From contig JAQVVM010000005.1 in assembly GCA_028698995.1 (NCBI GenBank), positions 1-64,000 of the forward strand: 64,000 nucleotides of DNA. Direction: 5' to 3'. This document shows positions 1 through 64,000 of the stretch, one piece after another. The notes under the pieces are model-generated. The model was given only the letters and a program-made list of their open reading frames with translations. It did no database searches and had not been told where the DNA came from. The stretch is from Bacteroidales bacterium. Its GTDB lineage: Bacteria; Bacteroidota; Bacteroidia; Bacteroidales; PXBB01. Numbering within the stretch: position 1 is the first letter of the stretch; every line of letters begins with the position of its first letter. Position numbers and translations under genes: made by a program.

Positions 1-602
1 TAAAAGATAAGTCTTTTGAAGTATTAGAAATAAAACCAGAAACATTAGAGCAACAACCAGTTTGGATGAGCCAAGACACAAAAGCATTTATTCAATTTGC
101 TCAGTTTTTTTCTAAAAACGCAAGTGTGCTGTCTGCCGGAAGATTAAAACCAGACATCTATCGTAGTGATAATAATAAGTTTCATATCGACTATTTTATT
201 AAAATATTTGATAGAAATACAAAAGAAGTATTACCTACTCCTGCTCGTATAGGACATACTACAGGTGCAATAGAAGTTTCTAAGGCAGATTTTATGAACT
301 ACACAGTGCCAATGAGAATGATTATTTTATTGCACGAATACGCCCATAAATACCTTAATCCATCTATTAATAAACCTATAGGATATGAAACGGGAGCAGA
401 CATGAACGCATTAAACATATACCTTTCGTTAGGTTATCCTCCAAGCGAGGCTCATTATGCTTTTTTACACGTTTTTAAAGACTCGAACAACGGAGAAAAT
501 ACAAAAAGATACCGAATTATTAAAGATTTTATAGATAGATTTACCAGAGGACAAATAAAAGGATCTTTTCAAGCTAAAACAAATAGGGCAAATGGAAAAT
601 AA
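1..602 (+). CDS. zincin-like metallopeptidase protein, 5' end outside window
   Basis: The reading frame is open from the left edge, so the ATG at 66 is probably internal and the true start lies upstream. Counted from that ATG, residues 90-94 read HEYAH, the HExxH zinc motif. A downstream acidic segment (ETGAD, residues 108-112) could supply the third ligand, as in gluzincins. There is no signal peptide or TM in the visible part. The stop overlaps the next start by 11 bp, so it belongs to the left structural operon. The substrate is unknown; a virion maturation protease or an anti-host peptidase are both possible. Confidence 0.7.
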   Translation, partial: KDKSFEVLEIKPETLEQQPVWMSQDTKAFIQFAQFFSKNASVLSAGRLKPDIYRSDNNKFHIDYFIKIFDRNTKEVLPTPARIGHTTGAIEVSKADFMNYTVPMRMIILLHEYAHKYLNPSINKPIGYETGADMNALNIYLSLGYPPSEAHYAFLHVFKDSNNGENTKRYRIIKDFIDRFTRGQIKGSFQAKTNRANGK

Positions 603-1242
603 GAATAACATACAGAAATTATATAGCAAAGCAATATTAGAGTATAGCTTAGTGCAGTTTAAGTTGGCTAATCCAACTAATAATGATGCTACGCTATTGT
701 TGTTTAATACTAATGCAACAACACCAATGCCAACTACACCTTTTGGCGAAGCAGGAGAGCCACAGTTTTATATTGCAGACGGCACTACAGAATACAATTC
801 ATTTGTTGCAGATAATGCTGGCAATCCTAAACAATTGCAACGTATAAAAATTATAGGAGAAGAAGCAAGTAATTTAAGTAATAGCTTAAAATTAATGAGA
901 AAATCTGCAACAGGTCAATCATGCGATTTTGTAGAGTTTCCTGATAATAAAGTTTTTGTAAATCAATTCCAAGGGCAAATTGCTCAAATAGATTTAGAAG
1001 ATTATACCTTAGATGGAAATGCTGTAATACAATATACTGTTCCTGCCAATACAACAATTAAATGGTTGTTATATTATAAAGAAATTGTTAAAAGAAGCCT
1101 ATTACCGGGAGCAAAAGAAAGCACGTTTGGAGATTTGCCTTACATTGGTTCTCCTACCTATACCGAACAGAGATTAAAAGACACTACAGTAGAAAACCAA
1201 TGGTTAGATTTTTTAGAAGTAACCAAACAAATTAGTAAATAG
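592..1242 (+). CDS. soluble beta-rich protein, candidate capsid or spike protein
   Basis: 216 aa without TM or signal peptide, rich in alternating hydrophobic and polar residues typical of beta sandwiches. The C-terminal half (about residues 95-165: Gln-rich, then VPANTTIKWLLYYKEI) resembles the C-terminal domain of the TM-anchored protein at 4404-5222 (YPNSSVNIIVYYEDV), with the same order of blocks. The two are probably a soluble and a membrane-anchored version of one virion fold. It overlaps the upstream gene by 11 bp. Capsid or penton function is inferred only. Confidence 0.75.
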   Translation: MENKNNIQKLYSKAILEYSLVQFKLANPTNNDATLLLFNTNATTPMPTTPFGEAGEPQFYIADGTTEYNSFVADNAGNPKQLQRIKIIGEEASNLSNSLKLMRKSATGQSCDFVEFPDNKVFVNQFQGQIAQIDLEDYTLDGNAVIQYTVPANTTIKWLLYYKEIVKRSLLPGAKESTFGDLPYIGSPTYTEQRLKDTTVENQWLDFLEVTKQISK

Positions 1243-1257
1243 AATAAAACAAATAAA

Positions 1258-1377
1258 ATGGCAAAAAAGAAAACAAAAACAGGATCAAAAAGCTGCTCAA
1301 AAGTAAAAGCTTACGAAACCAAAGAAGGGAAAAAAGTAAGCAGCTATGCACGTAAAAAAGCAAAGAAAAAGAAGTGA
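1258..1377 (+). CDS. 39-aa Lys-rich basic peptide, possible DNA-condensing protein
   Basis: A short ORF starting ATG at 1258 and ending TGA at 1375-1377, 16 bp after the previous stop. About 17 of 39 residues are Lys or Arg, with N- and C-terminal Lys runs (MAKKKTKTGSKSC; ARKKAKKKK). Small arginine- or lysine-rich peptides are virion DNA-condensing proteins in other membrane-containing or adenovirus-like viruses. That role is inferred here from composition and position only. Confidence 0.55.
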   Translation: MAKKKTKTGSKSCSKVKAYETKEGKKVSSYARKKAKKKK

Positions 1378-1382
1378 AAAAG

Positions 1383-1491
1383 ACCGAAGTCCGAAGACGG
1401 AAGTCAGAAGAATGACTAAAAGCCAACTTCCTCCCTCTGGGAGGACTGAGGTGGGACAAACCAATAACCTCATAAACTATTAAACTAACTA
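1383..1491 (+). repeat. composite intergenic repeats (GAAG-type, CCTCC...GGGAGG type) plus AT leader
   Basis: Three short dispersed repeat types lie head to tail. First is the 'gaagtccgaagacggaagtc' type at 1383-1407. Second is a 'cctccctctgggagg' imperfect palindrome at 1428-1445. Third is the 'aacctcataaactattaaact' leader that directly precedes the ATG at 1492. Related copies recur throughout the window. Confidence 0.7.
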
Positions 1492-1914
1492 ATGAACCCA
1501 ACCAAAATAATACCAACTAGAACTTCATCCTCTCAGGCATGGATTCAATGGCATAAAGCCATGAAATCTCGCTATGGTAAAAAACAAGCGAACATGCTTT
1601 TTGTAAAAGCTTGGGATGTTCGTGCAGGAGCTGGAACAGCAGCAAGCACTAATGAGTTGCGTGAATACATGAAAAACCAAGGAGTAAACATAGACACCAC
1701 TACTTTTGAAGGAGTTACAGATTCTATTTCTTCTGGATTAGATGGCATAGGAGATTTTTTTACTATGGGAAAATACTTTGTAATAGGCATAGGGGTAATT
1801 ATAATTGGAGGAGCAGGGTTGTTGGTTTACAACCTAACCAAAAACCCAAGTAAATCTATTTCGGCAGCAGCCAATTTTACGCCAATAGGTAGAACTACTA
1901 AATTGTTAAAATAA
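1492..1914 (+). CDS. small membrane protein with C-terminal TM
   Basis: 140 aa. The N-terminal half is soluble and basic (SQAWIQWHKAMKSRYGKKQA). A glycine- and isoleucine-rich TM segment at about residues 93-115 is followed by a 25-residue basic tail. No family recognised. It sits in a run of single-TM genes of similar size, which suggests virion inner-membrane proteins. Confidence 0.75.
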   Translation: MNPTKIIPTRTSSSQAWIQWHKAMKSRYGKKQANMLFVKAWDVRAGAGTAASTNELREYMKNQGVNIDTTTFEGVTDSISSGLDGIGDFFTMGKYFVIGIGVIIIGGAGLLVYNLTKNPSKSISAAANFTPIGRTTKLLK

Positions 1915-1920
1915 TTAGAA

Positions 1921-2412
1921 ATGGACAAAAGACAAATAATAAACATAACAATTGGCTCTTTAGTAGTAGGTTCTATAGGGTATTTTGCCTATACTAAAAT
2001 TAGAAATGCCAAAGAAATTAAATTTATACATGCAGCTTTAGAGGGTAGTGGCGGATATGGCACTATTAAAGATTTTGCTAATGTGTTTCAAGGAAACGCT
2101 TACATAGATAGCATTAAAAATAAATATCCAAACGTAATTTTATTAGTAAATGATGCTATAACAGCTAATAGAAAAGCACTATACAATGCAATAAAAGGAG
2201 TTGGTACTGATACAGATGAAGTAAAAAACGTATTTAGAAATTTAAAAGACAAAGTGCAAATTGCCCAAGTAGCCGATTCGTACCAACGTAATTATAAAAC
2301 TAATTTGTTAGATGCAATAATGGATGAATTTACTTTTAGATCCGGAAGTGAAAATGCAGATGAATTAACAGAAATAATGAAATCAAAACCAGACTTTAGA
2401 GTAGCAGGATAA
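1921..2412 (+). CDS. N-anchored membrane protein with annexin-like repeat
   Basis: 163 aa. A TM segment at residues 6-25 is followed by a helical domain. Residues 87-155 match the annexin repeat pattern: LYNAIKGVGTDTDE (the KGxGT type-2 calcium/phospholipid loop), a helix, YQRNYKTNLLDAI, an acidic residue about 40 residues after the loop, then a closing helix. Annexins bind acidic lipid bilayers through this loop. A membrane-bending or lipid-binding role in a virion is inferred. It starts 6 bp after the preceding stop. Confidence 0.7.
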   Translation: MDKRQIINITIGSLVVGSIGYFAYTKIRNAKEIKFIHAALEGSGGYGTIKDFANVFQGNAYIDSIKNKYPNVILLVNDAITANRKALYNAIKGVGTDTDEVKNVFRNLKDKVQIAQVADSYQRNYKTNLLDAIMDEFTFRSGSENADELTEIMKSKPDFRVAG

Positions 2413-2434
2413 TAATAACCTAATAAACTAACCA

Positions 2435-2944
2435 ATGACTAAAAAACAAACCATACTAATAATAAGCGGAGGCATATTGCTTACAGCAGCAGGTATAGGA
2501 GCTTACCATCTTTGGTTTAAAGACAAAGATAGAACTAACCCAGATTTAGAAAAACTACAAAAAGATTTAGGAAGTACAGGTGGAGAAGTAGCAAAACCAT
2601 CTGAAGATGAATATTCATCTAATATAAAACAATCCGGTAGTTATAAAGGAAGTTCTGTAATAGCAATTGGAGACGAAGGCAGAAAAGTAGCACTAATGCA
2701 AGCTCTATTAAACCATTACGAAAATGCAGGACTAAAAATTGACGGATTATTTGGAAATGCTACTAGATTAGCCTTATTAAAAACAGGATTTGTACGTTGC
2801 ACCGTAGCGGCTACTTGCGAAATTTCTATGACAGATTTAAACAAGTATTTAACTAAAACCAAAACAGATAGCACTTTTAATAAAAATTATAGCGTATCCA
2901 CTAATAAACAAATGAAAGCAGTTTACGATAAATATTCATCATAA
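2435..2944 (+). CDS. TM-anchored peptidoglycan-binding domain protein
   Basis: 169 aa. TM at residues 5-27, then an acidic linker and a PG_binding_1-like domain at about residues 75-120 (IGDEGRKVALMQALLN, KIDGLFGNATRLAL), whose hallmark is 'DGxFGxxT'. It probably binds the host cell wall while anchored in the virion or host membrane. The downstream gap carries a 16-bp palindrome nested in a repeat. Confidence 0.75.
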   Translation: MTKKQTILIISGGILLTAAGIGAYHLWFKDKDRTNPDLEKLQKDLGSTGGEVAKPSEDEYSSNIKQSGSYKGSSVIAIGDEGRKVALMQALLNHYENAGLKIDGLFGNATRLALLKTGFVRCTVAATCEISMTDLNKYLTKTKTDSTFNKNYSVSTNKQMKAVYDKYSS

Positions 2945-2950
2945 AAAAAA

Positions 2951-3028
2951 GCGTCTTAGCGTCCCGATAGCTATCGGGATTGCGAGAACCTAAACCTTAT
3001 AAACTTTTAACCTATTAAACTAACGAAA
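2951..3028 (+). repeat. GCGTCTTAGCGT repeat with nested palindrome and AT leader
   Basis: The common 'gcgtcttagcgt...ttgcgagaacc' intergenic repeat is interrupted by the perfect palindrome CCCGATAGCTATCGGG (2963-2978). It is followed by the leader 'aaccttataaacttttaacc' before the ATG at 3031. The same nested arrangement occurs at 62349-62388. Confidence 0.75.
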
Positions 3029-3030
3029 CC

Positions 3031-4062
3031 ATGACACAAGCAGAAATACTACACGAAGAACAATTGAAGAAACAATTAGCAATGAACAACAGCCAAAAAG
3101 AAATAGCTATGGAAAGAAAGTATCAACAAAGCCCATACATGAACAAGCCGTTTGATGTTGATATTCTTATTGCTGCTGTTAATGCTATTAAAAAAACCAA
3201 TGATTATATTTTAGGGACGGGGATAAATAAAAATCAAATTGATATTATCAATAAAAAGATATTAGAACTTAAAAACAAAGGAGTGACAAGTATTGACGGT
3301 GTATTATTCTTAAAAATAAGAACTCCTAAATACAATATTACAAAACCAGGTTCTTTAATAGGTAGTATTTTTGAAACACCTGTTTCTGCTAATTTAGCCG
3401 AATTATGGTGGGTAAAAAATCCTTGTGTTAAAGATTATTTATCAAAAATGTTTCAACATCCAGATAAAGTTAAAACTTTCTATAATAAGTTTAAAGAAAT
3501 TGAATCTCAAAATTGGGATGAATCTAACGGACTTACAGGGCAAGTTTCTAACATTGCTCATACTTTATACGCTTTAAAAATTTGGAAAGCAGATACGTTG
3601 GCAAAATTAAAATCTTTTCAAAACAATGCTAATTGTCCGGAAGTAATTCCACGACCAAGATTAAACAGGCAAAATTTACAAGTACAAACCGCTACAGCAG
3701 GAGCTAGTTTTTCAAATTATGCAGGAGTAACAGAATTTATTGTGGACACACCTACATCATCATATATTAGTTACGATATAACTGAAGATGCAGTAGATTA
3801 TGTTTTTGCCGAAGCACAAAAAGAGCAAGATAGAAGACAAGTTCCTACACCACAAATTAATGTAGATAATGAGGCTAAACTAAATAAAGCCTTAGCCGAA
3901 AAAGCAGCCTTAGAACAAAAATTAATAGAACAAGCAGCTCAAAAAGCAGTAGCACCAAACAAATTCAATATGAACTATGTTTATATTGGAGGTGGAATTT
4001 TATTAGGATTAATAGCTTTAAAATTTGTATTTGGTAGCAAAGGAACTAAAGCAATTAGTTAA
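3031..4062 (+). CDS. virion-type membrane protein with C-terminal TM
   Basis: 343 aa with a helical soluble domain, a coiled-coil segment (about residues 288-310, repeated LNKALAEKAALEQKL pattern) and one TM near residues 316-333 followed by a short basic tail. It is the largest membrane protein of the block. No family recognised. The start follows the AT-rich leader with no Shine-Dalgarno. Confidence 0.75.
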   Translation: MTQAEILHEEQLKKQLAMNNSQKEIAMERKYQQSPYMNKPFDVDILIAAVNAIKKTNDYILGTGINKNQIDIINKKILELKNKGVTSIDGVLFLKIRTPKYNITKPGSLIGSIFETPVSANLAELWWVKNPCVKDYLSKMFQHPDKVKTFYNKFKEIESQNWDESNGLTGQVSNIAHTLYALKIWKADTLAKLKSFQNNANCPEVIPRPRLNRQNLQVQTATAGASFSNYAGVTEFIVDTPTSSYISYDITEDAVDYVFAEAQKEQDRRQVPTPQINVDNEAKLNKALAEKAALEQKLIEQAAQKAVAPNKFNMNYVYIGGGILLGLIALKFVFGSKGTKAIS

Positions 4063-4143
4063 TGTGAAATCAATTTCGGACTTCGGACTTCCGACTTTTT
4101 TAAACAGCGTCTTAGCGTCTTTGCGAGAGAATTTTAGAAAAAA

Positions 4144-4407
4144 ATGACCAAAAAACAACTATTAATAAATGCAGCCATTATAATTTTTGTACCAACAGTA
4201 ATTACAGCAGGTTATTATGGTTATAAAGCTTATAAACACTATAAAAACAAAAAGAAAGGAGAAAATGAAGACGATGAAATAAGTAACAAAGAAAAAGAAG
4301 CAAGTATAGAAATAGATAAAGAAGCAAAAGTAATTCCTCTAAACTCATTTAAGCCAGCAATACAAAAAATAGAAAATAATACTGAAAAAACAGAAAAACA
4401 AGTATGA
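4144..4407 (+). CDS. small N-anchored membrane protein
   Basis: 87 aa. TM at residues 6-24, a basic stop-transfer segment (KAYKHYKNKKKGE), then a charged tail. It overlaps the next gene by 4 bp (ATGA), indicating translational coupling. No family recognised. Confidence 0.7.
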   Translation: MTKKQLLINAAIIIFVPTVITAGYYGYKAYKHYKNKKKGENEDDEISNKEKEASIEIDKEAKVIPLNSFKPAIQKIENNTEKTEKQV

Positions 4408-5222
4408 AAAAAAATACCATAAATACAGTACTAACCCTTATAGGTTTTGCAAGTGTTAGCTTTGCGGCTGTGCAAGGTGTTAGATATTTTTTAGCTAAAA
4501 AGGAATTAGATAAAGAAGAGGAAGAAGAAACTAGTAGTTTTTCGGGAGACAAAAACCTTAAAACAATTACCTTTAAGCTAAAAAATGATACCAACCAAAT
4601 GCAAACAGAATACTTGTTTGATGGGTTTGGAGGTAAAGATAATACTAACGTTACTGTTTCAGGTAATTTAGCCGAGTTTAATAGTGAATTAACAAATATT
4701 CCTAAAATTGTTAAAAAAATAGAGTTTAGAGCAAAACAATCTTTTTCTAGAATTGATGGAGAAGAAGTAAAGCCATCGGATGAAGCAGTAACTACCGATT
4801 TAAAATCTTATGGAACTATTATGGCAGAAAGAACAGTTACTAAAGACGTAGCAGACGATGTTGCCACTACTGAGCCTGTAGAAAAATCGGATACTGTAAT
4901 AGCTCCTACACAAGATAGTGCGGATGCTCCGGAAGCACCAGAAGAAACAGTAATTGAAGAACCAATTGTGGCAGAAGCACCACAATACAATCAAGCAGAA
5001 GCACCATTTAAAATTATTTGCAAAGATGCTAGTGGAAATGCAAGTACCACACAATATTTGCCATTAGTAGCTGCTACACAATACCAAAGTAATATTACAT
5101 CTGTAAAATTTAAAAATTTAATACTAGATGGGGTTTGCTTAATGAAATACACCATGTACCCAAATTCATCAGTAAACATAATAGTATATTATGAAGACGT
5201 GAAAAAAAAGAAAAAAGATTAA
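4404..5222 (+). CDS. TM-anchored protein with split beta domain related to 592-1242
   Basis: 272 aa. N-terminal TM (residues 5-28), Glu-rich stretch, a beta domain (about 50-115), then an Ala/Pro/Glu-rich insertion (about 140-198) and a second beta segment ending YPNSSVNIIVYYEDV and a Lys tail. The two beta segments line up with the first and second halves of the 592-1242 protein, so this looks like the same fold with an insertion and a membrane anchor. Possibly a capsid-membrane link protein. Confidence 0.75.
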   Translation: MKKNTINTVLTLIGFASVSFAAVQGVRYFLAKKELDKEEEEETSSFSGDKNLKTITFKLKNDTNQMQTEYLFDGFGGKDNTNVTVSGNLAEFNSELTNIPKIVKKIEFRAKQSFSRIDGEEVKPSDEAVTTDLKSYGTIMAERTVTKDVADDVATTEPVEKSDTVIAPTQDSADAPEAPEETVIEEPIVAEAPQYNQAEAPFKIICKDASGNASTTQYLPLVAATQYQSNITSVKFKNLILDGVCLMKYTMYPNSSVNIIVYYEDVKKKKKD

Positions 5223-5246
5223 AATTAACCAAATAAAACCAAAAAA

Positions 5247-5807
5247 ATGAAAAATAATATAGATGGAAACGCAATAATTGGATTACTAAATTTAGTAGAA
5301 TCTAAGGGAGTAAATTTTGTTATGAATACACAGCCTTATGTTAGAGATTTAATGTATAGCATAAATAAAGGGTGGATAACAATGGTGCATGTTGAACAAG
5401 CACAAGCTAGGTATGTAGCTAACTTAAAAAAAGCTGAAGAAAAAAGAAAAGAAGACCAATTCATAAAAGATAAACTTATTGAACAAGCAGAAGAAAAGAA
5501 AAGACAAGAAGAAGTAAAAGTAAGAATATTACAAGAAGAGTTGGCTTCCAACCGACAGAAAACAGAACAAGAACGCCAAAAAGCAGAACAAGAGTTACAA
5601 AAAGCTAGAACAGAAGCAGAAAAAGCAAGATTGGCCGCAAACTTAGCCAATAAAGGCGAAGCAGGAGATATTGCAGCAGCAAAAACCCTAATGGGAACTT
5701 GGGAAAGCAAAGGCGTTAACCCATGGATGATTGCAGGTATTTCCGTAGGGGCATTAGTAGTGGGAGGGATTGTGTATAAAATTTTAGGAAAAAAAATAGC
5801 GTCTTAG
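5247..5807 (+). CDS. coiled-coil protein with C-terminal TM
   Basis: 186 aa. Residues 55-135 form a long charged coiled coil (Glu/Lys/Gln/Arg heptads), followed by a TM at about 160-177. The last codons and TAG stop (5799-5807) lie inside a copy of the dispersed GCGTCTTAGC repeat, so the C-terminal residues 'IAS' come from repeat DNA. A stalk or spacer in the viral membrane is plausible; no family recognised. Confidence 0.7.
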   Translation: MKNNIDGNAIIGLLNLVESKGVNFVMNTQPYVRDLMYSINKGWITMVHVEQAQARYVANLKKAEEKRKEDQFIKDKLIEQAEEKKRQEEVKVRILQEELASNRQKTEQERQKAEQELQKARTEAEKARLAANLANKGEAGDIAAAKTLMGTWESKGVNPWMIAGISVGALVVGGIVYKILGKKIAS

Positions 5808-5860
5808 CATCTTTGTGAGAACATCAAACATCAAACTTTAAACCTTTTAAACCAAAAAAA

Positions 5861-6457
5861 ATGAAACTAAACATCAACAAAATGATAAACGACCTTGTTT
5901 TTGCAAGAAGACAAGAAGTAATTGCTGCATTAAATCTTGCAGGCATACCTACCAATACAGATATTACTCCTGAAAATTTATATGGAGTAGTAATGAATGA
6001 GTTAAACAACCAAAATGAAGAACTATACACTACATTAGGGACTGTACTAGATAATACCTTCGATTTGTCAAGCCTAAGCAATAATGAAGTTTTTTCAGGA
6101 CAAGATGGAACAACAACCACAGGTACAGGTGGTGGTTTTATGAGTAATGTAGATTGGGGATCTGTAGCATCTAAAGGAGTTGGTTTATTAACTAACTTCT
6201 TTGGAAAAAAAGACGATACACCAATTTATACACCTCCAGCTTCAACAGGTGGTGGTGGAGTAGATGCAAACACTTTGTTAATAATGCAACAGCAGCAACA
6301 AGCCGCACAAAATGCTAGAGATGAAAAACAAAGCAGAGAAGATGCTGCAAGAAGATCAACCACCTTATGGGTAGTTGGTGGAATAGCCACAGTATTAGTA
6401 GTTGGAGGAATTATTACAGCAGTAATTATTTCTAAAAACAAAGCAAAAGCAGCATAA
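5861..6457 (+). CDS. Gly-rich membrane protein, paralog of 7219-7527 at its N-terminus
   Basis: 198 aa. Residues 1-75 are a helical domain ending 'NTFDLSSL', which aligns over its length with the 102-aa protein at 7219-7527 (ending 'KTFDLSPL'). A Gly/Thr-rich linker (about 85-130), a Gln-rich stretch and a TM at 169-191 follow. No known family. The shared N-domain suggests partners or a duplication within the virion membrane set. Confidence 0.7.
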   Translation: MKLNINKMINDLVFARRQEVIAALNLAGIPTNTDITPENLYGVVMNELNNQNEELYTTLGTVLDNTFDLSSLSNNEVFSGQDGTTTTGTGGGFMSNVDWGSVASKGVGLLTNFFGKKDDTPIYTPPASTGGGGVDANTLLIMQQQQQAAQNARDEKQSREDAARRSTTLWVVGGIATVLVVGGIITAVIISKNKAKAA

Positions 6458-6480
6458 AAAATAACCAATAATTAATAATC

Positions 6481-6840
6481 ATGAATAGTCATATAAGTAT
6501 AGAGAAAAAAAGTGAATGGATTGGAACAGCAATAGAAGGGTTAGCTACTATTGGCACTACTTATTACGGCTCAAAACAAGAAGAAAAATACCTTAAAAGC
6601 CAACAAGAACAAGAGTTGAAGTTAAAATTGTTAGATGCAGCAAAACAAGCTCAAATGACAAAACAGTTGCAATTGGCAGCATCCCAATCTACTCTATACG
6701 GAAATTTAAGTAGTGCTGAAATAGAAAGAAAAAAACAACAAACAAAAACAACTGTAATTATAGTTGGATCTGCAATATTAGGATTAACAATAATAATAGG
6801 TTCTATTTTTATTTATAAAAAACAGCGTGTAAAAAAATAA
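6481..6840 (+). CDS. single-TM protein, member of a three-gene paralog family
   Basis: 119 aa with a hydrophobic N-terminus (WIGTAIEGLATIGTTYYG), a Gln-rich helix, the block 'GNLSSAEIERKKQQTKTTV' and a TM at 91-112. The same architecture and block occur at 8080-8421 ('GNILSAAEIEKKK') and 8492-8878 ('SSEIAAEKAKTKK'). Probably a repeated minor membrane protein; function unknown. Confidence 0.7.
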   Translation: MNSHISIEKKSEWIGTAIEGLATIGTTYYGSKQEEKYLKSQQEQELKLKLLDAAKQAQMTKQLQLAASQSTLYGNLSSAEIERKKQQTKTTVIIVGSAILGLTIIIGSIFIYKKQRVKK

Positions 6841-6850
6841 ATCTAAAAAA

Positions 6851-7186
6851 ATGAATACATTATTAGAAATAGGAAAAGTTAGGGAGGAAATAAAGGCTCT
6901 TGAAAAAGAGGCAACTAATTTACCCAGAGTAATAAGGGAAAAAAGAGGGATAGATGTTAAATTAACTGAATTAAGAAAAACAGAGAAATTGTTATTGTTA
7001 CAATTAGACCAAGAAAAAAAAGGAATATATGTTAATAATAATTCAGAAACAAGTAGCACGGAATTTATTCAATCGGACGACAATAAAAAATTAATAGGAA
7101 TAGCGGTTGGAGTAGTTGGATTACTAACATTATCACTAATAGTTGTTGTTGTTGTTAAAAAAATAAGAAAAAACAAACAACAATAA
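6851..7186 (+). CDS. coiled-coil single-TM protein
   Basis: 111 aa. An N-terminal helix with heptad character (residues 5-60), a polar stretch, then a Val/Ile/Leu-rich TM (81-102) and a basic tail. It starts 10 bp after the previous stop. No family recognised. Confidence 0.65.
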   Translation: MNTLLEIGKVREEIKALEKEATNLPRVIREKRGIDVKLTELRKTEKLLLLQLDQEKKGIYVNNNSETSSTEFIQSDDNKKLIGIAVGVVGLLTLSLIVVVVVKKIRKNKQQ

Positions 7187-7218
7187 TCTCCTCCCTTTGG
7201 GAGGATTAAGCTGGGAAT

Positions 7219-7527
7219 ATGAAACAATTAAATGTAGCAAAAATAATGGAGTTTATTGTGGCAAATAAACCACAAGAATTAAGAGATGTTCTACAAATTT
7301 CTGGCGTAACCGTAAATGGAGAAATAACCATGCAAAAAATTGAGCATATTGTAAAAATGGAAAATAGTAAAGGAAATAAATTAGTAGCCAACAATATTGC
7401 AGTTTTAATAAGCAAAACATTTGATTTAAGTCCATTATTAGAAGAAAAAGGATCCTCTAATTTTTCTGGAAAAAGACAATTAATGATAGTAGGAACCAAT
7501 GGCACTAAAAAAATAGTAGAATATTAA
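7219..7527 (+). CDS. small soluble protein sharing the N-domain of 5861-6457
   Basis: 102 aa without TM. It matches the first 75 residues of the 5861-6457 protein in spacing and in the closing motif 'TFDLSPL'. The intergenic DNA before it carries a CCTCCC..GGGAGG palindromic repeat (7190-7207). Function unknown. Confidence 0.65.
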   Translation: MKQLNVAKIMEFIVANKPQELRDVLQISGVTVNGEITMQKIEHIVKMENSKGNKLVANNIAVLISKTFDLSPLLEEKGSSNFSGKRQLMIVGTNGTKKIVEY

Positions 7528-7528
7528 T

Positions 7529-8083
7529 ATGTTAGAACTAACTAAAATAGAGAAATTAAAAAATAGTTTGTTTTCAAATTACGACAGTCTTACTAAGCAC
7601 GAAATTAGAGAGTCTATAGTAGAATTGGAAAACCAAATTTCCACCTCAAATATTGAAGGTCGTGTTGTTTTTCATGGAGATAGTAATTTTTGTCCATTAG
7701 AACATGATTTTTCAGAAGGTGTTTATCTTAGAAAACTATCCATCCCAAAAGGTACGTTGGTAGTTGGTAAAATTCACAAACACCAACACCATAACATAAT
7801 CACCAAAGGGAAGGCAATTGTTATTTCTGAAGACAAAAGGAAGGAAATAGTAACAGCTCCATGCACCATTGTTAGCGAGGCAGGAGTTAAGAAAATTGTT
7901 TACGCATTAGAGGATACCGAATGGATAAATGTACATCATAACCCTACTAATTCAAGAGATATTAGTTTTTTAGAAGAACAACTTATATCAAATTCTTACG
8001 AGGAATACAATAAATTTATTAAAGATAAAATGAATGTATTAAGTAAATTAAAAAAAGTATTAATTAAAAATTTATCAATATGA
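7529..8083 (+). CDS. cupin-fold protein
   Basis: 184 aa. The central part (about residues 55-110) has the cupin pattern: LSIPKGTLVVGKIHKHQHH, then NIITKGKAIV and a second strand set, with clustered His residues as potential metal ligands. A helical C-terminal tail follows. It is coupled to the next gene by ATGA overlap. In phages, cupins of this kind sit among structural genes; substrate unknown. Confidence 0.7.
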   Translation: MLELTKIEKLKNSLFSNYDSLTKHEIRESIVELENQISTSNIEGRVVFHGDSNFCPLEHDFSEGVYLRKLSIPKGTLVVGKIHKHQHHNIITKGKAIVISEDKRKEIVTAPCTIVSEAGVKKIVYALEDTEWINVHHNPTNSRDISFLEEQLISNSYEEYNKFIKDKMNVLSKLKKVLIKNLSI

Positions 8084-8421
8084 GTTGGGTAGCAGTAGGT
8101 ACGGCAGTAGTAAGTATAGGCACAGGTGTTTATAGTAAAGATCAAGCTTCTATTGCAGCAAAAAATGCTGCCAATCAGCAGTTAAAAATGGCTCAAATAG
8201 AGGCACAACAACAAGCGGAAAAAACTAAACAAATGCAATTAGCAGCCGCACAACAAGCTACAGGAAACATACTAAGTGCTGCCGAAATAGAAAAAAAGAA
8301 AGAAAAGACTAAAAGAACCATTATTATTGTTGGGTCTGTAATAGTAGGATTAGCAATAACAACAGTATCGCTATTATTAGTGTTTAAAAAGAAGAAAAAT
8401 AAGGTACCAATAGAAAATTAG
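8080..8421 (+). CDS. single-TM protein, paralog of 6481-6840
   Basis: 113 aa. N-terminal hydrophobic stretch (residues 2-19), Ala/Gln-rich helix, the family block 'LSAAEIEKKKEKTKR', TM at 80-102 and a Lys-rich tail. The resemblance to 6481-6840 covers the whole length. Confidence 0.7.
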   Translation: MSWVAVGTAVVSIGTGVYSKDQASIAAKNAANQQLKMAQIEAQQQAEKTKQMQLAAAQQATGNILSAAEIEKKKEKTKRTIIIVGSVIVGLAITTVSLLLVFKKKKNKVPIEN

Positions 8422-8440
8422 GAAAATATTTTGAAATATA

Positions 8441-8473
8441 ACATCTGCGATAATCAGCGTTATCTGCGGGCAA
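8441..8473 (+). repeat. 33-bp exact dispersed repeat, copy 1
   Basis: The segment beginning acatctgcgataatcagcg is repeated without mismatch at 63520-63552, more than 55 kb away and also intergenic. It contains the inverted motif GATAA..TTATC. Confidence 0.8.
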
Positions 8474-8491
8474 TAAATTTAAATAAAACAA

Positions 8492-8878
8492 ATGAATAAC
8501 AACACATATACACTTTGGAATGGATGGAAAGAAACACCATCAGAAGAATATTCTAATTTTAGTTGGAAAAAATTAGGAATTGGAATCATGACAGGAGGAA
8601 TTGGAGCTTTATATGAAAGTAGTAGAGACAAAAAAAAAGCTATAGCACAAGAAAAACAACAAATTGAGCGAGAAACATTAATTCAAAATGCAATTGCGGC
8701 AGCACAGCTAAAAGAGTTGCAAAATAAAACAAACAAACAAGTAACAGGAACTGCTCAAAAATCATCATCAGAAATAGCAGCCGAAAAGGCTAAAACAAAA
8801 AAAATTATAATAATAGCAGGATCATCCATAGCAGGAGTATTACTGCTAATAACAATAATAAAGATTTTACGAAAATAA
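8492..8878 (+). CDS. single-TM protein, divergent third member of the 6481 family
   Basis: 128 aa with Trp-rich N-terminus, helical middle, block 'SSSEIAAEKAKTKKII' and a TM at 104-125. It is less similar than the other two but shares block order and position of the TM. Confidence 0.65.
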   Translation: MNNNTYTLWNGWKETPSEEYSNFSWKKLGIGIMTGGIGALYESSRDKKKAIAQEKQQIERETLIQNAIAAAQLKELQNKTNKQVTGTAQKSSSEIAAEKAKTKKIIIIAGSSIAGVLLLITIIKILRK

Positions 8879-8899
8879 CAAATAACAAATAACCAACAC

Positions 8900-9142
8900 A
8901 TGACAACAACAAAAAAAGTATTAATTGCAACAGGAGTAACTTTAGTATTAGGAGTATTAGGAATTGTTATCTATAAATCAGTTACTAAAAAACCAACGGA
9001 TGGTAATACACAACAAGGAAGTGGAACAACATCATCAGAAAATAAATTAAATAACTTAAAATTACAACGACCAATAAAAATAACTATGGGAATAAATAAG
9101 GAAAAACTGAGAGAAGCCATACAAAAAGCACAAAACCAATAA
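8900..9142 (+). CDS. small N-anchored membrane protein
   Basis: 80 aa with a TM at 5-25 and a Ser/Thr/Gln linker. The following 88 bp encode a second TM-like segment in another frame without a start codon (see next entry), so the gene may once have been longer. Confidence 0.65.
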   Translation: MTTTKKVLIATGVTLVLGVLGIVIYKSVTKKPTDGNTQQGSGTTSSENKLNNLKLQRPIKITMGINKEKLREAIQKAQNQ

Positions 9143-9230
9143 CAGCACGCAAAACAAAGAAACTATATTTCATGCAGTAGTAGTAATAGGATTTATTGCA
9201 GGAGCAATTTATTTGTACAAAAAACTGTAA
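9143..9230 (+). pseudogene. TM-encoding open stretch without a start codon
   Basis: In the +1 frame relative to the preceding gene, the DNA reads a typical membrane anchor (HAVVVIGFIAGAIYLYKKL, stop at 9228-9230), but no ATG, GTG or TTG precedes it in frame nearby. It could be the remnant of a lost small membrane gene, the product of a frameshift from 8900-9142, or an assembly error. Confidence 0.4.
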
Positions 9231-9332
9231 ACAAGCCATAAGACGGAAGCACAACTACAAACCAAACTCCTTCCCTTTGGGAAGGTTGGGATGGGAACCT
9301 TATAAACTAAATTCAAACATCAAACATTAAAC

Positions 9333-9980
9333 TTGAAAACCTCTAACGCCATATTACTAACCATCGGAATATCCCTTTTAACAGTAGGAGGTTATGTTGT
9401 TTATACTAAACGTAAAGGAATTTCAAGTTTGGCACGTAAGGCTATTAATGTAGCAAAGCAAGAGTTTGAGGCATGGAATAAAAACGGACAATTAAAAGAA
9501 GATGACGATTCTATTTTTGATAGAGTAAAAGCATATTGGCAAGAAGGAGCAGAAGTTTTTTGGGATAAAGCTAAAATGCTAAACGAAGCGTGGTCGGCAG
9601 CCTTTATTAGCTATGTAATGAAAAAATCTGGAGCAGGAGATAAGTTTAAATATAGCACCTCTCACTCAGTTTATATTAGAGATGCCGTAAAAAACAGAAA
9701 GGAAAATAACAACAATCCTTTTAAAGCTTATAAGCCTGAAGAAGTAAGTTTAGAAAAAGGAGACATAGTTTGTTATCCTCGCCAAAGTGGAGTAAATTAT
9801 GATAGCACAGGAAATTATGCCAGCCATTGTGATATTGTAATTGATGTAGAAAAAGACAAAGCAATAACAGTAGGAGGAAATGTAAGTAATTCCGTTTCTA
9901 AAACAAATGTAGCTATAGATAAAACCAAAAAAATAACCGACAAAAAATACTTTGTAGTAATTAAAAATAAAAAAACATAA
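9333..9980 (+). CDS. TM-anchored DUF2272-like cell-wall hydrolase
   Basis: 215 aa, start TTG at 9333 after the AT-rich leader. TM at 5-24. The remainder matches the DUF2272 layout: WSAAFISYVM (87-96), a HSVY motif, EKGDIVCYPR (141-150), SHCDIVIDV (164-172) and a GGNVSNSV strand. This NlpC/P60-type fold is associated with peptidoglycan cleavage. The usual Cys nucleophile position reads Ser in 'WSAAF', which may be normal for this family. Probably a virion-bound entry enzyme. Confidence 0.7.
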   Translation: MKTSNAILLTIGISLLTVGGYVVYTKRKGISSLARKAINVAKQEFEAWNKNGQLKEDDDSIFDRVKAYWQEGAEVFWDKAKMLNEAWSAAFISYVMKKSGAGDKFKYSTSHSVYIRDAVKNRKENNNNPFKAYKPEEVSLEKGDIVCYPRQSGVNYDSTGNYASHCDIVIDVEKDKAITVGGNVSNSVSKTNVAIDKTKKITDKKYFVVIKNKKT

Positions 9981-9993
9981 AAAAGTCCGAAAT

Positions 9994-10269
9994 ATGAGCA
10001 ATCAAACACCATTATTTACCAAAACACTTACTTCAGCAGACTCGCCATTCACTATTATAGAAGATGATGGAATTGCAAAATGGAGTTTAGAAACAGTAAC
10101 GGGTCCATGCACCTTAGAAGGAACAATGAAAATAAGAAGTCTGGCATCAGGGCCAATAACCATTGCAGAAGGAAAAACAGTTTCAGATACCTCCCAAAGT
10201 GCCAGATGCTGCCTTACGCTAACTATCCCGGAAGGATCAACCGTAATATTTATGGCATCACAAACATAA
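9994..10269 (+). CDS. small beta-rich structural protein
   Basis: 91 aa, no TM, Thr/Ser-rich strands and two adjacent Cys residues (ARCCLTLTIPEGS). It resembles short phage decoration or spike proteins in composition. No family assigned. It starts 14 bp after the hydrolase. Confidence 0.6.
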   Translation: MSNQTPLFTKTLTSADSPFTIIEDDGIAKWSLETVTGPCTLEGTMKIRSLASGPITIAEGKTVSDTSQSARCCLTLTIPEGSTVIFMASQT

Positions 10270-10344
10270 TTAACATGAAAAAAATTGCATATCATCATAT
10301 TTGCGAGAACTTAAACTATAAACTTTTAAACCAATAAACTAATT

Positions 10345-10752
10345 ATGGAAACAAACTTAACAGACAACCAAAAAAGTAGAATACGTAACTTAGATGCTAT
10401 AAGTGCCTCTGCTGCATTAATAGGAAACATTAGCGGATTAATGTATGCTAACAAAACCGGTGGTGGCTTTTAGAGATACGTAGGATATGCCCTTCTGGGA
10501 GGTGCAGTATTCGTATTACCCGCAATGTTAGTAACCACTCCGTTTAAAAATAAAATTTTAAAAGAATGAGACGAAACCAACAAAGGTGACGAACAAAAAT
10601 CGGGATTTATAGCTAGAAAAACTATTTTTCAAAAACCTGTTATAAGCACTCAAAAAGATATGTATTTATGCCATAACCCACAAACAGGACATGGATATGT
10701 TGGGTTTAGTCCTTGTGAAGCAGGATATGAAGATATTACACCAGAATCTTAA
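10345..10752 (+). pseudogene. membrane protein gene interrupted by in-frame TAG and TGA
   Basis: From ATG 10345 one frame runs 136 codons to TAA 10750-10752, interrupted only by TAG (10471-10473, codon 43) and TGA (10567-10569, codon 75). All three parts look coding: N-terminal helix, then YALLGGAVFVLPAMLV (TM), then a domain with DMYLCHNPQTGHGYVGF and a closing acidic end. Both TAG and TGA are used as normal stops nearby (1242, 4407, 8083), so the code is standard. Two nonsense mutations, readthrough or sequence errors are the options. Confidence 0.6.
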
Positions 10753-10756
10753 AATA

Positions 10757-10869
10757 GTCGGAAGTCGGAAGTCCGAAGATTGAAGACTGAGAACTGAAGA
10801 CTGTGAACTGAATATTGCGTCTTTTCGAGAGATTTAAACTAATAAACTTTCAACCTTATAAACCAACCT
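10757..10869 (+). repeat. GAAG-type and GCGTCTT-type intergenic repeats
   Basis: Degenerate copies of the 'gtcggaagtcggaagtccgaag' and 'gcgtcttttcgagag' repeats are followed by the AT-rich leader (aaactaataaactttcaacc) that ends at the ATG of the GH73 gene. Confidence 0.65.
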
Positions 10870-11463
10870 ATGTACACTAGAGAAGAATTTACCCTAAAAT
10901 ACAGTCCGTTTATTGCAAAAGCAGTAAAAGGAACAGGTTTATTAGTAGGTACCGTCCTTTCTCAAGCAATAATAGAAAGCCAAGGAAAAATGCCTGATGG
11001 AAGTTATAAGGTGGGAGCAAGTAAATTAGCCAAAGAATCTAATAATTATTTTGGAATAAAATGCCATAATTGGAGCGGAAAAACGTATAATATTAGCACG
11101 GGAGAATACAAACCTTCCGGAGAATATTACGTAGATAAAAATGCTTGTTTCAGAGCATATAATAGTGTAGAAGATAGTATTAAAGATTATGTAAAATTCT
11201 TAAAAGAAAACCCAAGATATGAAGCAGCAGGGGTATTTAATGCCAAAACAGTAAGAGAACAAGCAGAAGCACTAAAAAAAGCAGGATATGCTACTGCATT
11301 AAATTATCCAAGCACCATAGAAAGTGTGTATAACGGAATTAAAAGTAAAATTATTGAAGTAACTGAAATTCAACGTAAATTTGTAAAACAATACTGGTGG
11401 GCAATAGGTTTAGGAATTGTTGGAACAGCAGGGTTAATTTACGGAGCAACTAGAAAATCTTAA
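10870..11463 (+). CDS. GH73-type glucosaminidase with C-terminal TM
   Basis: 197 aa. Hallmarks of the mannosyl-glycoprotein endo-beta-N-acetylglucosaminidase family: SQAIIESQGK with the probable catalytic Glu36, KLAKESNNYFGIKC (52-65), then FRAYNSVEDSIKDYVKFL and ALKKAGYAT. A TM at 174-192 anchors it, with the enzyme N-terminal to the anchor. It cuts glycan strands. Membrane anchoring resembles the P7 transglycosylase logic of PRD1-like viruses and suggests entry rather than late lysis. Confidence 0.85.
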   Translation: MYTREEFTLKYSPFIAKAVKGTGLLVGTVLSQAIIESQGKMPDGSYKVGASKLAKESNNYFGIKCHNWSGKTYNISTGEYKPSGEYYVDKNACFRAYNSVEDSIKDYVKFLKENPRYEAAGVFNAKTVREQAEALKKAGYATALNYPSTIESVYNGIKSKIIEVTEIQRKFVKQYWWAIGLGIVGTAGLIYGATRKS

Positions 11464-11588
11464 ATATGAAAATGAATAAATGTGAAAATGTGAGGATTGA
11501 AGACTGGAAATGTGCGTTAGCCTTCCCCTCTTGAGAGGGGGTGGGGGTGTGTAATAAAACAATAATAAACTCATAAATTAAAAAAAAA

Positions 11589-12311
11589 ATGAATCAAAAA
11601 TTAACAACACAAGTAGGAGCAGGAACAACCAAATTAACTCCAACCATGAACATTATAGAAGTAGATACTTCCGAAGGGGCTGTAGAACTAATAATGCCTT
11701 CTACCACAGAAATTCAAAGAGTATTTGGTGGAAGCCCTGTAAAATTTGTAATACAAGATGTTACAGGAAATGCAGCTACCAATAATATTACCATAAAGCC
11801 AAACCCAAACACATCGGAAACAGTAAATAACCTTACTGAGGTAGTATTAAGCATAAGCAATATTGCAGCAACAATAATTCCGATATACGGATTAGGTTAT
11901 GCTATAGATCCAAATATGGTTAGTGGTGGGGGTGGTGGAAGTAATGGGTTTAAAGTTTTTAACTTTAATTATGAAGATTTACAGCCAGATGATACTACTA
12001 CCAAATTTTTACCAATAGAAGATGTGGCAGCAGGAAATTATACCGTAGAAACTTTTTACCAACAAGTACAAGCTGCCGTAGGGGTAGATGGAATTGTAAG
12101 TCTCAAATTAAAATCTCCTAGTGACGGTTCTAATTTGAATGAAAATGTTATTATTACAGGACAACAATCTAACACTCCATCCATATATACTTTAACAGAT
12201 GAAACTTCTTTAGGAGTAGAGTTTTCTTTAATTATGAGTTTAGGAGTCATTAACGATTTAAACGCAGGAGAATGGAATATATATTACAGAATTACAGCCA
12301 TAGCCAGTTAA
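11589..12311 (+). CDS. beta-rich two-domain structural protein
   Basis: 240 aa, no TM. Two beta domains are separated by a Gly hinge (SGGGGGSNG, about residues 116-124). The first domain resembles trimeric-fibre head segments (GTTKLTPTMNIIEVD). Composition and hinge fit a spike or penton-type protein. Its 3' end overlaps the next gene by 40 bp. Confidence 0.65.
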   Translation: MNQKLTTQVGAGTTKLTPTMNIIEVDTSEGAVELIMPSTTEIQRVFGGSPVKFVIQDVTGNAATNNITIKPNPNTSETVNNLTEVVLSISNIAATIIPIYGLGYAIDPNMVSGGGGGSNGFKVFNFNYEDLQPDDTTTKFLPIEDVAAGNYTVETFYQQVQAAVGVDGIVSLKLKSPSDGSNLNENVIITGQQSNTPSIYTLTDETSLGVEFSLIMSLGVINDLNAGEWNIYYRITAIAS

Positions 12312-12757
12312 ATAGTAATTTTTATAGTATTCAATATGTTAAAAATAAAGAGTTATTAGTATTGAACCATAAAAACAAAGGAGCAATAATGTTTATTGAC
12401 AAACATATATTCAATAGATATAAAGATGTGCTAAATAAAGTAAGCGGAAATGTACTTTGTTTAGGATTAGGATTAGGACTTGCTTATCATGTTGCTAAAA
12501 CCAATAAAAACATAAAAAGTATTAACTTTGTAGAGATAGACAATGAATTAATAAATTTTTTAAATCCAATTACTAATACTTGGGAAACGAATATTTATAA
12601 TGGAAATGCGTTAACCTACCATCCAACAAAAAATTACGATTATATTTTTTGTGATATAGCTATTAAAAAAGAGAAAAAAAATAAAGAAATAGCAAAACAA
12701 ATAAAAAATCAATATAAAAACAGCAAAGTAATATTTTTAGAAGGAATGTATAACTAA
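12272..12757 (+). CDS. class I SAM-dependent methyltransferase-fold protein
   Basis: 161 aa. Motif I VLCLGLGLGLAYHVA (61-75), acidic loop INFVEID (84-90) and a later DYIFCDI strand give a Rossmann SAM/decarboxylated-SAM binding core similar to spermidine-synthase-like proteins. There is no obvious target-recognition domain. The 40-bp overlap with the previous gene is long; a downstream Met (nt 12389) would lose the N-terminal strand set, so the upstream start is preferred. Confidence 0.65.
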   Translation: MEYILQNYSHSQLNSNFYSIQYVKNKELLVLNHKNKGAIMFIDKHIFNRYKDVLNKVSGNVLCLGLGLGLAYHVAKTNKNIKSINFVEIDNELINFLNPITNTWETNIYNGNALTYHPTKNYDYIFCDIAIKKEKKNKEIAKQIKNQYKNSKVIFLEGMYN

Positions 12758-12810
12758 CCAATAACTAACTTCGGACTTCGGTCTTCCGACTTCCAACTAA
12801 AACTAACAAA

Positions 12811-13221
12811 ATGACACTAACCGGACTAATAAAAGACAAAAACGAAACCTTACCAGGAGCAAATATATTTATTTCTGATGCCAACGGCAAAGCATTAACT
12901 CCATTAAGAGGCGATTCTTCTGATGTGGTTACAGGAGGGTATATTTTAGAAGATGTAAAACCAGAAGACTACGTTACCGTTTCTTATGTAGGCTACAAAA
13001 AAAATACTAAAAAAGTAGCAGATTTAGGAAACTCAGGAAATACTATTCGTTACGATTTTATACTACAGCCCGATACAGCAGAGTTACAAGGATTTGAAAT
13101 AGTAGAATACCAAACACAACCAACCTCTCCAACAATAAAAAAAGATAACAATTGGCTAATGTATAGCGGAATTGGATTACTAGCCATTATTGTAGGTGGA
13201 ATAACCTATAAAGCACTATAA
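12811..13221 (+). CDS. CarboxypepD_reg-like beta domain with C-terminal TM
   Basis: 136 aa. Residues 1-95 show the typical fold signature TLTGLIKDKNETLPGANIFI ... TGGYILEDVKPEDYVTVSYVGYKK, common at the N-terminus of Bacteroidetes TonB-dependent receptors. A TM at about 114-134 anchors it. Here it stands alone, probably as a virion or cell-surface adhesion module, and it supports a Bacteroidetes host. Confidence 0.75.
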   Translation: MTLTGLIKDKNETLPGANIFISDANGKALTPLRGDSSDVVTGGYILEDVKPEDYVTVSYVGYKKNTKKVADLGNSGNTIRYDFILQPDTAELQGFEIVEYQTQPTSPTIKKDNNWLMYSGIGLLAIIVGGITYKAL

Positions 13222-13281
13222 AAAAAACAAACTAAAAATAAAGACTTCCGACTTCGGTCTTCGGTCTTCAAACTTAAAACC

Positions 13282-13485
13282 ATGACAACGACAACAAAAA
13301 TAATAACAGGAATAGCAATAGTGGCAGTAGCTTCTTTTGCAGGATATAAAATATATCAAAACTACAAGATAAACAAGTACTTTCCAAAAAACACCAATAA
13401 AGACGATGAAAAATCAGCCATGAGTGGAAATTTTAAAAATGCCATTAAGCAAAAATACAAAACCCCATTATGGACAGTAAATTAA
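13282..13485 (+). CDS. small N-anchored membrane protein
   Basis: 67 aa, TM at 6-24, basic polar tail. No family recognised. The upstream gap carries the GACTTCCGACTTCGG repeat (13243-13270). Confidence 0.6.
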   Translation: MTTTTKIITGIAIVAVASFAGYKIYQNYKINKYFPKNTNKDDEKSAMSGNFKNAIKQKYKTPLWTVN

Positions 13486-13558
13486 CTAAAAACCAACTCC
13501 TTCCCCTTGGGAAGGTTGGGATGGGAACCTTATAAACCTTTAACCTTATAAACCAAAC

Positions 13559-14077
13559 ATGAACTTACCAACAAAAATAGCAATAGGCAGCGGATTGTCA
13601 CTAATAGCAATAGCAACATTAGCCTACCTAAACAAACAAGCCAAAGCATTGTACGATGCGTGTTTTACAGTTGCAGGAGCTGTAGTACATACCATTTCTT
13701 TCGATAATATGGAGTTTGATGTGCTAATGAGTATTCAAAACAAAAGCGATATGTCGTTTACCATTACCAGCCAAAACTATAATATTTATGTAAATAAAAT
13801 GTTGGTAGCAGAAGTGGCAAACAATGAAAACGTAAAAATTGCCTCCAACGGACAAAGCAATATGAAGATAAACGTAAAGTTTAATCCTCAAGATTTACTG
13901 AAAAAAGGAATTGAAAACATAACAGCATTGCTAAAAAATAAAGATAGTTTAGTGGTAGAAATTAAAGGAAATATATCTATTGGAGCCGGAATAGTTTCTT
14001 TTAAAAACTACAAAGTAGATGAAAGATTGCTAATGAAAGAATTGCTATCGCCAAGTAAAAAGACTAATAAATGTTAA
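13559..14077 (+). CDS. TM-anchored LEA-2/WHy-like domain protein
   Basis: 172 aa. TM at 5-24, then a beta domain with the LEA-2 pattern: an 'N-x-SD-x-SF-T' strand (NKSDMSFTITSQNYNIYVN), KMLVAEVANNENVKI and a GQSNMKINVKF strand. Such domains occur in membrane-anchored bacterial proteins. A structural membrane protein is likely. Confidence 0.65.
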   Translation: MNLPTKIAIGSGLSLIAIATLAYLNKQAKALYDACFTVAGAVVHTISFDNMEFDVLMSIQNKSDMSFTITSQNYNIYVNKMLVAEVANNENVKIASNGQSNMKINVKFNPQDLLKKGIENITALLKNKDSLVVEIKGNISIGAGIVSFKNYKVDERLLMKELLSPSKKTNKC

Positions 14078-14087
14078 ATTTTTTTTT

Positions 14088-14095
14088 TACCTTTG
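14088..14095 (+). promoter_or_regulatory. -7 element TACCTTTG upstream of 14121
   Basis: TACCTTTG fits the Bacteroidetes -7 consensus TAnnTTTG and lies 25 bp before the ATG at 14121, after an oligo-T tract. No clear TTG -33 element is visible, so strength is uncertain. Confidence 0.5.
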
Positions 14096-14120
14096 TTTTT
14101 TAAACTAAAACAAAAAAGAT

Positions 14121-14471
14121 ATGCAAGATAAAATAATAGCAGAAATTAAAAAGGCTTTTGAAAAAATTAGTACTACAAAAGGCATAGAAAAAAACAAAAT
14201 AAGAGTAAAAATTTATAAAAAAGGCATTTTAAAAAGTTTGCATTACGAAGTTTTTGAAGGAACACAAAAAAAGTACGATACTACTTTAGGCGAATTACTA
14301 AACCCAACTATTTCAATAATGGCAAGCCCAGTACTAAGTGCAAAAGTAAGCAATGTAACAACCGAGCAATTAAAAAACGTAATACTAATGATGCCAAAAG
14401 AAGAAATAAACATATATGTTTGCGATGATAATTGGCAAGGAAAACAAATTAAATCATCAGAAATATTTTAA
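14121..14471 (+). CDS. hypothetical soluble protein
   Basis: 116 aa, no TM, mixed alpha/beta, basic N-terminal half (KKAFEKISTTKGIEKNK). It probably begins a new transcript from the -7 element at 14088. No family recognised. Confidence 0.6.
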   Translation: MQDKIIAEIKKAFEKISTTKGIEKNKIRVKIYKKGILKSLHYEVFEGTQKKYDTTLGELLNPTISIMASPVLSAKVSNVTTEQLKNVILMMPKEEINIYVCDDNWQGKQIKSSEIF

Positions 14472-14484
14472 ATAAACAAACAAA

Positions 14485-14865
14485 ATGCAAGAAGTACCTA
14501 CCACTCATAAACAAAAAACATTCTTAAAAGACCTAGCATCTCATGCAATAAAAATTATTATAGGAGCAATTGTAGTAGCGGTTATGGGTGGTATAGGTTC
14601 TTCGTTTGTTATCTACAATAAAATAGAAACCACCTTGCAAAACGATATTAAGCAAGACCAAACTATTACAGAGGCCATACAAAAAATTGAAAAAATAGAT
14701 GAAAAAGTAGGTAGCACAAATATCAATACAGCCATTTCGGAAGAAAAAATGAAAGGTATAGAAAACCAACTAAACCAATTGCAAGAGCAACAAAAAACCA
14801 TGCAACAAACCCAATTAGACATCCTTAAAATATTAGGGGAAATGAACAGAAGAAATAAGAACTAA
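14485..14865 (+). CDS. membrane protein with TM and coiled coil
   Basis: 126 aa. TM at about 20-45 (HAIKIIIGAIVVAVMGGIGSS), then a heptad-rich coiled coil to the C-terminus (QNDIKQDQTITEAIQKIEKI). The layout resembles phage XhlA-like or spanin-type proteins. It lies just upstream of the M15 endolysin. Confidence 0.65.
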   Translation: MQEVPTTHKQKTFLKDLASHAIKIIIGAIVVAVMGGIGSSFVIYNKIETTLQNDIKQDQTITEAIQKIEKIDEKVGSTNINTAISEEKMKGIENQLNQLQEQQKTMQQTQLDILKILGEMNRRNKN

Positions 14866-14936
14866 AAAAATAAGGTGATAGTTAGTTGGTATTTACAATA
14901 AATAACCTATAAGCTTTTAACCTTATAAACTAATAA

Positions 14937-15296
14937 ATGAGTACGGAAATATTATTTACATTAATTGCAAGCGGAGGCACGTTGTTAGGGGTTTTTTCGG
15001 GTTACTGGTTTAATTCTATTAATAAAAAAACAGAATTATCTGCCGGAGACATACAAAAAAACACCATGGAAATTAGAGAAAACGCATCCAAATTAATGTC
15101 ATTAAAAGAGGCTAACGAAAAAGCAGAAATTCAATTAAAACAAGATATGTCTGCCCTTTCTAAAGAAATGAGAGAAACAACTAAAACAATTAGAGAAATA
15201 GCACAAAAAACGGAATACCATTCGCTTAAAATACAAAATTTAGAAGATCAAAATAAGTATTTTGCAGATGTAATAAGAAAAAACAAATTAAACTAA
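14937..15296 (+). CDS. membrane protein with N-terminal TM and coiled coil
   Basis: 119 aa, TM at 4-24, then a long charged coiled coil. The stop overlaps the start of the endolysin gene (TAATGA, 15294-15299), so the two are coupled. It may be an accessory membrane or spanin-like lysis protein. Confidence 0.65.
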   Translation: MSTEILFTLIASGGTLLGVFSGYWFNSINKKTELSAGDIQKNTMEIRENASKLMSLKEANEKAEIQLKQDMSALSKEMRETTKTIREIAQKTEYHSLKIQNLEDQNKYFADVIRKNKLN

Positions 15297-16066
15297 TGAA
15301 AAAAAGACAACAAGGAACCGAAGTAAGTAATTGGCAACTTTTTTTAAAAAAACAAGGGTTGTACAATGGTAAAATTGATGGGGATTTTTGGAATTTAACC
15401 CATGCTGCTACCGTTTTGTTTCAAAAAAAACATAATTTAAAGCCAGATGGTTGGGCAGGAAATAAAACCATTGCTAAAGCAAAAGAATTAGGGTTTATAG
15501 CACCAGAAAAATCAGCAAACGATTTCTTTCCTCCAAAACCAAGTTTTAATCATTTAACAGGAGCAGAAAGAGAAGATGTTTTTGGAAAAATAAAATACGA
15601 ACCAGCACCAACAAAAACAAATAAAGAAAAAATAAAAATAACCAATAGTTTTGAAAAAGACAACATAGTAATGGTAGAAATTCCACAGTTAGCAAAAGCT
15701 ACTAACGGAAAATATACCAGAATGCGTTTTCATAAAAAAGCAAAATATCAATTATTAAAGTTTTGGGAAGAAATAGAAAAAGAAGGATTACTGCATTTAG
15801 TAGTAAGTTATGCCGGAGCATATTACCCACGTTTTATAAGAGGAAGTATATCTGCACTTAGCAACCACAGTTATGGAACTGCTTTTGATATAAATGCAGA
15901 ATACAATGGATTAGGAAAACAACCCACAAAAGTTGGCGAAAAAGGATCGTTATTGCTTTTAGTAGAAATAGCAAATAAATGGGGATTTTATTGGGGAGGG
16001 CATTTTGCCAGAAAAGACGGAATGCACTTTGAGGTAGCTTTTATTATAGAAGAAGAAAATGCCTAA
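15296..16066 (+). CDS. endolysin: PG-binding domain plus M15 (VanY-type) peptidase
   Basis: 256 aa. Residues 10-65 form a PG_binding_1-like domain (GLYNGKIDGDFWNLTHAA). Residues 140-250 carry M15 zinc-peptidase motifs: SNHSYGTAFDIN (His191, Asp198) and GMHFE (His244), with GFYWGGHF between. This family cleaves peptide stems of peptidoglycan. There is no signal peptide or TM, so a holin or other export is needed. Confidence 0.85.
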   Translation: MKKRQQGTEVSNWQLFLKKQGLYNGKIDGDFWNLTHAATVLFQKKHNLKPDGWAGNKTIAKAKELGFIAPEKSANDFFPPKPSFNHLTGAEREDVFGKIKYEPAPTKTNKEKIKITNSFEKDNIVMVEIPQLAKATNGKYTRMRFHKKAKYQLLKFWEEIEKEGLLHLVVSYAGAYYPRFIRGSISALSNHSYGTAFDINAEYNGLGKQPTKVGEKGSLLLLVEIANKWGFYWGGHFARKDGMHFEVAFIIEEENA

Positions 16067-16091
16067 TGCCTAATACCTAATACCTAATGCC

Positions 16092-16319
16092 ATGATAAAC
16101 GAAACAACACAAGAAACCGTAACAGAAATATCTAAAAGCCAAAACATACGACTAATAGATGTTTTTGTACTAGCACCAATTATGGTATATGCCGGCACAT
16201 TTAAAACATTACCTTTATGGGTAAGAATATCTCTTATAGGAATGGGAGTAGCCACAGCAGTATATAACGGAAAAAACTTTTTACAAAATAAAGCAAATTT
16301 GCAACAAAAGGTTAAGTGA
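16092..16319 (+). CDS. small membrane protein
   Basis: 75 aa with one or two hydrophobic segments (about 25-50: VFVLAPIMVYAGTF, ISLIGMGVATAVY). It lies between endolysin and fibre genes; a holin is possible but not shown. Stop is TGA. Confidence 0.6.
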   Translation: MINETTQETVTEISKSQNIRLIDVFVLAPIMVYAGTFKTLPLWVRISLIGMGVATAVYNGKNFLQNKANLQQKVK

Positions 16320-16366
16320 TAATAATATTAACCTTTTCACCTTACAAACTATTAAACTAGTAAACC

Positions 16367-16777
16367 ATGGAATTAAACAGTTTTGGATTTGGATCAAGCG
16401 GAGGTGGTGGAGGAGCAACTAGCGGAGGAGGCTACATTTTCGCTGCATCAGATGAAACATCAGCTTTAGTAGCAGATGGTGCTACTGCTGTTTATACCGA
16501 TTACATGGCTTATGAGTTAACTGTATCCACAGTAATGATAAACGTAAATACCGCTCCCACAGGAGCTAAAATAATTGTAGATATTCATAAAAATGGATTA
16601 TCTATTTTTAGCACTTTAATTTCTATTGATATTTCAGCAAACACAAGTTTAACAGCATCTGTTCCTTATGTATTAAATGGAACTATAACATTTGCAGTAG
16701 GAGATAAAATAGAAGCATTTATAACGCAAGTAGGTAGTTCAACAGCTGGTGCTGGTCTAAAAATTAAATTATTATGA
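16367..16777 (+). CDS. phage fibre/spike domain protein
   Basis: 136 aa. A Gly-rich N-terminus leads to a well-recognised phage fibre domain: FAASDETSALVADGATAVYT, then VNTAPTGAKIIVDIHKNG, FSTLISIDI and GSSTAGAGLKIKLL at the end. In other phages the module sits in receptor-binding or decoration proteins. ATGA-type overlap couples it to the next gene. Confidence 0.75.
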   Translation: MELNSFGFGSSGGGGGATSGGGYIFAASDETSALVADGATAVYTDYMAYELTVSTVMINVNTAPTGAKIIVDIHKNGLSIFSTLISIDISANTSLTASVPYVLNGTITFAVGDKIEAFITQVGSSTAGAGLKIKLL

Positions 16778-17514
16778 ATTTAATTAATCCATATAGGTTT
16801 AATCAAAGCAGACCATCTCCATTGATTGCTACTAATCATTATGAGTGGTATTTAGATAGAGCAAGAAATTCCATAAATCAAGTATTAGCTTATGATACAG
16901 GTAATTTAGGAGCAGAATTAGATTTAATTAATCCTGCTTTATCTAATAAACCCACTCAAACATCAATAAATGGTAAGATAGCATATAAAGGAGATGCTAT
17001 TGATGATATTTTAATAAAAGAAAATGTCATAGATTTTGGAAGAAGTTATCCGAATTGGATGGCTCATTTTGTAATTGATTATGATGCAGCAAACCTCTAT
17101 ACAATGATGTCATGTTATAACACGGCTAATGCAAATAAGGAGGGATTTAGATTTTTTCTTAACTCTACGACTATTGCTATCGAAACTACTAATTCAGCGG
17201 GAACAAACACATATCCTATGACTTTTGGAAGTACGACAGGCGGCGGTAAAATAATCATAAGCTTTGTATATACTGGCACAAATAGACAGATATACACTAA
17301 TGGGGTAATGAGGACTAATAATGCAGTTGGAAGCAATCCATTGCTTATTCCATCTACAACAAACAACCTATCCGTAATAGGAAACTTATGGGCTAACTCA
17401 CAAACATTAAATGCAACAGCTTGTAATGAGGGTTACGCAAGTTTTTCAGATTATAACCCAACAGATTTTACAAATGCCATAAATACACTTAAAGCAACAT
17501 ACGGAATAATATGA
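16774..17514 (+). CDS. LamG-like receptor-binding protein candidate
   Basis: 246 aa. The start NPYRFNQ and the beta-rich body with IISFVYTGTNRQIYTNGV resemble concanavalin/LamG-type phage surface proteins that bind glycans. No TM. Coupled on both sides by 4-bp overlaps, so co-translated with the fibre protein and the small protein that follows. Confidence 0.65.
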   Translation: MNLINPYRFNQSRPSPLIATNHYEWYLDRARNSINQVLAYDTGNLGAELDLINPALSNKPTQTSINGKIAYKGDAIDDILIKENVIDFGRSYPNWMAHFVIDYDAANLYTMMSCYNTANANKEGFRFFLNSTTIAIETTNSAGTNTYPMTFGSTTGGGKIIISFVYTGTNRQIYTNGVMRTNNAVGSNPLLIPSTTNNLSVIGNLWANSQTLNATACNEGYASFSDYNPTDFTNAINTLKATYGII

Positions 17515-17747
17515 TAAGACTACTTACATACCAAACCTTAGGAGAATGGGAAGAATCTCAGCAAAATATTGTTAATATTTTAAAAATTAACATTCGTTAT
17601 TCAGGGGGGGTTCAAAGACCTGATATAATTATGAAAGATGGGAGTTATGCTATTCCTTTTCCCGATTTGAAAGAGCATCAAGAAAAAGTATCTCATTTGG
17701 ATTGGAAAGACTATTCTTTAAGCGATATTAAACGAGAAGAAATTTGA
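17511..17747 (+). CDS. small hypothetical protein
   Basis: 78 aa, acidic, no TM. Overlaps neighbours by 4 bp on both sides. No family recognised; possibly a chaperone or cap for the spike gene upstream. Confidence 0.55.
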   Translation: MIRLLTYQTLGEWEESQQNIVNILKINIRYSGGVQRPDIIMKDGSYAIPFPDLKEHQEKVSHLDWKDYSLSDIKREEI

Positions 17748-17950
17748 AACTTAACATAAATACAGATGCAGCGGTAAAGTTTACTAATAAGCTTGAAAAA
17801 CTAAACAAGTTCGCTCACTTAGGCGACATACCAGCAGCTGTAGGAGATATTTCTATTGGTATAGAAATAAATCTTGGAGATTTTATAATAGATAATAACA
17901 AAAAGAAAAAACAACAAAGGAATATTATGTTATCAACAAGAATAAAATAG
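17744..17950 (+). CDS. small hypothetical protein (TTG start)
   Basis: 68 aa, starting TTG inside the stop of the preceding gene. Contains an 'IPAAVGDISIGIEINLGDFII' amphipathic stretch (in two parts) and a Lys/Gln tail. No family recognised. Confidence 0.5.
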   Translation: MKLNINTDAAVKFTNKLEKLNKFAHLGDIPAAVGDISIGIEINLGDFIIDNNKKKKQQRNIMLSTRIK

Positions 17951-17989
17951 ATTTAAAAAAGTACAATACTAACCCTTAAACAACTAACC

Positions 17990-18307
17990 ATGGAAACAAC
18001 CAACATTACCTTAATTAACGGAATTATTGCCTTTTTAGGAATGGCTTTATTTTTTCTTATCCGATACCGTAATCGAAAAAACAAAAGCAAACCATTTCAA
18101 TTAGCTTATTGGCTAAACGATAATGGATTGGAGTTAATCATTTCGGTAATTACTTCAGCGGCTTGCTTCCTTATGTTAGATGATATTGTTTTTTACATCT
18201 CTAAAATAACACCTAATGAGTTGCCTCTGGTAAAAGTTACTGCTTTTTTATGCGGATATGCCAACCAATGGATACTTAAATTGATTATTAACCCACTAAA
18301 AAAATAA
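17990..18307 (+). CDS. holin-like membrane protein
   Basis: 105 aa with three hydrophobic segments (about 7-25, 48-65, 75-95) and a basic C-terminus. Size, topology and position between endolysin and spanin-like genes suit a holin. No sequence family is claimed. Confidence 0.6.
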   Translation: METTNITLINGIIAFLGMALFFLIRYRNRKNKSKPFQLAYWLNDNGLELIISVITSAACFLMLDDIVFYISKITPNELPLVKVTAFLCGYANQWILKLIINPLKK

Positions 18308-18311
18308 TAAA

Positions 18312-18626
18312 ATGTTTGGAACTAACAAAATACTAATTTATATAGTTGCAAGCATAATTGGGCTAAGTTTATTGTCTAATATTATAACCACTATAAAAGA
18401 TTGGACAAAACCACCAACATACACCAAAGAAGCCATAGAGGTAATGATAAAACATGCTAAATTAAAAGAGCAAATAGAGCAATACAAACAAGAAAACGAA
18501 TTGCTAAAAAAAGATTATACTAAAATAGTAAATTCTATTACAGAAGATAGCCTTCTCATACATAATAGCGATAGAGCCTACAGAGATTCATTAAGAAATT
18601 ACCTATTTAACAGAGTTAATCCCTAA
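18312..18626 (+). CDS. inner-membrane spanin-like protein
   Basis: 104 aa. TM at 6-25 and a periplasmic coiled coil (EQIEQYKQENELLKKDY). This is the typical layout of an i-spanin (Rz). It starts 4 bp after the holin-like gene. Confidence 0.55.
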   Translation: MFGTNKILIYIVASIIGLSLLSNIITTIKDWTKPPTYTKEAIEVMIKHAKLKEQIEQYKQENELLKKDYTKIVNSITEDSLLIHNSDRAYRDSLRNYLFNRVNP

Positions 18627-18630
18627 AACC

Positions 18631-19002
18631 ATGAAAAAACTAATAACACTATCTATATTATTTCTCTCCGGAATTGTATCATTAGCTCAAACACCAGATT
18701 CTTGTATATGCTATACAGATGATATGGACAAAGCTGCCTTAGAATGCTTAGTTAATTCCCCTAAAAAAGATAGTTTAATACAAAACCTATCATTACAATT
18801 ATATAACACTAACCAAATTAACCAAAACTTATCCACCATAAATATAGATTTAGAAAACGAAAGTAAGAGGCTAAATAAAGAAAATGGACAAATTAAACTA
18901 AACTTACAAAAACTAAAAAACAGAACCACAATTATAGGGGTTGGATGTTTTTCCATAGGTGTAGGAGCCACTATTTTTATATTTAAAAAAATAGGCAGTT
19001 AG
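18631..19002 (+). CDS. exported coiled-coil protein with C-terminal TM
   Basis: 123 aa. Signal peptide MKKLITLSILFLSGIVSLA, a Cys pair (CICYTDD), an Asn/Leu-rich coiled coil, then a TM at about 97-117. It could be the second component of the lysis set (spanin) or a two-anchor envelope protein. Confidence 0.6.
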   Translation: MKKLITLSILFLSGIVSLAQTPDSCICYTDDMDKAALECLVNSPKKDSLIQNLSLQLYNTNQINQNLSTINIDLENESKRLNKENGQIKLNLQKLKNRTTIIGVGCFSIGVGATIFIFKKIGS

Positions 19003-19316
19003 CATTAAAATAAAGTTACATTTAAAAATGTAAACAAACAGGCTATAAAGCACTATATTTTTAAATGTAAAAAAATATAATTAAATTTGCTAGAAGTAGT
19101 GTTAATAATAGCTACATGAATTAATAAAACAACATCTAAAAAAGAATTGAAAAACTAAAAAAAACATAAAAACAGCCCGTAACTATTGTTTTTACAAGGG
19201 TTTTGTTAGGTTTTTAATAAAACTTAATAAAGTTACATTTTTAGTAGTAAACAAAAAAAAGTAAAAAAATAATATAAAAAGTAAACCACTTAATAACTAA
19301 CCAACAATAATTAACC
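19003..19316 (+). other. AT-rich intergenic region with repeated TTACATTT elements and a -7 box
   Basis: 314 bp without a gene. It holds an inverted repeat TTACATTT-AA-AAATGTAA (19016-19033), a half copy (19058-19070) and another (19233-19243). A TAAATTTG -7-like element sits at 19082-19089. An imperfect hairpin with a T-rich tail (about 19174-19205) may terminate transcription. The layout suggests regulation of the two following genes. Confidence 0.45.
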
Positions 19317-19667
19317 ATGAAAACAAACACAATTTATCAAATAGCAGGTATTCTAGCATTGTCAGCAGGAGCTGCCGCTGTAGGAATGTCTGCTTGGGCA
19401 AGAATTAAAAAAAGAAAAGATCAAAAAGAAATACAAGATGCTACACAAGAAGCAGCAGCATTAAATGAAAACTTCTCCGGAGCTTCAGGAATTTTTGCAA
19501 GGAAAAACCTAAAAAGAAACTACATAGTTGGATTCGATAAAAGAGGTGTGCCTGTAATTGTTAACACAGGAGACGTTAATAAAAAAGGCCCTTACATACA
19601 ATGTTTCAAACCGTACAATTTAGATAACGGATGGTGTGTTAAAGAACAGAAGGAAACAGTTAATTAA
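19317..19667 (+). CDS. N-anchored membrane protein
   Basis: 116 aa. TM at about 6-28, a linker with NENFSGASGIFARKN, then a small domain with two Cys (YIQCFKPYN, GWCVKEQ). The 'GFIARK / GIFARK' boundary resembles the third part of the interrupted gene at 10345-10752, so the two may be related. Probably a virion membrane protein. Confidence 0.65.
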   Translation: MKTNTIYQIAGILALSAGAAAVGMSAWARIKKRKDQKEIQDATQEAAALNENFSGASGIFARKNLKRNYIVGFDKRGVPVIVNTGDVNKKGPYIQCFKPYNLDNGWCVKEQKETVN

Positions 19668-19712
19668 AAAAACCAAGATAAAAACTAATAACCCAATAAA
19701 CAAATAAAAATT

Positions 19713-20093
19713 ATGAGCAAAAAAACATTAGTAGATACAGTGTCCCAATCAAAAATATGGAAGCCGGTAGCAATTGTAGGCGGAATATTTGGAGCTGTAG
19801 CAATCGTAATCGCAGTTAAAGATTACATGGAAGCACAAAAAATTGCCAAACAAAAAGAAGAAGTAAAAGCAGGTTTAGAAACCGTTAAAGAAGTGCTTGT
19901 TGAAGAAACCGAAACAGCAGAAGCTTTTAGCGGATGCGGAGGATGTTCTTCAGTAGCAGGTGGCAAAACAAAAATACTTCCAATGAAAGAAAATTATTCT
20001 GCACAATTATTTGCTGGTGCCAACGGAAGAGGAACTGCTCAGTTAATCAACCCTAAAGATGTTGTAACGCCTCAAATATATTCAGGCCAATAA
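19713..20093 (+). CDS. N-anchored membrane protein with Cys/Gly motif
   Basis: 126 aa. TM at about 19-38, charged linker, then FSGCGGCSSVAGGKTK (a CxxC-type pair) and a C-terminal polar domain. Last gene of the left block; it ends 25 bp before a strong bidirectional terminator. Confidence 0.65.
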   Translation: MSKKTLVDTVSQSKIWKPVAIVGGIFGAVAIVIAVKDYMEAQKIAKQKEEVKAGLETVKEVLVEETETAEAFSGCGGCSSVAGGKTKILPMKENYSAQLFAGANGRGTAQLINPKDVVTPQIYSGQ

Positions 20094-20117
20094 TAACTAC
20101 CTATACTTTTATAAACT

Positions 20118-20153
20118 AAAAAGCCCTTTATTTCTAAATAAAGGGCTTTTTTT
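20118..20153. terminator. bidirectional intrinsic terminator
   Basis: AAAGCCCTTTATTT (20120-20133) pairs with AAATAAAGGGCTTT (20136-20149) and is flanked by A- and T-runs. It ends the left block on the + strand and the tmRNA on the - strand. Confidence 0.85.
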
Positions 20154-20570
20154 GTAGGTTGTACGCACTTCCTAAAAAGCGTTTGAAAATTAATACCTAC
20201 TTAGGCAGCAATTTTCGATTCTATTTTGTTTCCATTTAAAATGGCTTAGAAATTCTCATTCAATACTTACTCCTTACCAGTCAAAATCCAGAAAACACCC
20301 CCATAATTTTTTAAGTAGGTTTGATGTTGTTCCGCTAAGGGCATCTTTCTACTGCTAACTGTAATAAAGTAGGAGGCATGCGTTAAATGATTCCGGATCA
20401 TCCCCGAGCGTAATCGGTTTAACCTTACTTATGAAAATCTATATGTTGTGTGTACCTAAATCAACTGTAAAAAATAGTAAAGCACTTATCTACCATGCCT
20501 CCTTTGTGGAGATGGAGGGAGTCGAACCCTCGTCCTAATAAGTTTATGCAAAGAACTAATAACGAATTTC
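20153..20570 (-). ncRNA. ssrA: circularly permuted (two-piece) tmRNA
   Basis: Read on the minus strand, the acceptor piece comes first (about 20570-20507): GGACGAGGGTTCGACTCCC T-arm, then CATCTCC and discriminator A. The coding piece follows (20302 downward): GGGGGTG then TTTTCTGGATTTTGACTGG, the tmRNA D-loop region. GGGGGTG pairs fully with CATCTCC (two G-U pairs), and GAATTTC of the coding piece pairs with GAAATTC of the acceptor piece. The tag frame (20233-20201) ends ATT GCT GCC TAA; a tag GNKIESKIAA is likely, depending on the resume codon. The 20303-20506 segment would be excised. A -7 box (20576-20583) and terminator flank it. Confidence 0.85.
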
Positions 20571-20575
20571 TTTTG

Positions 20576-20583
20576 CAAATATA
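20576..20583 (-). promoter_or_regulatory. tmRNA promoter -7 element
   Basis: On the minus strand TATATTTG lies 6 bp before the predicted start of the acceptor piece. It matches TAnnTTTG. A -33 TTG is not obvious. Confidence 0.6.
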
Positions 20584-20626
20584 GGAATAAAAAGTAATAA
20601 AAAACGAAATAAAATTTATTTTTTGT

Positions 20627-20657
20627 TTGATAATATGAAATAAGTTTTGTAAGTTTG
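20627..20657 (+). promoter_or_regulatory. promoter TTG-N20-TAAGTTTG upstream of the ParB-like gene
   Basis: TTG (20627-20629), 20-bp spacer, TAAGTTTG (20650-20657): a full Bacteroidetes promoter. It leads into a 190-bp leader holding GAAG and GCGTCTTAGCG repeats before the ATG at 20848. Confidence 0.7.
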
Positions 20658-20847
20658 TCGAACAATTGGAAGAAATGCAGAAGTCAGAAGTAGGAATAAT
20701 GCGAAATAAAGATTAAAAAACTGCGTCTTAGCGTCTGCCGTAAAAATAAGAATTTTCAATTCTTTGTTTTTACGAGCATCCTCGAAATATTAGTTTTTTA
20801 AATAAAACCATATTTCTGGATTTGCGAGAGATTAAACAACCTAATAA

Positions 20848-21612
20848 ATGAAACTAATACAATTAACACATAATCAAATAGAGATAGAACATGGGTTTAA
20901 CCGTAGGGTAGATTATGGAGATTTGCCTTCATTAGCTAAGTCCATATCAAAAAACGGAGTAACAAATCCATTTAGAGGAAAATTTGTAGGCGACAAATTT
21001 GTGTTAAGCGATGGACATAGGAGGTATGAAGCAATTAAGTTGTTAAAAAACAAAGAAGAAATAAAAATTCCTTGTATAGAAGTAGAAGAAGATGAAGTGC
21101 AAAGAATAGCTAATCAATTAATTTGCAATGATGGGTTGCGTTTCTCTCCTTTAGAAGAAGCAGAAGTGGTAAGCACATTGTTGGAAAAAAACTTAACTGA
21201 GCAAGAAATTGTAGAAAAAACAAGCTTTTCAGGAACTTATGTAAGTAACTTAAAACTATTGCATAATGCTCCAGAAAAAATAAAAAACTACATTAAAGAA
21301 GGGGTTTTATCATCCACCTTGGTATTAGATATTTTACGCAATTCAGAAGATTACGAAGAAGCTCTTAGGATAATAGAAAACGCTATAATATCAGCTAATT
21401 CCGAAGGAAAAGAAAAGGTAGTGAAAAGAGATGTTGTAAAATCACAAGGAAAGCAAAATAGTTGGTCGGAAATGAAGAAGATTTACAAAAAAATAGTAAA
21501 TGAAAAAGAAGCATTAAACACAAAAAATAAAAAATTATTCTACTTTGCAGAGCAATTAATGAACGGAGAATTGTCTAAAGAAGAACTAGAGGAATTATTT
21601 TTTTACAAGTAA
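20848..21612 (+). CDS. ParB/Spo0J-like nuclease-fold DNA-binding protein
   Basis: 254 aa. ParB N-terminal domain at 15-100: GDLPSLAKSISKNGVTNPF, then LSDGHRRYEAIK (box II, GHRR at 56-59). An HTH with TEQEIVEKTSFSGTYVSNLK (about 115-137) follows, then a helical, charged C-terminus. ParB-family proteins partition replicons or regulate genes. No parA is visible beside it, so partition is unproven. Confidence 0.85.
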   Translation: MKLIQLTHNQIEIEHGFNRRVDYGDLPSLAKSISKNGVTNPFRGKFVGDKFVLSDGHRRYEAIKLLKNKEEIKIPCIEVEEDEVQRIANQLICNDGLRFSPLEEAEVVSTLLEKNLTEQEIVEKTSFSGTYVSNLKLLHNAPEKIKNYIKEGVLSSTLVLDILRNSEDYEEALRIIENAIISANSEGKEKVVKRDVVKSQGKQNSWSEMKKIYKKIVNEKEALNTKNKKLFYFAEQLMNGELSKEELEELFFYK

Positions 21613-21640
21613 TATAGAAACCATAAAAACTAAATAAAAA

Positions 21641-21868
21641 ATGTCAAAAAAAGTAAGCAAATTAAAAATTTACTTCTTACAAAATGGAGTAAAACAAAAA
21701 GAATTAGCAAAAAAAGCAGGTATAGGAGTTACATCCGCCCATTACCTTATAAATGAAGGGGAGGCTACAGAAAAAACATTTAGAAAAGTTGCAGATTGCT
21801 TGGTAGATCAGTACAAACTACCGATAAATATAGAAGAAGTAAAGGAGTATGCCAAAACTCAAGTTTAG
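21641..21868 (+). CDS. small HTH DNA-binding protein
   Basis: 75 aa. HTH pattern KQKELAKKAGIGVTSAHYLI (residues 18-37) resembles Cro/XRE-type regulators. It starts 28 bp after the ParB-like gene. A repressor or ParB partner is possible. Confidence 0.65.
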   Translation: MSKKVSKLKIYFLQNGVKQKELAKKAGIGVTSAHYLINEGEATEKTFRKVADCLVDQYKLPINIEEVKEYAKTQV

Positions 21869-21877
21869 TATAAGAAA

Positions 21878-22030
21878 ATGGCTAAAGTTGTTATTGTAGG
21901 CAGCAACCCTTCTAATCTTGAAAAAAGGGCAAAAACATTCCTAAATTTAGGCTATGTTATAACAGAGCCTATGCACCAAAATAAAAAAGAGTACAAAATT
22001 GTTTTAGAAAAGAAAAAACTAAAAAAATGA
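21878..22030 (+). CDS. 50-aa hypothetical protein
   Basis: ATG 21878 to TGA 22028-22030. The sequence is alpha/beta-like (MAKVVIVGSNPSNLEKRAK) with a Lys-rich end. Overlaps the next short ORF by 4 bp (ATGA). No family recognised. Confidence 0.5.
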   Translation: MAKVVIVGSNPSNLEKRAKTFLNLGYVITEPMHQNKKEYKIVLEKKKLKK

Positions 22031-22191
22031 GCATAAATAGAGTAAGAATTAACTTCTTTAACTTGGTAAAAATAAGGTTGTTTCATTTAACAGGAGAAGT
22101 TAATAAAACAACTCATTTAGGAATGAGGTTTAATCAAGAGCATTATGCTATGGTATTAGAAGCTAAAGCAGAATTACAACATCATAGTTAA
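22027..22191 (+). CDS. 54-aa hypothetical protein
   Basis: ATG 22027 overlaps the previous stop; TAA at 22189-22191. Contains FNLVKIRLFHLTGEVNKT and an amphipathic C-terminus. Close packing with neighbours supports it as a real gene. Confidence 0.45.
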   Translation: MSINRVRINFFNLVKIRLFHLTGEVNKTTHLGMRFNQEHYAMVLEAKAELQHHS

Positions 22192-22200
22192 TATAAAAAA

Positions 22201-22527
22201 ATGGAAAAACCAAATATAGTAAAAGCATCAGCTCCAGAAAAAGAAATGCTAACAATATTTATTATTCAGCTTATACCATTAGGATATAAGATTGAAGAAA
22301 TAAAAAAACACAAGCGTTTTTTTTGGCAAAAACCATATAAATATACAGCAGAACTATCTTTAATGAGAGATATTCCAAAAGAAATAGAAAAAGCTGTATT
22401 AGAAGAAAAATACGAAGTAGCTAATAAGTTAAAAAAAGAACTTACTATTTCTGAAGAAGAGTTTTATAAACAAAGAAACGAAAGCATTAAAAAAGAGTTA
22501 GAATCTTTATTCCATATTTTAAAGTAA
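22201..22527 (+). CDS. hypothetical protein with charged helical C-terminus
   Basis: 108 aa, no TM. Residues 60-85 (KAVLEEKYEVANKLKKEL) resemble a UVR-type helical hairpin. The stop abuts the next ATG (22528), suggesting coupling. Confidence 0.55.
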   Translation: MEKPNIVKASAPEKEMLTIFIIQLIPLGYKIEEIKKHKRFFWQKPYKYTAELSLMRDIPKEIEKAVLEEKYEVANKLKKELTISEEEFYKQRNESIKKELESLFHILK

Positions 22528-23424
22528 ATGAAATTAATATCAGACCTAAATATAGCAATAAATAATCAATCTTTTTACGAAGATCAGTTTAAGGAATTGG
22601 CAAAAAAACACATTTTGTTTATGACCTGCCAACTATCTAAAAAAGATTTATATACCAAAATACTGCCATTTATTAATATGTATGGTGTTAATAACACTAT
22701 TACGGCACTTATTGGTATAGATAAATACAATCCGGAAGAACAACTCACTGATATTGATTTGTTTTTTAATAATATTACCGACATTATGTGGGCAGATGTA
22801 ATAGTAATTCCATTTACCACCAAACCATTAAAACCTTTTTACGACAAAGTAAGAGAGGTAAATCCAAGTGTTAAAATTGTTTTTTGGGTAGATTTTAATT
22901 ATTACGAAATTCCTCCGACACATCCATACAAAAAAATATTTACAACAGAAGCCATAGAAACGGTGGAAGATAATATTTGGATGGCAGACATGTGTAAAGT
23001 AAGTTCAGTAGCATTACATAGATACCTTACTAATAAACTATCTAACGGAGTGGCTAAAAACAGACTTAAAAACACACCTTCTTCAGTAGAAATTCAATGC
23101 CAACCCATTTTAATAGATATTAGTACTTTTTTAGAAAATGTAGATTACAACCCTCAAATGCCAGTAACTAATAATAAACCCAAAAAAGGTAGAAATAATG
23201 AAATTACACAAACTGCTCAAGAAAGCAGTAAGCTAATGGTTGTTTGCCAAAAAGGAAAATGGGTGCATAAAAGATCTAAAAATGCTGCTCCCATACAAGA
23301 ATTTAACACTAAAAAACTAGCTATTGAAGCAGCACAAGAATTTATAAAAAAAGGAGTACACGTAATTGTATATACTAAAGATGGAAAAGTACACTTTCAA
23401 AAGAATCAACCTAAAAATAAATGA
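22528..23424 (+). CDS. glycosyltransferase-like N-half with DUF2188-like C-terminus
   Basis: 298 aa. The first 190 residues show Rossmann-like strands (ITDIMWADVIVIPF, VKIVFWVDFNYYEIP) reminiscent of GT-B N-domains. The last about 55 residues (KWVHKRSKNAAPIQEFNTKK...HVIVYTKDGKVHFQ) match the DUF2188 pattern. The next gene looks like a GT-B C-half, so the two may form one split enzyme. Confidence 0.55.
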   Translation: MKLISDLNIAINNQSFYEDQFKELAKKHILFMTCQLSKKDLYTKILPFINMYGVNNTITALIGIDKYNPEEQLTDIDLFFNNITDIMWADVIVIPFTTKPLKPFYDKVREVNPSVKIVFWVDFNYYEIPPTHPYKKIFTTEAIETVEDNIWMADMCKVSSVALHRYLTNKLSNGVAKNRLKNTPSSVEIQCQPILIDISTFLENVDYNPQMPVTNNKPKKGRNNEITQTAQESSKLMVVCQKGKWVHKRSKNAAPIQEFNTKKLAIEAAQEFIKKGVHVIVYTKDGKVHFQKNQPKNK

Positions 23425-23963
23425 AAAAAATTAAAATAGGCATAATAGCTACCGACATCAACCGAGATGACGTGCTGTTTTATAAAGAACAATTAGTAGA
23501 ACTAACTACCAAGCTAAAAGGAATTGTAAAACTAATTATTTATGGATACAACGGAGAAGAAGGAGAAGAAGATTGGTTGGAAGGAGTAGATTTCGATTTT
23601 GTAAAACCTACATCTATTATTCATTTTCCTAAACAATTAAAAGCATTAGAATTAGATTTAATTTTAATACCATTAATACCAAATTCCTTTAATTCTACAT
23701 CAGAAGATTATACCAAATTTTTAGAAGCAGCTATATTTTCTATACCAGTATTAACACCAAATATATATCCTTATAATGGGTTAATACAAGATGGAATAAA
23801 CGGATATATTTTTAGTAATAAAAAAGATTTAACAGTAAGAATACAGCAAATAATAGATGCTCCGGTAGAACTGAAAATGGCAGGAGCAGAAGCAAAAAAA
23901 ATAGTGGAAAATAACTTTGATTTTTCAGAAGAAAATAATATTGAATTAACCAAAATGTTTTAA
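23421..23963 (+). CDS. GT4-like glycosyltransferase domain protein
   Basis: 180 aa. The segment KFLEAAIFSIPVLTPNIYPY with following NGLIQDGINGYIF is the donor-binding region of GT4/GT-B enzymes (E..A...PV...N.G). It lacks a full N-domain and overlaps the preceding gene by 4 bp. Likely modifies a viral or host glycan with its partner. Confidence 0.6.
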   Translation: MKKIKIGIIATDINRDDVLFYKEQLVELTTKLKGIVKLIIYGYNGEEGEEDWLEGVDFDFVKPTSIIHFPKQLKALELDLILIPLIPNSFNSTSEDYTKFLEAAIFSIPVLTPNIYPYNGLIQDGINGYIFSNKKDLTVRIQQIIDAPVELKMAGAEAKKIVENNFDFSEENNIELTKMF

Positions 23964-23967
23964 AAAA

Positions 23968-24861
23968 ATGGAATATAAATTAACACAAGAAGTAAAATTT
24001 AAAGGAGCAAAAATTGAATTAGGATATAACAATCCCGTTTTTCTTTCTCCAAAAGATAAAACCTATATATGGGAAGTAATACACAGAGAAAATAACAAGC
24101 CTTTGTATATTATACAGCATCCCGAAGGAAGAGAAATAGATTTTTTTCAGCAAAATGCACCAGGATTTGGAGTAGATAATTTTAATAATTTACAAAAAAT
24201 GGTAGAACAAATTGGCAAACCAATAAAATTTGCTTATGCTACAGCAGGTTTTTTGGAGCCAATAAATCAACCAACAGAAAAAACTATTGAAAAACCAATA
24301 GGCTTGTCAGGAAATATAGAACAAAATGGATCTAATAACGTAGATCTTTCTGAAGAGCAAAAACAAGAAGAATTAAAGAGCATAACTGAGTACTTAGAAG
24401 AAGAAAGTTTAATTGACAACAATAAAGAGCTGGAAGATGAACATAAAAGGATAAAACTTACTCCTAATCCAGAAAAAAGTAATGCCAACACAAGTTTAAA
24501 TATTCCTCATTTTACATTTGAGGGGTTAAACACTAATGAAATGGACAAAGTTAGTCCTAAGCCACAAAAATTATGGGCAACCCAAATGCCAGTAAGTTTT
24601 TCCATAGAAAAACCAAATGGAATAGCAGAAATTGGAAATAAATCTGATTATCTAGTAGCATCTCAAAACGGTTTTCTATCTATAGAAACAGAAGAAAGTT
24701 TTAATGAAAAATACCAAGAGAACAAAAAATTAGTAAACAAAGCAATAGGAGCTGGAGATGAGGAGTTTTTACTACATCCAAAAGTAGCAGAATATATTAC
24801 TTTTTTAGAAAAAGAAAATGTTAGAGTTAGAACAGAAGCATTCTTAAACAAGAAGAAATAA
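23968..24861 (+). CDS. hypothetical acidic protein
   Basis: 297 aa. N-terminal beta-rich domain (1-95), a long acidic disordered middle (about 110-180), and a C-terminal helical part. No TM. Possibly an interaction scaffold; no family recognised. Confidence 0.55.
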   Translation: MEYKLTQEVKFKGAKIELGYNNPVFLSPKDKTYIWEVIHRENNKPLYIIQHPEGREIDFFQQNAPGFGVDNFNNLQKMVEQIGKPIKFAYATAGFLEPINQPTEKTIEKPIGLSGNIEQNGSNNVDLSEEQKQEELKSITEYLEEESLIDNNKELEDEHKRIKLTPNPEKSNANTSLNIPHFTFEGLNTNEMDKVSPKPQKLWATQMPVSFSIEKPNGIAEIGNKSDYLVASQNGFLSIETEESFNEKYQENKKLVNKAIGAGDEEFLLHPKVAEYITFLEKENVRVRTEAFLNKKK

Positions 24862-24940
24862 ATTTCGGAAATACAAAAATTAAATGTATTTTTGTTTCAA
24901 ATTTATTGAAAACGATTTTGCGTGCCAAAGGCAATTTTGC

Positions 24941-25033
24941 CTGAACGTTGGGTATATGTGACGTGCGCCCACGATAACCTAAATAATAGCACGACACTAA
25001 TCGGCGCATGGCATATATACCGTGTTAGCCACA
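24941..25033 (+). repeat. integron-type attC-like site 1
   Basis: An imperfect extended hairpin pairs GGTATATG... and GTGCGCC (24951-24969) with GGCGCATG and CATATATACC (25003-25021). The 3' edge reads GTTAGCC (25024-25030), close to the R' core GTTRRRY. This is the left boundary of the cassette gene at 25072. Base composition is clearly GC-richer than the flanking viral DNA. Confidence 0.6.
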
Positions 25034-25071
25034 GTTTATTATTTGATTATTAACAACTTAAATTTATAAAA

Positions 25072-25425
25072 ATGAAAAATTTAAAAGTAGTAGCAATTGA
25101 TTCAGATTCGTTGGAATTTAACAACGGTGTAAAATTGTATTCAAGCCACGACCAAGATTGTTGTGAAAGACATTATTTGAGCTTATCAGATTTGACATTG
25201 GCAGATTTTGAAGGATTGGAATTTGACTTAACAACTGATAATTTCTTTGAAAGAATTGAAGATTACGGAATAGCATTAAAGCCTATTAACGGATTTCATG
25301 TTAGAATACCCGGATATGGTTCAAACAATGGTTATTATTCATCGAATTTAGATTTGATATTAACCAATGGCGCAGACTTTAAAAAGACTTTTGACATTTC
25401 AGAATGCCAAGTGGTGTCCGATTAA
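25072..25425 (+). CDS. cassette gene: hypothetical protein with conserved HDQDCCExHYL motif
   Basis: 117 aa, no TM. Conserved-looking segments SSHDQDCCERHYL, EDYGIALKP and PGYGSNNGYYSSNLDL. It seems to belong to a small uncharacterised family found in diverse bacteria. It is flanked by attC-like sites whose outer cores are complementary (GTTAGCC and GGCTAAC), so it was probably acquired as an integron gene cassette. Confidence 0.65.
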   Translation: MKNLKVVAIDSDSLEFNNGVKLYSSHDQDCCERHYLSLSDLTLADFEGLEFDLTTDNFFERIEDYGIALKPINGFHVRIPGYGSNNGYYSSNLDLILTNGADFKKTFDISECQVVSD

Positions 25426-25430
25426 ATTGT

Positions 25431-25487
25431 GGCTAACGAGTTCGGGCTATGAGCCTGTACTTGTATGGCTTATAGCCCGTGTTGTAG
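25431..25487 (+). repeat. integron-type attC-like site 2
   Basis: GGCTAAC (25431-25437, R'' core RYYYAAC) is followed by CGGGCTATgAGCC (25443-25455) pairing with GGCTtATAGCCCG (25467-25479), an 11-nt loop, and GTTGTAG (25481-25487, R'). GGCTAAC is the exact complement of GTTAGCC at site 1, as expected for the two ends of one cassette. Confidence 0.75.
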
Positions 25488-25533
25488 GTATGTAACCCTA
25501 CGGATTTAGAATAGTTACTTTAAAAATAATAAA

Positions 25534-25668
25534 ATGGGAAATAAAAGAAAAACAAGATTAATGATAATGCTACTTGGTTGGTACTTAATAGCGACAACCT
25601 GGTTAGGTGCGTTCATTTATAACAATTACTTAGCTGAAGGATATGAATTTGCATATTGGCTGCAATAA
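25534..25668 (+). CDS. 44-aa membrane peptide on second cassette
   Basis: ATG 25534 to TAA 25666-25668. One TM (residues 8-29: RLMIMLLGWYLIATTWLG) with a basic N-terminus. It lies between attC-like sites 2 and 3, so it is probably the only gene of a second cassette. Confidence 0.55.
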   Translation: MGNKRKTRLMIMLLGWYLIATTWLGAFIYNNYLAEGYEFAYWLQ

Positions 25669-25741
25669 CATTTCATTATTTGAGCATGTATATAATTGTA
25701 GCACACTATTCAATAGAAGGAAAAGATTAGTAGGCTTATTA

Positions 25742-25801
25742 CCTACAACTATTATATAGTAAGACATACCACGAAGCCACTATAAACAAAGGAGGTTATT
25801 A
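25742..25801 (+). repeat. degenerate attC-like site 3
   Basis: CTACAAC (25743-25749) is the exact complement of GTTGTAG at site 2. A weak stem (TATATAGT with ACTATAAA, 25753-25785) follows, and GTTATTA (25795-25801) may be the R' core. Weaker than sites 1 and 2. Confidence 0.45.
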
Positions 25802-25899
25802 TGAAAATTCTTGAAATTTATAAAGAAAAGTTAAGATTTAAAAAAGGCGATTATTTTAGCCCCAGAGTTTGGTCTGGAAAACCGTACTGCTATCAATAA
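25801..25899 (+). pseudogene. 32-aa fragment duplicating part of the 25972-26502 gene
   Basis: ATG 25801 follows an unusually strong Shine-Dalgarno (AAAGGAGG, 25788-25795) and TAA ends it at 25897-25899. Its second half (FKKGDYFSPRVWSGKPYC) copies residues of the ASCH-like gene downstream (FKKSDYFSPRVWSEKPYC), also at DNA level. Probably a truncated duplicate left by recombination at the cassette island. Confidence 0.6.
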
Positions 25900-25971
25900 A
25901 TAATGAGGTTATGAAAATTAGGAAGTCAAAACCATAAACTCTTAACCTCATAAATTTTTAAAATATCTATA

Positions 25972-26502
25972 ATGTCAAAAGTAATCACATATTCAACCAA
26001 ATTCCCTAAAAAGCACATTAGAGAAGGAGAAAAAACCTATTTTGTAGAAAAACTCTATAATTCATTAGAAATAATACCCACTCTAAGCCATTTAGCAGAA
26101 TTAAACCCTAAAATAACAGACAAACAAATTTTATTATATTTTTATAAAGGTATTGATCCTAATGCAGTATTCGATTTTGAACCAAAACACCACACCATAA
26201 GAGCAGGAAACAGATTTAAAAAAAGCGATTATTTTAGCCCCAGAGTTTGGTCTGAAAAACCTTACTGCTCTCCTCAAATAATTTTAGCCAAAGATGTATT
26301 AATTACAGAAGTTTACGACATAGAAATCTTCCCTACCAACGAAATTTACATTAACAAAAAGTTTTTTGGTAGTTTTGGTAGCGAAAATTTTTACACCTTA
26401 GCAAATAATGATGGACTATCCGGAAAAGATTTTATAAGTTGGTTTAGCAAACTGCCATTTAAAGGGCAAATAATCTGCTGGAGCAACGAAGTGAAATATT
26501 AA
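25972..26502 (+). CDS. ASCH-like domain phage protein
   Basis: 176 aa. The centre reads HHTIRAGNRFKKSDYFSPR then VWSEKPYCSPQIILAKDV, the pattern of a phage ASCH-like family (K.HTIR...WSGKPY). The family is expected to bind RNA or nucleotides. No TM. The start follows the AT-rich leader. Confidence 0.6.
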   Translation: MSKVITYSTKFPKKHIREGEKTYFVEKLYNSLEIIPTLSHLAELNPKITDKQILLYFYKGIDPNAVFDFEPKHHTIRAGNRFKKSDYFSPRVWSEKPYCSPQIILAKDVLITEVYDIEIFPTNEIYINKKFFGSFGSENFYTLANNDGLSGKDFISWFSKLPFKGQIICWSNEVKY

Positions 26503-26520
26503 CTTAAAAACCAATTTCAC

Positions 26521-27066
26521 ATGAGCAAAATAATAGAATTAGCCAAAAAACTAAAAGCCTTAGCCGATAGAGGAGAAGGAGGCGAAAAGGTAAATGCCGA
26601 AAATAAACTTCAGCAATTAATGATGAAGCACGGAATTACCACCGAAGAAATAGAAGGAGAACAGCAGCTAGATTATTTTTTTAATATAAAAACAATAAGA
26701 GAAAGAAAATTGTGGATGCAAGTAGTAGCATTAGTAAATAGAGAAATTAAAAAATACGGAGAATTTCCTTCAGATATAATTGAGGCAAAAACCTTACCAG
26801 GTAATTATATGATAATCTGTACCGTGGCAGAGTACATAGAAATACAAGCCATGTTTGATTTTTATAAAAACCTATACGACCAAGAAGAAGAAATATTTTA
26901 CACTGCATTTTTACACACCAACAACTTGCTATTACCACCAAAAGAAGGAGAAGAAGTAGCAGAGTACTCAAAAGAAGAAAGGGATCACATGTTTAGAGCG
27001 GTAAGTATGGCTAAAAACATCACTAAAGCCACTTACAGAAAGCAATTAGAAACAAAAGTAGATTAA
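26521..27066 (+). CDS. DUF2786-like N-terminal domain protein
   Basis: 181 aa. Residues 4-45 (IIELAKKLKALADRGEGGEK, NKLQQLMMKHGITTEEIE) match the DUF2786 helical motif. The C-terminal part is helical and acidic. Ends at a bidirectional terminator facing the convergent gene. Confidence 0.6.
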   Translation: MSKIIELAKKLKALADRGEGGEKVNAENKLQQLMMKHGITTEEIEGEQQLDYFFNIKTIRERKLWMQVVALVNREIKKYGEFPSDIIEAKTLPGNYMIICTVAEYIEIQAMFDFYKNLYDQEEEIFYTAFLHTNNLLLPPKEGEEVAEYSKEERDHMFRAVSMAKNITKATYRKQLETKVD

Positions 27067-27103
27067 AAAAAAGGCTTTATACATAGTATAAAGCCTTTTT
27101 TTT
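27066..27103. terminator. bidirectional terminator between convergent genes
   Basis: AAGGCTTTATAC (27071-27082) pairs with GTATAAAGCCTT (27086-27097); A-run upstream and T-run downstream serve both directions. Confidence 0.85.
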
Positions 27104-27117
27104 AATTAATGGAATTT

Positions 27118-27933
27118 TTACATTGGCAAATAACCTTGTTCCGGTATTCTAACAGAATTTTCGTTATTATCCGTCATAGTAATATAACTACCAATACCAT
27201 CATTATCTACACTATAATTATAGTTCTTCAATGCTTTAGATAGCATGTCTTTTAATTCTTCTTTAGGAAACTTTTTGTGAATAGCTAATGCCGGAGAACT
27301 ATTAATGTAACCCATAATAGACTTAGCATAGCTAACCATTTCAGCAGGAGCTTCAGAAGTTGCTTTAGGAGTTGTTTCTTTAAAACCACCAACTATTTCC
27401 TTAGCAGCCGCAATATTGTTTTTTGGCAATTGCTTTATTTTAGAAGCATTATCAACAATCCATGCTAAAAAATCAACTTGCTTTTGTTTAGTAGCAGAAA
27501 CGTATCCATCAAGCATATTTAAACCTTTCTCCACACAAAAATCCTTCATTTCTTTAATGCTGTTAAAAGCAGGTAAAACAACCTTGTTTTCAGTAGGGGG
27601 TGTATCCCCCAATTCAGGATTTCCTTCTTCTTTTTTCTCTTCTTTCTTCTCCTCATTCACTGCCTCAGCCTTTTTTTCTTCCAACTTATCGCCTTCTGTT
27701 TTTTTACTTCCACCACTCTTGCTCCATGATTTTCCTTTGGAAGTAGTATTGTCAGCTAATTTTTTATTAACCATTTTTTGTAGTCCACTTGGGCTAATGC
27801 CGTCTGCATCAATTTTTAACTTTGCTGCAATAGCAGTTACCAACATACCAATAGTGTCATTATCTTGATGTTTAACACCTTGTTCTTTAGCTATTCGTTG
27901 CCAATATTGTTTTTTTGTTTCTTTTTTACTCAT
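27118..27933 (-). CDS. hypothetical protein with Lys/Glu-rich linker
   Basis: 271 aa on the minus strand. A small helical N-domain (1-55, resembling an HeH/SAP-type fold: 'GISPSGLQKMVNKKL'), a charged linker (65-105), a second helical region and a beta C-terminus. Single-gene unit with its own promoter and operator-like palindrome. A DNA-binding or virion role is possible; no family assigned. Confidence 0.6.
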   Translation of the reverse strand: MSKKETKKQYWQRIAKEQGVKHQDNDTIGMLVTAIAAKLKIDADGISPSGLQKMVNKKLADNTTSKGKSWSKSGGSKKTEGDKLEEKKAEAVNEEKKEEKKEEGNPELGDTPPTENKVVLPAFNSIKEMKDFCVEKGLNMLDGYVSATKQKQVDFLAWIVDNASKIKQLPKNNIAAAKEIVGGFKETTPKATSEAPAEMVSYAKSIMGYINSSPALAIHKKFPKEELKDMLSKALKNYNYSVDNDGIGSYITMTDNNENSVRIPEQGYLPM

Positions 27934-27957
27934 AGTTTAATTTTTATTTTGGTTTAA

Positions 27958-27982
27958 GTAGTAATTTTTAATAAATTACTAC
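27958..27982. promoter_or_regulatory. operator-like perfect inverted repeat
   Basis: GTAGTAATTT (27958-27967), 5-nt spacer, AAATTACTAC (27973-27982). It overlaps the expected start of transcription of the minus-strand gene, so a repressor could bind here, or the RNA could fold. Confidence 0.55.
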
Positions 27983-28013
27983 CAAAATTATAAAACATAT
28001 TTTAATAAAACAA
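27983..28013 (-). promoter_or_regulatory. promoter TTG-N20-TAATTTTG with the AAATATGTTTTATA spacer
   Basis: Minus strand: TTG (28013-28011), 20-bp spacer containing AAAATATGTTTTATA, TAATTTTG (27990-27983). The spacer is nearly identical to those at 43891, 54362 and 58994. Confidence 0.7.
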
Positions 28014-28085
28014 CCATAATACCAAAAAAATACCAAAAAAAATGCAATACAAATAATTTTTTTTAATAATTTAATTTGCATTGTG

Positions 28086-28093
28086 TAAATTTG
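28086..28093 (+). promoter_or_regulatory. -7 element TAAATTTG upstream of polyvalent gene A
   Basis: TAAATTTG lies 23 bp before the ATG at 28117. No TTG at optimal spacing. Confidence 0.5.
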
Positions 28094-28116
28094 CATATTA
28101 TACTTTAACTAATTAA

Positions 28117-31100
28117 ATGACAACTATCAATCAAAAAGGCGGCATATTTGTCGGAAAATCTCATGCACAAGGTGGAATTGACATTGTTATTCCAGAAACC
28201 GGACAACAAATTGAAGTAGAAGGCAAAGAACCACTTATTCCCAGAGAGGCTTTGCAAGATACGACAATACGAACTTACAAAGGAACTAATTTTGACATAT
28301 TAAATCAAATTAATACTTCTATAGGAGCAAAGTCTATTACCCAAAAAGCTACCTCCGTACACGCTGGGGACGTGATCATTTGCAAAAAAACCTTAAAAGA
28401 TAAAACCGTAAAAACTTTACAAGGAACCAATAAACAAATTGTTTCCGCCATAAACGAAAATGCAGGTTGCAACGTAATAGAACCAGGTGCAAAAATGCAA
28501 AAAGAAACAGGAGAGGTCGTACAGTTTAAAAATGGTGGAAAAACCAAACTCCCAATGGAAACACTCCTGACAGACCTTTATAAAGATCATCACGAAGCAT
28601 GGGATTTTATGGAAAAAATATCCCGTGAAGTGAATGAGAATAACTGCTCTGAATGTGCAAAAAAAATTATTACTTTATTTCATAAAGAACTCAACCACCA
28701 TTTTAATGAAGAAGAAAAAGACTTTTTTCCTTGGGTAGTAAAGCAAGATAAAAACACACTAAATAAACTTATTATTGATGAATTAATAGAGCAGCACCAT
28801 TGGTTTATTAGTAGAATAAAATTAATGGAAGAAAAACCAACTCCAGATAAAATAAAACAATTTTGCAATAAACTAATAGAACACATAAAATTAGAAGAAT
28901 ACCTAATGAACAAGTTTAAACAAGACCCTTTTAAAATCAACAACATGGAAAACCAAATAAAAACAGGAAAAGAATACAGAGTAGCACCTACACATTTTTC
29001 TATCCCTAATAAAATTGTAAAAGTAATAGACGAAAATCCTAACCAAGATGAAATGGTTAAAGTAGAATATTACAGAAATGGAGAATTTGAAAAAGATATG
29101 GTAAATAAAAATGACTTAGTAGAATTAGATAACGAAATAAAAGATAAAAAAGACACCATAACCATGAACATTCCGTTACTAATAAGAACCTTAGAATTAG
29201 CCAGAGAAGACATGGAAACAGATGCTGAGCTTCACCACATGGTAGAGCGACTAATAGAACTAAAAGACAAAGAAGTGCTTACCATGGATGATTACAATTT
29301 TATTGAAGGAGTAGAAAATAATCCTAAAATAAAAAGATATAGAGAAGGTGGAGAACTTACCCTAAAACAACACGATATTGCCGAAACCCTAAAACGCCAA
29401 TTCGATTATATTAGCAAACCAGATGCTATTAAACATATAAAAACGGTTTTTGGTAGCACAGCAGATTTAAAAGATATTGTTACTGCTTATAACTCTATTG
29501 ATTGGGATTTTCATAATAGTGAAGATTATCAAAAATTTGATGGAGGTGGTGAACTTCCCACCGATACAAGAATTAAAAAAAATAATGGAGTTTGGCCAAT
29601 TAAAGTTGGCAACACATATTATGATCTTACCAATAATGCAAATGTAGTAGTAGAAAATATTGATGAAGATAGAATATATGTTAGACATGAAGAAGATAGT
29701 GCTATACTTGGTAAAATGCCTGTGTATTGGGTAAAACAAGATGATTTACTCCCTCCTACAAAACCAAATGATAAGGAAGTAAAACTATTTTTAGAAGAAA
29801 TAGGAGAAGAATTACACTACTTATACGAAAAACCCGTACATACTTGGGATGAGTATGATAGATCTAATTGGATAGCTAAAGTAAGTAAACAAAATAAACT
29901 TGAAAAAGGCGGACAACTCCCTACTCCAACACATGAGGGATACGATGAATTCAAAGTAATTTTTGAAGATGAAAATGGAAAACCTCAAGAAGAAATCCAT
30001 ATTTATTATTCTGATGCTTTAGCTTCTTTTAATAAACATAAAGAACAAAACCATTATGTTCGTTTGGAAGGTTGGAATGATAATGGTCAATTTGATGTTA
30101 TTTTTAGAACACCAAGGTTTAAAGAAGGCGATAAAGTGCAAATGTTTGATGAAGAACCTGTTTTAACCATAACCGAAGTAATAGAGTGGAGCGATAAATC
30201 TCCAACTTATAATTTGTCTTCTGCTAATGGAGTTATTGACAGACGAAACATTTCTGAAACAAAAATTACTAAAGCAAACAAACAATTTGCCGATGGAGGA
30301 ACCATTTCCGAAAAAGAAGCTTTTAAAAAGCTAATGGAGCCTAAAACCATAGAAGAATTAAAAAATTCTGTAGATAAAATAAAGAAAGAATTTGAGGAAA
30401 AAAAGAACTCAGAAGAGTATCAACCATATATAGATATTCCGAACTATGGAACTGCTCTTTATATGGCTCAAAGTAATTTTTTCAGTTATATAGTAAGCTA
30501 TCAACCAGAAATGCTTACCCCATTTTTAGAAGCAATACAATCAGTACCAAAAGCCAATAGGTTTAAATTAGAGCGTATTTTTGAGAGCCACCCAGACGAA
30601 TCAATAACACGCTTTTTAGAAAACATTAAAGAGCCGTTGTGGAAATTGATACCTGCGTCTTTTAGAAATGTAGCTAAAGTAAACCAATTGCCATTTAAAC
30701 CAGAGCCAGATAATAAACACTTAGCTACCATAACAGATTTATTTGTGGGTAAAGATGGGTTGCGTCAAACAATGACTGGTGTTTACTTCGATACTAAAAA
30801 CAATAAAGTGGTGGCTACAAATGCTCATATAATGTTAATTATTAACGCCAAACCAATAATTAAAGAGGAAGCAATATGCTATATGAGCAATACTAAAAGC
30901 AAACTTTTTAAAGAATTAGAAGGTAATGAGCAAATAATTTCTAAAACCAAAGACGGTTGTTACCAAATAGAAGGTACTTACCCAAGATACGATGCAGTAG
31001 TTCCTACAGAATTTAATGAGGTAATAACTGTAAACACTTACAATTTATACAAGTTTTGTGCTATTACCTTAAAAGCAGATTTAGTTAGCCCTATAACTAA

Positions 31101-32490
31101 TCAAATATTTGTTAGGGTAAACAACGAAATGGAAGTTGGTTTTAATGCAGATTTTTTGGCAAAATCGTTAAAAGCCATGTTGTTTTTAGGGCATGATATG
31201 GTAGATTTGTGTTTTATTGACAAAAACAAAGCCTTAGTAATTGTTCCAAAAGGAAAGTCCAGAGAAATTAGTTATTCAGGAGGTATTAATACAGATTTAG
31301 TATTAGTTATGCCTTTAAGAGGATTGGAGAATCCAGAAGATAATTTATTCTCTTATAATTTAATGGATAATTGTATTTACAACCATGGTAAATTAGAATC
31401 ACTAGGTTGTGTTAACATTAATGATGATACAGAAGTTGCTTCTGTTAAAAATGGCACTACTGAATTTAAAAAAGGTGATTTTGTACACAAAAAAAATACT
31501 AGTAACAAGCATTATTTAGTAGATGCTGTTAATGAAGATAAGTTAGATTTAATCAACACGGTTAATTTGAAAAAATTATCAGCAGTTAACGCAGTTGATT
31601 ATGTGTTAGTAAAACCAGAAGAATTAGAAGGCGTAGAATATGCTTACAATTTTAATAACCGAAAAGTAAAAACAGAAGAATTAAAGAAAACTCACCCTAT
31701 TGTATTAGAGTGGACAGAAGGTGCGGATATAATCAATAAGCCTTATAACTCTTTAGAGGAACTAGAAAAAGACTTAAAATCATTTGGATTTACAGATAGA
31801 CCTACCGTAACCTACATTAAAAACAAAGTTTGGTTTAAAGGGTATAAATGGCCAGTAAGAATAGACTTATCTAAAATGGATCACGATTTTAATCCGGAAG
31901 AAGATAAACTAATCAACTGGCTAAAAAATTATGATAAAAGTTTCGATTTTGAGCAGTTTTCCTTAGAGGCGGAAAAGAAAAATAAAGAACGAGAAGCCGA
32001 AAAGAAAAGAATACAAGAAGCCCAAAGAGAAAAAACAGATAAACAAATTAACGAAGCAATAGAAGTATTACAAACATTGCAAAACCTAACTTTTGAAGCC
32101 GAAGAAAAAGCCAACATCCAAAAGGAAATAGATGTGTTAAAAGGGAAAACAGAAGGAATTAAGTCTAAAAAATCAACCTTAAAAGAAGATGTTATTGAAT
32201 ATTTTGATGCAAATGGAGTAGATACTTCAAAGTTGAATATAAAATATTCAGAAGAAAGTAGGTATCAAAAAGCCAGGTATTCAGATGTTGAAGAAGAAGT
32301 TTGGGTATATGTGAAAGATGGCGGATATACAGACAAAAAAGGAAAAAGACAAGCCGATGGTTTTGTTTTAACCCGTAGTGAATTTAATGAGTATAAAAAA
32401 GAAGGTAAAAATGGTGCTGAATTGTTAATTTATGGCAATAAATTACCTATGAAAGAGACTCAAAATAAACAACAAAATGAAACTACTTAA
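28117..32490 (+). CDS. polyvalent protein A with hemerythrin and sliding-clamp-like domains
   Basis: 1457 aa. N-terminal 'KGGIFVGKSHAQGGI...VEGKEPLI' module (1-55) typical of Bacteroidetes phage polyproteins. Hemerythrin-like HHE domain at about 148-268 (DHHEAWDFM, HHFNEEEKDFFPW, EQHHWF, HIKLEEYL). A two-thirds DNA clamp-like region at about 866-1070: LRQTMTGVYFDTKN, VATNAHIML, YPRYDAVVP, GFNADFLAKSLKAML and LVLVMPLRG. Coiled coil at about 1280-1320. Modules are separated by Gly-Gly signatures near residues 140, 411, 474, 596 and 725. Such proteins are thought to be injected with viral DNA. Confidence 0.8.
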   Translation: MTTINQKGGIFVGKSHAQGGIDIVIPETGQQIEVEGKEPLIPREALQDTTIRTYKGTNFDILNQINTSIGAKSITQKATSVHAGDVIICKKTLKDKTVKTLQGTNKQIVSAINENAGCNVIEPGAKMQKETGEVVQFKNGGKTKLPMETLLTDLYKDHHEAWDFMEKISREVNENNCSECAKKIITLFHKELNHHFNEEEKDFFPWVVKQDKNTLNKLIIDELIEQHHWFISRIKLMEEKPTPDKIKQFCNKLIEHIKLEEYLMNKFKQDPFKINNMENQIKTGKEYRVAPTHFSIPNKIVKVIDENPNQDEMVKVEYYRNGEFEKDMVNKNDLVELDNEIKDKKDTITMNIPLLIRTLELAREDMETDAELHHMVERLIELKDKEVLTMDDYNFIEGVENNPKIKRYREGGELTLKQHDIAETLKRQFDYISKPDAIKHIKTVFGSTADLKDIVTAYNSIDWDFHNSEDYQKFDGGGELPTDTRIKKNNGVWPIKVGNTYYDLTNNANVVVENIDEDRIYVRHEEDSAILGKMPVYWVKQDDLLPPTKPNDKEVKLFLEEIGEELHYLYEKPVHTWDEYDRSNWIAKVSKQNKLEKGGQLPTPTHEGYDEFKVIFEDENGKPQEEIHIYYSDALASFNKHKEQNHYVRLEGWNDNGQFDVIFRTPRFKEGDKVQMFDEEPVLTITEVIEWSDKSPTYNLSSANGVIDRRNISETKITKANKQFADGGTISEKEAFKKLMEPKTIEELKNSVDKIKKEFEEKKNSEEYQPYIDIPNYGTALYMAQSNFFSYIVSYQPEMLTPFLEAIQSVPKANRFKLERIFESHPDESITRFLENIKEPLWKLIPASFRNVAKVNQLPFKPEPDNKHLATITDLFVGKDGLRQTMTGVYFDTKNNKVVATNAHIMLIINAKPIIKEEAICYMSNTKSKLFKELEGNEQIISKTKDGCYQIEGTYPRYDAVVPTEFNEVITVNTYNLYKFCAITLKADLVSPITNQIFVRVNNEMEVGFNADFLAKSLKAMLFLGHDMVDLCFIDKNKALVIVPKGKSREISYSGGINTDLVLVMPLRGLENPEDNLFSYNLMDNCIYNHGKLESLGCVNINDDTEVASVKNGTTEFKKGDFVHKKNTSNKHYLVDAVNEDKLDLINTVNLKKLSAVNAVDYVLVKPEELEGVEYAYNFNNRKVKTEELKKTHPIVLEWTEGADIINKPYNSLEELEKDLKSFGFTDRPTVTYIKNKVWFKGYKWPVRIDLSKMDHDFNPEEDKLINWLKNYDKSFDFEQFSLEAEKKNKEREAEKKRIQEAQREKTDKQINEAIEVLQTLQNLTFEAEEKANIQKEIDVLKGKTEGIKSKKSTLKEDVIEYFDANGVDTSKLNIKYSEESRYQKARYSDVEEEVWVYVKDGGYTDKKGKRQADGFVLTRSEFNEYKKEGKNGAELLIYGNKLPMKETQNKQQNETT

Positions 32491-32665
32491 AAACACATTA
32501 ATTTTATTTGTATGTAGTATATTTTTCTTATGCTATTTCCCAGTACTTATTTTAGCGGTAATTATTGATGTATTAACAGGATTAAAATTATTAGAAACAA
32601 AAATAGGCTATTATTTAACGTTGTTTCCTCATTATGTAGCAGAAAATTGGCTAAAAATAAAATAA
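32477..32665 (+). CDS. small membrane protein
   Basis: 62 aa, mostly hydrophobic (residues 5-36) with a short amphipathic end. Overlaps the end of gene A by 14 bp. No family recognised. Confidence 0.6.
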   Translation: MKLLKNTLILFVCSIFFLCYFPVLILAVIIDVLTGLKLLETKIGYYLTLFPHYVAENWLKIK

Positions 32666-32676
32666 AAACAAACACA

Positions 32677-33015
32677 ATGTATTCAGAACACTTTGTAATA
32701 GAAAATCAACTGCTTCCAGCAGATATAATAATGACAAAAAAATACCAAACAAATCTGTTTTTGTTAGATCCATTTGTGTTTTATATGGGAAGACACCTAA
32801 CCACCAACGAACCTATGTTTTTAGTTAAATCTAAATTAATAGGAGCCACTAAAATAATAAAAGGAGAAAAAGCTGCTGAGTTTATAAAAAATGCCAAACC
32901 AACCAAAATAATAAGATTTAAAGAAAACAAAGACCAAAGAAAATTAGCATTAAAACACATTTTAGTGGCAGATAGCATATCAGAATATCTTACAGAAAAT
33001 AAAAACAATTATTAA
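32677..33015 (+). CDS. hypothetical soluble protein
   Basis: 112 aa from ATG 32677, chosen over an upstream in-frame ATG (32647) because that would overlap the previous gene by 19 bp. Alpha/beta composition with LLDPFVFYMGRHLTTNEPMF. No family recognised. Confidence 0.6.
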   Translation: MYSEHFVIENQLLPADIIMTKKYQTNLFLLDPFVFYMGRHLTTNEPMFLVKSKLIGATKIIKGEKAAEFIKNAKPTKIIRFKENKDQRKLALKHILVADSISEYLTENKNNY

Positions 33016-33022
33016 CTTTTTA

Positions 33023-33030
33023 TATCTTTG
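33023..33030 (+). promoter_or_regulatory. -7 element TATCTTTG upstream of polyvalent gene B
   Basis: TATCTTTG, 45 bp before the ATG at 33075, after which an AT-rich leader follows. The same octamer lies before polyvalent gene C (38374). Confidence 0.55.
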
Positions 33031-33074
33031 CCAAAACCTAAACTAATAACATCATAACCTCATAAGCCAAACCA

Positions 33075-36000
33075 ATGAATACCCAACTCATAAAACTTAC
33101 CCAAGATGCCCTATTTAAAACCCAGCAACAAATAGAGGAATTAGACCTTCAATTAAAGGCTATTTACGAAAAAGAAAAAACAGACAAAGATAATTGGAGA
33201 AAATATTGGGATGAAAAAAGTAATATTAGAGAAGAGCTAAAACAATTAAAAGAATTAGAACGCCACCAACAAAACCAAGTAAATTGTTTGGAAAATGAAG
33301 GTGAGCTAACAACAATTGTAGATAAAAAAGGGCAAAAGCACGAAAACATACCCGATTTTAGGCAAACCGATACCGAACAAATACAATTTGAAATAGACGA
33401 AATACTTACTGCTAAATTACCTCCATACATTCCGGTAATAGACGAAGAAATATTCCGAAGCAAAGGATATGTGTTTGATGCTATTAGAATAGATAAGGAT
33501 AGCTATATTTTAGCCACTTCAGAACATAGCGAAGAAAAGCAAACGTATTATGTAATAGTTACCTTAGATCAAATAGTATTAACACAAGATTACTATTATA
33601 CCAAAGCCAAAGCAGCAGCCATAAAAAATGCTCAGGAAAGCGACATACGACAAGAAAAATATTGGGATAGTTTACCAGAAGAAAGAAGGCAACGATTTTT
33701 AAATCAACAAAATTTATACGACTCCTTACCGGTAAAAATTAAAAAAACCATCACTCAGGCAGATTATGAAGCACTAACCTGGCAAGAAAAGGAAAAGATA
33801 TACAAGTTTTTTAAGCGTAGCCGACCAAAAAAGCTAAAAAGCCAACTAAGTAGTACAACCATGTGGGGTTCTTACCACAGAATGTACGAGCGTTTTGTAA
33901 ACCCAGAAGCAGTAATGCCAAAACCACGCTATGCCAATAAAGAAGTTTGGGAATATTGGGCTGTTTTTAGAGATATGATGGAGTATAAAATGAAGGACAT
34001 TGCCATCCAACGTGCCGAACTTTCTGAAATACGCCAAAAAGCCATAGAAACCTCTTTTGGAGAAATAAATACATCCTTAGCATTAAAAAAACAATACGGA
34101 GTATTAGTAAAACGCCAAAACGGAGATAAAATTAACCTCATGGAAATAGAGCAAATAAAAGATGCTCTTGTTTCTGTACAAAAGATATTTGGCTCCATAA
34201 AACAAATTGCCGAAAAAACCAACCTGAAAATTTCACATACAGGCACCCGTTATGTGTTTGCCAGCAAAGCAGCAGGTATGTATGTTCCTAGTATGGGAAC
34301 TATTGCTGTTTCCGATAAGTTTGGAGACCACCAGTTTAAAATGACAATGGCACACGAAATTGCCCATTTTATAGATAATTACATTGGCAGACTTAACGAA
34401 AAAAGATACCTAACAGACGATTACGAAAGCACAGCAGGTAAAGTGGCTTTTACATTTAGAAAATACCTAAACGGAAGCAAAGCAACTTTGTCAGATTATA
34501 CCAAATCTACCAAAGAATGTTTTGCAAGGGCATTAGAAATGTATTACGGAATAGAAACAATTGGCGAAAATGCAGGAGTATTGTATTCCGATGAGCCACT
34601 AAACGATTATCAGACATTTTTTATTGCTAAGGATTTTGTAAACAAAGAAAACTATTACACACACATAAAACCACTAATAGAGCAATTTTTTAAAGAGCAA
34701 AAAGATGTATTAATTTACGGAGAAGACATTGACGAAAGCAATGAGCCTGTAATTATTGGCAGCGAAGTAAGTGGCGAAACATTTTCCGAAGTAGAAAGCA
34801 GTTTATACAAACTAATAGAAGTAGCAACTACAAAAGAAGACAAACAGCAAATAAACGAAGCCATAAAAGTAATGGAATTGATGCAGGAGTTGGAAGGAGA
34901 TGAAGTGGAAAAAATAGTTTCAAGACTTGAATATTTTAACTTAAAAAAACCATTAACAATTACTGATGTAGAACAACAAGTAGATTACATACTTTCTCAA
35001 TACTCAGGAAGAGACATGGCATATATTCAAGTAAGAGATTACTTGTCTGAAATTAATGATAATAAATTAGGAATTCAGTTTTTACAAAAACACAATATAA
35101 AAAATCCAGAAGAGTTAGAAAAATACCTTAAATCAAGGCAATCAAAAGCCAGAAAGCCTATAATAGAAGAAACAAAAAAAGCAAGTAAAGAATACGAAGA
35201 CATCAAAGCACAAGTGCATTTAGAAAATATTATGAATATGGCATTAGAACAAAGTGCTAAAATGGATAAAGAAATTGAAGAGTATGATAAAAGCCAAAAA
35301 CCTAAACTAGAAAAAGATATACGTCCGCATACTAGCAATAAGCCAAAAGATTATAAAGAAGGATTATTATTACTTTTGTTGCCAGGAGAAATAGATTGGG
35401 TAAAAATACCACCTGAATTAAAAGAAAAAATAGATGAATATTTGTATGATATAGATTATGAATTAGAAAATTATTTTAAAGACAAAGAAAATGCTGCACG
35501 AGATAAAAAACTGACAGATTTATATTATGACAATAAAAACAATATTAATTTTCTTATAGAAGCAAATAAATTAGGTTATTTAGATTATTTGGATAGTCAC
35601 TCACAAGAGTGGTACGATTTCAAATCAGATTACCTAACATTTGGTACAATTGAAGACGTGTTAGCAGAGATAAAAGAAAAATACCCCACAGCAATAAAAA
35701 CACAAGACCCCGACCAGATTAGATTATTTAAAAAAGGCGGAGAAGTTAGGAGATACAACCTGCCAATAAATGAAAACTATAAACTAATAGGTTCATTTTA
35801 TACAGGAGGTTTAGATAATGCTACTATTTGCGATAATTGTGATAGACCAATAGCCAATATGGCGACAATTAAAAACAGTAAAGAAGAGGTGTTTAATGTT
35901 GGGTTAGATTGTGCAGAAACATTAACTCATTTAGATGGTTTATATAGTGCAAAAATGGATTTTGAAGAATTAAAGTCTATTCAAGCTAAAATTAGAAAGC

Positions 36001-38360
36001 AAGAAAAAGATGGGAAAAACTTAGAGTATGAAATATATAATAATGGAGATTTATTAATAAAATCGGATGGATTTACTATTATAGATAAAGACATAGATTT
36101 TGCTAAAAAGTATATGCCTAATTATTTACAAAAAGTGAAAAATCCTGAAAAAATAGGATTTGAATACAAAGAGAAAGAAATAAATATTCCTTTTGAACGG
36201 TTTTTGCCAAGAGAAAATAAAGATTTTGTAAAAAAATGGAAAGTAGATGAATACGACATAAAGGTTTCGGTGGAACCATATTTTCATACGGTTACAAAAG
36301 AAATCAGTGGGTATGACTTTTATTTAGATGTACAAAAAAATAATGAAAACATTTATTCTAAAAGAGTTACCACGTATAGAGATATTCCTTTTTACATAAA
36401 TTATGCTATAAGAGACTATTTATTTGATAAATATGACAATAATGCACAAAAACCAGAAAATATAGGTCAATCAGACTTAAAAAAACGCCTAGAGATAGTT
36501 AAAAAAATGGCAGCCAAAAAACCTGAATTAAACTCCAGAGTAAAAATAATTGAAAAAATGTTAAAGAACCCAAAACTAGAAAAAGGAGGGCAAGTAGATT
36601 TAATGATTAAAACAAACTATCCAGTTATAGATGAAGTTTTAATTAAAGCACAGCCAATTATTGAAAAACAAACTGCCAATTTTATAAAACGAGAAACAGA
36701 GGATAATAAAAAGCCTACAAAATTTGCTATAGAAAATTATCAATTAGGATTAATTTATGATTTAGTTAAAGCATTATCTAAATATGTAGATAAAACAGAT
36801 GAGATAAAAAATATTGATTTGTTAATCAATAGAGGTGTATTAACTATTAATTGTAATATTTTAAGAAACAATCAAAATTATTATTTATCTACTCAAATAA
36901 TTCATGCTGGAGGTCATAATGTTCAAAGATTACATTTGCGTTACATTGTTGATACTAATTTACCACCAATTTCTACAAATACATCTCCAAATGTAATAAA
37001 GGAAAAAATAAAAAAATTAACCAAGATAGAAAAGATAAAAGAAGAAATTATAAATTTTAACAATCGTATTTCTTATAACACAAATAGAATAAATGAACAT
37101 ATAAATTGGACTAATGATGAAATAATTGAAGAATTAAAAAAGTCTGACACAAACCCAACAACAACATGGGATGATATTTTAAAAAGAGGTGCAGATAAAA
37201 ACTATAAAAATAAAACAGATTTTGATTTAAAAAAGAAAGAGTATTTACAATCAAAAATTAAATTCTGGAAAAACCTAAATATAGAATCTCCACAACGGAA
37301 TACCTTAGCATTATTAGAACAAATAAAGAAACTAAATAAAAAACTAACCGAATTAGAACAACCAAAACTAGAAAAAGGTGGAGAAATACATCCTCCACAA
37401 TTTACCGCTAACGTAGATTATTATTTTGAATACGTTCCTTTGGAAGAAGTGGAAAAATACAAAGAATTTGATAGAGAAACACAAATTAAGTTCGATAAAT
37501 CGGAATTAGATAATTTAACTGCACAAATAGCAAAAAACGGAATAACTACTCCAATAACCCTAACAAATTATGATGGTTATGGGTTAATAACCGAAGGAAA
37601 CCACAGAATTGCAGCAGCAAAACGATTAGGAATAAAACACATTCCTGTTAGAATAGTAGAGAGGTTACAACCATTTAAAGGAACTGTTTACGAAAATAAA
37701 GTAGTGAAAATGCCACGTAAAAGAAGTGTTGGAGAAATGAAAGTGTTTTATCCTGAAATTAACATTTTAAATTACAATAATTCTCCCGCACATTTCGGGT
37801 TTACATTAAAATCTAAAAATAAACCAAAAATAGAAAAAGGTGGGCAAGTACACGAATTCGGTTGTATTATGTTAGGCTTAAATACTTCTATTTTAAACAA
37901 ATTGCAAGATAAAATTGATGATAAAGATTTATACATTGATGAAAATGATGATAGTTATGGCAAAGTAAAAAATGCTCACATCACATTATTGTATGGGATA
38001 CATAAAGAAGTTGCCGATAAAGAGATTGTTAAAAAATTAAAAGACATCGCATTGCCTAATATACTCGCTGCAACTAATATTTCTCTTTTTGAAAACGAAA
38101 AATACGATGTATTAAAATTAGATGTAAATGAACTAGTTTTACATAAAATAAATAAAGAATTACAAAAATTACCACATACCAATCCATATAAAGAATACCA
38201 TCCACACCTAACTGTGGCATACATTAAAAAAGGATTAGGTAAAAAATACGTAGAAAAATTAAAATCATTACCATTTCCGTTGTCTTTAGGAAGTTCTAAA
38301 GCAACAAAAACCATAATTTACTCTAAAACAGACGGAACTGAACTAAAAATTAAAATTTAA
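33075..38360 (+). CDS. polyvalent protein B: zincin, zinc ribbon, ParB-like and 2H phosphoesterase domains
   Basis: 1761 aa. N-terminal coiled coil (1-75). Zincin domain at about 392-492 with HEIAH (about 426-430) and a distal 'KECFARALEMYYG' helix, as in polyvalent-protein peptidases. Cys4-type module at about 905-955 (CDNCDRPIANM, GLDCAETL). ParB-like domain at about 1472-1535 (LIT then EGNHRIAAAKRLGIKHIPVR). C-terminal 2H phosphoesterase at about 1592-1761 with NAHITLLYG and HPHLTVAYI. Gly-Gly signatures near 886, 1170, 1434 and 1589 mark module borders. Probably enters the cell with DNA to counter defences. Confidence 0.85.
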   Translation: MNTQLIKLTQDALFKTQQQIEELDLQLKAIYEKEKTDKDNWRKYWDEKSNIREELKQLKELERHQQNQVNCLENEGELTTIVDKKGQKHENIPDFRQTDTEQIQFEIDEILTAKLPPYIPVIDEEIFRSKGYVFDAIRIDKDSYILATSEHSEEKQTYYVIVTLDQIVLTQDYYYTKAKAAAIKNAQESDIRQEKYWDSLPEERRQRFLNQQNLYDSLPVKIKKTITQADYEALTWQEKEKIYKFFKRSRPKKLKSQLSSTTMWGSYHRMYERFVNPEAVMPKPRYANKEVWEYWAVFRDMMEYKMKDIAIQRAELSEIRQKAIETSFGEINTSLALKKQYGVLVKRQNGDKINLMEIEQIKDALVSVQKIFGSIKQIAEKTNLKISHTGTRYVFASKAAGMYVPSMGTIAVSDKFGDHQFKMTMAHEIAHFIDNYIGRLNEKRYLTDDYESTAGKVAFTFRKYLNGSKATLSDYTKSTKECFARALEMYYGIETIGENAGVLYSDEPLNDYQTFFIAKDFVNKENYYTHIKPLIEQFFKEQKDVLIYGEDIDESNEPVIIGSEVSGETFSEVESSLYKLIEVATTKEDKQQINEAIKVMELMQELEGDEVEKIVSRLEYFNLKKPLTITDVEQQVDYILSQYSGRDMAYIQVRDYLSEINDNKLGIQFLQKHNIKNPEELEKYLKSRQSKARKPIIEETKKASKEYEDIKAQVHLENIMNMALEQSAKMDKEIEEYDKSQKPKLEKDIRPHTSNKPKDYKEGLLLLLLPGEIDWVKIPPELKEKIDEYLYDIDYELENYFKDKENAARDKKLTDLYYDNKNNINFLIEANKLGYLDYLDSHSQEWYDFKSDYLTFGTIEDVLAEIKEKYPTAIKTQDPDQIRLFKKGGEVRRYNLPINENYKLIGSFYTGGLDNATICDNCDRPIANMATIKNSKEEVFNVGLDCAETLTHLDGLYSAKMDFEELKSIQAKIRKQEKDGKNLEYEIYNNGDLLIKSDGFTIIDKDIDFAKKYMPNYLQKVKNPEKIGFEYKEKEINIPFERFLPRENKDFVKKWKVDEYDIKVSVEPYFHTVTKEISGYDFYLDVQKNNENIYSKRVTTYRDIPFYINYAIRDYLFDKYDNNAQKPENIGQSDLKKRLEIVKKMAAKKPELNSRVKIIEKMLKNPKLEKGGQVDLMIKTNYPVIDEVLIKAQPIIEKQTANFIKRETEDNKKPTKFAIENYQLGLIYDLVKALSKYVDKTDEIKNIDLLINRGVLTINCNILRNNQNYYLSTQIIHAGGHNVQRLHLRYIVDTNLPPISTNTSPNVIKEKIKKLTKIEKIKEEIINFNNRISYNTNRINEHINWTNDEIIEELKKSDTNPTTTWDDILKRGADKNYKNKTDFDLKKKEYLQSKIKFWKNLNIESPQRNTLALLEQIKKLNKKLTELEQPKLEKGGEIHPPQFTANVDYYFEYVPLEEVEKYKEFDRETQIKFDKSELDNLTAQIAKNGITTPITLTNYDGYGLITEGNHRIAAAKRLGIKHIPVRIVERLQPFKGTVYENKVVKMPRKRSVGEMKVFYPEINILNYNNSPAHFGFTLKSKNKPKIEKGGQVHEFGCIMLGLNTSILNKLQDKIDDKDLYIDENDDSYGKVKNAHITLLYGIHKEVADKEIVKKLKDIALPNILAATNISLFENEKYDVLKLDVNELVLHKINKELQKLPHTNPYKEYHPHLTVAYIKKGLGKKYVEKLKSLPFPLSLGSSKATKTIIYSKTDGTELKIKI

Positions 38361-38373
38361 TAAGCATTTTTTA

Positions 38374-38381
38374 TATCTTTG
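38374..38381 (+). promoter_or_regulatory. -7 element TATCTTTG upstream of polyvalent gene C
   Basis: TATCTTTG lies 33 bp before the ATG at 38415 and 14 bp after the stop of gene B, so gene C can be transcribed separately. Confidence 0.55.
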
Positions 38382-38414
38382 CAAGATATATTATAGTAAC
38401 TAATAATCCTACAA

Positions 38415-41015
38415 ATGGAACAAGCAACCCAAATATCAGTAAAACAATACACTACTAAAGATTTTAAATTAAAAGATAAAGTAATTATTAACCTCGGTAA
38501 ACCAGGTACTGGAGCAGCTTCCTTTTGGGTAGATGGAATTATTTCTAATATACACCCTAATAGAATAACAGTGCAAAGAAAAAACCCTTTCGGAAACGAG
38601 CCATTAGAAGAACAAATTGCTAACAAACTACTTACTTCAGAATATATTGTAAAAGAAGAAGATGCAGAAATGTATGCTGATGGTGGCAGTATAGGTAAAA
38701 GAGAATATACTGAAGCTGAAAAATGGTGGGGAAATGATTTATCATTAAATGAACAAAAAGAATATGCTAAAAAACACCTTGAAAATTTTGAATACAGTGA
38801 GTTAATGGGTTCTACTTCACAATTTTCTACAGCAAGTAGAAGAAAAAAATTTATAACTGAAATTTGGGAGAAAGAAGGAAGACCAAAAAGTATTATACCA
38901 GGTATTTACGCCAACGGAGGAGAAGTAAATGAGTATGACTATATGATGTTAAGCAGGCTTCAATCAGATGCAGATTATTATTTAGGATATGGAAATAGAA
39001 ATGAAAAAGTATTGTGGGCATTAAATGTTGATGACCATATAAAAGAAATGAAAAACAGATGGAATGCGTTGCCGGAAGATAAAAAACCGGAATGGTTAAC
39101 CATGGAAGATATTTTAGAATACGAACAAAAAATGAAAAACCCAACGAAATCTAAATTCAGCTACTACAAAGTACCCAACGAAGAATTATATGCTATACAA
39201 GAATGCAACCCAGAGTATAAAGACGGTTTTGGCTCAGAATGTATAGTGATAAGAACTAAAAAAACAGAAGAAGCTGCCATTGCAGAAGTAGAAAGATTGA
39301 ATAAATTAGGTTATTCCGATTACGCCAAAGGAGGAGAACTTCCACAGCAAAAAGATATTGAACTTTTACAAAAAGGCTTAGAAAACCCACTAATCCCCCA
39401 AAATGTAAAAACAAAAATAGAGGCCAAAATAAAAGAATTGCAATCCGAAATTGATAAACAACAACAAGAAGCGAAAAAAGCTGCTGAAAAACCTAATTTG
39501 AAGGATTTAGAACTCCGTTTAAAAGCAATGAAAAAAATGCCCCCAAAAACTCCCGATTTAAAATTGAGAATAAAAGGCTTAGAAAAAATGATTGCTAAAG
39601 CAAAAAAAGAAACTCCTAAAATGGAAGAAGGAGCAGAAATTGAAAAAACCTATGAAGCAGTTCGTATGGCAGATGATAGTTTGCTGATAAGTGATGGTGA
39701 AAAAGTATGGAAATGGGATTTTACAGGATTTAGATCACACTTCCGTTCTATGGAAGATTTTAATAGATTCAAAAAAGTATTAACCTACGAACCAATATTA
39801 GCAACTTCATTTGAAGATGCGTATGAAAAAGCTAAAAAATATTATGATATTTCAGCAATAGAAATTCCAACAAAAGAAAGCGGAATAGAACGATTTAAAA
39901 CAGCTTTAGGAATATATATAGCAGAGCGTTACCAAGAAGAAGTAGATTGGGATAGAAGCTTAATTTCTTACGAAAAAAGCAATAATAACAAACAAATACA
40001 ACGTGCAGAAGTTACCACATTACAAGGTAATGAATACACCGTTTATCCAACCGATTTGGTAGATAGGTTTAAAAATGGAGGAGAAATAAAAAAAGAAGAT
40101 ATTGAAATATTGGGCATTCCAAGAAATAAAATTTCAGAAAAAGAATGGAAATCAATATTGAGTATGGCTAAACATCAACAAGGAGCAATATTTATACTTA
40201 AAGATGAAAAAGGTTTAGATGTAGAACCACAAATTGAGTACGAATGGTATGTTAAAGATAGGTTTAAAAATGGCGGCTCCATTCCTGTAAACATAGCCTT
40301 GCAAAAAACTGCTGGGCAACCTTACGAAATTATTAAAAACGACATACCCAGAACCGAAGCCCAAAAATTTATAGAAGAATACAAACAAAGCGGCAAACCT
40401 TACCACAATATTATGATAGACGATTTGCCTTTTGAAGATGGTGGAGAAATTGATGAAAATATAGGTAAAATTGTTTATCTCATAAAAGAAAATTTACCTT
40501 ATGAATTAACTAAAACCCAAGAGGAAGAGTGGACAGGAATAGGTAATGAAGTAGAAATAACTCATAAAATGCCAAATGGACTTTATGGAGGAATTCTTAA
40601 AGAAACAGGTAGGGATTTACCTTTTCAACTATTTCCTACCGATTGGATAGAGGCTGGATATATTTACACTATTTTTGAAGGATATGATCATTATAATCAA
40701 AAACCATTATTCCAGGTAGTAGGTAAAAATAACGACTATGTTGGAGAATGGCATGATGATAGAAAAGATGCTGAAGAAGAACTAGAAGACTTAATACATC
40801 AAATGAAAAAAGGCGGGGAAACTTGGATACAAGATTCGGTAGATAAAATGGAGAAAAAAGGAACAGTAGGCACATTTACCAATAAAGCAGCAAGGCACGG
40901 ATTAACACCCATAGAATACGCTAAAAAAGTACTAGCCAACCCCGATAAACACACCGAAAAAACCCGCAGACAAGCACAATTTGTAAAAAATACTAATCCT
41001 GAAAAATTTAACTAA
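38415..41015 (+). CDS. polyvalent protein C, multi-module
   Basis: 866 aa composed of short modules separated by seven Gly-Gly signatures (YADGGS, YANGGE, YAKGGE, FKNGGE, FKNGGS, FEDGGE, MKKGGE) and one degenerate copy (MEEGAE). It starts with an SH3-like 'FKLKDKVIINLGKPG' module. It ends with a short helical module (KKGTVGTFTNKAARHGLTP ... TRRQAQFVKN) seen at the end of other large-virus proteins. A helical linker (about 370-400) resembles one in protein B. No enzyme recognised. Confidence 0.75.
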   Translation: MEQATQISVKQYTTKDFKLKDKVIINLGKPGTGAASFWVDGIISNIHPNRITVQRKNPFGNEPLEEQIANKLLTSEYIVKEEDAEMYADGGSIGKREYTEAEKWWGNDLSLNEQKEYAKKHLENFEYSELMGSTSQFSTASRRKKFITEIWEKEGRPKSIIPGIYANGGEVNEYDYMMLSRLQSDADYYLGYGNRNEKVLWALNVDDHIKEMKNRWNALPEDKKPEWLTMEDILEYEQKMKNPTKSKFSYYKVPNEELYAIQECNPEYKDGFGSECIVIRTKKTEEAAIAEVERLNKLGYSDYAKGGELPQQKDIELLQKGLENPLIPQNVKTKIEAKIKELQSEIDKQQQEAKKAAEKPNLKDLELRLKAMKKMPPKTPDLKLRIKGLEKMIAKAKKETPKMEEGAEIEKTYEAVRMADDSLLISDGEKVWKWDFTGFRSHFRSMEDFNRFKKVLTYEPILATSFEDAYEKAKKYYDISAIEIPTKESGIERFKTALGIYIAERYQEEVDWDRSLISYEKSNNNKQIQRAEVTTLQGNEYTVYPTDLVDRFKNGGEIKKEDIEILGIPRNKISEKEWKSILSMAKHQQGAIFILKDEKGLDVEPQIEYEWYVKDRFKNGGSIPVNIALQKTAGQPYEIIKNDIPRTEAQKFIEEYKQSGKPYHNIMIDDLPFEDGGEIDENIGKIVYLIKENLPYELTKTQEEEWTGIGNEVEITHKMPNGLYGGILKETGRDLPFQLFPTDWIEAGYIYTIFEGYDHYNQKPLFQVVGKNNDYVGEWHDDRKDAEEELEDLIHQMKKGGETWIQDSVDKMEKKGTVGTFTNKAARHGLTPIEYAKKVLANPDKHTEKTRRQAQFVKNTNPEKFN

Positions 41016-41016
41016 G

Positions 41017-41097
41017 CCAAACTTCGGACTTCGGACTTCCGACTTCCGACTTAATCAACCTCAAACCTCAAACATTAAACTTTTAAACCCAACAACC
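41017..41097 (+). repeat. GACTTCCGACTT repeat cluster and AT leader
   Basis: Four tandem copies of the 'cttcggacttccgactt' type at about 41021-41052 are followed by 'aaacattaaacttttaaaccc' before the ATG at 41098. Confidence 0.7.
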
Positions 41098-42615
41098 ATG
41101 AGAAAACCAACAACCATAAAAGCAGAAATAGCAGAAAACAGAGAAATGGCTAATGCCAGAGGCATAGATGCTGATGTAAAAGCAATGCTAGAACAAGAAA
41201 TTGCTGATCTTGAAAAAGAACTAGAAAATGCTTTAAAAGCAGAAACTAAAAAACCTGCCGCAACAAAAAAAGCAGCACCTAAAAAGAAAACGGCTGCAAA
41301 GAAAAAAACTACCGGTAAAAAGAAAACCGCTACAAAGGCAAGTAAACCCAAAGAAAAAAAGTTTGTAATGGTAGGAGATGAAAAAGTATTTGAAGACGAT
41401 CCTAAGTTTTGCGAAATTATTATAGACAAATGGAAAGCCAGAAAAGAAGCTATTAAAAAAGCTGCTGGTAAACGTAAAACCAAAAGCGTAATACAACGAG
41501 CTGCTGCCGATGTAGCTGATGCAGTAAGCAAAGGAATACGTAACTTTAAGGTAGATGAAATTAAAAAAGACCCTAAAAAAGCCATTGCAAAAATGGAAAA
41601 ATTAGAAAAAGCCGGAAAAGAATTTATTGATGCTTACAAAGATATTATTGGCGAAAAAATTACCCAAAAAGAAATAAAAGAAGAATTTGAAGGACTAGAC
41701 AAAGCCATTAAACAAATTTCTGATAAATACCTAAAAGAAAAACAAAAAATGGCTAAAGGAGGGGAAACAGATATGGTTAAAGTTTCTATAAAAGATATAG
41801 AATTGATAGATGAAGGTGATAGTGCTAAAGTGTTTTCAGATAAAAATGAAAGAGATGGAGAGACGGGAATTATTACTAAAATCCATGGATTAAAATATAC
41901 CCTTAAATTTAAAGATGGTAAAAAAGAAGATTTTCATCAAAGCCAATTAGAGTTTTATAAAGAAAAACAAAAAATGGAGAAAGGTGGGGAAACTAATTCA
42001 ATAAAACCACTCGAAGAAATTAAAGAGGAAATTGGTAAGTTGAGTTTCAAACCGGCAAAATTCATTGTTCGTGTAGCAGAAGATGCTTATGAAAACACCG
42101 GAGATCCTTACAACTTAGATACTTTTGAGTTTGACAGCATAAAAGATGCTTACGAAAAATACAAAAACGAAGTAGCAGATATTAAAACAATGAATGCTCA
42201 AGAAGTTCCGGATTATAAGCAAATAGAATTACAAGCATGGGATGAAGATATGTACGAAATGGAAATATTAGCCGATGAAGGATACGATGTAAGTTATGAA
42301 GACGATTATGGAAAACTAGTAATTCAATACCAGCATGTAGGTAAAGGAATGAATTATGCTCATAAATTTATTGGGCTATTCTTCTTAGATGAATATACCG
42401 AAAAAGACATATCTAACAATCCGGATAAAATGTTTAGCACTTGGACTAATATTTTAGATATTACTGAGGAAGATTTAAGCGGATTAACGTATGATGAAGC
42501 AGTAGAAAAAATTAAAGATGAAGCAAATCTAAAACTCCAAAATAACATTACTTTAGATGATATTATTGATGCAATAGACATTATTGATGAAGATGAAGAT
42601 GAACAAGAAGATTAA
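41098..42615 (+). CDS. polyvalent protein D with histone-H1-like tail
   Basis: 505 aa. Helical N-terminus (1-45), then a Lys/Ala/Pro/Thr-rich segment (about 48-85: KKAAPKKKTAAKKKTTGKKK) like histone H1 tails, a helical central domain, then two Gly-Gly signatures (MAKGGE, MEKGGE) bounding a small beta module (VKVSIKDIELIDEGDSAKV). The C-terminus is a very acidic domain (ending DEDEDEQED). Likely packaged with and bound to viral DNA; inferred. Confidence 0.75.
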   Translation: MRKPTTIKAEIAENREMANARGIDADVKAMLEQEIADLEKELENALKAETKKPAATKKAAPKKKTAAKKKTTGKKKTATKASKPKEKKFVMVGDEKVFEDDPKFCEIIIDKWKARKEAIKKAAGKRKTKSVIQRAAADVADAVSKGIRNFKVDEIKKDPKKAIAKMEKLEKAGKEFIDAYKDIIGEKITQKEIKEEFEGLDKAIKQISDKYLKEKQKMAKGGETDMVKVSIKDIELIDEGDSAKVFSDKNERDGETGIITKIHGLKYTLKFKDGKKEDFHQSQLEFYKEKQKMEKGGETNSIKPLEEIKEEIGKLSFKPAKFIVRVAEDAYENTGDPYNLDTFEFDSIKDAYEKYKNEVADIKTMNAQEVPDYKQIELQAWDEDMYEMEILADEGYDVSYEDDYGKLVIQYQHVGKGMNYAHKFIGLFFLDEYTEKDISNNPDKMFSTWTNILDITEEDLSGLTYDEAVEKIKDEANLKLQNNITLDDIIDAIDIIDEDEDEQED

Positions 42616-42751
42616 TGCAATACTAATAAACCTTTTACAAGAAACATTTGCATTAACTAGTGTAATGGCAATTTTTGATAACGATGCACACACTATAATA
42701 AGCAAAAAAGGACAAGAAATTTTAAATGCTAATATACACTCAACTTCCTAA
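42587..42751 (+). CDS. 54-aa hypothetical protein
   Basis: Starts inside the acidic 3' end of gene D (ATG 42587, 42593 or 42599, same frame) and ends TAA 42749-42751. Contains NAILINLLQETFALTSVMAI, a hydrophobic helix. Overlap with gene D suggests coupling. Uncertain. Confidence 0.4.
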   Translation: MKMKMNKKINAILINLLQETFALTSVMAIFDNDAHTIISKKGQEILNANIHSTS

Positions 42752-42810
42752 TTTTTGCGTGTTGGTGTATTTGTGAGAACATTAAACTATTAACCTTATA
42801 AACTAATAAA

Positions 42811-42987
42811 ATGCTACAAATAGACAAAAAACAACAACTCAACCTGTATATTTTTATAGGAGTAATGGGTGCAATAGCTTCCGGTTTTACAATATGGAAC
42901 CACCTAGAAAACCATAAAATGCGTAAAATACAAAGCGAACTGCTAGAATTACAAAAAAAGAAATTGCAATCCGAAATAGCAGCTTAA
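42811..42987 (+). CDS. 58-aa single-TM protein
   Basis: ATG 42811 directly after the AT-rich leader; TAA 42985-42987. TM at about 10-30 (LNLYIFIGVMGAIASGFTIW) followed by a charged helix. Resembles the small virion membrane proteins of the left block. Confidence 0.6.
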   Translation: MLQIDKKQQLNLYIFIGVMGAIASGFTIWNHLENHKMRKIQSELLELQKKKLQSEIAA

Positions 42988-43001
42988 TTATTTATATAAT
43001 A

Positions 43002-43056
43002 AAGCCACGAATGCACTAATAAACCAAAAATTCGTGTATTCGTGGCTTATTTTTTT
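43002..43056 (+). terminator. intrinsic terminator
   Basis: AAGCCACGAAT (43002-43012) pairs with ATTCGTGGCTT (43038-43048), followed by eight T. A similar 'attcgtgcattcgtggc' repeat occurs at 49201-49216. Confidence 0.8.
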
Positions 43057-43107
43057 TGCGTCTTAGCGTCTTTGCGAGAGCCAATTTTCACTTTTTTATA
43101 GAAACAG

Positions 43108-43138
43108 TTGTTAAAACAAAATATATTTCATAAGTTTG
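43108..43138 (+). promoter_or_regulatory. promoter TTG-N20-TAAGTTTG
   Basis: TTG 43108-43110, spacer 20 bp, TAAGTTTG 43131-43138; ATG of the next gene is 27 bp downstream. A copy of the GCGTCTTAGCG repeat lies just upstream (43059-43080). Confidence 0.75.
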
Positions 43139-43164
43139 CATCTCATTAAAATTAAAAAAAAACT

Positions 43165-43740
43165 ATGGAACAACCAACAATAGAATTAGAATACGTTAAT
43201 TTCTTAAAAGAAAACAACCTTACAGAAGCACAAATGCCTTCAGAAATACGCAAACAAATTACCGTATTAAAAGCTCATGTAGGTAGGTATAAAAAAACAC
43301 CCACCGAATCACAAAAAAACACCATTACAAAACAAGATGTAACAGTTTGTGATTTAATAGCCGATTTTATTGAAGAAGGCATAAATGAAGAAGATGAAAA
43401 AGAAAAAGAATTAGCAGAAAAAAAGGCAGAAGAAGAACGTATTGCCAAACAAAAGGCTGAAGAAGATGAGAAAGCTAAAAAAGCAGCCGAAGAAAAAGAA
43501 AAAAACGAACTGCCACCAAAAAATACAGAAGAAGTAAAACAAACGCCACCACCAGCACAGTACTCACCGGAAGCACAACGCATGATGAAGGAAATAAACG
43601 AAGCATTAGAAAATGGTAAAATTAGCAAAAGCAAATTGCAAGAAATTATACAACGCAAACCAGCAGAGCCAACACAAATAGTAGGATCAATGAAATTACG
43701 CAAAGTATTTTTAAGAAATGAATATCAATTAGTAAACTAA
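43165..43740 (+). CDS. coiled-coil acidic protein
   Basis: 191 aa. N-terminal helical domain, then a TolA-like Ala/Glu/Lys coiled coil (about 75-120), a Pro-rich joint (KQTPPPAQYSPEA) and a helical C-terminus. No TM. Monocistronic between promoter and terminator. No family recognised. Confidence 0.7.
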   Translation: MEQPTIELEYVNFLKENNLTEAQMPSEIRKQITVLKAHVGRYKKTPTESQKNTITKQDVTVCDLIADFIEEGINEEDEKEKELAEKKAEEERIAKQKAEEDEKAKKAAEEKEKNELPPKNTEEVKQTPPPAQYSPEAQRMMKEINEALENGKISKSKLQEIIQRKPAEPTQIVGSMKLRKVFLRNEYQLVN

Positions 43741-43783
43741 CAATCCCTTTCTTTCTTTCTTTCACTTTCCATTTTTAGTTAAA

Positions 43784-43819
43784 AAATCCGTAAGAAATTT
43801 TTCTTACGGATTTTTTTTG
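43784..43819 (+). terminator. intrinsic terminator
   Basis: AAATCCGTAAGAAA (43784-43797) pairs with TTTCTTACGGATTT (43800-43813) followed by a T-run. Confidence 0.85.
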
Positions 43820-43890
43820 TTGTTAAAACATTGAAAAACAACAAAAAACAATTTATTTTGAAAGAAATTTTAAAAAATACTTTTTTTTCT

Positions 43891-43911
43891 GAAATATGTT
43901 TTATATTTTTG
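43891..43911 (+). promoter_or_regulatory. 21-bp shared extended promoter, + strand copy
   Basis: GAAATATGTTTTATA followed by TTTTTG, -7 element TATTTTTG at 43904-43911. The whole 21 bp is identical to the minus-strand copies at 54362-54382 and 58994-59014. ATG follows 33 bp later at 43945. Confidence 0.75.
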
Positions 43912-43944
43912 TCAGGAATTTAAGTTAAACTAAAAAAATAAGGT

Positions 43945-44385
43945 ATGAAAAAATTTGAAATTATAGCCTTTAAAAAAGAACGACACGAATGTGGGTTTAG
44001 ACTAAATCTAATCAATCATACAGATGTTTTTGTTAATCAATATAACGAAACATCCTATAGAATAGACAATCGTAAAAAAGAGTTGTTTATAGAAATTTAT
44101 TCCTATGAAAAAGAAATGGACTACACAACAAGTCCTGCTTCTAAAACAGATATTGACGATAAAACACATGTGGAAAAATGTGTTATTATAGGTAATAAAG
44201 CCAATATCCGTAAATTCCAAAAATTAATAGGATACTCTTCTCTTACTGAAGATGCCACAGAAAACCAAAAACATAACGATTTATTGGATACAATAGATAG
44301 TTTAAGAAGTGATATTACCATGCTATCACATGAAATAAATGAATTAAAAGAGTTCATTTCTAACATAAATAAAAACGAATTATAA
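43945..44385 (+). CDS. hypothetical protein of the shared-promoter class
   Basis: 146 aa. Alpha/beta N-domain and a coiled-coil C-terminus (about 105-143, DSLRSDITMLSHEINELKEF). First gene after the 21-bp promoter. No family recognised; an early regulatory protein would fit. Confidence 0.6.
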   Translation: MKKFEIIAFKKERHECGFRLNLINHTDVFVNQYNETSYRIDNRKKELFIEIYSYEKEMDYTTSPASKTDIDDKTHVEKCVIIGNKANIRKFQKLIGYSSLTEDATENQKHNDLLDTIDSLRSDITMLSHEINELKEFISNINKNEL

Positions 44386-44404
44386 AATTAAAAAAACAAC
44401 AACC

Positions 44405-44584
44405 ATGCTACAACAACCATCTATAACACTAAGAGAATACGTAAAAGAATTGGAGCCAATAGCACGATCTTACGGATTAAGGTTAAATCGCCTAAAAGAA
44501 TATAATAAAGCCGTCCTCATTAACAATCTTATAGAATATAAGGTGCAAACACTTATTAATAAATCTTTAAGAAGTAAAAAATAA
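44405..44584 (+). CDS. 59-aa helical hypothetical protein
   Basis: ATG 44405, TAA 44582-44584. Basic helical sequence (TLREYVKELEPIARSYGLRL), resembling a small DNA- or protein-binding fold. It fills the gap between two genes on the same strand. Confidence 0.55.
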   Translation: MLQQPSITLREYVKELEPIARSYGLRLNRLKEYNKAVLINNLIEYKVQTLINKSLRSKK

Positions 44585-44631
44585 CAAACAAAACAACCTT
44601 TTTTAAAGAGGCTAAACTAATAAAATAACTT

Positions 44632-44955
44632 ATGCTACCAAGAAGATACATACTTAATAAAATAAGCAAATTACGCCAAGAACTAAGAGAAGAAATTCAG
44701 TTATTATTTTCTATGTATGCCAAAAAGAATAAACCAATATTTGGTAAATCAGAACATAGAATAGTGTTTTTTAACAATATTATAGAAGCCACCGAGTTTG
44801 GATTTATAGACCCAATAAAAGTACAAGATAACGAAATAATTATTATACCCATTGGAAGTGATTTAGACCCAATAAAACTATCAAAAGTAATGAGTATAGA
44901 TGATTTAATGACAATATATGCTATTGCATTAGAATTAGAAGGAATAAAAAAATAA
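44632..44955 (+). CDS. hypothetical protein
   Basis: 107 aa. Basic helix at the N-terminus, beta-rich centre with ATEFGFIDPIKVQDNEII. No TM. No family recognised. Confidence 0.6.
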   Translation: MLPRRYILNKISKLRQELREEIQLLFSMYAKKNKPIFGKSEHRIVFFNNIIEATEFGFIDPIKVQDNEIIIIPIGSDLDPIKLSKVMSIDDLMTIYAIALELEGIKK

Positions 44956-45078
44956 AAAGACCATAAAAGGGCTATAAAAAGATTAATAGTCATAAAAAAA
45001 ACCAAAACATAACCAATAACAAGCTAATAAATAAGTTGTTATAAGTTAAATCAAAAGGGCTAAAAAAACTAATAAAAC

Positions 45079-45474
45079 ATGAAACTAAAACACGAAATAG
45101 ATTATAAAGGCTTAGAAGAGTTTTTGAAACAATTAACGTATCAAGAAATTGAAACAACCTGGAATAAGCCTGAACATCCAAAACTAATAGAAGGACATAC
45201 TAGAGATGAGATAGAATATTTTGACATGGATGCTTCTAAAATAAAAGAAGAATCTATTGTAGAACATGGAGAGCCTTTTTTAGTAGATGCTTTGGGGAAT
45301 GATTTATCAATAGTAATACTCTCTAAAAGATTGTATAAGTTACCCGATAACTCAAGGAGTATAAAAGCAAAGTTTGTAACCACTATAATAGACGATTGTA
45401 GTGCTATTTATGGCACACCATTAAACGGTTATTGGAAAATACCCAGCCAATTCATTAAAAAAATTAAAAAATAG
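45079..45474 (+). CDS. hypothetical protein
   Basis: 131 aa, mixed alpha/beta, acidic. Has LVDALGNDLSIVILSKRLYK and a short C-terminal segment YGTPLNGYWKIPSQF. No family recognised. Confidence 0.6.
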   Translation: MKLKHEIDYKGLEEFLKQLTYQEIETTWNKPEHPKLIEGHTRDEIEYFDMDASKIKEESIVEHGEPFLVDALGNDLSIVILSKRLYKLPDNSRSIKAKFVTTIIDDCSAIYGTPLNGYWKIPSQFIKKIKK

Positions 45475-45553
45475 AAGTTGAATATTGAAGACTGATAACT
45501 GAGTATTAGATATTGCGTCTTAGCGTCTTTGCGAGAAACAGAAACTAAAAAAA
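45475..45553 (+). repeat. GAAG/ACTGA and GCGTCTTAGCGTC repeats
   Basis: A 'gaagttgaatattgaagactgataactgag' type repeat is followed by gcgtcttagcgtctttgcg (45515-45533), then the ATG at 45554. Confidence 0.65.
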
Positions 45554-46120
45554 ATGAAAAAAAACAACCATAAAACAATAGAACAATTAGGATATACTAG
45601 AAATCAAATAGCAGACATTAGTGATATGTCTGGAATTGATACAGATAATGTATTATGTGTATTATCATTAGCTTCAAAAATAAAAAAACAACCAAAATTA
45701 GATAAATCATTAAACAATTACAGGTTAAAGTTAGCTGAAAAAGTAAAAATAGAAAAAACAGAAATATCACATGGATTACTTCAGTTTTTAACAGATATAG
45801 TTTACGAAACTAAATTGACAGATGTAGAAAGAGCAGAAGTAATTCTTAAAATTAGAGAAATTTTTGAAAAAGGTCTTTATGTAAATAATATAATTACAAG
45901 GTATTTTTTGAATTACCATATCAGGTTCATAAAAGACGAATGGATAAACACTTTAAATACCGAGTTAAACGATATTGCCACCTTATATAAACAAGTAGCC
46001 ATAAATAGTGCTTCTAAACACGAAAGTCCGGAAATAGTTGCACAAAAAGTAGTAGAAGATTATATTCTTAAATTTAATCCTGATTTAATGAGTATAAAAC
46101 TCCCTAAGCAAGAACACTAA
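45554..46120 (+). CDS. helical hypothetical protein
   Basis: 188 aa, almost all helical by composition, no TM. Begins with a HTH-like 'TIEQLGYTRNQIADISDMSG'. It lies 11 bp before the sigma/alpha-CTD gene and may be its partner. No family recognised. Confidence 0.6.
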   Translation: MKKNNHKTIEQLGYTRNQIADISDMSGIDTDNVLCVLSLASKIKKQPKLDKSLNNYRLKLAEKVKIEKTEISHGLLQFLTDIVYETKLTDVERAEVILKIREIFEKGLYVNNIITRYFLNYHIRFIKDEWINTLNTELNDIATLYKQVAINSASKHESPEIVAQKVVEDYILKFNPDLMSIKLPKQEH

Positions 46121-46131
46121 ACAATAAAACC

Positions 46132-46956
46132 ATGAAAGAACTGATATTAAAAAAACTAAGTCTTACCGAGCGTGGTGCCACATTTATATTAAGCAATAAA
46201 GATTTATGCAATAGAATAATGAATGAAACTCCAATTGATATTACTAAGTTTGCTAAAAAATATAATTTTTCTACAGGTTTTATAACAAAACTAATAAAAA
46301 ACGAATTAATAAGCTGGTTTGCTAATAAGCCATTAAATACAAATGGATGCCGAAAGTTTATTTTTGAAGAAGAAACTATTGAAGTAATAGGAAAAGGGCT
46401 GCACTACCCAAGTTTTTTCAGTGCAGCAAATAAAACAGTTGATTTATTCCTGCAACTAGCAGAAAAAATACATCCAAACCCTATAGAATTAACATTAATA
46501 AAAGCTGCATTTATAGAAAAAGACAGCTACAAACAAATAGCCGAAACATTAGGAGTTAAAGAACATACTGCGGGAGATTTAGTAAGAAAATCAACAACCA
46601 AAACCAAGCGATGGATACATAAATTAAATACCACCGAAGAATTAAATAAAAAAATTGCCGAGCAAGAAGTATATTTAAAAAGCCTAAATTATTTAGTAAA
46701 ACAAGCCGAACATAAAACAGAAGAAGTGGTTTCTAAATATGAAAATGTAAAAGTTATAGCAGCCAATCTATCCGATTATGATTTATCAATTAGATCATTA
46801 AACGCTTTAAAAACAGCAGATATAGAAACCGTAGGAGATTTAATACAATATGATATAAAATATTTGGACAGAATAAGAAATTTTGGTAAAAAAACAAAGC
46901 AAGAAATAGTAGAGTTTGTGCATGATTTAGGATTAAAATTTAAAAACGAAGAATAA
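46132..46956 (+). CDS. transcription factor: sigma-4-like HTH fused to RNAP alpha C-terminal domain
   Basis: 274 aa. A possible HTH near 35-58 (DITKFAKKYNFSTGFITKLI). Residues about 118-165 have a sigma-region-4-like HTH (ELTLIKAAFIEKDSYKQIAE, LGVKEHTAGDLVRK). A coiled coil at 170-205 leads to a C-terminal domain (212-270) with the alpha-CTD signature: LSDYDLSIRSLNALKTADI, TVGDLIQYD, LDRIRNFGKKTKQEI. In host alpha this domain contacts UP elements, activators and sigma. Probably redirects host RNA polymerase to viral promoters. Confidence 0.8.
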   Translation: MKELILKKLSLTERGATFILSNKDLCNRIMNETPIDITKFAKKYNFSTGFITKLIKNELISWFANKPLNTNGCRKFIFEEETIEVIGKGLHYPSFFSAANKTVDLFLQLAEKIHPNPIELTLIKAAFIEKDSYKQIAETLGVKEHTAGDLVRKSTTKTKRWIHKLNTTEELNKKIAEQEVYLKSLNYLVKQAEHKTEEVVSKYENVKVIAANLSDYDLSIRSLNALKTADIETVGDLIQYDIKYLDRIRNFGKKTKQEIVEFVHDLGLKFKNEE

Positions 46957-46958
46957 AT

Positions 46959-46989
46959 TTGGTTAAAAACCAAACAATAATTATATTTG
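46959..46989 (+). promoter_or_regulatory. promoter TTG-N20-TATATTTG
   Basis: TTG 46959-46961, 20-bp spacer, TATATTTG 46982-46989, upstream of the ATG at 47021. Confidence 0.7.
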
Positions 46990-47020
46990 TACTTTGTTAA
47001 CAACCTCATAAACTAACTTC

Positions 47021-47239
47021 ATGAAACCAACCCACCTTTTTACCACAAACCTTGGTAGATATTTACTATCAGCAATATTATTAATCTCCGGAGTATTTTC
47101 GCAATACAGTACCATAGATTTTTTAGCAACCGAGTGTGTAATTTTTGAAATAACCCCAATATTAGGAGTAATATTAATGATAGGGCAATTTATTTATCAT
47201 GTTATTTCTGCTATTGCAACAAATATAAGGAACTCATAA
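47021..47239 (+). CDS. small membrane protein, two TM segments
   Basis: 72 aa, hydrophobic at about 10-30 and 42-65. First gene of a short operon. No family recognised. Confidence 0.6.
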   Translation: MKPTHLFTTNLGRYLLSAILLISGVFSQYSTIDFLATECVIFEITPILGVILMIGQFIYHVISAIATNIRNS

Positions 47240-47285
47240 GTGTTTTTACCTAAACTTATAACCTCATAAACCATAAACTAATTAT

Positions 47286-47696
47286 ATGTTTTTATCATTA
47301 TTTTTCTTCATTTTAGCAGCCGTTTGTAATGCCTTAATGGATAAAATTCAATTCCATTGGTACAAATTTAGATGGAAAGACAAGCTAAATCCACAATATT
47401 GGAATCCGGCAATTAGTTGGAAAAATAAATACATTGATAACAATCCTATAAAAGGATTAAAATATAAAGGAGTTTTTGGGTTTTTAGCCAATTTTTTAGA
47501 TGCTTGGCACCTCTTTAAAATGATAATGATAATTTCCTTTGCATTGTGTGCAATATGCTTCCCCGTAGCATTCAAGTTTTGTATTTTTAGCAGCTATTGG
47601 CTAAACGGATTACTCTGGCTAATAATATTAGGGGCAGCATGGAATATTCCTTTTAATTATTGCTTTCATAAAGTATTCAACAAAAAAACAGTATAA
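47286..47696 (+). CDS. membrane protein, three hydrophobic segments
   Basis: 136 aa. TM-like at 2-18, 75-98 and 103-122, aromatic-rich loop WYKFRWKDKLNPQYWNP. No family recognised. Preceded by the AT leader. Confidence 0.6.
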   Translation: MFLSLFFFILAAVCNALMDKIQFHWYKFRWKDKLNPQYWNPAISWKNKYIDNNPIKGLKYKGVFGFLANFLDAWHLFKMIMIISFALCAICFPVAFKFCIFSSYWLNGLLWLIILGAAWNIPFNYCFHKVFNKKTV

Positions 47697-47777
47697 ACTA
47701 AAAAAGTGAATAGTGAATGGTGAATGGTGAATTGTCAAATTTCACTTTCATTAATATATAAACTAAAAACTAAAAAA

Positions 47778-48236
47778 ATGAGTTACGACAGTAAAGCAGA
47801 CACTTTATTACATATTAAAAGAGTAAATCAATTAATGACTGAAGCAGCAAGTGAATTAATTAGACGTGCCAATGTGCATGATGATTCAAAACTTAAAAGT
47901 CCGGAAAAAGAATTATTTGATGAGTTCACACCAAAACTTAAAGATTGTGTGTATGGAAGTGATGAATATAAAGAGTTTTTAAAAGGGTTAAAGGTGGCAC
48001 TTGATCATCATTATAAAAATAATAGCCACCATCCTGAGCATTATGAAAATGGAGTAAATGGATTTGATTTATTTGATTTGATAGAAATGTTTTTTGATTG
48101 GAAAGCAGCAACAGAAAGAACTAAAGATGGCAACATTATAAAGTCTATTGAAATAAACAAAGAAAGGTTTAAATTATCTGACCAACTTTGTGATATTATG
48201 AAAAATACAGCAATTCGTTTAGGATATAATCAATAA
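47778..48236 (+). CDS. DUF5662-like protein
   Basis: 152 aa from ATG 47778, preferred over an upstream ATG (47724) because the added residues come from a 'gtgaatggtgaatggtg' repeat. HDDSKLKSPEKELFDEF, LDHHYKNNSHHPEHYENG and FDWKAATERTKDGN match the phage DUF5662 pattern with many His/Asp, possibly a metal-binding hydrolase. Confidence 0.7.
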   Translation: MSYDSKADTLLHIKRVNQLMTEAASELIRRANVHDDSKLKSPEKELFDEFTPKLKDCVYGSDEYKEFLKGLKVALDHHYKNNSHHPEHYENGVNGFDLFDLIEMFFDWKAATERTKDGNIIKSIEINKERFKLSDQLCDIMKNTAIRLGYNQ

Positions 48237-48299
48237 AAATTGCGTCTTAGCGTCTTTACGAGAACTAAACTCTTAAACTCATAACCTCATAAAATAAAC

Positions 48300-48647
48300 A
48301 TGAAAACATACGTCTCTGGAAAAATATCCGGTATAGAAGAAATAGCACCTTTTTTATTTGCTGAAGCAGAAATTGAGCTAAAAAAACAAGGCTTTAAAGT
48401 AGTAAATCCATTAACCATAAATCACGATCATGATTTAAGTTGGGAAAGCTACATGAAAGAAGACATAAAAGAAATGTGCGATTGCCAAGCGATATACATG
48501 TTAAGCAATTGGTATAATAGCCGTGGAGCTATAATAGAACACGATTTAGCCAAAAAACTAAAGTTTAAAATGATTTACGAAAAAGAACTTACCTTTTTTC
48601 AAAAATTAAAATTAGCTTATATGCGGTTTTTAATAAGAAATTCCTAA
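48300..48647 (+). CDS. DUF4406-like nucleoside deoxyribosyltransferase-fold protein
   Basis: 115 aa. MKTYVSGKISGIEE, FKVVNPLTINHDHDLSWESYM, CDCQAIYMLSNWYNSRGA and IEHDLAKKL are the standard motifs of this phage family, related to nucleoside 2-deoxyribosyltransferases. Likely nucleotide metabolism. The stop lies inside the 5' strand of a structured RNA. Confidence 0.75.
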   Translation: MKTYVSGKISGIEEIAPFLFAEAEIELKKQGFKVVNPLTINHDHDLSWESYMKEDIKEMCDCQAIYMLSNWYNSRGAIIEHDLAKKLKFKMIYEKELTFFQKLKLAYMRFLIRNS

Positions 48648-48757
48648 TTGGTGTGGGGTTAAAGTATTCCATGGCTAGTGGACAAGTACCACAACCGTAA
48701 GTGCCTAAAACTTACCATGCCCCGATACGGTCAGGAATACGCCAATTAGGATTTTTT
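48643..48757 (+). ncRNA. multibranched structured RNA candidate
   Basis: Nested perfect stems CCTAATTGG/CCAATTAGG (48643-48651, 48742-48750) and GTATTCC/GGAATAC (48664-48670, 48734-48740) enclose GTGG/CCAC (48678-48692), GTAAGT/ACTTAC (48697-48715, 7-nt loop) and CCG-ATA-CGG (48722-48730). GGGG (48655-48658) could pair with CCCC in a pseudoknot. Eight T follow (48752-48759). The outer stem includes the stop of the preceding gene. Not a tRNA; no known class assigned. Confidence 0.6.
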
Positions 48758-48760
48758 TTG

Positions 48761-48768
48761 TACCTTTG
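48761..48768 (+). promoter_or_regulatory. -7 element TACCTTTG of small RNA 1
   Basis: TACCTTTG starts right after the T-run of the structured RNA. Predicted start of transcription about 48775. Confidence 0.55.
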
Positions 48769-48774
48769 TAAAAC

Positions 48775-48895
48775 AATATGAAGTAATTAATTTACTTTTT
48801 TCCCCTAAGATGGGAATTCTTAGGCCCGACATTCTATATGAGTGTTTAGAATGCAAAAAAGAGGCAGCAACTTTAAGTTAACTGCCTCTTTTATT
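48775..48895 (+). ncRNA. small RNA 1, three hairpins with terminator
   Basis: Three hairpins in series: CCTAAGA/TCTTAGG (48804-48824), CATTCTA/TAGAATG (48830-48853), and terminator GAGGCAG/CTGCCTC (48861-48888, inner stem AACTT/AAGTT) followed by TTTTATTTT. No convincing ORF; the 60-codon open frame from 48842 would cross the terminator. Confidence 0.6.
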
Positions 48896-48964
48896 TTGCT
48901 ATTGATCACAAGTTTCGACACCACAAATATACTAAAAAAGTTTAATTATAAAGTAATATTTACT

Positions 48965-49056
48965 TATTTTTGTAAAACAATAACACCCAAAAGTGTTCCC
49001 TCCCTCAAATTTTATTTTGAGTAATCCCTTAGTTGAAAAACTAGGGGATTTATTTT
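48965..49056 (+). ncRNA. small RNA 2 with promoter and terminator
   Basis: -7 TATTTTTG at 48965-48972, then hairpins ACAC/GTGT (48983-48996), CTCAAA/TTTGAG (49003-49020 region) and terminator AATCCC..TTAGTT / AACTA..GGGGATT (49023-49050) with a T-rich tail. The layout copies small RNA 1. Confidence 0.55.
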
Positions 49057-49059
49057 ATA

Positions 49060-49172
49060 AAACAGAAGAGCCTACACAATAAATTGGTAGGCTCAACACT
49101 CAAGCAGCACTTACATATTTTATTACTGGCTAATGAGCATGGGGTTAAATAAAAAGGCTTCATTCGACAAGA
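49060..49172 (-). ncRNA. small RNA 3, minus strand
   Basis: -7 TATATTTG on the minus strand (49185-49178). The RNA would run to the hairpin GAGCCTAC/GTAGGCTC (49068-49094) followed on that strand by a T-rich tail. It faces small RNA 2 tail to tail. No ORF seen. Confidence 0.45.
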
Positions 49173-49247
49173 TACTGCAAATATAATAATAAAAAACACA
49201 TTCGTGCATTCGTGGCAAATTTTTCACCATTCACTATTCACAACTCA
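49173..49247. repeat. intergenic repeats (ATTCGTGCATTCGTGGC; CACCATTCACTATTCAC)
   Basis: Two repeat types before the methyltransferase stop: 'attcgtgcattcgtggc' (49201-49216, also at 43002-43048) and 'caccattcactattcac' (49225-49241, inverse of the 'gtgaatagtgaatggtg' copies at 47705 and 54951). Confidence 0.65.
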
Positions 49248-50594
49248 CTACTCATAATACCCCAACAAATGGCAAATAACATCCACCGTCCAACCGTTCC
49301 CAAGCATTTTATACATTTGTGTTTCACTTACTATTTTTTCTCCATTTTCATCAAATAAATAGTCATCATCTACAGTTTGCAGCCTGCAACATTCAATAGG
49401 GGTTAATCTTCTTATTTTTCCATAAAGAGAATGGTTATCTTTTATAGCATGTGTTCCACTACTCATTTGGGCCATTAATGCTGGTGAAATTCCCTCTGGA
49501 CTATAAACCCTATTTTGTTGAAAAGGCTGACATCCATTACTCTCTTTACTTTCGTTTAATTGAATAACTTTTTGCCTCCCAGGTTTAATATCTAAAGCAC
49601 CACTTTTCCCATCCTCAAAATAAGCACGGTTGTCTTGTTCATAACCACTACCAAAAAGTATATAATTATCTTTTTGCACACTAGTAAGGGTATTGGTTTT
49701 ACCATCATTCCTACATTCTAATTGTTGTGTATTTTTAGTTTTAGAGTTAGCATCTTCAGTTGGTCTGCCTCGTTGGGCTACAATATAAGTATCATCAACA
49801 CCCATTTTATGATACCTAGAAGTTAAACAGTTTGATTTATCATTTTCATCTTTTGGTTTAAACTCAAATCCATTTCCTCTTTCTTTATGAACTTCATTAT
49901 GATTAACAAATCCAGATAACATCTTATCACTTAAAAAATACTTTTCATCTACTTCTTTTTGTAAAATATCTTTAAGTAAAATACCTTTATCTTTAGGTTG
50001 TTTTATTATGTGTTTCATTTCTCCAAAAAAACCATCGGGAGCCATTCCCATGTTTGTCCAATATAAACGTTTTCGGTTTTGTGCAGAAACTTTGCTACTA
50101 TTTATTAAAATAGGATGTACTCCAATAGCTTTTGTTAAAATGCTTTCCCACTTTTTGCCCATTACCACGTTTTCTAACAAAAACTTTACATTGGGGTTTG
50201 TTTCCCTAATTTCGGTAAGTATTCGCATGTATTCCCAAAACAAATAACTTTGCCCTTCAAACTCAAAACCTTCTTTTTTTAATTTAAGGTATTCTTCTAA
50301 GGTTAGTATTTCGGTATTACAGGAAGTTGTCATTCCTTTACGTTTACCGGCAAAAGAAAAACTTTGGCAAGGGGATCCTCCAGCTAATAAATCTATTTTT
50401 GGCAAAGTAGAAACATCTATATCTACCACACTGCCCAATTGTATGGTGTTAGGGTAGTTTGCCTGCGTAACCTTTATAGCATGTTTATCTATTTCGGAGG
50501 CAAAATACTTTCCGTAAGTTATTTTATTACGATTAATGGCTTGTTGTAAGCAGCTCATTCCGTCAAAAAGGCTTAGTATGTTTTCAATGTGCAT
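49248..50594 (-). CDS. DNA (cytosine-5) methyltransferase
   Basis: 448 aa, full motif set: FDGMSC (motif I, 10-15), GGSPCQSFSFAGKRKGM with catalytic Cys77 (IV), LLENV (VI), QNRKRLYWTN (VIII), a long target-recognition region (about 200-390), RRLTPIECCRLQT (IX) and MLGNGWTVDVI (X). It methylates cytosine in a specific site. No endonuclease gene is adjacent, so self-protection against host restriction is the likely role. Confidence 0.92.
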   Translation of the reverse strand: MHIENILSLFDGMSCLQQAINRNKITYGKYFASEIDKHAIKVTQANYPNTIQLGSVVDIDVSTLPKIDLLAGGSPCQSFSFAGKRKGMTTSCNTEILTLEEYLKLKKEGFEFEGQSYLFWEYMRILTEIRETNPNVKFLLENVVMGKKWESILTKAIGVHPILINSSKVSAQNRKRLYWTNMGMAPDGFFGEMKHIIKQPKDKGILLKDILQKEVDEKYFLSDKMLSGFVNHNEVHKERGNGFEFKPKDENDKSNCLTSRYHKMGVDDTYIVAQRGRPTEDANSKTKNTQQLECRNDGKTNTLTSVQKDNYILFGSGYEQDNRAYFEDGKSGALDIKPGRQKVIQLNESKESNGCQPFQQNRVYSPEGISPALMAQMSSGTHAIKDNHSLYGKIRRLTPIECCRLQTVDDDYLFDENGEKIVSETQMYKMLGNGWTVDVICHLLGYYE

Positions 50595-50631
50595 GATTAG
50601 TTTAAGAGTTTATGGGGTTATTTTTACCGCA

Positions 50632-50695
50632 AAGACGCAAATTTTTTGATTTAGTATCACAACTACATCCCTTTGGGAGGGTTGGGGTGGGAATT
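50632..50695 (-). repeat. inverted GCGTCTT repeat and CCCTTTGGGAGGG repeat
   Basis: A minus-oriented piece of the GCGTCTTTGCG repeat (about 50632-50641) and the 'catccctttgggagggttgggg' type (50667-50690), part of which encodes the C-terminus of the next minus-strand gene (NPPKGM). Confidence 0.6.
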
Positions 50696-50953
50696 CAGCC
50701 AATCTCTTAATTCTTGTTGCATTTCCGGAGAGAAAATAGTACTATCAAATGCACCAAATTTACTTTTATAACCCAAGATATATTTTATGGAATACCACAA
50801 TCTTTTAAAAAAATTACGGTGTGTAATTAAATGCGGTTCGGCATACAATTCCTTATCATCAGGATCATACCAAAAAGCTATTTGGTGTTCCAAACTATTA
50901 CAATCGCATACAAAAATTTTTCGTTCTAATTGTTGTTTGTTGTTTAGTATCAT
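50663..50953 (-). CDS. small phage protein (EHQ/GYKS family)
   Basis: 96 aa. Pattern FVCDCNSLEHQIAFWYDPDD, HLITHRNFFKRLWYSIKYIL and GYKSKFGAFD is common in phage genomes, function unknown. The C-terminal 'SHPNPPKGM' is encoded by an intergenic-type repeat. Confidence 0.65.
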   Translation of the reverse strand: MILNNKQQLERKIFVCDCNSLEHQIAFWYDPDDKELYAEPHLITHRNFFKRLWYSIKYILGYKSKFGAFDSTIFSPEMQQELRDWLNSHPNPPKGM

Positions 50954-50965
50954 AAATTATTATTT

Positions 50966-51379
50966 TTAAGGTTTGGGTTTCACATCCTCATCAACATGTC
51001 CGGTAATTTCATACTCATATTGTTTTAATTCATCAGCTAAAAGACACCCTAAACTTTTATCTTTCTTAAAACTATTATCCAACATCCAAGCTCCTTTTTC
51101 TTTACACCAATAAACTTGCTGTTTAGATTGTATTTCCCCCTTATCTGTTTCTATCCAATCACTTAAAATATCTCCATCATATATTTCGATTCCGTTCTTA
51201 TCTTTAAAACCGGTAAACATTCGAGGAGTAGTACTTCCCATATAAACACAGCCATCGGTTGAGGGAAAAAACATTCCATAAGTTCCTTTGTCATCATTAC
51301 CACAAGTAAGTGTTGGTGAATAAAAGTATTTAAACTTATTCACTCCCTTCCAAAAAGCTCTAAATTTTAATTCTTCCAT
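50966..51379 (-). CDS. YopX family phage protein
   Basis: 137 aa. ELKFRAFWKGVNKF, MFTGFKDKNGIEIYDGDIL and EITGHVDE are the hallmark segments of the YopX family found in many phages. Molecular role unknown. Part of the minus-strand modification operon. Confidence 0.85.
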   Translation of the reverse strand: MEELKFRAFWKGVNKFKYFYSPTLTCGNDDKGTYGMFFPSTDGCVYMGSTTPRMFTGFKDKNGIEIYDGDILSDWIETDKGEIQSKQQVYWCKEKGAWMLDNSFKKDKSLGCLLADELKQYEYEITGHVDEDVKPKP

Positions 51380-51381
51380 TG

Positions 51382-51735
51382 TTATTTCGTTTTATTATGA
51401 ATATAATTTACCAATAAATCAGGGTAATTTTTTTCTAGTTGTTTTATTTTAGAATTAAATTTCTCTGCTCTCCTAACCATTATATTAAAATGAGTAGGTG
51501 TGTCAATGCAAAAAAGAGATAATCCTTCTACTGTTCCGGTAATAACAATTCTACAAGCATCCATTAACTCGCTTAAACGCCCAGAAACTGTTTTTTCGGG
51601 TAAATTTAGTGATTTGCAAATTTCAAAAATATTGGTATTAGGATTTTCCTTTATAAGATTATAAATCTTTTCTCTAATAGTCAATTTTATTGGCTTAATT
51701 TTTTCGTGTGCTGCTGCACTAGCTTTTGTTTGCAT
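51382..51735 (-). CDS. winged-helix DNA-binding protein
   Basis: 117 aa. IREKIYNLIKENPNTNIFEI and LNLPEKTVSGRLSELMDACR form a wHTH with a following wing (IVITGTVEGLSLF). It may regulate the operon. Only 2 bp separate it from YopX. Confidence 0.65.
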   Translation of the reverse strand: MQTKASAAAHEKIKPIKLTIREKIYNLIKENPNTNIFEICKSLNLPEKTVSGRLSELMDACRIVITGTVEGLSLFCIDTPTHFNIMVRRAEKFNSKIKQLEKNYPDLLVNYIHNKTK

Positions 51736-51770
51736 ATTTTTTTAGTTTTTAGTTTTAAAATTAGTTATAT

Positions 51771-53231
51771 TTATAAATCCGGCAATGAAAAGCCTTTTAG
51801 TTTCCCATAAGTTTGGTTAAGCAAATGCCATACTTTTTCATCTTTAAACTTTAGGTGCATAGTGCCTTTTTTAAATACTTTAAACTCAAAAAAGCCCCAT
51901 TCGTACCATTTATTCGGTTCAAATTGGTCGTAATAAAGTATATTATCATTATAACCTGTTTTGGAATTGTTAGCAACTCTTAGTCCATTTTTAGTTAGAT
52001 AATATCCGTGATTATCTTTGTCACAAGAAGCATATTGTATATTGGGGATACAATCATAATTTTCGCCAACCAAATTACAAATAACTTTTGTTAAATCTAA
52101 TAATTTATCAAAATTACTATTATAGGTTTTTATACTAATTCCTGATCGGTAACTAGGTTCTGTACACCAACCAACAATAAACTTTTTGTTAAGCATATAG
52201 CCACTATTAGTTTTCCAACCTTCTATATTATACCTGTTTTCGTGCGTATGTTTGGTAAAATTATCAATAGCTTCTTCTAAGGCTCTGTTGTAGGTATTTT
52301 GCCTTGTCCCCACAATAATATCAAACATTTTATATACGTTTTTCATGGTAAAAGGAATGTTTTGCTGCTCTTCTACAAACTTATTAATATCTTTCATTAC
52401 TCCTGAAGTAACGTATTTTGCCATATTCATTTTATCAAAGATATATTTCCAAGATATTTTTTGTAGATGTTTAGAAAACTCTTCTTTAGTGGTTATTTTA
52501 TTATCATAACCTACCGTAAAAGAAAAACCTCCCAAACCAAGTTCTGAAGTAATATAAGTCAACTCGTTTCTTGCTGCATCTAATTTATCGAAAACTCTAA
52601 TAGCACCAACATACCTATTAACCAAGGCTCTAACTTCATTAAAAGCCATTATACCATTTTCTTGCAGCTCGTCTTCATCTTCATCAAAAAAGAAGCCTTC
52701 AAACTTGCTTTCATCATTAATAACGGGTTTATATAGTTTTATCAACCCAATTTCAACCCCTGTCTTTCTTTCACTATTAGTAGAAAAGCAATCTCCTAAA
52801 TTAGAAGTGATACCATAAGTTTGTATAATAGCGTTTAGTTCTCTTCTATTGTTATAATAAGGATTACTAATAGTTTCATAGTTGCATAAAGCAATAATTT
52901 CACAACCCTCTGGAGCAACATTCCAAGCATGTAAAATATGCTTATCGGCATTGCTAAATGGAGGGTTCATTACTATTAAATCAATGTGGCTTATTTGCTC
53001 TGGCGTGCAATCAAAAAAATCGTATCCTAGCATAATACATTTAGTAGCTACTATTTTGTTTAAATCAGGATGTTTTTCAAATGCAATTACCTGTTTTGCT
53101 TGGTTGGCAATAAGATAATCTACCATATCTCCCTTGCCAGCAGATGGCTCCAATACTATTTTATTAGTACAATCTATTTGCATTAAATCTAATACATGTG
53201 TAGGTGTCGGGTAAAATTCTTTATCGAACAT
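51771..53231 (-). CDS. adenine-type DNA methyltransferase fused to DUF4942-like domain
   Basis: 486 aa. N-terminal MTase: YPTPTHVLDLM, EPSAGKGDMVDYL (28-40), a DFFD strand and IDLIVMNPPFSNADKHI with NPPF at 89-92. The remaining about 300 residues match the DUF4942 layout that accompanies such MTases in phages. Probably N6-adenine methylation to evade restriction. Confidence 0.82.
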   Translation of the reverse strand: MFDKEFYPTPTHVLDLMQIDCTNKIVLEPSAGKGDMVDYLIANQAKQVIAFEKHPDLNKIVATKCIMLGYDFFDCTPEQISHIDLIVMNPPFSNADKHILHAWNVAPEGCEIIALCNYETISNPYYNNRRELNAIIQTYGITSNLGDCFSTNSERKTGVEIGLIKLYKPVINDESKFEGFFFDEDEDELQENGIMAFNEVRALVNRYVGAIRVFDKLDAARNELTYITSELGLGGFSFTVGYDNKITTKEEFSKHLQKISWKYIFDKMNMAKYVTSGVMKDINKFVEEQQNIPFTMKNVYKMFDIIVGTRQNTYNRALEEAIDNFTKHTHENRYNIEGWKTNSGYMLNKKFIVGWCTEPSYRSGISIKTYNSNFDKLLDLTKVICNLVGENYDCIPNIQYASCDKDNHGYYLTKNGLRVANNSKTGYNDNILYYDQFEPNKWYEWGFFEFKVFKKGTMHLKFKDEKVWHLLNQTYGKLKGFSLPDL

Positions 53232-53243
53232 AATAGTATAGTA

Positions 53244-53741
53244 TTATTTATGTAACTTACCGCCACTTAATTCGCACAAAAATTGCTGCACCAATTCTAA
53301 TTCAGGGTTACGAAAAGCATGACTCAAAAAATCTACTGGATTTTGATAATGGTAATCATTCGCTTTAATATGGATTTTACAAGCATCTTCAGTAAGAAAA
53401 GCATTAGAATATATTTCCTGATTACGATAGTAAACAGATACATATCCGGCATCTTTCATAAACTCATCTAATTCATCATCTGTGAGTGTTTCTGGAATAA
53501 CCAAGCCGTCATTTAAAAGCGACTCTATCATATCTTCTCGGTTTGGCTCTATTTCATCACCATCTTTTACCCATACAAAACCATCATTGTCATAATCGGA
53601 ATCTATACCATAAATTCTTTTAGTTTCCATTACCTGAAAAAAATAAGGCATTGCTGTTCCACGGTGGTTTTGCGTATTCATTTTTTTAGACAATTCCATT
53701 AAATTATTGTAAAGTTCGTCTGTTAGTTGTATTGTTTTCAT
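53244..53741 (-). CDS. hypothetical acidic protein
   Basis: 165 aa, no TM, acidic. Overlaps the upstream ATPase gene by 4 bp, so it is co-translated with it. No family recognised. Confidence 0.6.
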   Translation of the reverse strand: MKTIQLTDELYNNLMELSKKMNTQNHRGTAMPYFFQVMETKRIYGIDSDYDNDGFVWVKDGDEIEPNREDMIESLLNDGLVIPETLTDDELDEFMKDAGYVSVYYRNQEIYSNAFLTEDACKIHIKANDYHYQNPVDFLSHAFRNPELELVQQFLCELSGGKLHK

Positions 53742-54337
53742 ACGTTAAATTTTTTTAAAATTATTTTATCATTAAAAATTTCATTGTTATTGGTAAATCC
53801 ATCTGTTGCACCAAAACTATATATTACGTTTGTAAATCGTGCCAACCATTCTGCGTGTTTATAGGAGTGGTAAACAAATACAAATTGAAAATTCCTATCC
53901 ATAAACAGATTCATTAATTTATGTTGAAACTTGGTATCTCCATATAAAACATTTGCATCTTCTACTATTATCACTTTTTCTTTATGTGCAAGAATAATAT
54001 CGTATATTAATTCTGGATGTGAACTACAATTAGATAGTTTTCTAGTATGAGAAATATCAGGGTATTCATTATGAGGATCTATTAAAAAATAATTAGATAA
54101 TTGAGGAAGGATGTGTTTTTTAATATAAGTTGTTTTTCCCGAAGCATTTTTCCCAACTATTATTCTGCGAATAGTTAAGTTTTCTAATTCGTTAGACAAG
54201 GATTCTAACATCCTAGCATTAGAAATAGCTTGTTTTGTTAAATTATCACAAGTATCCTTTTGCCAAGACAGTTCTTCTTGTAACGTTGCTATCTTATCAG
54301 TTAAGTATTCATGCTCTTTGTCACTTAGTATTTTCAT
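53738..54337 (-). CDS. P-loop ATPase, HerA/FtsK-like, paralog of 60699-61517
   Basis: 199 aa. Coiled coil (1-55), then Walker A GKNASGKT (62-69), LIDPHNEY (86-92), Walker B VIIVED (122-127) and FVFVYHSY (152-159). Motif order and the 'D-x-x-x-EY' element equal those of the packaging-type ATPase at 60699. First gene behind the shared 21-bp promoter. Either a second translocase or a regulator; the exact role is unknown. Confidence 0.75.
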   Translation of the reverse strand: MKILSDKEHEYLTDKIATLQEELSWQKDTCDNLTKQAISNARMLESLSNELENLTIRRIIVGKNASGKTTYIKKHILPQLSNYFLIDPHNEYPDISHTRKLSNCSSHPELIYDIILAHKEKVIIVEDANVLYGDTKFQHKLMNLFMDRNFQFVFVYHSYKHAEWLARFTNVIYSFGATDGFTNNNEIFNDKIILKKFNV

Positions 54338-54361
54338 TTTATCGTTGTTTTAAATTCACGA

Positions 54362-54392
54362 CAAAAATATAAAACATATTTCAGTTTTGCAA
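54362..54392 (-). promoter_or_regulatory. 21-bp shared extended promoter, minus copy 1
   Basis: Minus strand: TTG (54392-54390), 20-bp spacer, TATTTTTG (54369-54362). Positions 54362-54382 are identical over 21 bp to 43891-43911. Drives the methyltransferase operon. Confidence 0.8.
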
Positions 54393-54452
54393 GGAAAAGT
54401 AAAAAAAAGTAAAAAAAGTTTTAATTATTTTTCTGTTTATAAAATAAAATGT

Positions 54453-54460
54453 TACATTTG
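54453..54460 (+). promoter_or_regulatory. -7 element TACATTTG
   Basis: TACATTTG before a short RNA and the tRNA array; divergent from the methyltransferase promoter. Confidence 0.5.
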
Positions 54461-54466
54461 CAGTAT

Positions 54467-54620
54467 GAAAACAAATTTTACACCCAGCACATTTTATTGT
54501 TTCCCTAGGAGATTTCCTTTGGAGGCTTTTTTTGTTGAGTAAAGTAAAATATTTTCGTAACCATATTATTTTAGTTTTAAATTCAGAAAAACCTCTAATA
54601 AAATTAGAGGTTTTTTTGTT
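54467..54620 (+). ncRNA. leader RNA with two terminator-like hairpins before the tRNA array
   Basis: First hairpin CCTAGGA/TCCTTTGG (about 54514-54532, one mismatch) followed by GGC and seven T. Second hairpin AACCTCTAAT/ATTAGAGGTT (54590-54612) followed by seven T, just before tRNA-Pro. A 25-codon ORF (ATG 54465) overlaps the first part; too short to judge. Could be a small RNA or attenuator. Confidence 0.45.
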
Positions 54621-54634
54621 TGAAAAATAATTTA

Positions 54635-54710
54635 TCTAGGTGTGGGAAAGTTGGCTAATCCGCCTGTTTTGGGAACAGGAGACCGTAGGTTCGAGTCCTA
54701 CCACTTAGAC
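54635..54710 (+). tRNA. tRNA-Pro (UGG)
   Basis: Acceptor TCTAGGT/ACTTAGA, anticodon stem CCTGT/ACAGG with loop TTTGGGA giving anticodon TGG, T-arm GTAGG-TTCGAGT-CCTAC. No encoded CCA. Confidence 0.85.
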
Positions 54711-54779
54711 GATTTTAGAAGTTAGAAGTTAGAAGTCGGAAGATGGTAAACTTCAAACCTCAAACCTTTAACTTAAATC

Positions 54780-54861
54780 GGGGGTACGGTACAGTTGGAG
54801 AGGTACGGCAGACTGTAAATCTGTTGCGAAAGCTAAATAGGTTCGATTCCTATTGCTCCCA
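54780..54861 (+). tRNA. tRNA-Tyr (GUA)
   Basis: Acceptor GGGGGTA/TGCTCCC (two G-U), anticodon GTA in the loop of CAGAC-TGTAAAT-CTG context, long variable arm as expected for tRNA-Tyr, T-arm ATAGG-TTCGATT-CCTAT. Confidence 0.9.
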
Positions 54862-54871
54862 CAAAAAAAAT

Positions 54872-54944
54872 GCTTCGGTAGCTCAGGTGGTAGAGCAGCA
54901 GACTGAAAATCTGTGTGTCGGTGGTTCAACTCCACCCCGTAGCA
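54872..54944 (+). tRNA. tRNA-Phe (GAA)
   Basis: Acceptor GCTTCGG/CCGTAGC (one mismatch), anticodon GAA within CAGACTGAAAATCTG, T-arm GGTGG-TTCAACT-CCACC. Confidence 0.9.
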
Positions 54945-55019
54945 CAAAAGTGAATTGTGAATGGTGGATGGTGAAAAACCTTATAAAATCATAAACTTTT
55001 AACCTATTAAACTGAAAAA

Positions 55020-55092
55020 GAAAGAGTGCTTGAGTGGTTAAAAGGGTAGTTTGCAAAACTATTATTCGTGGGTTCGAGTCCCACCTCTTTCT
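55020..55092 (+). tRNA. tRNA-Cys (GCA)
   Basis: Acceptor GAAAGAG/CTCTTTC, anticodon stem GTAGT/ACTAT with loop TTGCAAA, discriminator T as is usual for Cys. The AT-rich leader (54976-55013) precedes this tRNA as it precedes genes. Confidence 0.9.
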
Positions 55093-55146
55093 CAAGGTTA
55101 ACAGTTTTCTAATAAACTCTTAACCTTTTAACCTCTTAAACTAAAT

Positions 55147-55220
55147 TGTCCATTAGCTCAATTGGATAGAGCTTCCCACTTCTAATGGGAGGGTTGCAGG
55201 TTCGACTCCTGCATGGACAA
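55147..55220 (+). tRNA. tRNA-Arg (UCU)
   Basis: Acceptor TGTCCAT/ATGGACA, anticodon stem TCCCA/TGGGA with loop CTTCTAA (TCT), T-arm GCAGG-TTCGACT-CCTGC. Also preceded by the AT leader. Confidence 0.9.
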
Positions 55221-55254
55221 CAAAAACTTTTTTTTAAAAAAACTTAAAAAAAGT

Positions 55255-55285
55255 TTGCACAGAATAAAAAACTTGTATAGTTTTG
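55255..55285 (+). promoter_or_regulatory. promoter TTG-N20-TAGTTTTG
   Basis: TTG 55255-55257, 20-bp spacer, TAGTTTTG 55278-55285. Internal promoter in the tRNA array, before the short peptide ORF. Confidence 0.7.
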
Positions 55286-55318
55286 TAGTCTTAAATAATT
55301 AAAAACAAACCAAGTTCA

Positions 55319-55444
55319 GTGAAAACAATAAAAAATATATGGAAAGGCATTACGGTTAATAATCGTAATAATTTTGCTATTATGAATAATAAATCGAAAG
55401 AGGGATATACGAATTTGGGCTTAATAATTTTAGGAGGAATTTAG
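55319..55444 (+). CDS. 41-aa small protein candidate (GTG start)
   Basis: GTG 55319 to TAG 55442-55444; an internal ATG at 55382 would give 20 aa. Basic N-terminus, then the hydrophobic end NLGLIILGGI. It lies 34 bp after a good promoter and before a terminator, so this transcript encodes either a small peptide or is a non-coding RNA. Confidence 0.4.
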   Translation: MKTIKNIWKGITVNNRNNFAIMNNKSKEGYTNLGLIILGGI

Positions 55445-55479
55445 AAAAAGAAAAAAAACTAACAACCTAACTATAAAAT

Positions 55480-55517
55480 TAAGCCCTTCTAAAAAAAAAC
55501 TAGAAGGGTTTTTTTAT
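55480..55517 (+). terminator. intrinsic terminator
   Basis: CCCTTCTA (55484-55491) pairs with TAGAAGGG (55501-55508), followed by TTTTTTTATTTTT. Confidence 0.85.
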
Positions 55518-55523
55518 TTTTAA

Positions 55524-55597
55524 GCCGAATTAGCTCAGTTGATCAGAGCAGATGATTTGTAATCATCAGGTCGTAGGTTTGAATCCTACATTCGGCT
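55524..55597 (+). tRNA. tRNA-Thr (UGU)
   Basis: Acceptor GCCGAAT/ATTCGGC, anticodon stem GATGA/TCATC with loop TTTGTAA (TGT), T-arm GTAGG-TTTGAAT-CCTAC. Confidence 0.9.
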
Positions 55598-55679
55598 CAT
55601 ATATTGCGAGGTGGAGCGTAAAAAAATTGTTCTTTGAAAATAATATTGTAGGTTTTAATCATAGTACGCTACTTTTTAC

Positions 55680-55687
55680 TATATTTG
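55680..55687 (+). promoter_or_regulatory. -7 element TATATTTG
   Basis: Ends 4 bp before the ATG at 55692, so the HNH mRNA would have almost no 5' leader. Confidence 0.5.
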
Positions 55688-55691
55688 TGTT

Positions 55692-56228
55692 ATGGAACTA
55701 TCAAAAACAAATAAATTAATGGTATATGCTTCAAGTAAAGGATATGTTGTTGATGAAAAAGGAGATGTATATTACAAAAACAGAAAACGTGCTTTATTTA
55801 AGGATCATCATGGATATTTAACATTTTCAGTTAAAATGTATGATAATGAGAAGAAGAAAGACTATATAAGTAGAGTTTTTGTGCATAAATTACAAGCGTT
55901 CCAAAAATATGGAATGAAAATGTTTGAGGAAAAAATACAAGTTAGGCATTTGGATTCAATAAAAGACAATAATTGTTTTGAAAATATTGCAATTGGAACT
56001 CCATCTCAAAATCAAATGGATAGATGCGAAAAAGAAAGAAGAGAAATGGCTATTTCAGCGTCATATAAAAGAAGGATACTGTCAGATGAAGAAGTCAAAA
56101 ATATGATAGAAGATAGAGAGAGTGGAATGAAGTATAAAGAGTTAATGAAAAAGTACTCTATATCTTCAAAAGGAACACTAAGTTATATAATAAATAAGTC
56201 TATATATTATAAGAAAAATAAAGAATAA
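55692..56228 (+). CDS. HNH endonuclease (homing-type)
   Basis: 178 aa. HNH signature: RVFVHKLQAFQKYG (His65), VRHLDSIKDNNCFENI (His86, Asn94, Asn98) and GTPSQNQMDR. A C-terminal HTH-like end (MKYKELMKKYSISSKGTLSY) would read DNA. Free-standing HNH genes inside tRNA arrays behave as homing elements; target unknown. Confidence 0.85.
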   Translation: MELSKTNKLMVYASSKGYVVDEKGDVYYKNRKRALFKDHHGYLTFSVKMYDNEKKKDYISRVFVHKLQAFQKYGMKMFEEKIQVRHLDSIKDNNCFENIAIGTPSQNQMDRCEKERREMAISASYKRRILSDEEVKNMIEDRESGMKYKELMKKYSISSKGTLSYIINKSIYYKKNKE

Positions 56229-56232
56229 TTAT

Positions 56233-56306
56233 TGAGAAGTAGCTCAGTTGGTTAGAGTTTGAAACTGATACTTTCACGGTCGGAGGTTCGAGTCCTTCCT
56301 TCTCAA
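56233..56306 (+). tRNA. tRNA-Ile (GAU)
   Basis: Acceptor TGAGAAG/CTTCTCA, anticodon stem TGAAA/TTTCA with loop CTGATAC (GAT), T-arm GGAGG-TTCGAGT-CCTTC. Confidence 0.88.
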
Positions 56307-56352
56307 CAAAAAAGCCATCTTCCTTTTGGGAAGGTTAATGTTAAAAAAATAA

Positions 56353-56425
56353 TTCAACGTAGCTCAGTTGGTAGAGCGTTCGACTGTTAATCGAGTGGAC
56401 GTAGGTTCGAGTCCTACCGTTGGAG
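56353..56425 (+). tRNA. tRNA-Asn (GUU)
   Basis: Acceptor TTCAACG/CGTTGGA (one T-G pair), anticodon stem TTCGA/TCGAG with loop CTGTTAA (GTT), discriminator G typical for Asn. Confidence 0.9.
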
Positions 56426-56432
56426 CAAAAAA

Positions 56433-56627
56433 ATGATTATGAATAAAATAGAAATTTTAGACATTAATCCATACGGAATACCGATGTGTGATGAATTAAA
56501 GTCAATTGTGTTAACACAAAAAGTAGTAGATTACAGAGGAACAGCCATAGTAGAAGATGCTGAAATAGAAAATAGAGTATTAAAAAGTAAATTAGGCAGG
56601 CCCGATTTAAAAATAAACATAAAATGA
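56433..56627 (+). CDS. small hypothetical protein in the tRNA array
   Basis: 64 aa, no TM: IEILDINPYGIPMCDELKS then a charged end. It starts 8 bp after tRNA-Asn. The following 25-codon ORF (ATG 56624) runs into tRNA-Glu and may be a truncated gene. No family recognised. Confidence 0.5.
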   Translation: MIMNKIEILDINPYGIPMCDELKSIVLTQKVVDYRGTAIVEDAEIENRVLKSKLGRPDLKINIK

Positions 56628-56675
56628 AAACAAATTTGGTACATATCGAAACGGAAGAACCAAGCGAGGAAATTT

Positions 56676-56748
56676 GCTCGGTTCGTCTAAGTGGTTAGGA
56701 TAGCAGACTTTCAATCTGCTGATGCGGGTTCGATTCCCGTACCGAGTA
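56676..56748 (+). tRNA. tRNA-Glu (UUC)
   Basis: Acceptor GCTCGGT/ACCGAGT (G-U at the end), anticodon loop CTTTCAA (TTC), T-arm GCGGG-TTCGATT-CCCGT. Confidence 0.9.
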
Positions 56749-56757
56749 CAAAAATAA

Positions 56758-56831
56758 GCAGTAGTAGCTCAGTTGCTTAGAGCGTCTGCCTTCCAAGCAG
56801 AGGGTCGTGAGTTGGAATCTCACCTACTGCT
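56758..56831 (+). tRNA. tRNA-Gly (UCC)
   Basis: Acceptor GCAGTAG/CTACTGC, anticodon stem TCTGC/GCAGA with loop CTTCCAA (TCC), T-arm GTGAG-TTGGAAT-CTCAC. Confidence 0.9.
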
Positions 56832-56883
56832 CCAATAGCAAAACCATACACACTTCGGGAAAAGTGTAAAAAAAGTTTTGTTA

Positions 56884-57026
56884 GAAGAACTATCAAATAA
56901 AATAAAGCCCTATTGGTATGCAGATTGATAGTAAAATATAAGGAAAGGTTAAAGACCTTACGTTGTTACTGCAAAACAACAATGTTTATGAAAAAGCCTT
57001 GTGTTAGCTGCTTTTGGTAGTTCTTC
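56884..57026 (+). ncRNA. structured RNA candidate between tRNA-Gly and tRNA-Met
   Basis: A perfect 9-bp closing stem GAAGAACTA/TAGTTCTTC (56884-56892, 57018-57026) encloses CTATCAA/TTGATAG, AAGGT-taaag-ACCTT and GTTGTT/AACAAC hairpins. About 143 nt, no ORF. A preceding hairpin ACACTT/AAGTGT lies near 56852-56869. Could be processed together with the tRNAs. No known class. Confidence 0.5.
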
Positions 57027-57036
57027 AATTTATTTT

Positions 57037-57110
57037 GTGTCTTTAGCTCAGTTGGTTAGAGCGTTACACTCATAATGTAAGGGTCGGTGGTTCAAGTCCA
57101 TCAAGGCACA
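57037..57110 (+). tRNA. tRNA with CAU anticodon (Met elongator or Ile2)
   Basis: Acceptor GTGTCTT/AAGGCAC (one T-G), anticodon stem TTACA/TGTAA with loop CTCATAA (CAT), T-arm GGTGG-TTCAAGT-CCATC. Sequence alone cannot tell Met from lysidine-modified Ile. Last tRNA of the array. Confidence 0.88.
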
Positions 57111-57240
57111 CGAGAGAGTTAGGAGGGAGAAGTTCTTTTGTGAAGTCGTGATAATTCTGAAAAAATATTTTTCTATTACCTTCTTTATCACCTTTTTCCC
57201 AATCTATTAATTTTTTTGGTTCTAATTTTTTCTTTTCCAT
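57070..57240 (-). pseudogene. truncated minus-strand ORF running into tRNA
   Basis: ATG at 57240-57238 (minus) begins a basic sequence (MEKKKLEPKKLIDWEKGDK); the frame continues into the complement of the CAU tRNA and stops at 57072-57070. Overlap with the tRNA suggests a gene truncated by the array. No family recognised. Confidence 0.35.
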
Positions 57241-57270
57241 AATATGTTATATTTATAATTAATTATTTAC

Positions 57271-57858
57271 TTATTCACTTAACTTTAATTCTTCTTGAGC
57301 AGCATTAATAGCTGCACAACATTTTATAAATAAATGAATGCAGCCATTACGCATAACATTTAGTAGTTCTATTTTTTCCTGAATATATGTCTTTGCAAAC
57401 TTTTTATCATATTTCACTATAGAGCTTATATTATCAATAATATCGGCATATTTTATGTTTTGGCAATAAGAGGGCATGTTTGCCGATTTTTCCAATTCTA
57501 ATTCCTTACGTGTTTTCCTGGTTAGTTCCGGATATTTTTCTTGAGTATATTGATTAGTTAATCGCTCTACGGCATTACAAATAATATTCGATTCAATACA
57601 ATCATACTTTAGTTTTTTAACTAAGAATTTATACAACTCTTCATAAGTACAATCTGTATCCTCAAACAAATCGTGGCACAAGCCAATTTCAAAAATAAAT
57701 AAGTGGTTAGATTCATGATATTTAACTGCTAAATTAGCTACCCTAATAGGATGTTCGTGATAAGGCGTATTAGTGTATTTACGTAATTGGCCCTTATGCT
57801 TTTCTATTATAAAGTCGGTTAATAGTTGATGTCTTTCAGGTAATGTCATTTTTTTCAT
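57271..57858 (-). CDS. HD-domain hydrolase, MESH1/SpoT-hydrolase-like
   Basis: 195 aa. HKGQLRKYTNTPYHEHPIRVA (21-41, His36), EIGLCHDLFEDTDCTYEEL with His-Asp at 62-63 and Glu-Asp at 66-67, VERLTNQ and IKYADIIDNISSI match HD_4 (RelA/SpoT hydrolase, MESH1) motifs. No synthetase domain. It may degrade (p)ppGpp or a related alarmone in infected cells. Confidence 0.8.
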   Translation of the reverse strand: MKKMTLPERHQLLTDFIIEKHKGQLRKYTNTPYHEHPIRVANLAVKYHESNHLFIFEIGLCHDLFEDTDCTYEELYKFLVKKLKYDCIESNIICNAVERLTNQYTQEKYPELTRKTRKELELEKSANMPSYCQNIKYADIIDNISSIVKYDKKFAKTYIQEKIELLNVMRNGCIHLFIKCCAAINAAQEELKLSE

Positions 57859-57870
57859 AGTCTTAAAAAT

Positions 57871-58086
57871 TCAACAACCAAACCTGCCATCTTTTTCAAT
57901 TACTTTAATAGCATCGTGTATTTCTTCTAAAAATTCATTCACATTAGAAGTAAAAGGAACTTTTTTCTGATAATACTTTTGCTCTCCATCTATTTTAGCA
58001 TAAATTTCTAAACTAGAGGTAGGGGTTTGTTTATCTTCTCCCAATGCTATTTTTAAGTTAATGTTTAATTCGGCTGTGTTTTTCAT
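57871..58086 (-). CDS. small hypothetical protein
   Basis: 71 aa, beta N-terminal half (ELNINLKIALGEDKQTPTSS) and a helical end. Part of the minus-strand operon 58962-57271. No family recognised. Confidence 0.55.
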   Translation of the reverse strand: MKNTAELNINLKIALGEDKQTPTSSLEIYAKIDGEQKYYQKKVPFTSNVNEFLEEIHDAIKVIEKDGRFGC

Positions 58087-58126
58087 AAAATATGTTTTAT
58101 ATTATTTAACCTTTCATAATCAGTCA

Positions 58127-58429
58127 TTACCAAACAATTTTTAGCACCGTAACCGTTTTTCCATTTGCTTTATATTCGGTAAAAACAGGTACTAGTCCTC
58201 TTTTAATTAGTTTATTAGCTGCTTTAGTAAGAGCTTCTTTTAGCAAACCTTTATTTCTAAAACATTTACCAATAGTTAGTTCTGTTTCTCCGCTTCTGGC
58301 AGCTTCTAACGATTTCATATTAACATTAATAATCAGTTGGTCGGCAATTTCATCTGCCAACCTACTTATAGCTTCTTTCTCTGAAACAGGCTTTGGTGTA
58401 TTATTTTTTAAACTTTCTGTGGTGAGCAT
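58127..58429 (-). CDS. small hypothetical protein
   Basis: 100 aa. Helical N-terminus (EKEAISRLADEIADQLIINV) and a beta end (GLVPVFTEYKANGKTVTVLK). Overlaps the upstream gene by 22 bp. No family recognised. Confidence 0.55.
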   Translation of the reverse strand: MLTTESLKNNTPKPVSEKEAISRLADEIADQLIINVNMKSLEAARSGETELTIGKCFRNKGLLKEALTKAANKLIKRGLVPVFTEYKANGKTVTVLKIVW

Positions 58430-58764
58430 AACTGAATAGCTAAATTAATAAGTGATTTTGCAATTAATAATCCGTTTCGTTCTCCTTCTTTTTCTGCAAA
58501 GGCTAAACTGTTTTTATCTTTTATTTTATCCACATCATTTTTAGAACAAGCCACAGAAATATCTATCGACTCGTTTAAGCCATTCAAAACCTTTACGGTA
58601 TCAGCAGAAAGCAACTGTTTTTCTAATCTTATTTTTTCATCTTCTAGCCATAGTACATAAGCAACTGATGGTCTGTCTTGATGGTTTTGCCAATTCTTTT
58701 TGGTTACATTACTAAATTCGTTTCTAATGCCTACTCTGGCTTCAATATTATCAAATAATTCCAT
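58408..58764 (-). CDS. hypothetical helical protein
   Basis: 118 aa, helical, no TM. Contains 'NWQNHQDRPSVAYVLWLEDE'. Overlaps the downstream gene. No family recognised. Confidence 0.55.
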   Translation of the reverse strand: MELFDNIEARVGIRNEFSNVTKKNWQNHQDRPSVAYVLWLEDEKIRLEKQLLSADTVKVLNGLNESIDISVACSKNDVDKIKDKNSLAFAEKEGERNGLLIAKSLINLAIQLCSPQKV

Positions 58765-58809
58765 TTTTATAAGTTTTTTTTAAAATTACACTAAAAAAAG
58801 TAAATAACA

Positions 58810-58962
58810 TTATTCATCTTTACCACCAAAAATGTAAAGAACTGCCAAATATCCACCCAATAAGCCAATACAAATTACAATTAAAACACTAATTGCAGCA
58901 TCTTGCCATGTAGCAGATATTAATTCCGTATAATCGTTGTTGGCAAAAGATTTTAATTCCAT
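58810..58962 (-). CDS. 50-aa single-TM protein, first gene after shared promoter
   Basis: Minus ATG 58962-58960, stop 58812-58810. TM at about 22-45 (AAISVLIVICIGLLGGYL) with polar ends. It lies 32 bp after the 21-bp promoter, so it heads the minus-strand operon. No family recognised. Confidence 0.6.
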   Translation of the reverse strand: MELKSFANNDYTELISATWQDAAISVLIVICIGLLGGYLAVLYIFGGKDE

Positions 58963-58993
58963 CCTTAAATTAAATTAACTAATTTTAGTGAGG

Positions 58994-59024
58994 CAAAAAT
59001 ATAAAACATATTTCAATTATACAA
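58994..59024 (-). promoter_or_regulatory. 21-bp shared extended promoter, minus copy 2
   Basis: Minus strand: TTG (59024-59022), 20-bp spacer, TATTTTTG (59001-58994). 58994-59014 is identical over 21 bp to 54362-54382 and 43891-43911. Confidence 0.8.
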
Positions 59025-59052
59025 GTTAAATTAAAAAAAATGTAAAAATAAT

Positions 59053-59084
59053 TTGTAATGTAAGAAAATAAATTACTACTTTTG
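59053..59084 (+). promoter_or_regulatory. divergent promoter TTG-N21-TACTTTTG
   Basis: TTG 59053-59055, 21-bp spacer, TACTTTTG 59077-59084; drives the DnaA-IV-like gene. Divergent from the minus operon. Confidence 0.7.
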
Positions 59085-59173
59085 TGCCAACGTGGATGTT
59101 AAAGTTGATGACTTTTTGAGAAAAACACTTAAAAAACAGTAAAAAAATAAGAACTGTTAACCAACATACATCT

Positions 59174-59656
59174 ATGTCAGAAAAATACGAGGAAAAAGAA
59201 TTAGCACGGTTAATAGCTGTTGCTTTAGAAAAATCAAAAAAAATTTCTTTAAAAAAACTTACCGAAACACTTCTTAATGTACAATGCGTAGATGATGTAA
59301 AATCATACACCATTTTAAGGTATATTATTGATGCAGCATCGGAAGAGTTTGGTATATCCAAAGATAATTTAATGGGTGCAGGAAGAACTCACGAAATAGC
59401 TCTATGTAAAAGAATTTCCATATTAATGGCTATAGAATACACCAATTTTAAAGATAAAAAAATAGCATTTGAGTTTGATACATCAAGACAATTTGTGCAT
59501 CGTGTGAAAAAAGAATTTAACACAATGGAAAGGGGTAAAAAAAGTTCGGATTGGTACTTTGATAAGTATGATAAACTTAATGATAAAATAAACCAATTTG
59601 TAAAAGGATTAGGAATGGAAAATATAACCATATATAACGATGGTAAGGAGGATTAA
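59174..59656 (+). CDS. DnaA domain IV-like DNA-binding protein
   Basis: 160 aa. Residues about 50-115 follow the DnaA C-terminal pattern: IIDAASEEFGISKDNLMGAG, RTHEIALCKRISILMAIEYT, NFKDKKIAFEFDTSRQFVHR. There is no AAA+ domain. It could bind the viral origin or a promoter. Weak similarity but correct spacing. Confidence 0.6.
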   Translation: MSEKYEEKELARLIAVALEKSKKISLKKLTETLLNVQCVDDVKSYTILRYIIDAASEEFGISKDNLMGAGRTHEIALCKRISILMAIEYTNFKDKKIAFEFDTSRQFVHRVKKEFNTMERGKKSSDWYFDKYDKLNDKINQFVKGLGMENITIYNDGKED

Positions 59657-59744
59657 AAAAGATGGAAGCACGAAGCCCGAAGTTGGAAGTCAGAACGCTA
59701 AAAGTCATAAACTTAAAAACTATTAATAACTTATAAACTAACTT

Positions 59745-60677
59745 ATGTCAGAGTCATTTAACCCCATGCTTGAGCCAAAAATAGAGAAAGAATATACTTC
59801 CGACTTTATTAAAGCAAATTTAGGAGACGAAAAATATACAGATGAACCCATTCCTGAATTTAAGCCCACCAAACCGCCTGTAGAAGCAAGTGCAGAACCC
59901 GAACAGCCAAAAGTGGAGCGTGAGCCGGTAGTAGGAGAGTACAAAGAAATGAGTCCTACCGAAAAAAGAAATAAAGCCGAAGCTACGGCAGATGGAATTT
60001 TGCACCAGTATTGCGAGTACGTACCCAAGCCTTTTATTCATTTGTCTTCATTTAATATGAAGAAAATGGAAAAAATGTACCGACAAGGAGAAATAGACCT
60101 TAAAATGCCCGTACCAAATACAGGGCTTAATGTAGGGCAGTATGCAGCTACTTACAATGCAGAAGTACAACAAATTTTTGAGGTACAACCAGAAACAAGA
60201 GAAGCTATAAGGGAACCATTGGTAGAAGTACTAATGGAACAAGGCATGGTGCTTACACCTACTCAGCGTTTGTTAATGGCAGTAGGAGGGCATATTGTTA
60301 GTATGGGAATTCAGACTGCACAGTTGTATCGTTCTAAAAAAGAAGATATGGACTTGTTTAGAGAAGCTTATATTAATATTTCCGAAAAAAGAAGATCGGT
60401 AAATGACATTAACCCTAACATTCCGGAGAATTACATGCAACAATCAGGAGGTAATAATACACCACCTCCACCGCCTCCTCCACCACCACAAACAGAAACC
60501 AAGCCAGCAGAAACAAGCTCAGAAGAAGAAGCAATTGTTCCACCAACTATGGGAAATATAATAGTAGAAGAAGAGGAAGAAACCATAGATTTAAAATCTT
60601 ACTTAAACAGCGATAGCGATCATATAGATAATGATGATTCTATTATTGTAGAAGAAGAATTACCTGAAAACGATTAA
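59745..60677 (+). CDS. Pro-rich protein next to the packaging ATPase
   Basis: 310 aa. Acidic, Pro-rich N-terminus (about 30-75), a helical core domain (about 80-220), a run of nine prolines (near residue 240) and an acidic tail. No TM. Position suggests a structural or assembly protein; no family recognised. Confidence 0.6.
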   Translation: MSESFNPMLEPKIEKEYTSDFIKANLGDEKYTDEPIPEFKPTKPPVEASAEPEQPKVEREPVVGEYKEMSPTEKRNKAEATADGILHQYCEYVPKPFIHLSSFNMKKMEKMYRQGEIDLKMPVPNTGLNVGQYAATYNAEVQQIFEVQPETREAIREPLVEVLMEQGMVLTPTQRLLMAVGGHIVSMGIQTAQLYRSKKEDMDLFREAYINISEKRRSVNDINPNIPENYMQQSGGNNTPPPPPPPPPQTETKPAETSSEEEAIVPPTMGNIIVEEEEETIDLKSYLNSDSDHIDNDDSIIVEEELPEND

Positions 60678-60698
60678 GAGAAAAACCCAAAATTTATT

Positions 60699-61517
60699 AT
60701 GAGCAGAAAAAAAATAGAAACAAGAGATGCTATAATGATGGTTGCCACAGGTCAGCAAAGGGTTGGGAAAACATTTCAGACAACTAAATTTTTAGATAGC
60801 TACGTAAAAAATGATCCAATAACGGGTAAAAAAGGGCAAAAAGTATTGATTTTTGATACTAATATGGAATACACTCAATACAAATCCATTGGATTAGAAA
60901 ATATAAAAAGATTTATAATCCAAAAACACCCAGAAATAAGGAGGGTTTTGCCGCTTCGACCAGATGGTAATATATGCGATTCAGACGAAAAAGTAGAAAT
61001 ATTAGAGCAGTTGCTGAAATATTTTGCAAAAGGACTATTGGTACTTGAGGATATTAACAATTACCTTATTGATGCTAGTAGTACTAAAGTAATTAGTGCC
61101 ATTACAACCATAAGGCACAGAGAAGTAGATTTAATGATACATTACCAATCGTTAGCTGCATTACCTCCAAGAATGTGGCAAAATGCCTCTGTAATAAGAT
61201 TTCATAAACAGCAAGATACTATTGATAGATACAAGAGTAGAATACCTTATTACGAGCAGTTAAAAATTGCTGAATACTTAGTAAATGAGAAATATTTCTC
61301 AGGGAACGAAAGATTTTTTTGCTATGTTTCCGGAAGCTTAGGTTATATTAGAGGTGAGTTTTCTAAGAAAGATATAGAAAATGCTTGTAGAAAATATGCC
61401 GAGGGCAACTCTACAGAAACACAAGTATTAACGAAACGTTACCGAGGAGAAAAAAATGCCTACGAAAAAGCGGTAGAAGATGTAACACAAGAGTTGCTTA
61501 TTAAATATTATAAATAA
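60699..61517 (+). CDS. HerA/FtsK-type packaging ATPase candidate
   Basis: 272 aa. Walker A ATGQQRVGKT (16-25), VLIFDTNMEY (49-58), Walker B GLLVLED (112-118), and DLMIHYQS (144-151), a 'sensor' strand typical of the HerA/FtsK clan. Single-domain ATPases of this size drive genome packaging in tailless internal-membrane viruses (PRD1 P9 type). The neighbouring capsid candidate supports this, but a non-viral translocase cannot be excluded. Confidence 0.75.
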   Translation: MSRKKIETRDAIMMVATGQQRVGKTFQTTKFLDSYVKNDPITGKKGQKVLIFDTNMEYTQYKSIGLENIKRFIIQKHPEIRRVLPLRPDGNICDSDEKVEILEQLLKYFAKGLLVLEDINNYLIDASSTKVISAITTIRHREVDLMIHYQSLAALPPRMWQNASVIRFHKQQDTIDRYKSRIPYYEQLKIAEYLVNEKYFSGNERFFCYVSGSLGYIRGEFSKKDIENACRKYAEGNSTETQVLTKRYRGEKNAYEKAVEDVTQELLIKYYK

Positions 61518-61528
61518 AACCAATAATC

Positions 61529-62341
61529 ATGAAAAAACAAGAAACACCAACATCACCAGAAAGACTAATGTTTGATATGTATAATTTTAGTGGTAATGAA
61601 GCTTTATTATCACCATTTGGTAATAACCACCAGGAACATACTGGAGTAGTAAATTTAACAAAAGATTACAAAGTAAAAGGAGATGAGTTTGTGGGACTGA
61701 TGAGGATAATGTCGTACAGCGATAATTATTGGTTAGACTTGCTATGCACAGAAGCATTTTTGTTTGGGAAAAAAATAAACCTAATGAACTTATTTAGCCC
61801 AATCCAATTTCAAAAAGGGATTATTGATTTACCAGTATGTGGGAAAATAAAAGATATTGACTTTAAAAAAACAATAGCTCATGGTAAAAACATAAGAGTT
61901 TCTTATTTTTTAATGCCAGAGTTAAAAGAACATCCTCGAACAAATATGGTAGATATTGAATATCTGAATAAACCAACTATGTGGTGTTATTTTAGAAATG
62001 CAACATCAAAATCAGTAAAAGTAGATTTAATTGAGTTGTGCAAAGGAAAGGAATTGGAGGGGATAGAGTTAATTCATAATCATTTTCAGATAAAAGAAGA
62101 AGAAATTATGCAGCATTTTAAATACATAACAGTGGCTTCAGATGAACCTAAAAATCTTACTCTCCCTTTAGAGTTTGATATAAGAGGGATTGGATTTATT
62201 CAATACATCAATCCTAATTATCCAAATCATCAGTGGCAAAATAATATCATTAAGGATGAAGTTGATTTAAAGGTTTATCCTTCGTCAAAATTAATGGTAA
62301 CTATACCACCAAGAGACACGATGATGTACTGCTTTAGATAA
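61529..62341 (+). CDS. beta-rich protein next to ATPase, major capsid candidate
   Basis: 270 aa, no TM, mostly short strands separated by loops (GLMRIMSYSDNYWLDLL, KNIRVSYFLMPEL, FDIRGIGFIQYIN). Size is close to the smallest known double-jelly-roll capsid proteins, and it lies 11 bp after the packaging-type ATPase. Fold prediction is needed; single jelly roll, spike or enzyme are alternatives. Confidence 0.5.
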   Translation: MKKQETPTSPERLMFDMYNFSGNEALLSPFGNNHQEHTGVVNLTKDYKVKGDEFVGLMRIMSYSDNYWLDLLCTEAFLFGKKINLMNLFSPIQFQKGIIDLPVCGKIKDIDFKKTIAHGKNIRVSYFLMPELKEHPRTNMVDIEYLNKPTMWCYFRNATSKSVKVDLIELCKGKELEGIELIHNHFQIKEEEIMQHFKYITVASDEPKNLTLPLEFDIRGIGFIQYINPNYPNHQWQNNIIKDEVDLKVYPSSKLMVTIPPRDTMMYCFR

Positions 62342-62348
62342 CCAACTT

Positions 62349-62424
62349 GCGTCTTAACGTCCCGATAGCTATCGGGATTGCGAGAACCCTAACCTCATAA
62401 ACTAACAAACTTATAAACTAACTC
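62349..62424 (+). repeat. GCGTCTTAACGT repeat with nested palindrome and AT leader
   Basis: gcgtcttaacgt, then CCCGATAGCTATCGGG (62361-62376), then attgcgagaacc, then 'aacctcataaactaacaaac' before the ATG at 62425. Same nesting as at 2951-2990. Confidence 0.75.
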
Positions 62425-63033
62425 ATGCTCACCATTATTACCCGAACATCTAACCGCCCTAAGTATTTTGAACAAAACAGAAAAAGCATTTTAGAGCAAA
62501 CCTATCCAAATATCACCCATTTAGTAGGGGTAGATGATGTAAATAGTGTAACTTATGTAAGAGAACACGGGGTAGAGCCTATTATCCTAAATAGAGAAAA
62601 GCTAATAAATCAATACGGACAAGGAACCGCTGTGCATAATTTATATTTTAATGAATTAATGCAACATGTAAAAACTCCATTGGTAATGATATTAGATGAT
62701 GATGATTGTTTAAGTAATTCAGCGTCTATTGAAAAAGTAATGAATTATCAATTCAATGAAAGAACGTTGGTTGTTTTCCAAATGGAATTTATAAACAACA
62801 CCATTCTTCCGCCTAAAGAAATATTAACTCAAAAACCCCAACAAGGTTTAATAGGATCTCCGTGTGTAATAGCACCTACTTATTTAGCCAAAAACATTAT
62901 TTGGGATGCAAATGCTGCCGGAGATTATAGATACATAGAACAATTGTACGAAAAAGCATCTATGAGGCTTTTTATACCTGAAACAATAGTTAAAGTTGGG
63001 CAAATTGGTGGCGGAAATAAAAAAGATTTGTAA
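62425..63033 (+). CDS. GT2-type glycosyltransferase
   Basis: 202 aa. GT-A start MLTIITRTSNRPKYFEQNRK, SILEQTYPNITHLVGVDD and metal-binding LVMILDDDDCLS (DDDD 91-94). Smaller than usual. Probably glycosylates a virion or host surface component together with the partial gene at the right edge. Confidence 0.8.
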   Translation: MLTIITRTSNRPKYFEQNRKSILEQTYPNITHLVGVDDVNSVTYVREHGVEPIILNREKLINQYGQGTAVHNLYFNELMQHVKTPLVMILDDDDCLSNSASIEKVMNYQFNERTLVVFQMEFINNTILPPKEILTQKPQQGLIGSPCVIAPTYLAKNIIWDANAAGDYRYIEQLYEKASMRLFIPETIVKVGQIGGGNKKDL

Positions 63034-63048
63034 TTATAGGTTATTATT

Positions 63049-63069
63049 GAAATATATTTTATATATTTG
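63049..63069 (+). promoter_or_regulatory. variant of the shared 21-bp promoter
   Basis: Two mismatches to 43891-43911; -7 element TATATTTG at 63062-63069; ATG of the next gene at 63095. Confidence 0.6.
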
Positions 63070-63094
63070 GGGCTGAAATTAGAAAATTATTCAA

Positions 63095-63532
63095 ATGGGA
63101 ACTAAAAAAATAGTTGGTATATCTAAATTAGTAACGGATGAGATGATAGAAAAAAAATATCCGGAATTAAATCATTTCACTCAAGAAGATAAAATAAAGA
63201 GGGCTTACTTAATAGAAGGAGCAAAATGGATGCGAGATGAAATGACCGGAAGTAGAACTGAGATTATAGTAATTTGGGATGGGGGAAAAGAAACTTTTGA
63301 ATATTTAACGGAATTAAATAATAAATACAAAGAAAAGTTCCCAAAAAATCCTGCTAGATTTGATTTTTTAATGGATGATAAGAATGGTTTATGGTTAGTA
63401 AAGACTGATGGATTAGGTAAATATTCTTATAAAATGCCATTACATACATCAATAATATTAGAAACCATAGTCGATAATAAAATGTTTATTTTTAGTTTTA
63501 TGGAGAGCCTAAAACCACAACATCTGCGATAA
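63095..63532 (+). CDS. hypothetical protein
   Basis: 145 aa, no TM. MGTKKIVGISKLVTDEMIEK, a helical segment KRAYLIEGAKWMRDE and a beta C-terminus. No family recognised. Its own variant promoter sets it apart from the glycosyltransferases. Confidence 0.6.
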   Translation: MGTKKIVGISKLVTDEMIEKKYPELNHFTQEDKIKRAYLIEGAKWMRDEMTGSRTEIIVIWDGGKETFEYLTELNNKYKEKFPKNPARFDFLMDDKNGLWLVKTDGLGKYSYKMPLHTSIILETIVDNKMFIFSFMESLKPQHLR

Positions 63533-63552
63533 TCAGCGTTATCTGCGGGCAA
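63520..63552 (+). repeat. 33-bp exact dispersed repeat, copy 2
   Basis: Identical to 8441-8473. It starts inside the last codons of the preceding gene, so it encodes that protein's C-terminus (HLR). Confidence 0.8.
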
Positions 63553-63581
63553 CATCAAACCACAAACCTGAAACCTTACCC

Positions 63582-64000
63582 ATGCACCTCTATATCAACT
63601 TCTATACCGACAACAACCATTTTCGCAACCAAGAACTTTGTGTTTGCCTATTGTCCAATTTATTTAATGAAGAAATAAGTAAAACACATATTTTTATTGC
63701 TAAAAAAGATGTAAAACCATTTAAAGAATTAACCAAACAAATCCCTTCAGAAAAATACGAATTAATAATAAAAGAAGACAGACCGAGTTATAACGATTTT
63801 TTTAAAAAAACAGAACAATATCCCACTAGCATCAATATTATTGCTAATACCGATATTATATTGTGTGAAAACAGCCTCCAAAAACTAAAAAAATTCAATT
63901 GGGATAACCATATATTAGCCCTTTCTCGTTGGGATTTATTAGATAAATCGTTAGATACACATTCGGCTAAATTTCATAACCATTCCGATAGTCAAGATAC
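63582..64000 (+). CDS. glycosyltransferase-like protein, 3' end outside window
   Basis: At least 139 aa from ATG 63582, no stop before the edge. Begins MHLYINFYTDNNHFRNQELC; further on NIIANTDIIL and HILALSRWDLL resemble capsular or LPS-type glycosyltransferases with an N-x-D metal-binding element. Follows the GT2 gene in the same direction. Confidence 0.65.
   Translation, partial: MHLYINFYTDNNHFRNQELCVCLLSNLFNEEISKTHIFIAKKDVKPFKELTKQIPSEKYELIIKEDRPSYNDFFKKTEQYPTSINIIANTDIILCENSLQKLKKFNWDNHILALSRWDLLDKSLDTHSAKFHNHSDSQD

Follow-up and report, generated by a model that had tools for sequence, protein, structure and literature searches.

A circular 109-kb replicon from a Bacteroidales bacterium is probably the genome of a tailless virus

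We propose that C48, a 109,203-bp contig of a Bacteroidales MAG that includes the 64,000-nt window analysed here, represents in full the circular genome of a tailless dsDNA virus of Bacteroidales that is temperate or lives like a plasmid, a reading to which we give a probability of roughly 0.78. Most likely, C48 is a 109-kb member of a new single-jelly-roll lineage of tailless Bacteroidota viruses, with a Bacteroidales bacterium, judging from the binning, as its most likely host. A first-pass annotation of the window had suggested a large tailless lineage with an internal membrane, either an unusually large relative of PRD1-like viruses or an independent type; the tailless character has held, the PRD1-like double capsid has given way to a predicted single jelly-roll, and the virus probably carries a membrane, as its predicted transmembrane (TM) proteins suggest. 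Tailless viruses of bacteria and archaea have genomes of up to about 30 kb, and C48 is most likely several times larger than the known ones.

C48 is circular, because its ends overlap exactly over 127 bp and a 277-aa open reading frame spans the join; the full element is a complete circle with a unique length of 109,076 bp. It is also one replicon and no chimera, because tetranucleotide distances are 0.09-0.15 inside C48 versus 0.17-0.37 to host contigs and because an element-specific 22-nt repeat occurs both in the virion-like module described below and in the rest of the circle. All 18 copies of this repeat are intergenic and on the plus strand, and all ten near-exact copies in the whole genome sit on C48. 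A plasmid-type replication gene (Pfam Rep3_N, E 1e-11) and a ParB gene share a circular contig with virus-like genes, the combination expected of a phage-plasmid.

2951-62385, plus strand: 22-nt repeat GCGTCTTAGCGTCTTTGCGAGA, preceding genes, some copies with a hairpin insert (for example at 2951, 4107, 5799, 43058, 45515, 48242 and 62349)
20848-21612, plus strand: ParB (Pfam HTH_ParB, 1.6e-6)

The genes that point to a virion form a module of about 25 kb that crosses the circle join and consists of 46 co-directional genes. A simple hydropathy predictor finds a TM segment in 28 of them, exactly one in 26 of these 28 (the first-pass annotation had counted some 27 small single-TM proteins in the window), and a TM segment in 16 of the 138 C48 genes outside the module.

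Contig 104,100-109,076 plus 1-20,100, plus strand: virion-like module (window part 1-20100, extending upstream across the join to contig 104,100)
66-602, plus strand: HExxH metalloprotease of 277 aa, its frame opening beyond the join, near contig 108,845
1492-1914, plus strand: single-TM protein (hydropathy)
1921-2412, plus strand: annexin-repeat-like protein (Pfam Annexin 8.8e-6; relatives-only profile 6.8e-10)
2435-2944, plus strand: TM-anchored peptidoglycan-binding protein, kept in relatives (relatives-only profile 4.3e-11; weak PG_binding_1)
3031-4062, plus strand: protein with a C-terminal TM segment (hydropathy)
4144-4407, plus strand: protein with an N-terminal TM segment (hydropathy)
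5247-9142, plus strand: block of small proteins, mostly single-TM (hydropathy)
9333-9980, plus strand: CHAP/DUF2272 wall hydrolase with an N-terminal TM anchor (Pfam 8.1e-29)
10870-11463, plus strand: glucosaminidase with a hydrophobic C-terminus (Pfam 6.5e-27)
13559-14077, plus strand: LEA_2-like TM-anchored protein (Pfam 8.5e-9)
15296-16066, plus strand: M15 peptidase with PG_binding domain (Pfam 1.3e-15 and 2.1e-10)
16774-17514, plus strand: lectin-like protein (weak Laminin_G_3, 0.002)
17990-18626, plus strand: lysis candidates, one 2-TM holin-like and one 1-TM spanin-like protein (hydropathy, position)

The anchored cell-wall hydrolases of the first-pass annotation are borne out by the three hydrolase genes above, where the glucosaminidase is homologous to hydrolases of the relatives (1e-17) and the M15 protein is a candidate endolysin or virion hydrolase; the holin- and spanin-like products presumably serve lysis. 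The HExxH protein, recovered by the relatives-only profile (E 2.6e-8; hhalign 95%), is a candidate maturation protease. An FSGxxG motif, picked after looking at the sequences, occurs eight times in the module and nowhere else (shuffled mean 0.38), which is suggestive of sites for such a protease.

Candidate capsid proteins come from a family of 178-343 aa, assigned from predicted fold and neighbourhood, whose models show strands for one barrel only and so predict a single rather than a double jelly-roll. Profiles built from relatives alone recover two C48 members (3e-12 and 9e-9).

592-1242, plus strand: capsid-family protein with a predicted single jelly-roll (relatives-only profile E 9e-9)
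Contig 104100-104834, outside the window: the best capsid candidate besides 592-1242
4404-5222, plus strand: diverged jelly-roll-family paralogue with an N-terminal TM anchor (BLASTP 5.7e-6 to 592-1242; weak hhalign)
61529-62341, plus strand: protein directly downstream of the 60699-61517 ATPase

The AlphaFold model of 592-1242 is all-beta (pLDDT 69, pTM 0.61), in keeping with a jelly-roll family member, and Foldseek matches it to viral jelly-roll coat proteins with low TM-scores of about 0.25-0.4. Of the other two proteins first called capsid-like, 4404-5222 survives as a paralogue that gave no match to the relatives-only capsid profile, and 61529-62341 is dropped: it showed no tie to the jelly-roll family and no match in Pfam, PHROGs, PDB sequences or IMG/VR. 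This capsid family has no model in Pfam or PHROGs and would therefore escape virus searches based on marker genes.

Two HerA/FtsK-type ATPases had been reported in the window; the ATPases are confirmed, and their number on the circle is three.

60699-61517, plus strand: FtsK/HerA/A32-type genome-packaging ATPase (relatives-only profile 5e-20)
53738-54337, minus strand: third, distant packaging-type P-loop ATPase (relatives-only profile 1.1e-5; weak Pox_A32, 0.008)
Contig 65957-66736, outside the window: further ATPase

A homologous packaging ATPase of the FtsK/HerA type is common to most Varidnaviria, and 60699-61517 encodes one: its single PHROGs match (phrog_2666, 2.5e-5) is a family that also takes the packaging ATPases of PRD1, PM2 and P23-77, and it aligns over its full length with the P23-77 ATPase (hhalign 97.4%). 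Branches in the ATPase tree are long, and we place no weight on its grouping of the window copies with the small relative L020 (81/78). Position hinted that 59745-60677 is homologous to FAM5, which precedes the ATPase in small relatives; the comparison gave no support.

Some 35 relatives share the ATPase, the majority of them small proviruses of Bacteroidales. The small Bacteroidota proviruses (for example L080, L084, L020, L125, L126 and L085) appear about 10-28 kb long, and L085 is found in a cultured strain, Phaeocystidibacter luteus LMG 25704. Most of the relatives also encode an HExxH protease, proteins with a membrane anchor and a beta protein of 180-340 aa. Profiles from these relatives alone recover the C48 ATPase, jelly-roll protein, HExxH protease, annexin-like protein (conserved and membrane-anchored in the relatives) and peptidoglycan-binding TM protein, the gene set of the lineage. 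Four loci found through the capsid profile alone have the ATPase family 0.2-2.5 kb away. Within the order, 11 of 393 genomes carry the capsid family; among 394 other genomes drawn phylum-wide, none does. The relatives' conserved upstream families F4, F5 and F9 have no match in the window. Weak ATPase matches in G061:C7 and G056:C132, both amid ordinary host genes, are chance, and the matches of a phylum-wide ATPase search, with loci L087-L103, are Walker-A background. IMG/VR scans with 60699-61517, 61529-62341, 38415-41015 and contig 104100-104834, which as single-protein scans detect close relatives only, gave no further large member, and tblastn of phage and plasmid records with the ATPases and one relative's capsid protein gave no match. 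We found no published description of a family containing C48 and these small viruses.

Unlike C48, the small proviruses have a primase-helicase-like replication module, and around their ATPase lie 4-12 TM genes and 1-2 members of the capsid family; the C48 module is enlarged, with 2-3 capsid-family paralogues, 2-3 ATPases and 28 TM genes. An unlikely alternative is that a plasmid took over its virion module from a small tailless virus and makes particles that hold a small genome or just a portion of the 109 kb: Rep_3 and ParB have plasmid roles, accessory genes fill 80 kb, and every relative found appears small. However, this was no simple module insertion, because the small viruses' replication gene FAM11 is absent from C48 and about 40 kb separate the 60699-61517 ATPase from the capsid operon; the module, moreover, is enlarged and has the repeats and composition of C48 itself.

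Less probable still is a domesticated or dead module whose jelly-roll and TM proteins assemble into a structure of the cell surface or membrane, such as a fibre or vesicle, and no virion. The top PDB fold match of the 592-1242 model is indeed the bacterial fibre protein Ena2A, but the varidnavirus-family packaging ATPase, wall hydrolases and lysis-like genes, the gene order kept across relatives (some with integrases) and the open state of all module frames argue for a virus.

That C48 derives from a tailed jumbo phage or conjugative plasmid with diagnostic genes diverged beyond recognition is very improbable: polyvalent proteins, tRNAs and a methyltransferase (49248-50594) 58% identical to that of the tailed flavophage Larrie of Tenacibaculum do occur in tailed phages, but the complete circle gave no match to the Caudoviricetes set (large terminase, portal, HK97 capsid, tail) or the conjugative plasmid/ICE set (relaxase, VirB4, VirD4/TraG) among proteins of at least 280 aa, scanned against Pfam (the methyltransferase against PHROGs). 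Among proteins of this size, the reported lack of terminase, portal and tail genes extends from the window to all 109 kb, no conjugation genes appear that would explain the membrane proteins, and the polyvalent proteins, tRNAs and tmRNA noted at first are all present.

20110-20596, minus strand: permuted tmRNA (ARAGORN; Rfam RF04321, 51.1 bits versus a cut-off of 47)
28117-32490, plus strand: 1457-aa polyvalent protein with hemerythrin and sliding-clamp-like regions (Pfam, PHROGs)
33075-41015, plus strand: two polyvalent proteins with ParB_N, 2'-5' RNA ligase/Acb1-like and LPD11 (9e-32) domains
54636-57111, plus strand: 11 tRNA genes
59174-59656, plus strand: DnaA C-terminal-domain-like protein (Pfam 6.4e-7, under the curated cut-off)

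How does a tailless virus of this kind compare with known ones? The nearest known capsid architecture is predicted to be that of P23-77 and the Halopanivirales rather than PRD1. The Thermus phage P23-77 (Halopanivirales, Helvetiavirae) shares with C48 a homologous packaging ATPase, a circular genome and, on the predictions for C48, the tailless state and the single-jelly-roll capsid, and like the small relatives it has the ATPase upstream of the capsid genes. It differs in host phylum and in genome size (17 kb versus 109 kb), and its VP16 and VP17 show no sequence or profile similarity to the C48 capsid proteins. Sphaerolipoviridae genomes are about 30 kb (PMC12643093). Of the Helvetiavirae hallmarks, namely a pair of single-jelly-roll MCPs with homology to those of P23-77/Sphaerolipoviridae and genomes of about 16-30 kb, C48 at 109,076 bp agrees in its predicted single-jelly-roll architecture alone. 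PM2 (corticovirus) and PRD1 (tectivirus) of the Bamfordvirae share the phrog_2666 ATPase family, though their ATPases are more distant than that of P23-77, and are likewise tailless, with numerous small membrane proteins, wall hydrolases in the virion and a membrane (inferred in C48); unlike C48, they have 10-15 kb genomes and the double-jelly-roll MCP. FLiP (Finnlakeviridae), a Flavobacterium phage, is also tailless, lipid-containing (as C48 would be) and from a Bacteroidota host, and has a 9-kb ssDNA genome, a double-jelly-roll capsid and no packaging ATPase (PMC5894146). The C48 capsid family shows no similarity to the PM2, PRD1 or FLiP MCPs.

A more specific proposal, on which we are evenly divided, is a giant tailless membrane virus whose varidnavirus-type ATPase packs 109 kb into a large single-jelly-roll shell, matured by its metalloprotease at FSGxxG-type sites. 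In our main reading, the replicon would persist as a circular plasmid; upon induction, jelly-roll proteins would enclose a lipid vesicle full of single-TM proteins in an icosahedral shell, the protease would mature module proteins, perhaps at the recurring motif, the ATPase would pump the genome into the particle, and the hydrolases and holin/spanin-like proteins would act in entry and lysis. The enlarged module would fit a larger particle. Virions, and the packaging of all 109 kb, are what we infer from these genes.

Large eukaryotic varidnaviruses are known to have grown in genome and capsid size. A giant C48 virus, if real, would be an independent bacterial case of such growth, in a new higher taxon across Bacteroidales, and a tailless bacterial virus of 109 kb would mean that large genomes are no privilege of tailed phages or eukaryotic giant viruses. 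According to a 2021 review, the known single-jelly-roll varidnaviruses all form one family-level group (PMC8328091). That group underlies the theory in which fusion of single jelly-rolls gave rise to double-jelly-roll capsids. A widespread Bacteroidota single-jelly-roll lineage would supply a second branch for testing this theory.

Within the module, the lectin-like protein at 16774-17514 is a possible receptor-binding spike. By inspection, L020 has a protein that resembles the LEA_2-like 13559-14077.

Here, we propose that the 109-kb circular element C48 carries a virion-like module (contig 104,100-109,076 plus 1-20,100, across the circle join; positions without the prefix "contig" are those of the window) that, with the membrane inferred, would work as in dsDNA viruses that lack a tail and contain a membrane, and that the element leads a phage-plasmid-like life. 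We infer that the whole circle is packaged, C48 being the single large member known.

C48 comes from a 4.47-Mb metagenome-assembled genome, the host being assigned to Bacteroidales by binning. It comprises 109,203 bases with an exact 127-base overlap between its ends, and the frame of gene 66-602 stays open upstream over the joined ends to give a 277-aa protein; C48 therefore closes into a full circle of 109,076 bp. Tetranucleotide distances around it are even (0.09-0.15, versus 0.17-0.37 to three further contigs from this genome), and a repeat of 22 bases is present 18 times, each copy intergenic and nearly all directly 5' of a gene start:

Window 2951, 4107, 5799, 43058, 45515, 48242 and 62349, and contig 66767-107645; all plus strand; copies of the 22-nt repeat

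Some copies carry an inserted CCCGATAGCTATCGGG hairpin, and in the whole genome all 10 near-exact copies lie on C48. This element-specific repeat is likely a cis-regulatory signal and, together with the even composition, argues that the virion module and the remainder form one replicon.

The module has small relatives. A profile from two window ATPases gave matches in the same order, on contigs bearing the same kind of module, and further searches yielded 6 IMG/VR contigs and about 25 Bacteroidota genome loci, nearly all Bacteroidales. Cultured carriers include Phaeocystidibacter luteus LMG 25704 and Prolixibacter denitrificans DSM 27267, the latter with a remnant lacking a capsid gene. The relatives appear to be about 10-28 kb in size, as estimated from the lengths of their contigs and the extents of their modules, and several have an integrase and adjoin host genes (loci L020 and L125). 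Their usual gene order is a primase-helicase-like protein, the conserved families F4, F9 and F5, the ATPase, an HTH protein, the beta protein (the capsid-family candidate), an HExxH protease and, last, TM proteins, some of which bear peptidoglycan-binding or lytic domains. Two relatives also encode reverse transcriptases (L058:3069-4055, RVT_1 6e-17; L056:11736-12728), possibly of diversity-generating retroelements.

Protein families made from the relatives alone were afterwards compared with the window's 186 proteins. The ATPase profile gave three matches (5e-20, 9e-12 and 1e-5), the beta-protein profile matched contig 104100-104834 (3e-12) and 592-1242 (9e-9), and the HExxH protease, annexin-like and peptidoglycan-binding TM protein profiles matched 66-602 (2.6e-8), 1921-2412 (6.8e-10) and 2435-2944 (4e-11), respectively. 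In genome searches, a beta-protein profile was positive in 11 of 393 genomes of the order and, in a phylum-wide draw of 395 genomes, in none except the window's own; since 592-1242 is among the 22 rows of this profile, its own score there is not evidence. The ATPase family lies close by in four newly found beta-protein loci (L125, L126, L129 and L130), two others being partial or at a contig edge.

The candidate packaging ATPase, 60699-61517, matched one family among 38,880 in PHROGs, phrog_2666 (E 2.5e-5). In a control scan this was also the top family for the ATPases that package PRD1, PM2 and P23-77 DNA (1e-64, 3e-50 and 2e-38), so that the name it carries, "terminase large subunit", reflects habit. 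A profile built from the ATPases of 23 relatives is closer to that of P23-77 (97%, aligned over its length) than to those of PM2 (76%) or PRD1 (40%). The element has two to three ATPases, the further copies being:

Contig 65957-66736; second ATPase copy, 33% identical to 60699-61517
Window 53738-54337; third, distant ATPase, 1.1e-5 to the relatives-only profile

For the capsid candidate, the AlphaFold model of a typical relative is all-beta, with strands for one barrel and a C-terminal helix (pLDDT 84, pTM 0.76), and that of 592-1242 has a similar fold at lower confidence (pLDDT 69, pTM 0.61). Most Foldseek matches of the latter were small icosahedral viruses' coat proteins (TM-scores 0.25-0.4, with E about 1e-3 and a probability close to 1), the top match being the fibre protein Ena2A; the relative's model had no PDB match below E 1e-3, its viral matches being weak. 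The modelled fold is probably a single jelly-roll, and the family's size (178-343 aa) speaks against a double one. Profile comparison found no sequence link to P23-77 VP16/VP17, PM2 P2, PRD1 P3 or the FLiP MCP, and no PHROGs family matched the relatives' proteins. The ATPase supports placing the element in Varidnaviria, and for the capsid such a placement is plausible; membership of Halopanivirales or of the double-jelly-roll groups is not supported. In the literature consulted, the single-jelly-roll kingdom holds only the sphaerolipovirus group (PMC8328091), with genomes of about 30 kbp in the family Sphaerolipoviridae (PMC12643093). No such Bacteroidetes group is described in a census of prokaryotic viruses with double jelly-rolls (PMC5894146). 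We found no published description of the lineage in the literature searched, which covered bioRxiv in part.

The window's module is enlarged, with TM segments in 28 of its 46 genes (relatives: 4-12 such genes in up to 10.5 kb starting at the ATPase, some loci being cut) and two clear capsid-family members plus a diverged one, 4404-5222 (small relatives: one to two genes). The motif [FY][SA]GxxG occurs 8 times in the module's 8,227 aa and is absent from the remaining 23,529 aa (0.38 expected after shuffling), and resembles a YxGxGD motif near the N-terminus of many relatives' capsid-family proteins. As the operon also encodes an HExxH protease, the motif suggests maturation cleavage, for which we hypothesise that it may be the signal; alternatively, it may be a shared assembly tag. 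In three tail-anchored module proteins (contig 106547-108644), the C-terminal TM segment is preceded by a common KPLHF-type motif, one pair matching by BLASTP at 5e-8.

All proteins of at least 280 aa from the whole 109-kb circle, the module included, were scanned against Pfam (methyltransferase 49248-50594 against PHROGs instead), and among them no terminase, portal, HK97 capsid, tail, relaxase, VirB4 or VirD4 was found. At this size, the first-pass annotation's absence of terminase, portal and tail genes thus extends around the circle, and the conjugation genes it had named as counting against a virus did not appear. Its tRNAs, tmRNA and polyvalent proteins are borne out by 11 tRNAs, a permuted tmRNA and a clamp-like region inside a polyvalent protein. 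ParB and a DnaA-C-like protein are also encoded, alongside:

Contig 86963-87982; Rep_3 initiator
Contig 75468-76268; tyrosine integrase
Window 20110-20596; minus strand; permuted tmRNA (Rfam RF04321, ARAGORN tmRNA*)

Most known permuted tmRNAs come from alphaproteobacteria, some betaproteobacteria and cyanobacteria, and one is therefore unexpected in a Bacteroidales element.

Several accessory genes were also observed. Protein 46132-46956 (plus strand), a possible virus-coded transcription regulator, has a putative HTH part and the C-terminal domain of an RNA polymerase alpha subunit (1.4e-16). A CAP12/Pycsar-effector-type protein with a TIR domain (contig 74471-75367, minus strand, or L002:10471-11367 in a stretch of C48 itself; 8e-35) is likely a defence gene carried by the element, and a TnpB/OrfB-type gene of the IS605 group lies at contig 102451-103638 (minus strand; L003:18451-19638, likewise C48). 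An Anp1-like glycosyltransferase (contig 101676-102467, minus strand) is common to the element and two relatives (L084:10620-11345 and L086:7451-8176; 5e-32). A PAPS-reductase-like gene (contig 68419-69432, or L002:4419-5432) has an apparent counterpart, by inspection, in the small relative L022 (15889-16776), and P23-77 likewise has one, ORF3. Finally, a methyltransferase/DUF4942 protein (51771-53231, minus strand) is 58% identical over its full length to a protein of Tenacibaculum phage Larrie, which points to gene exchange with tailed flavophages.
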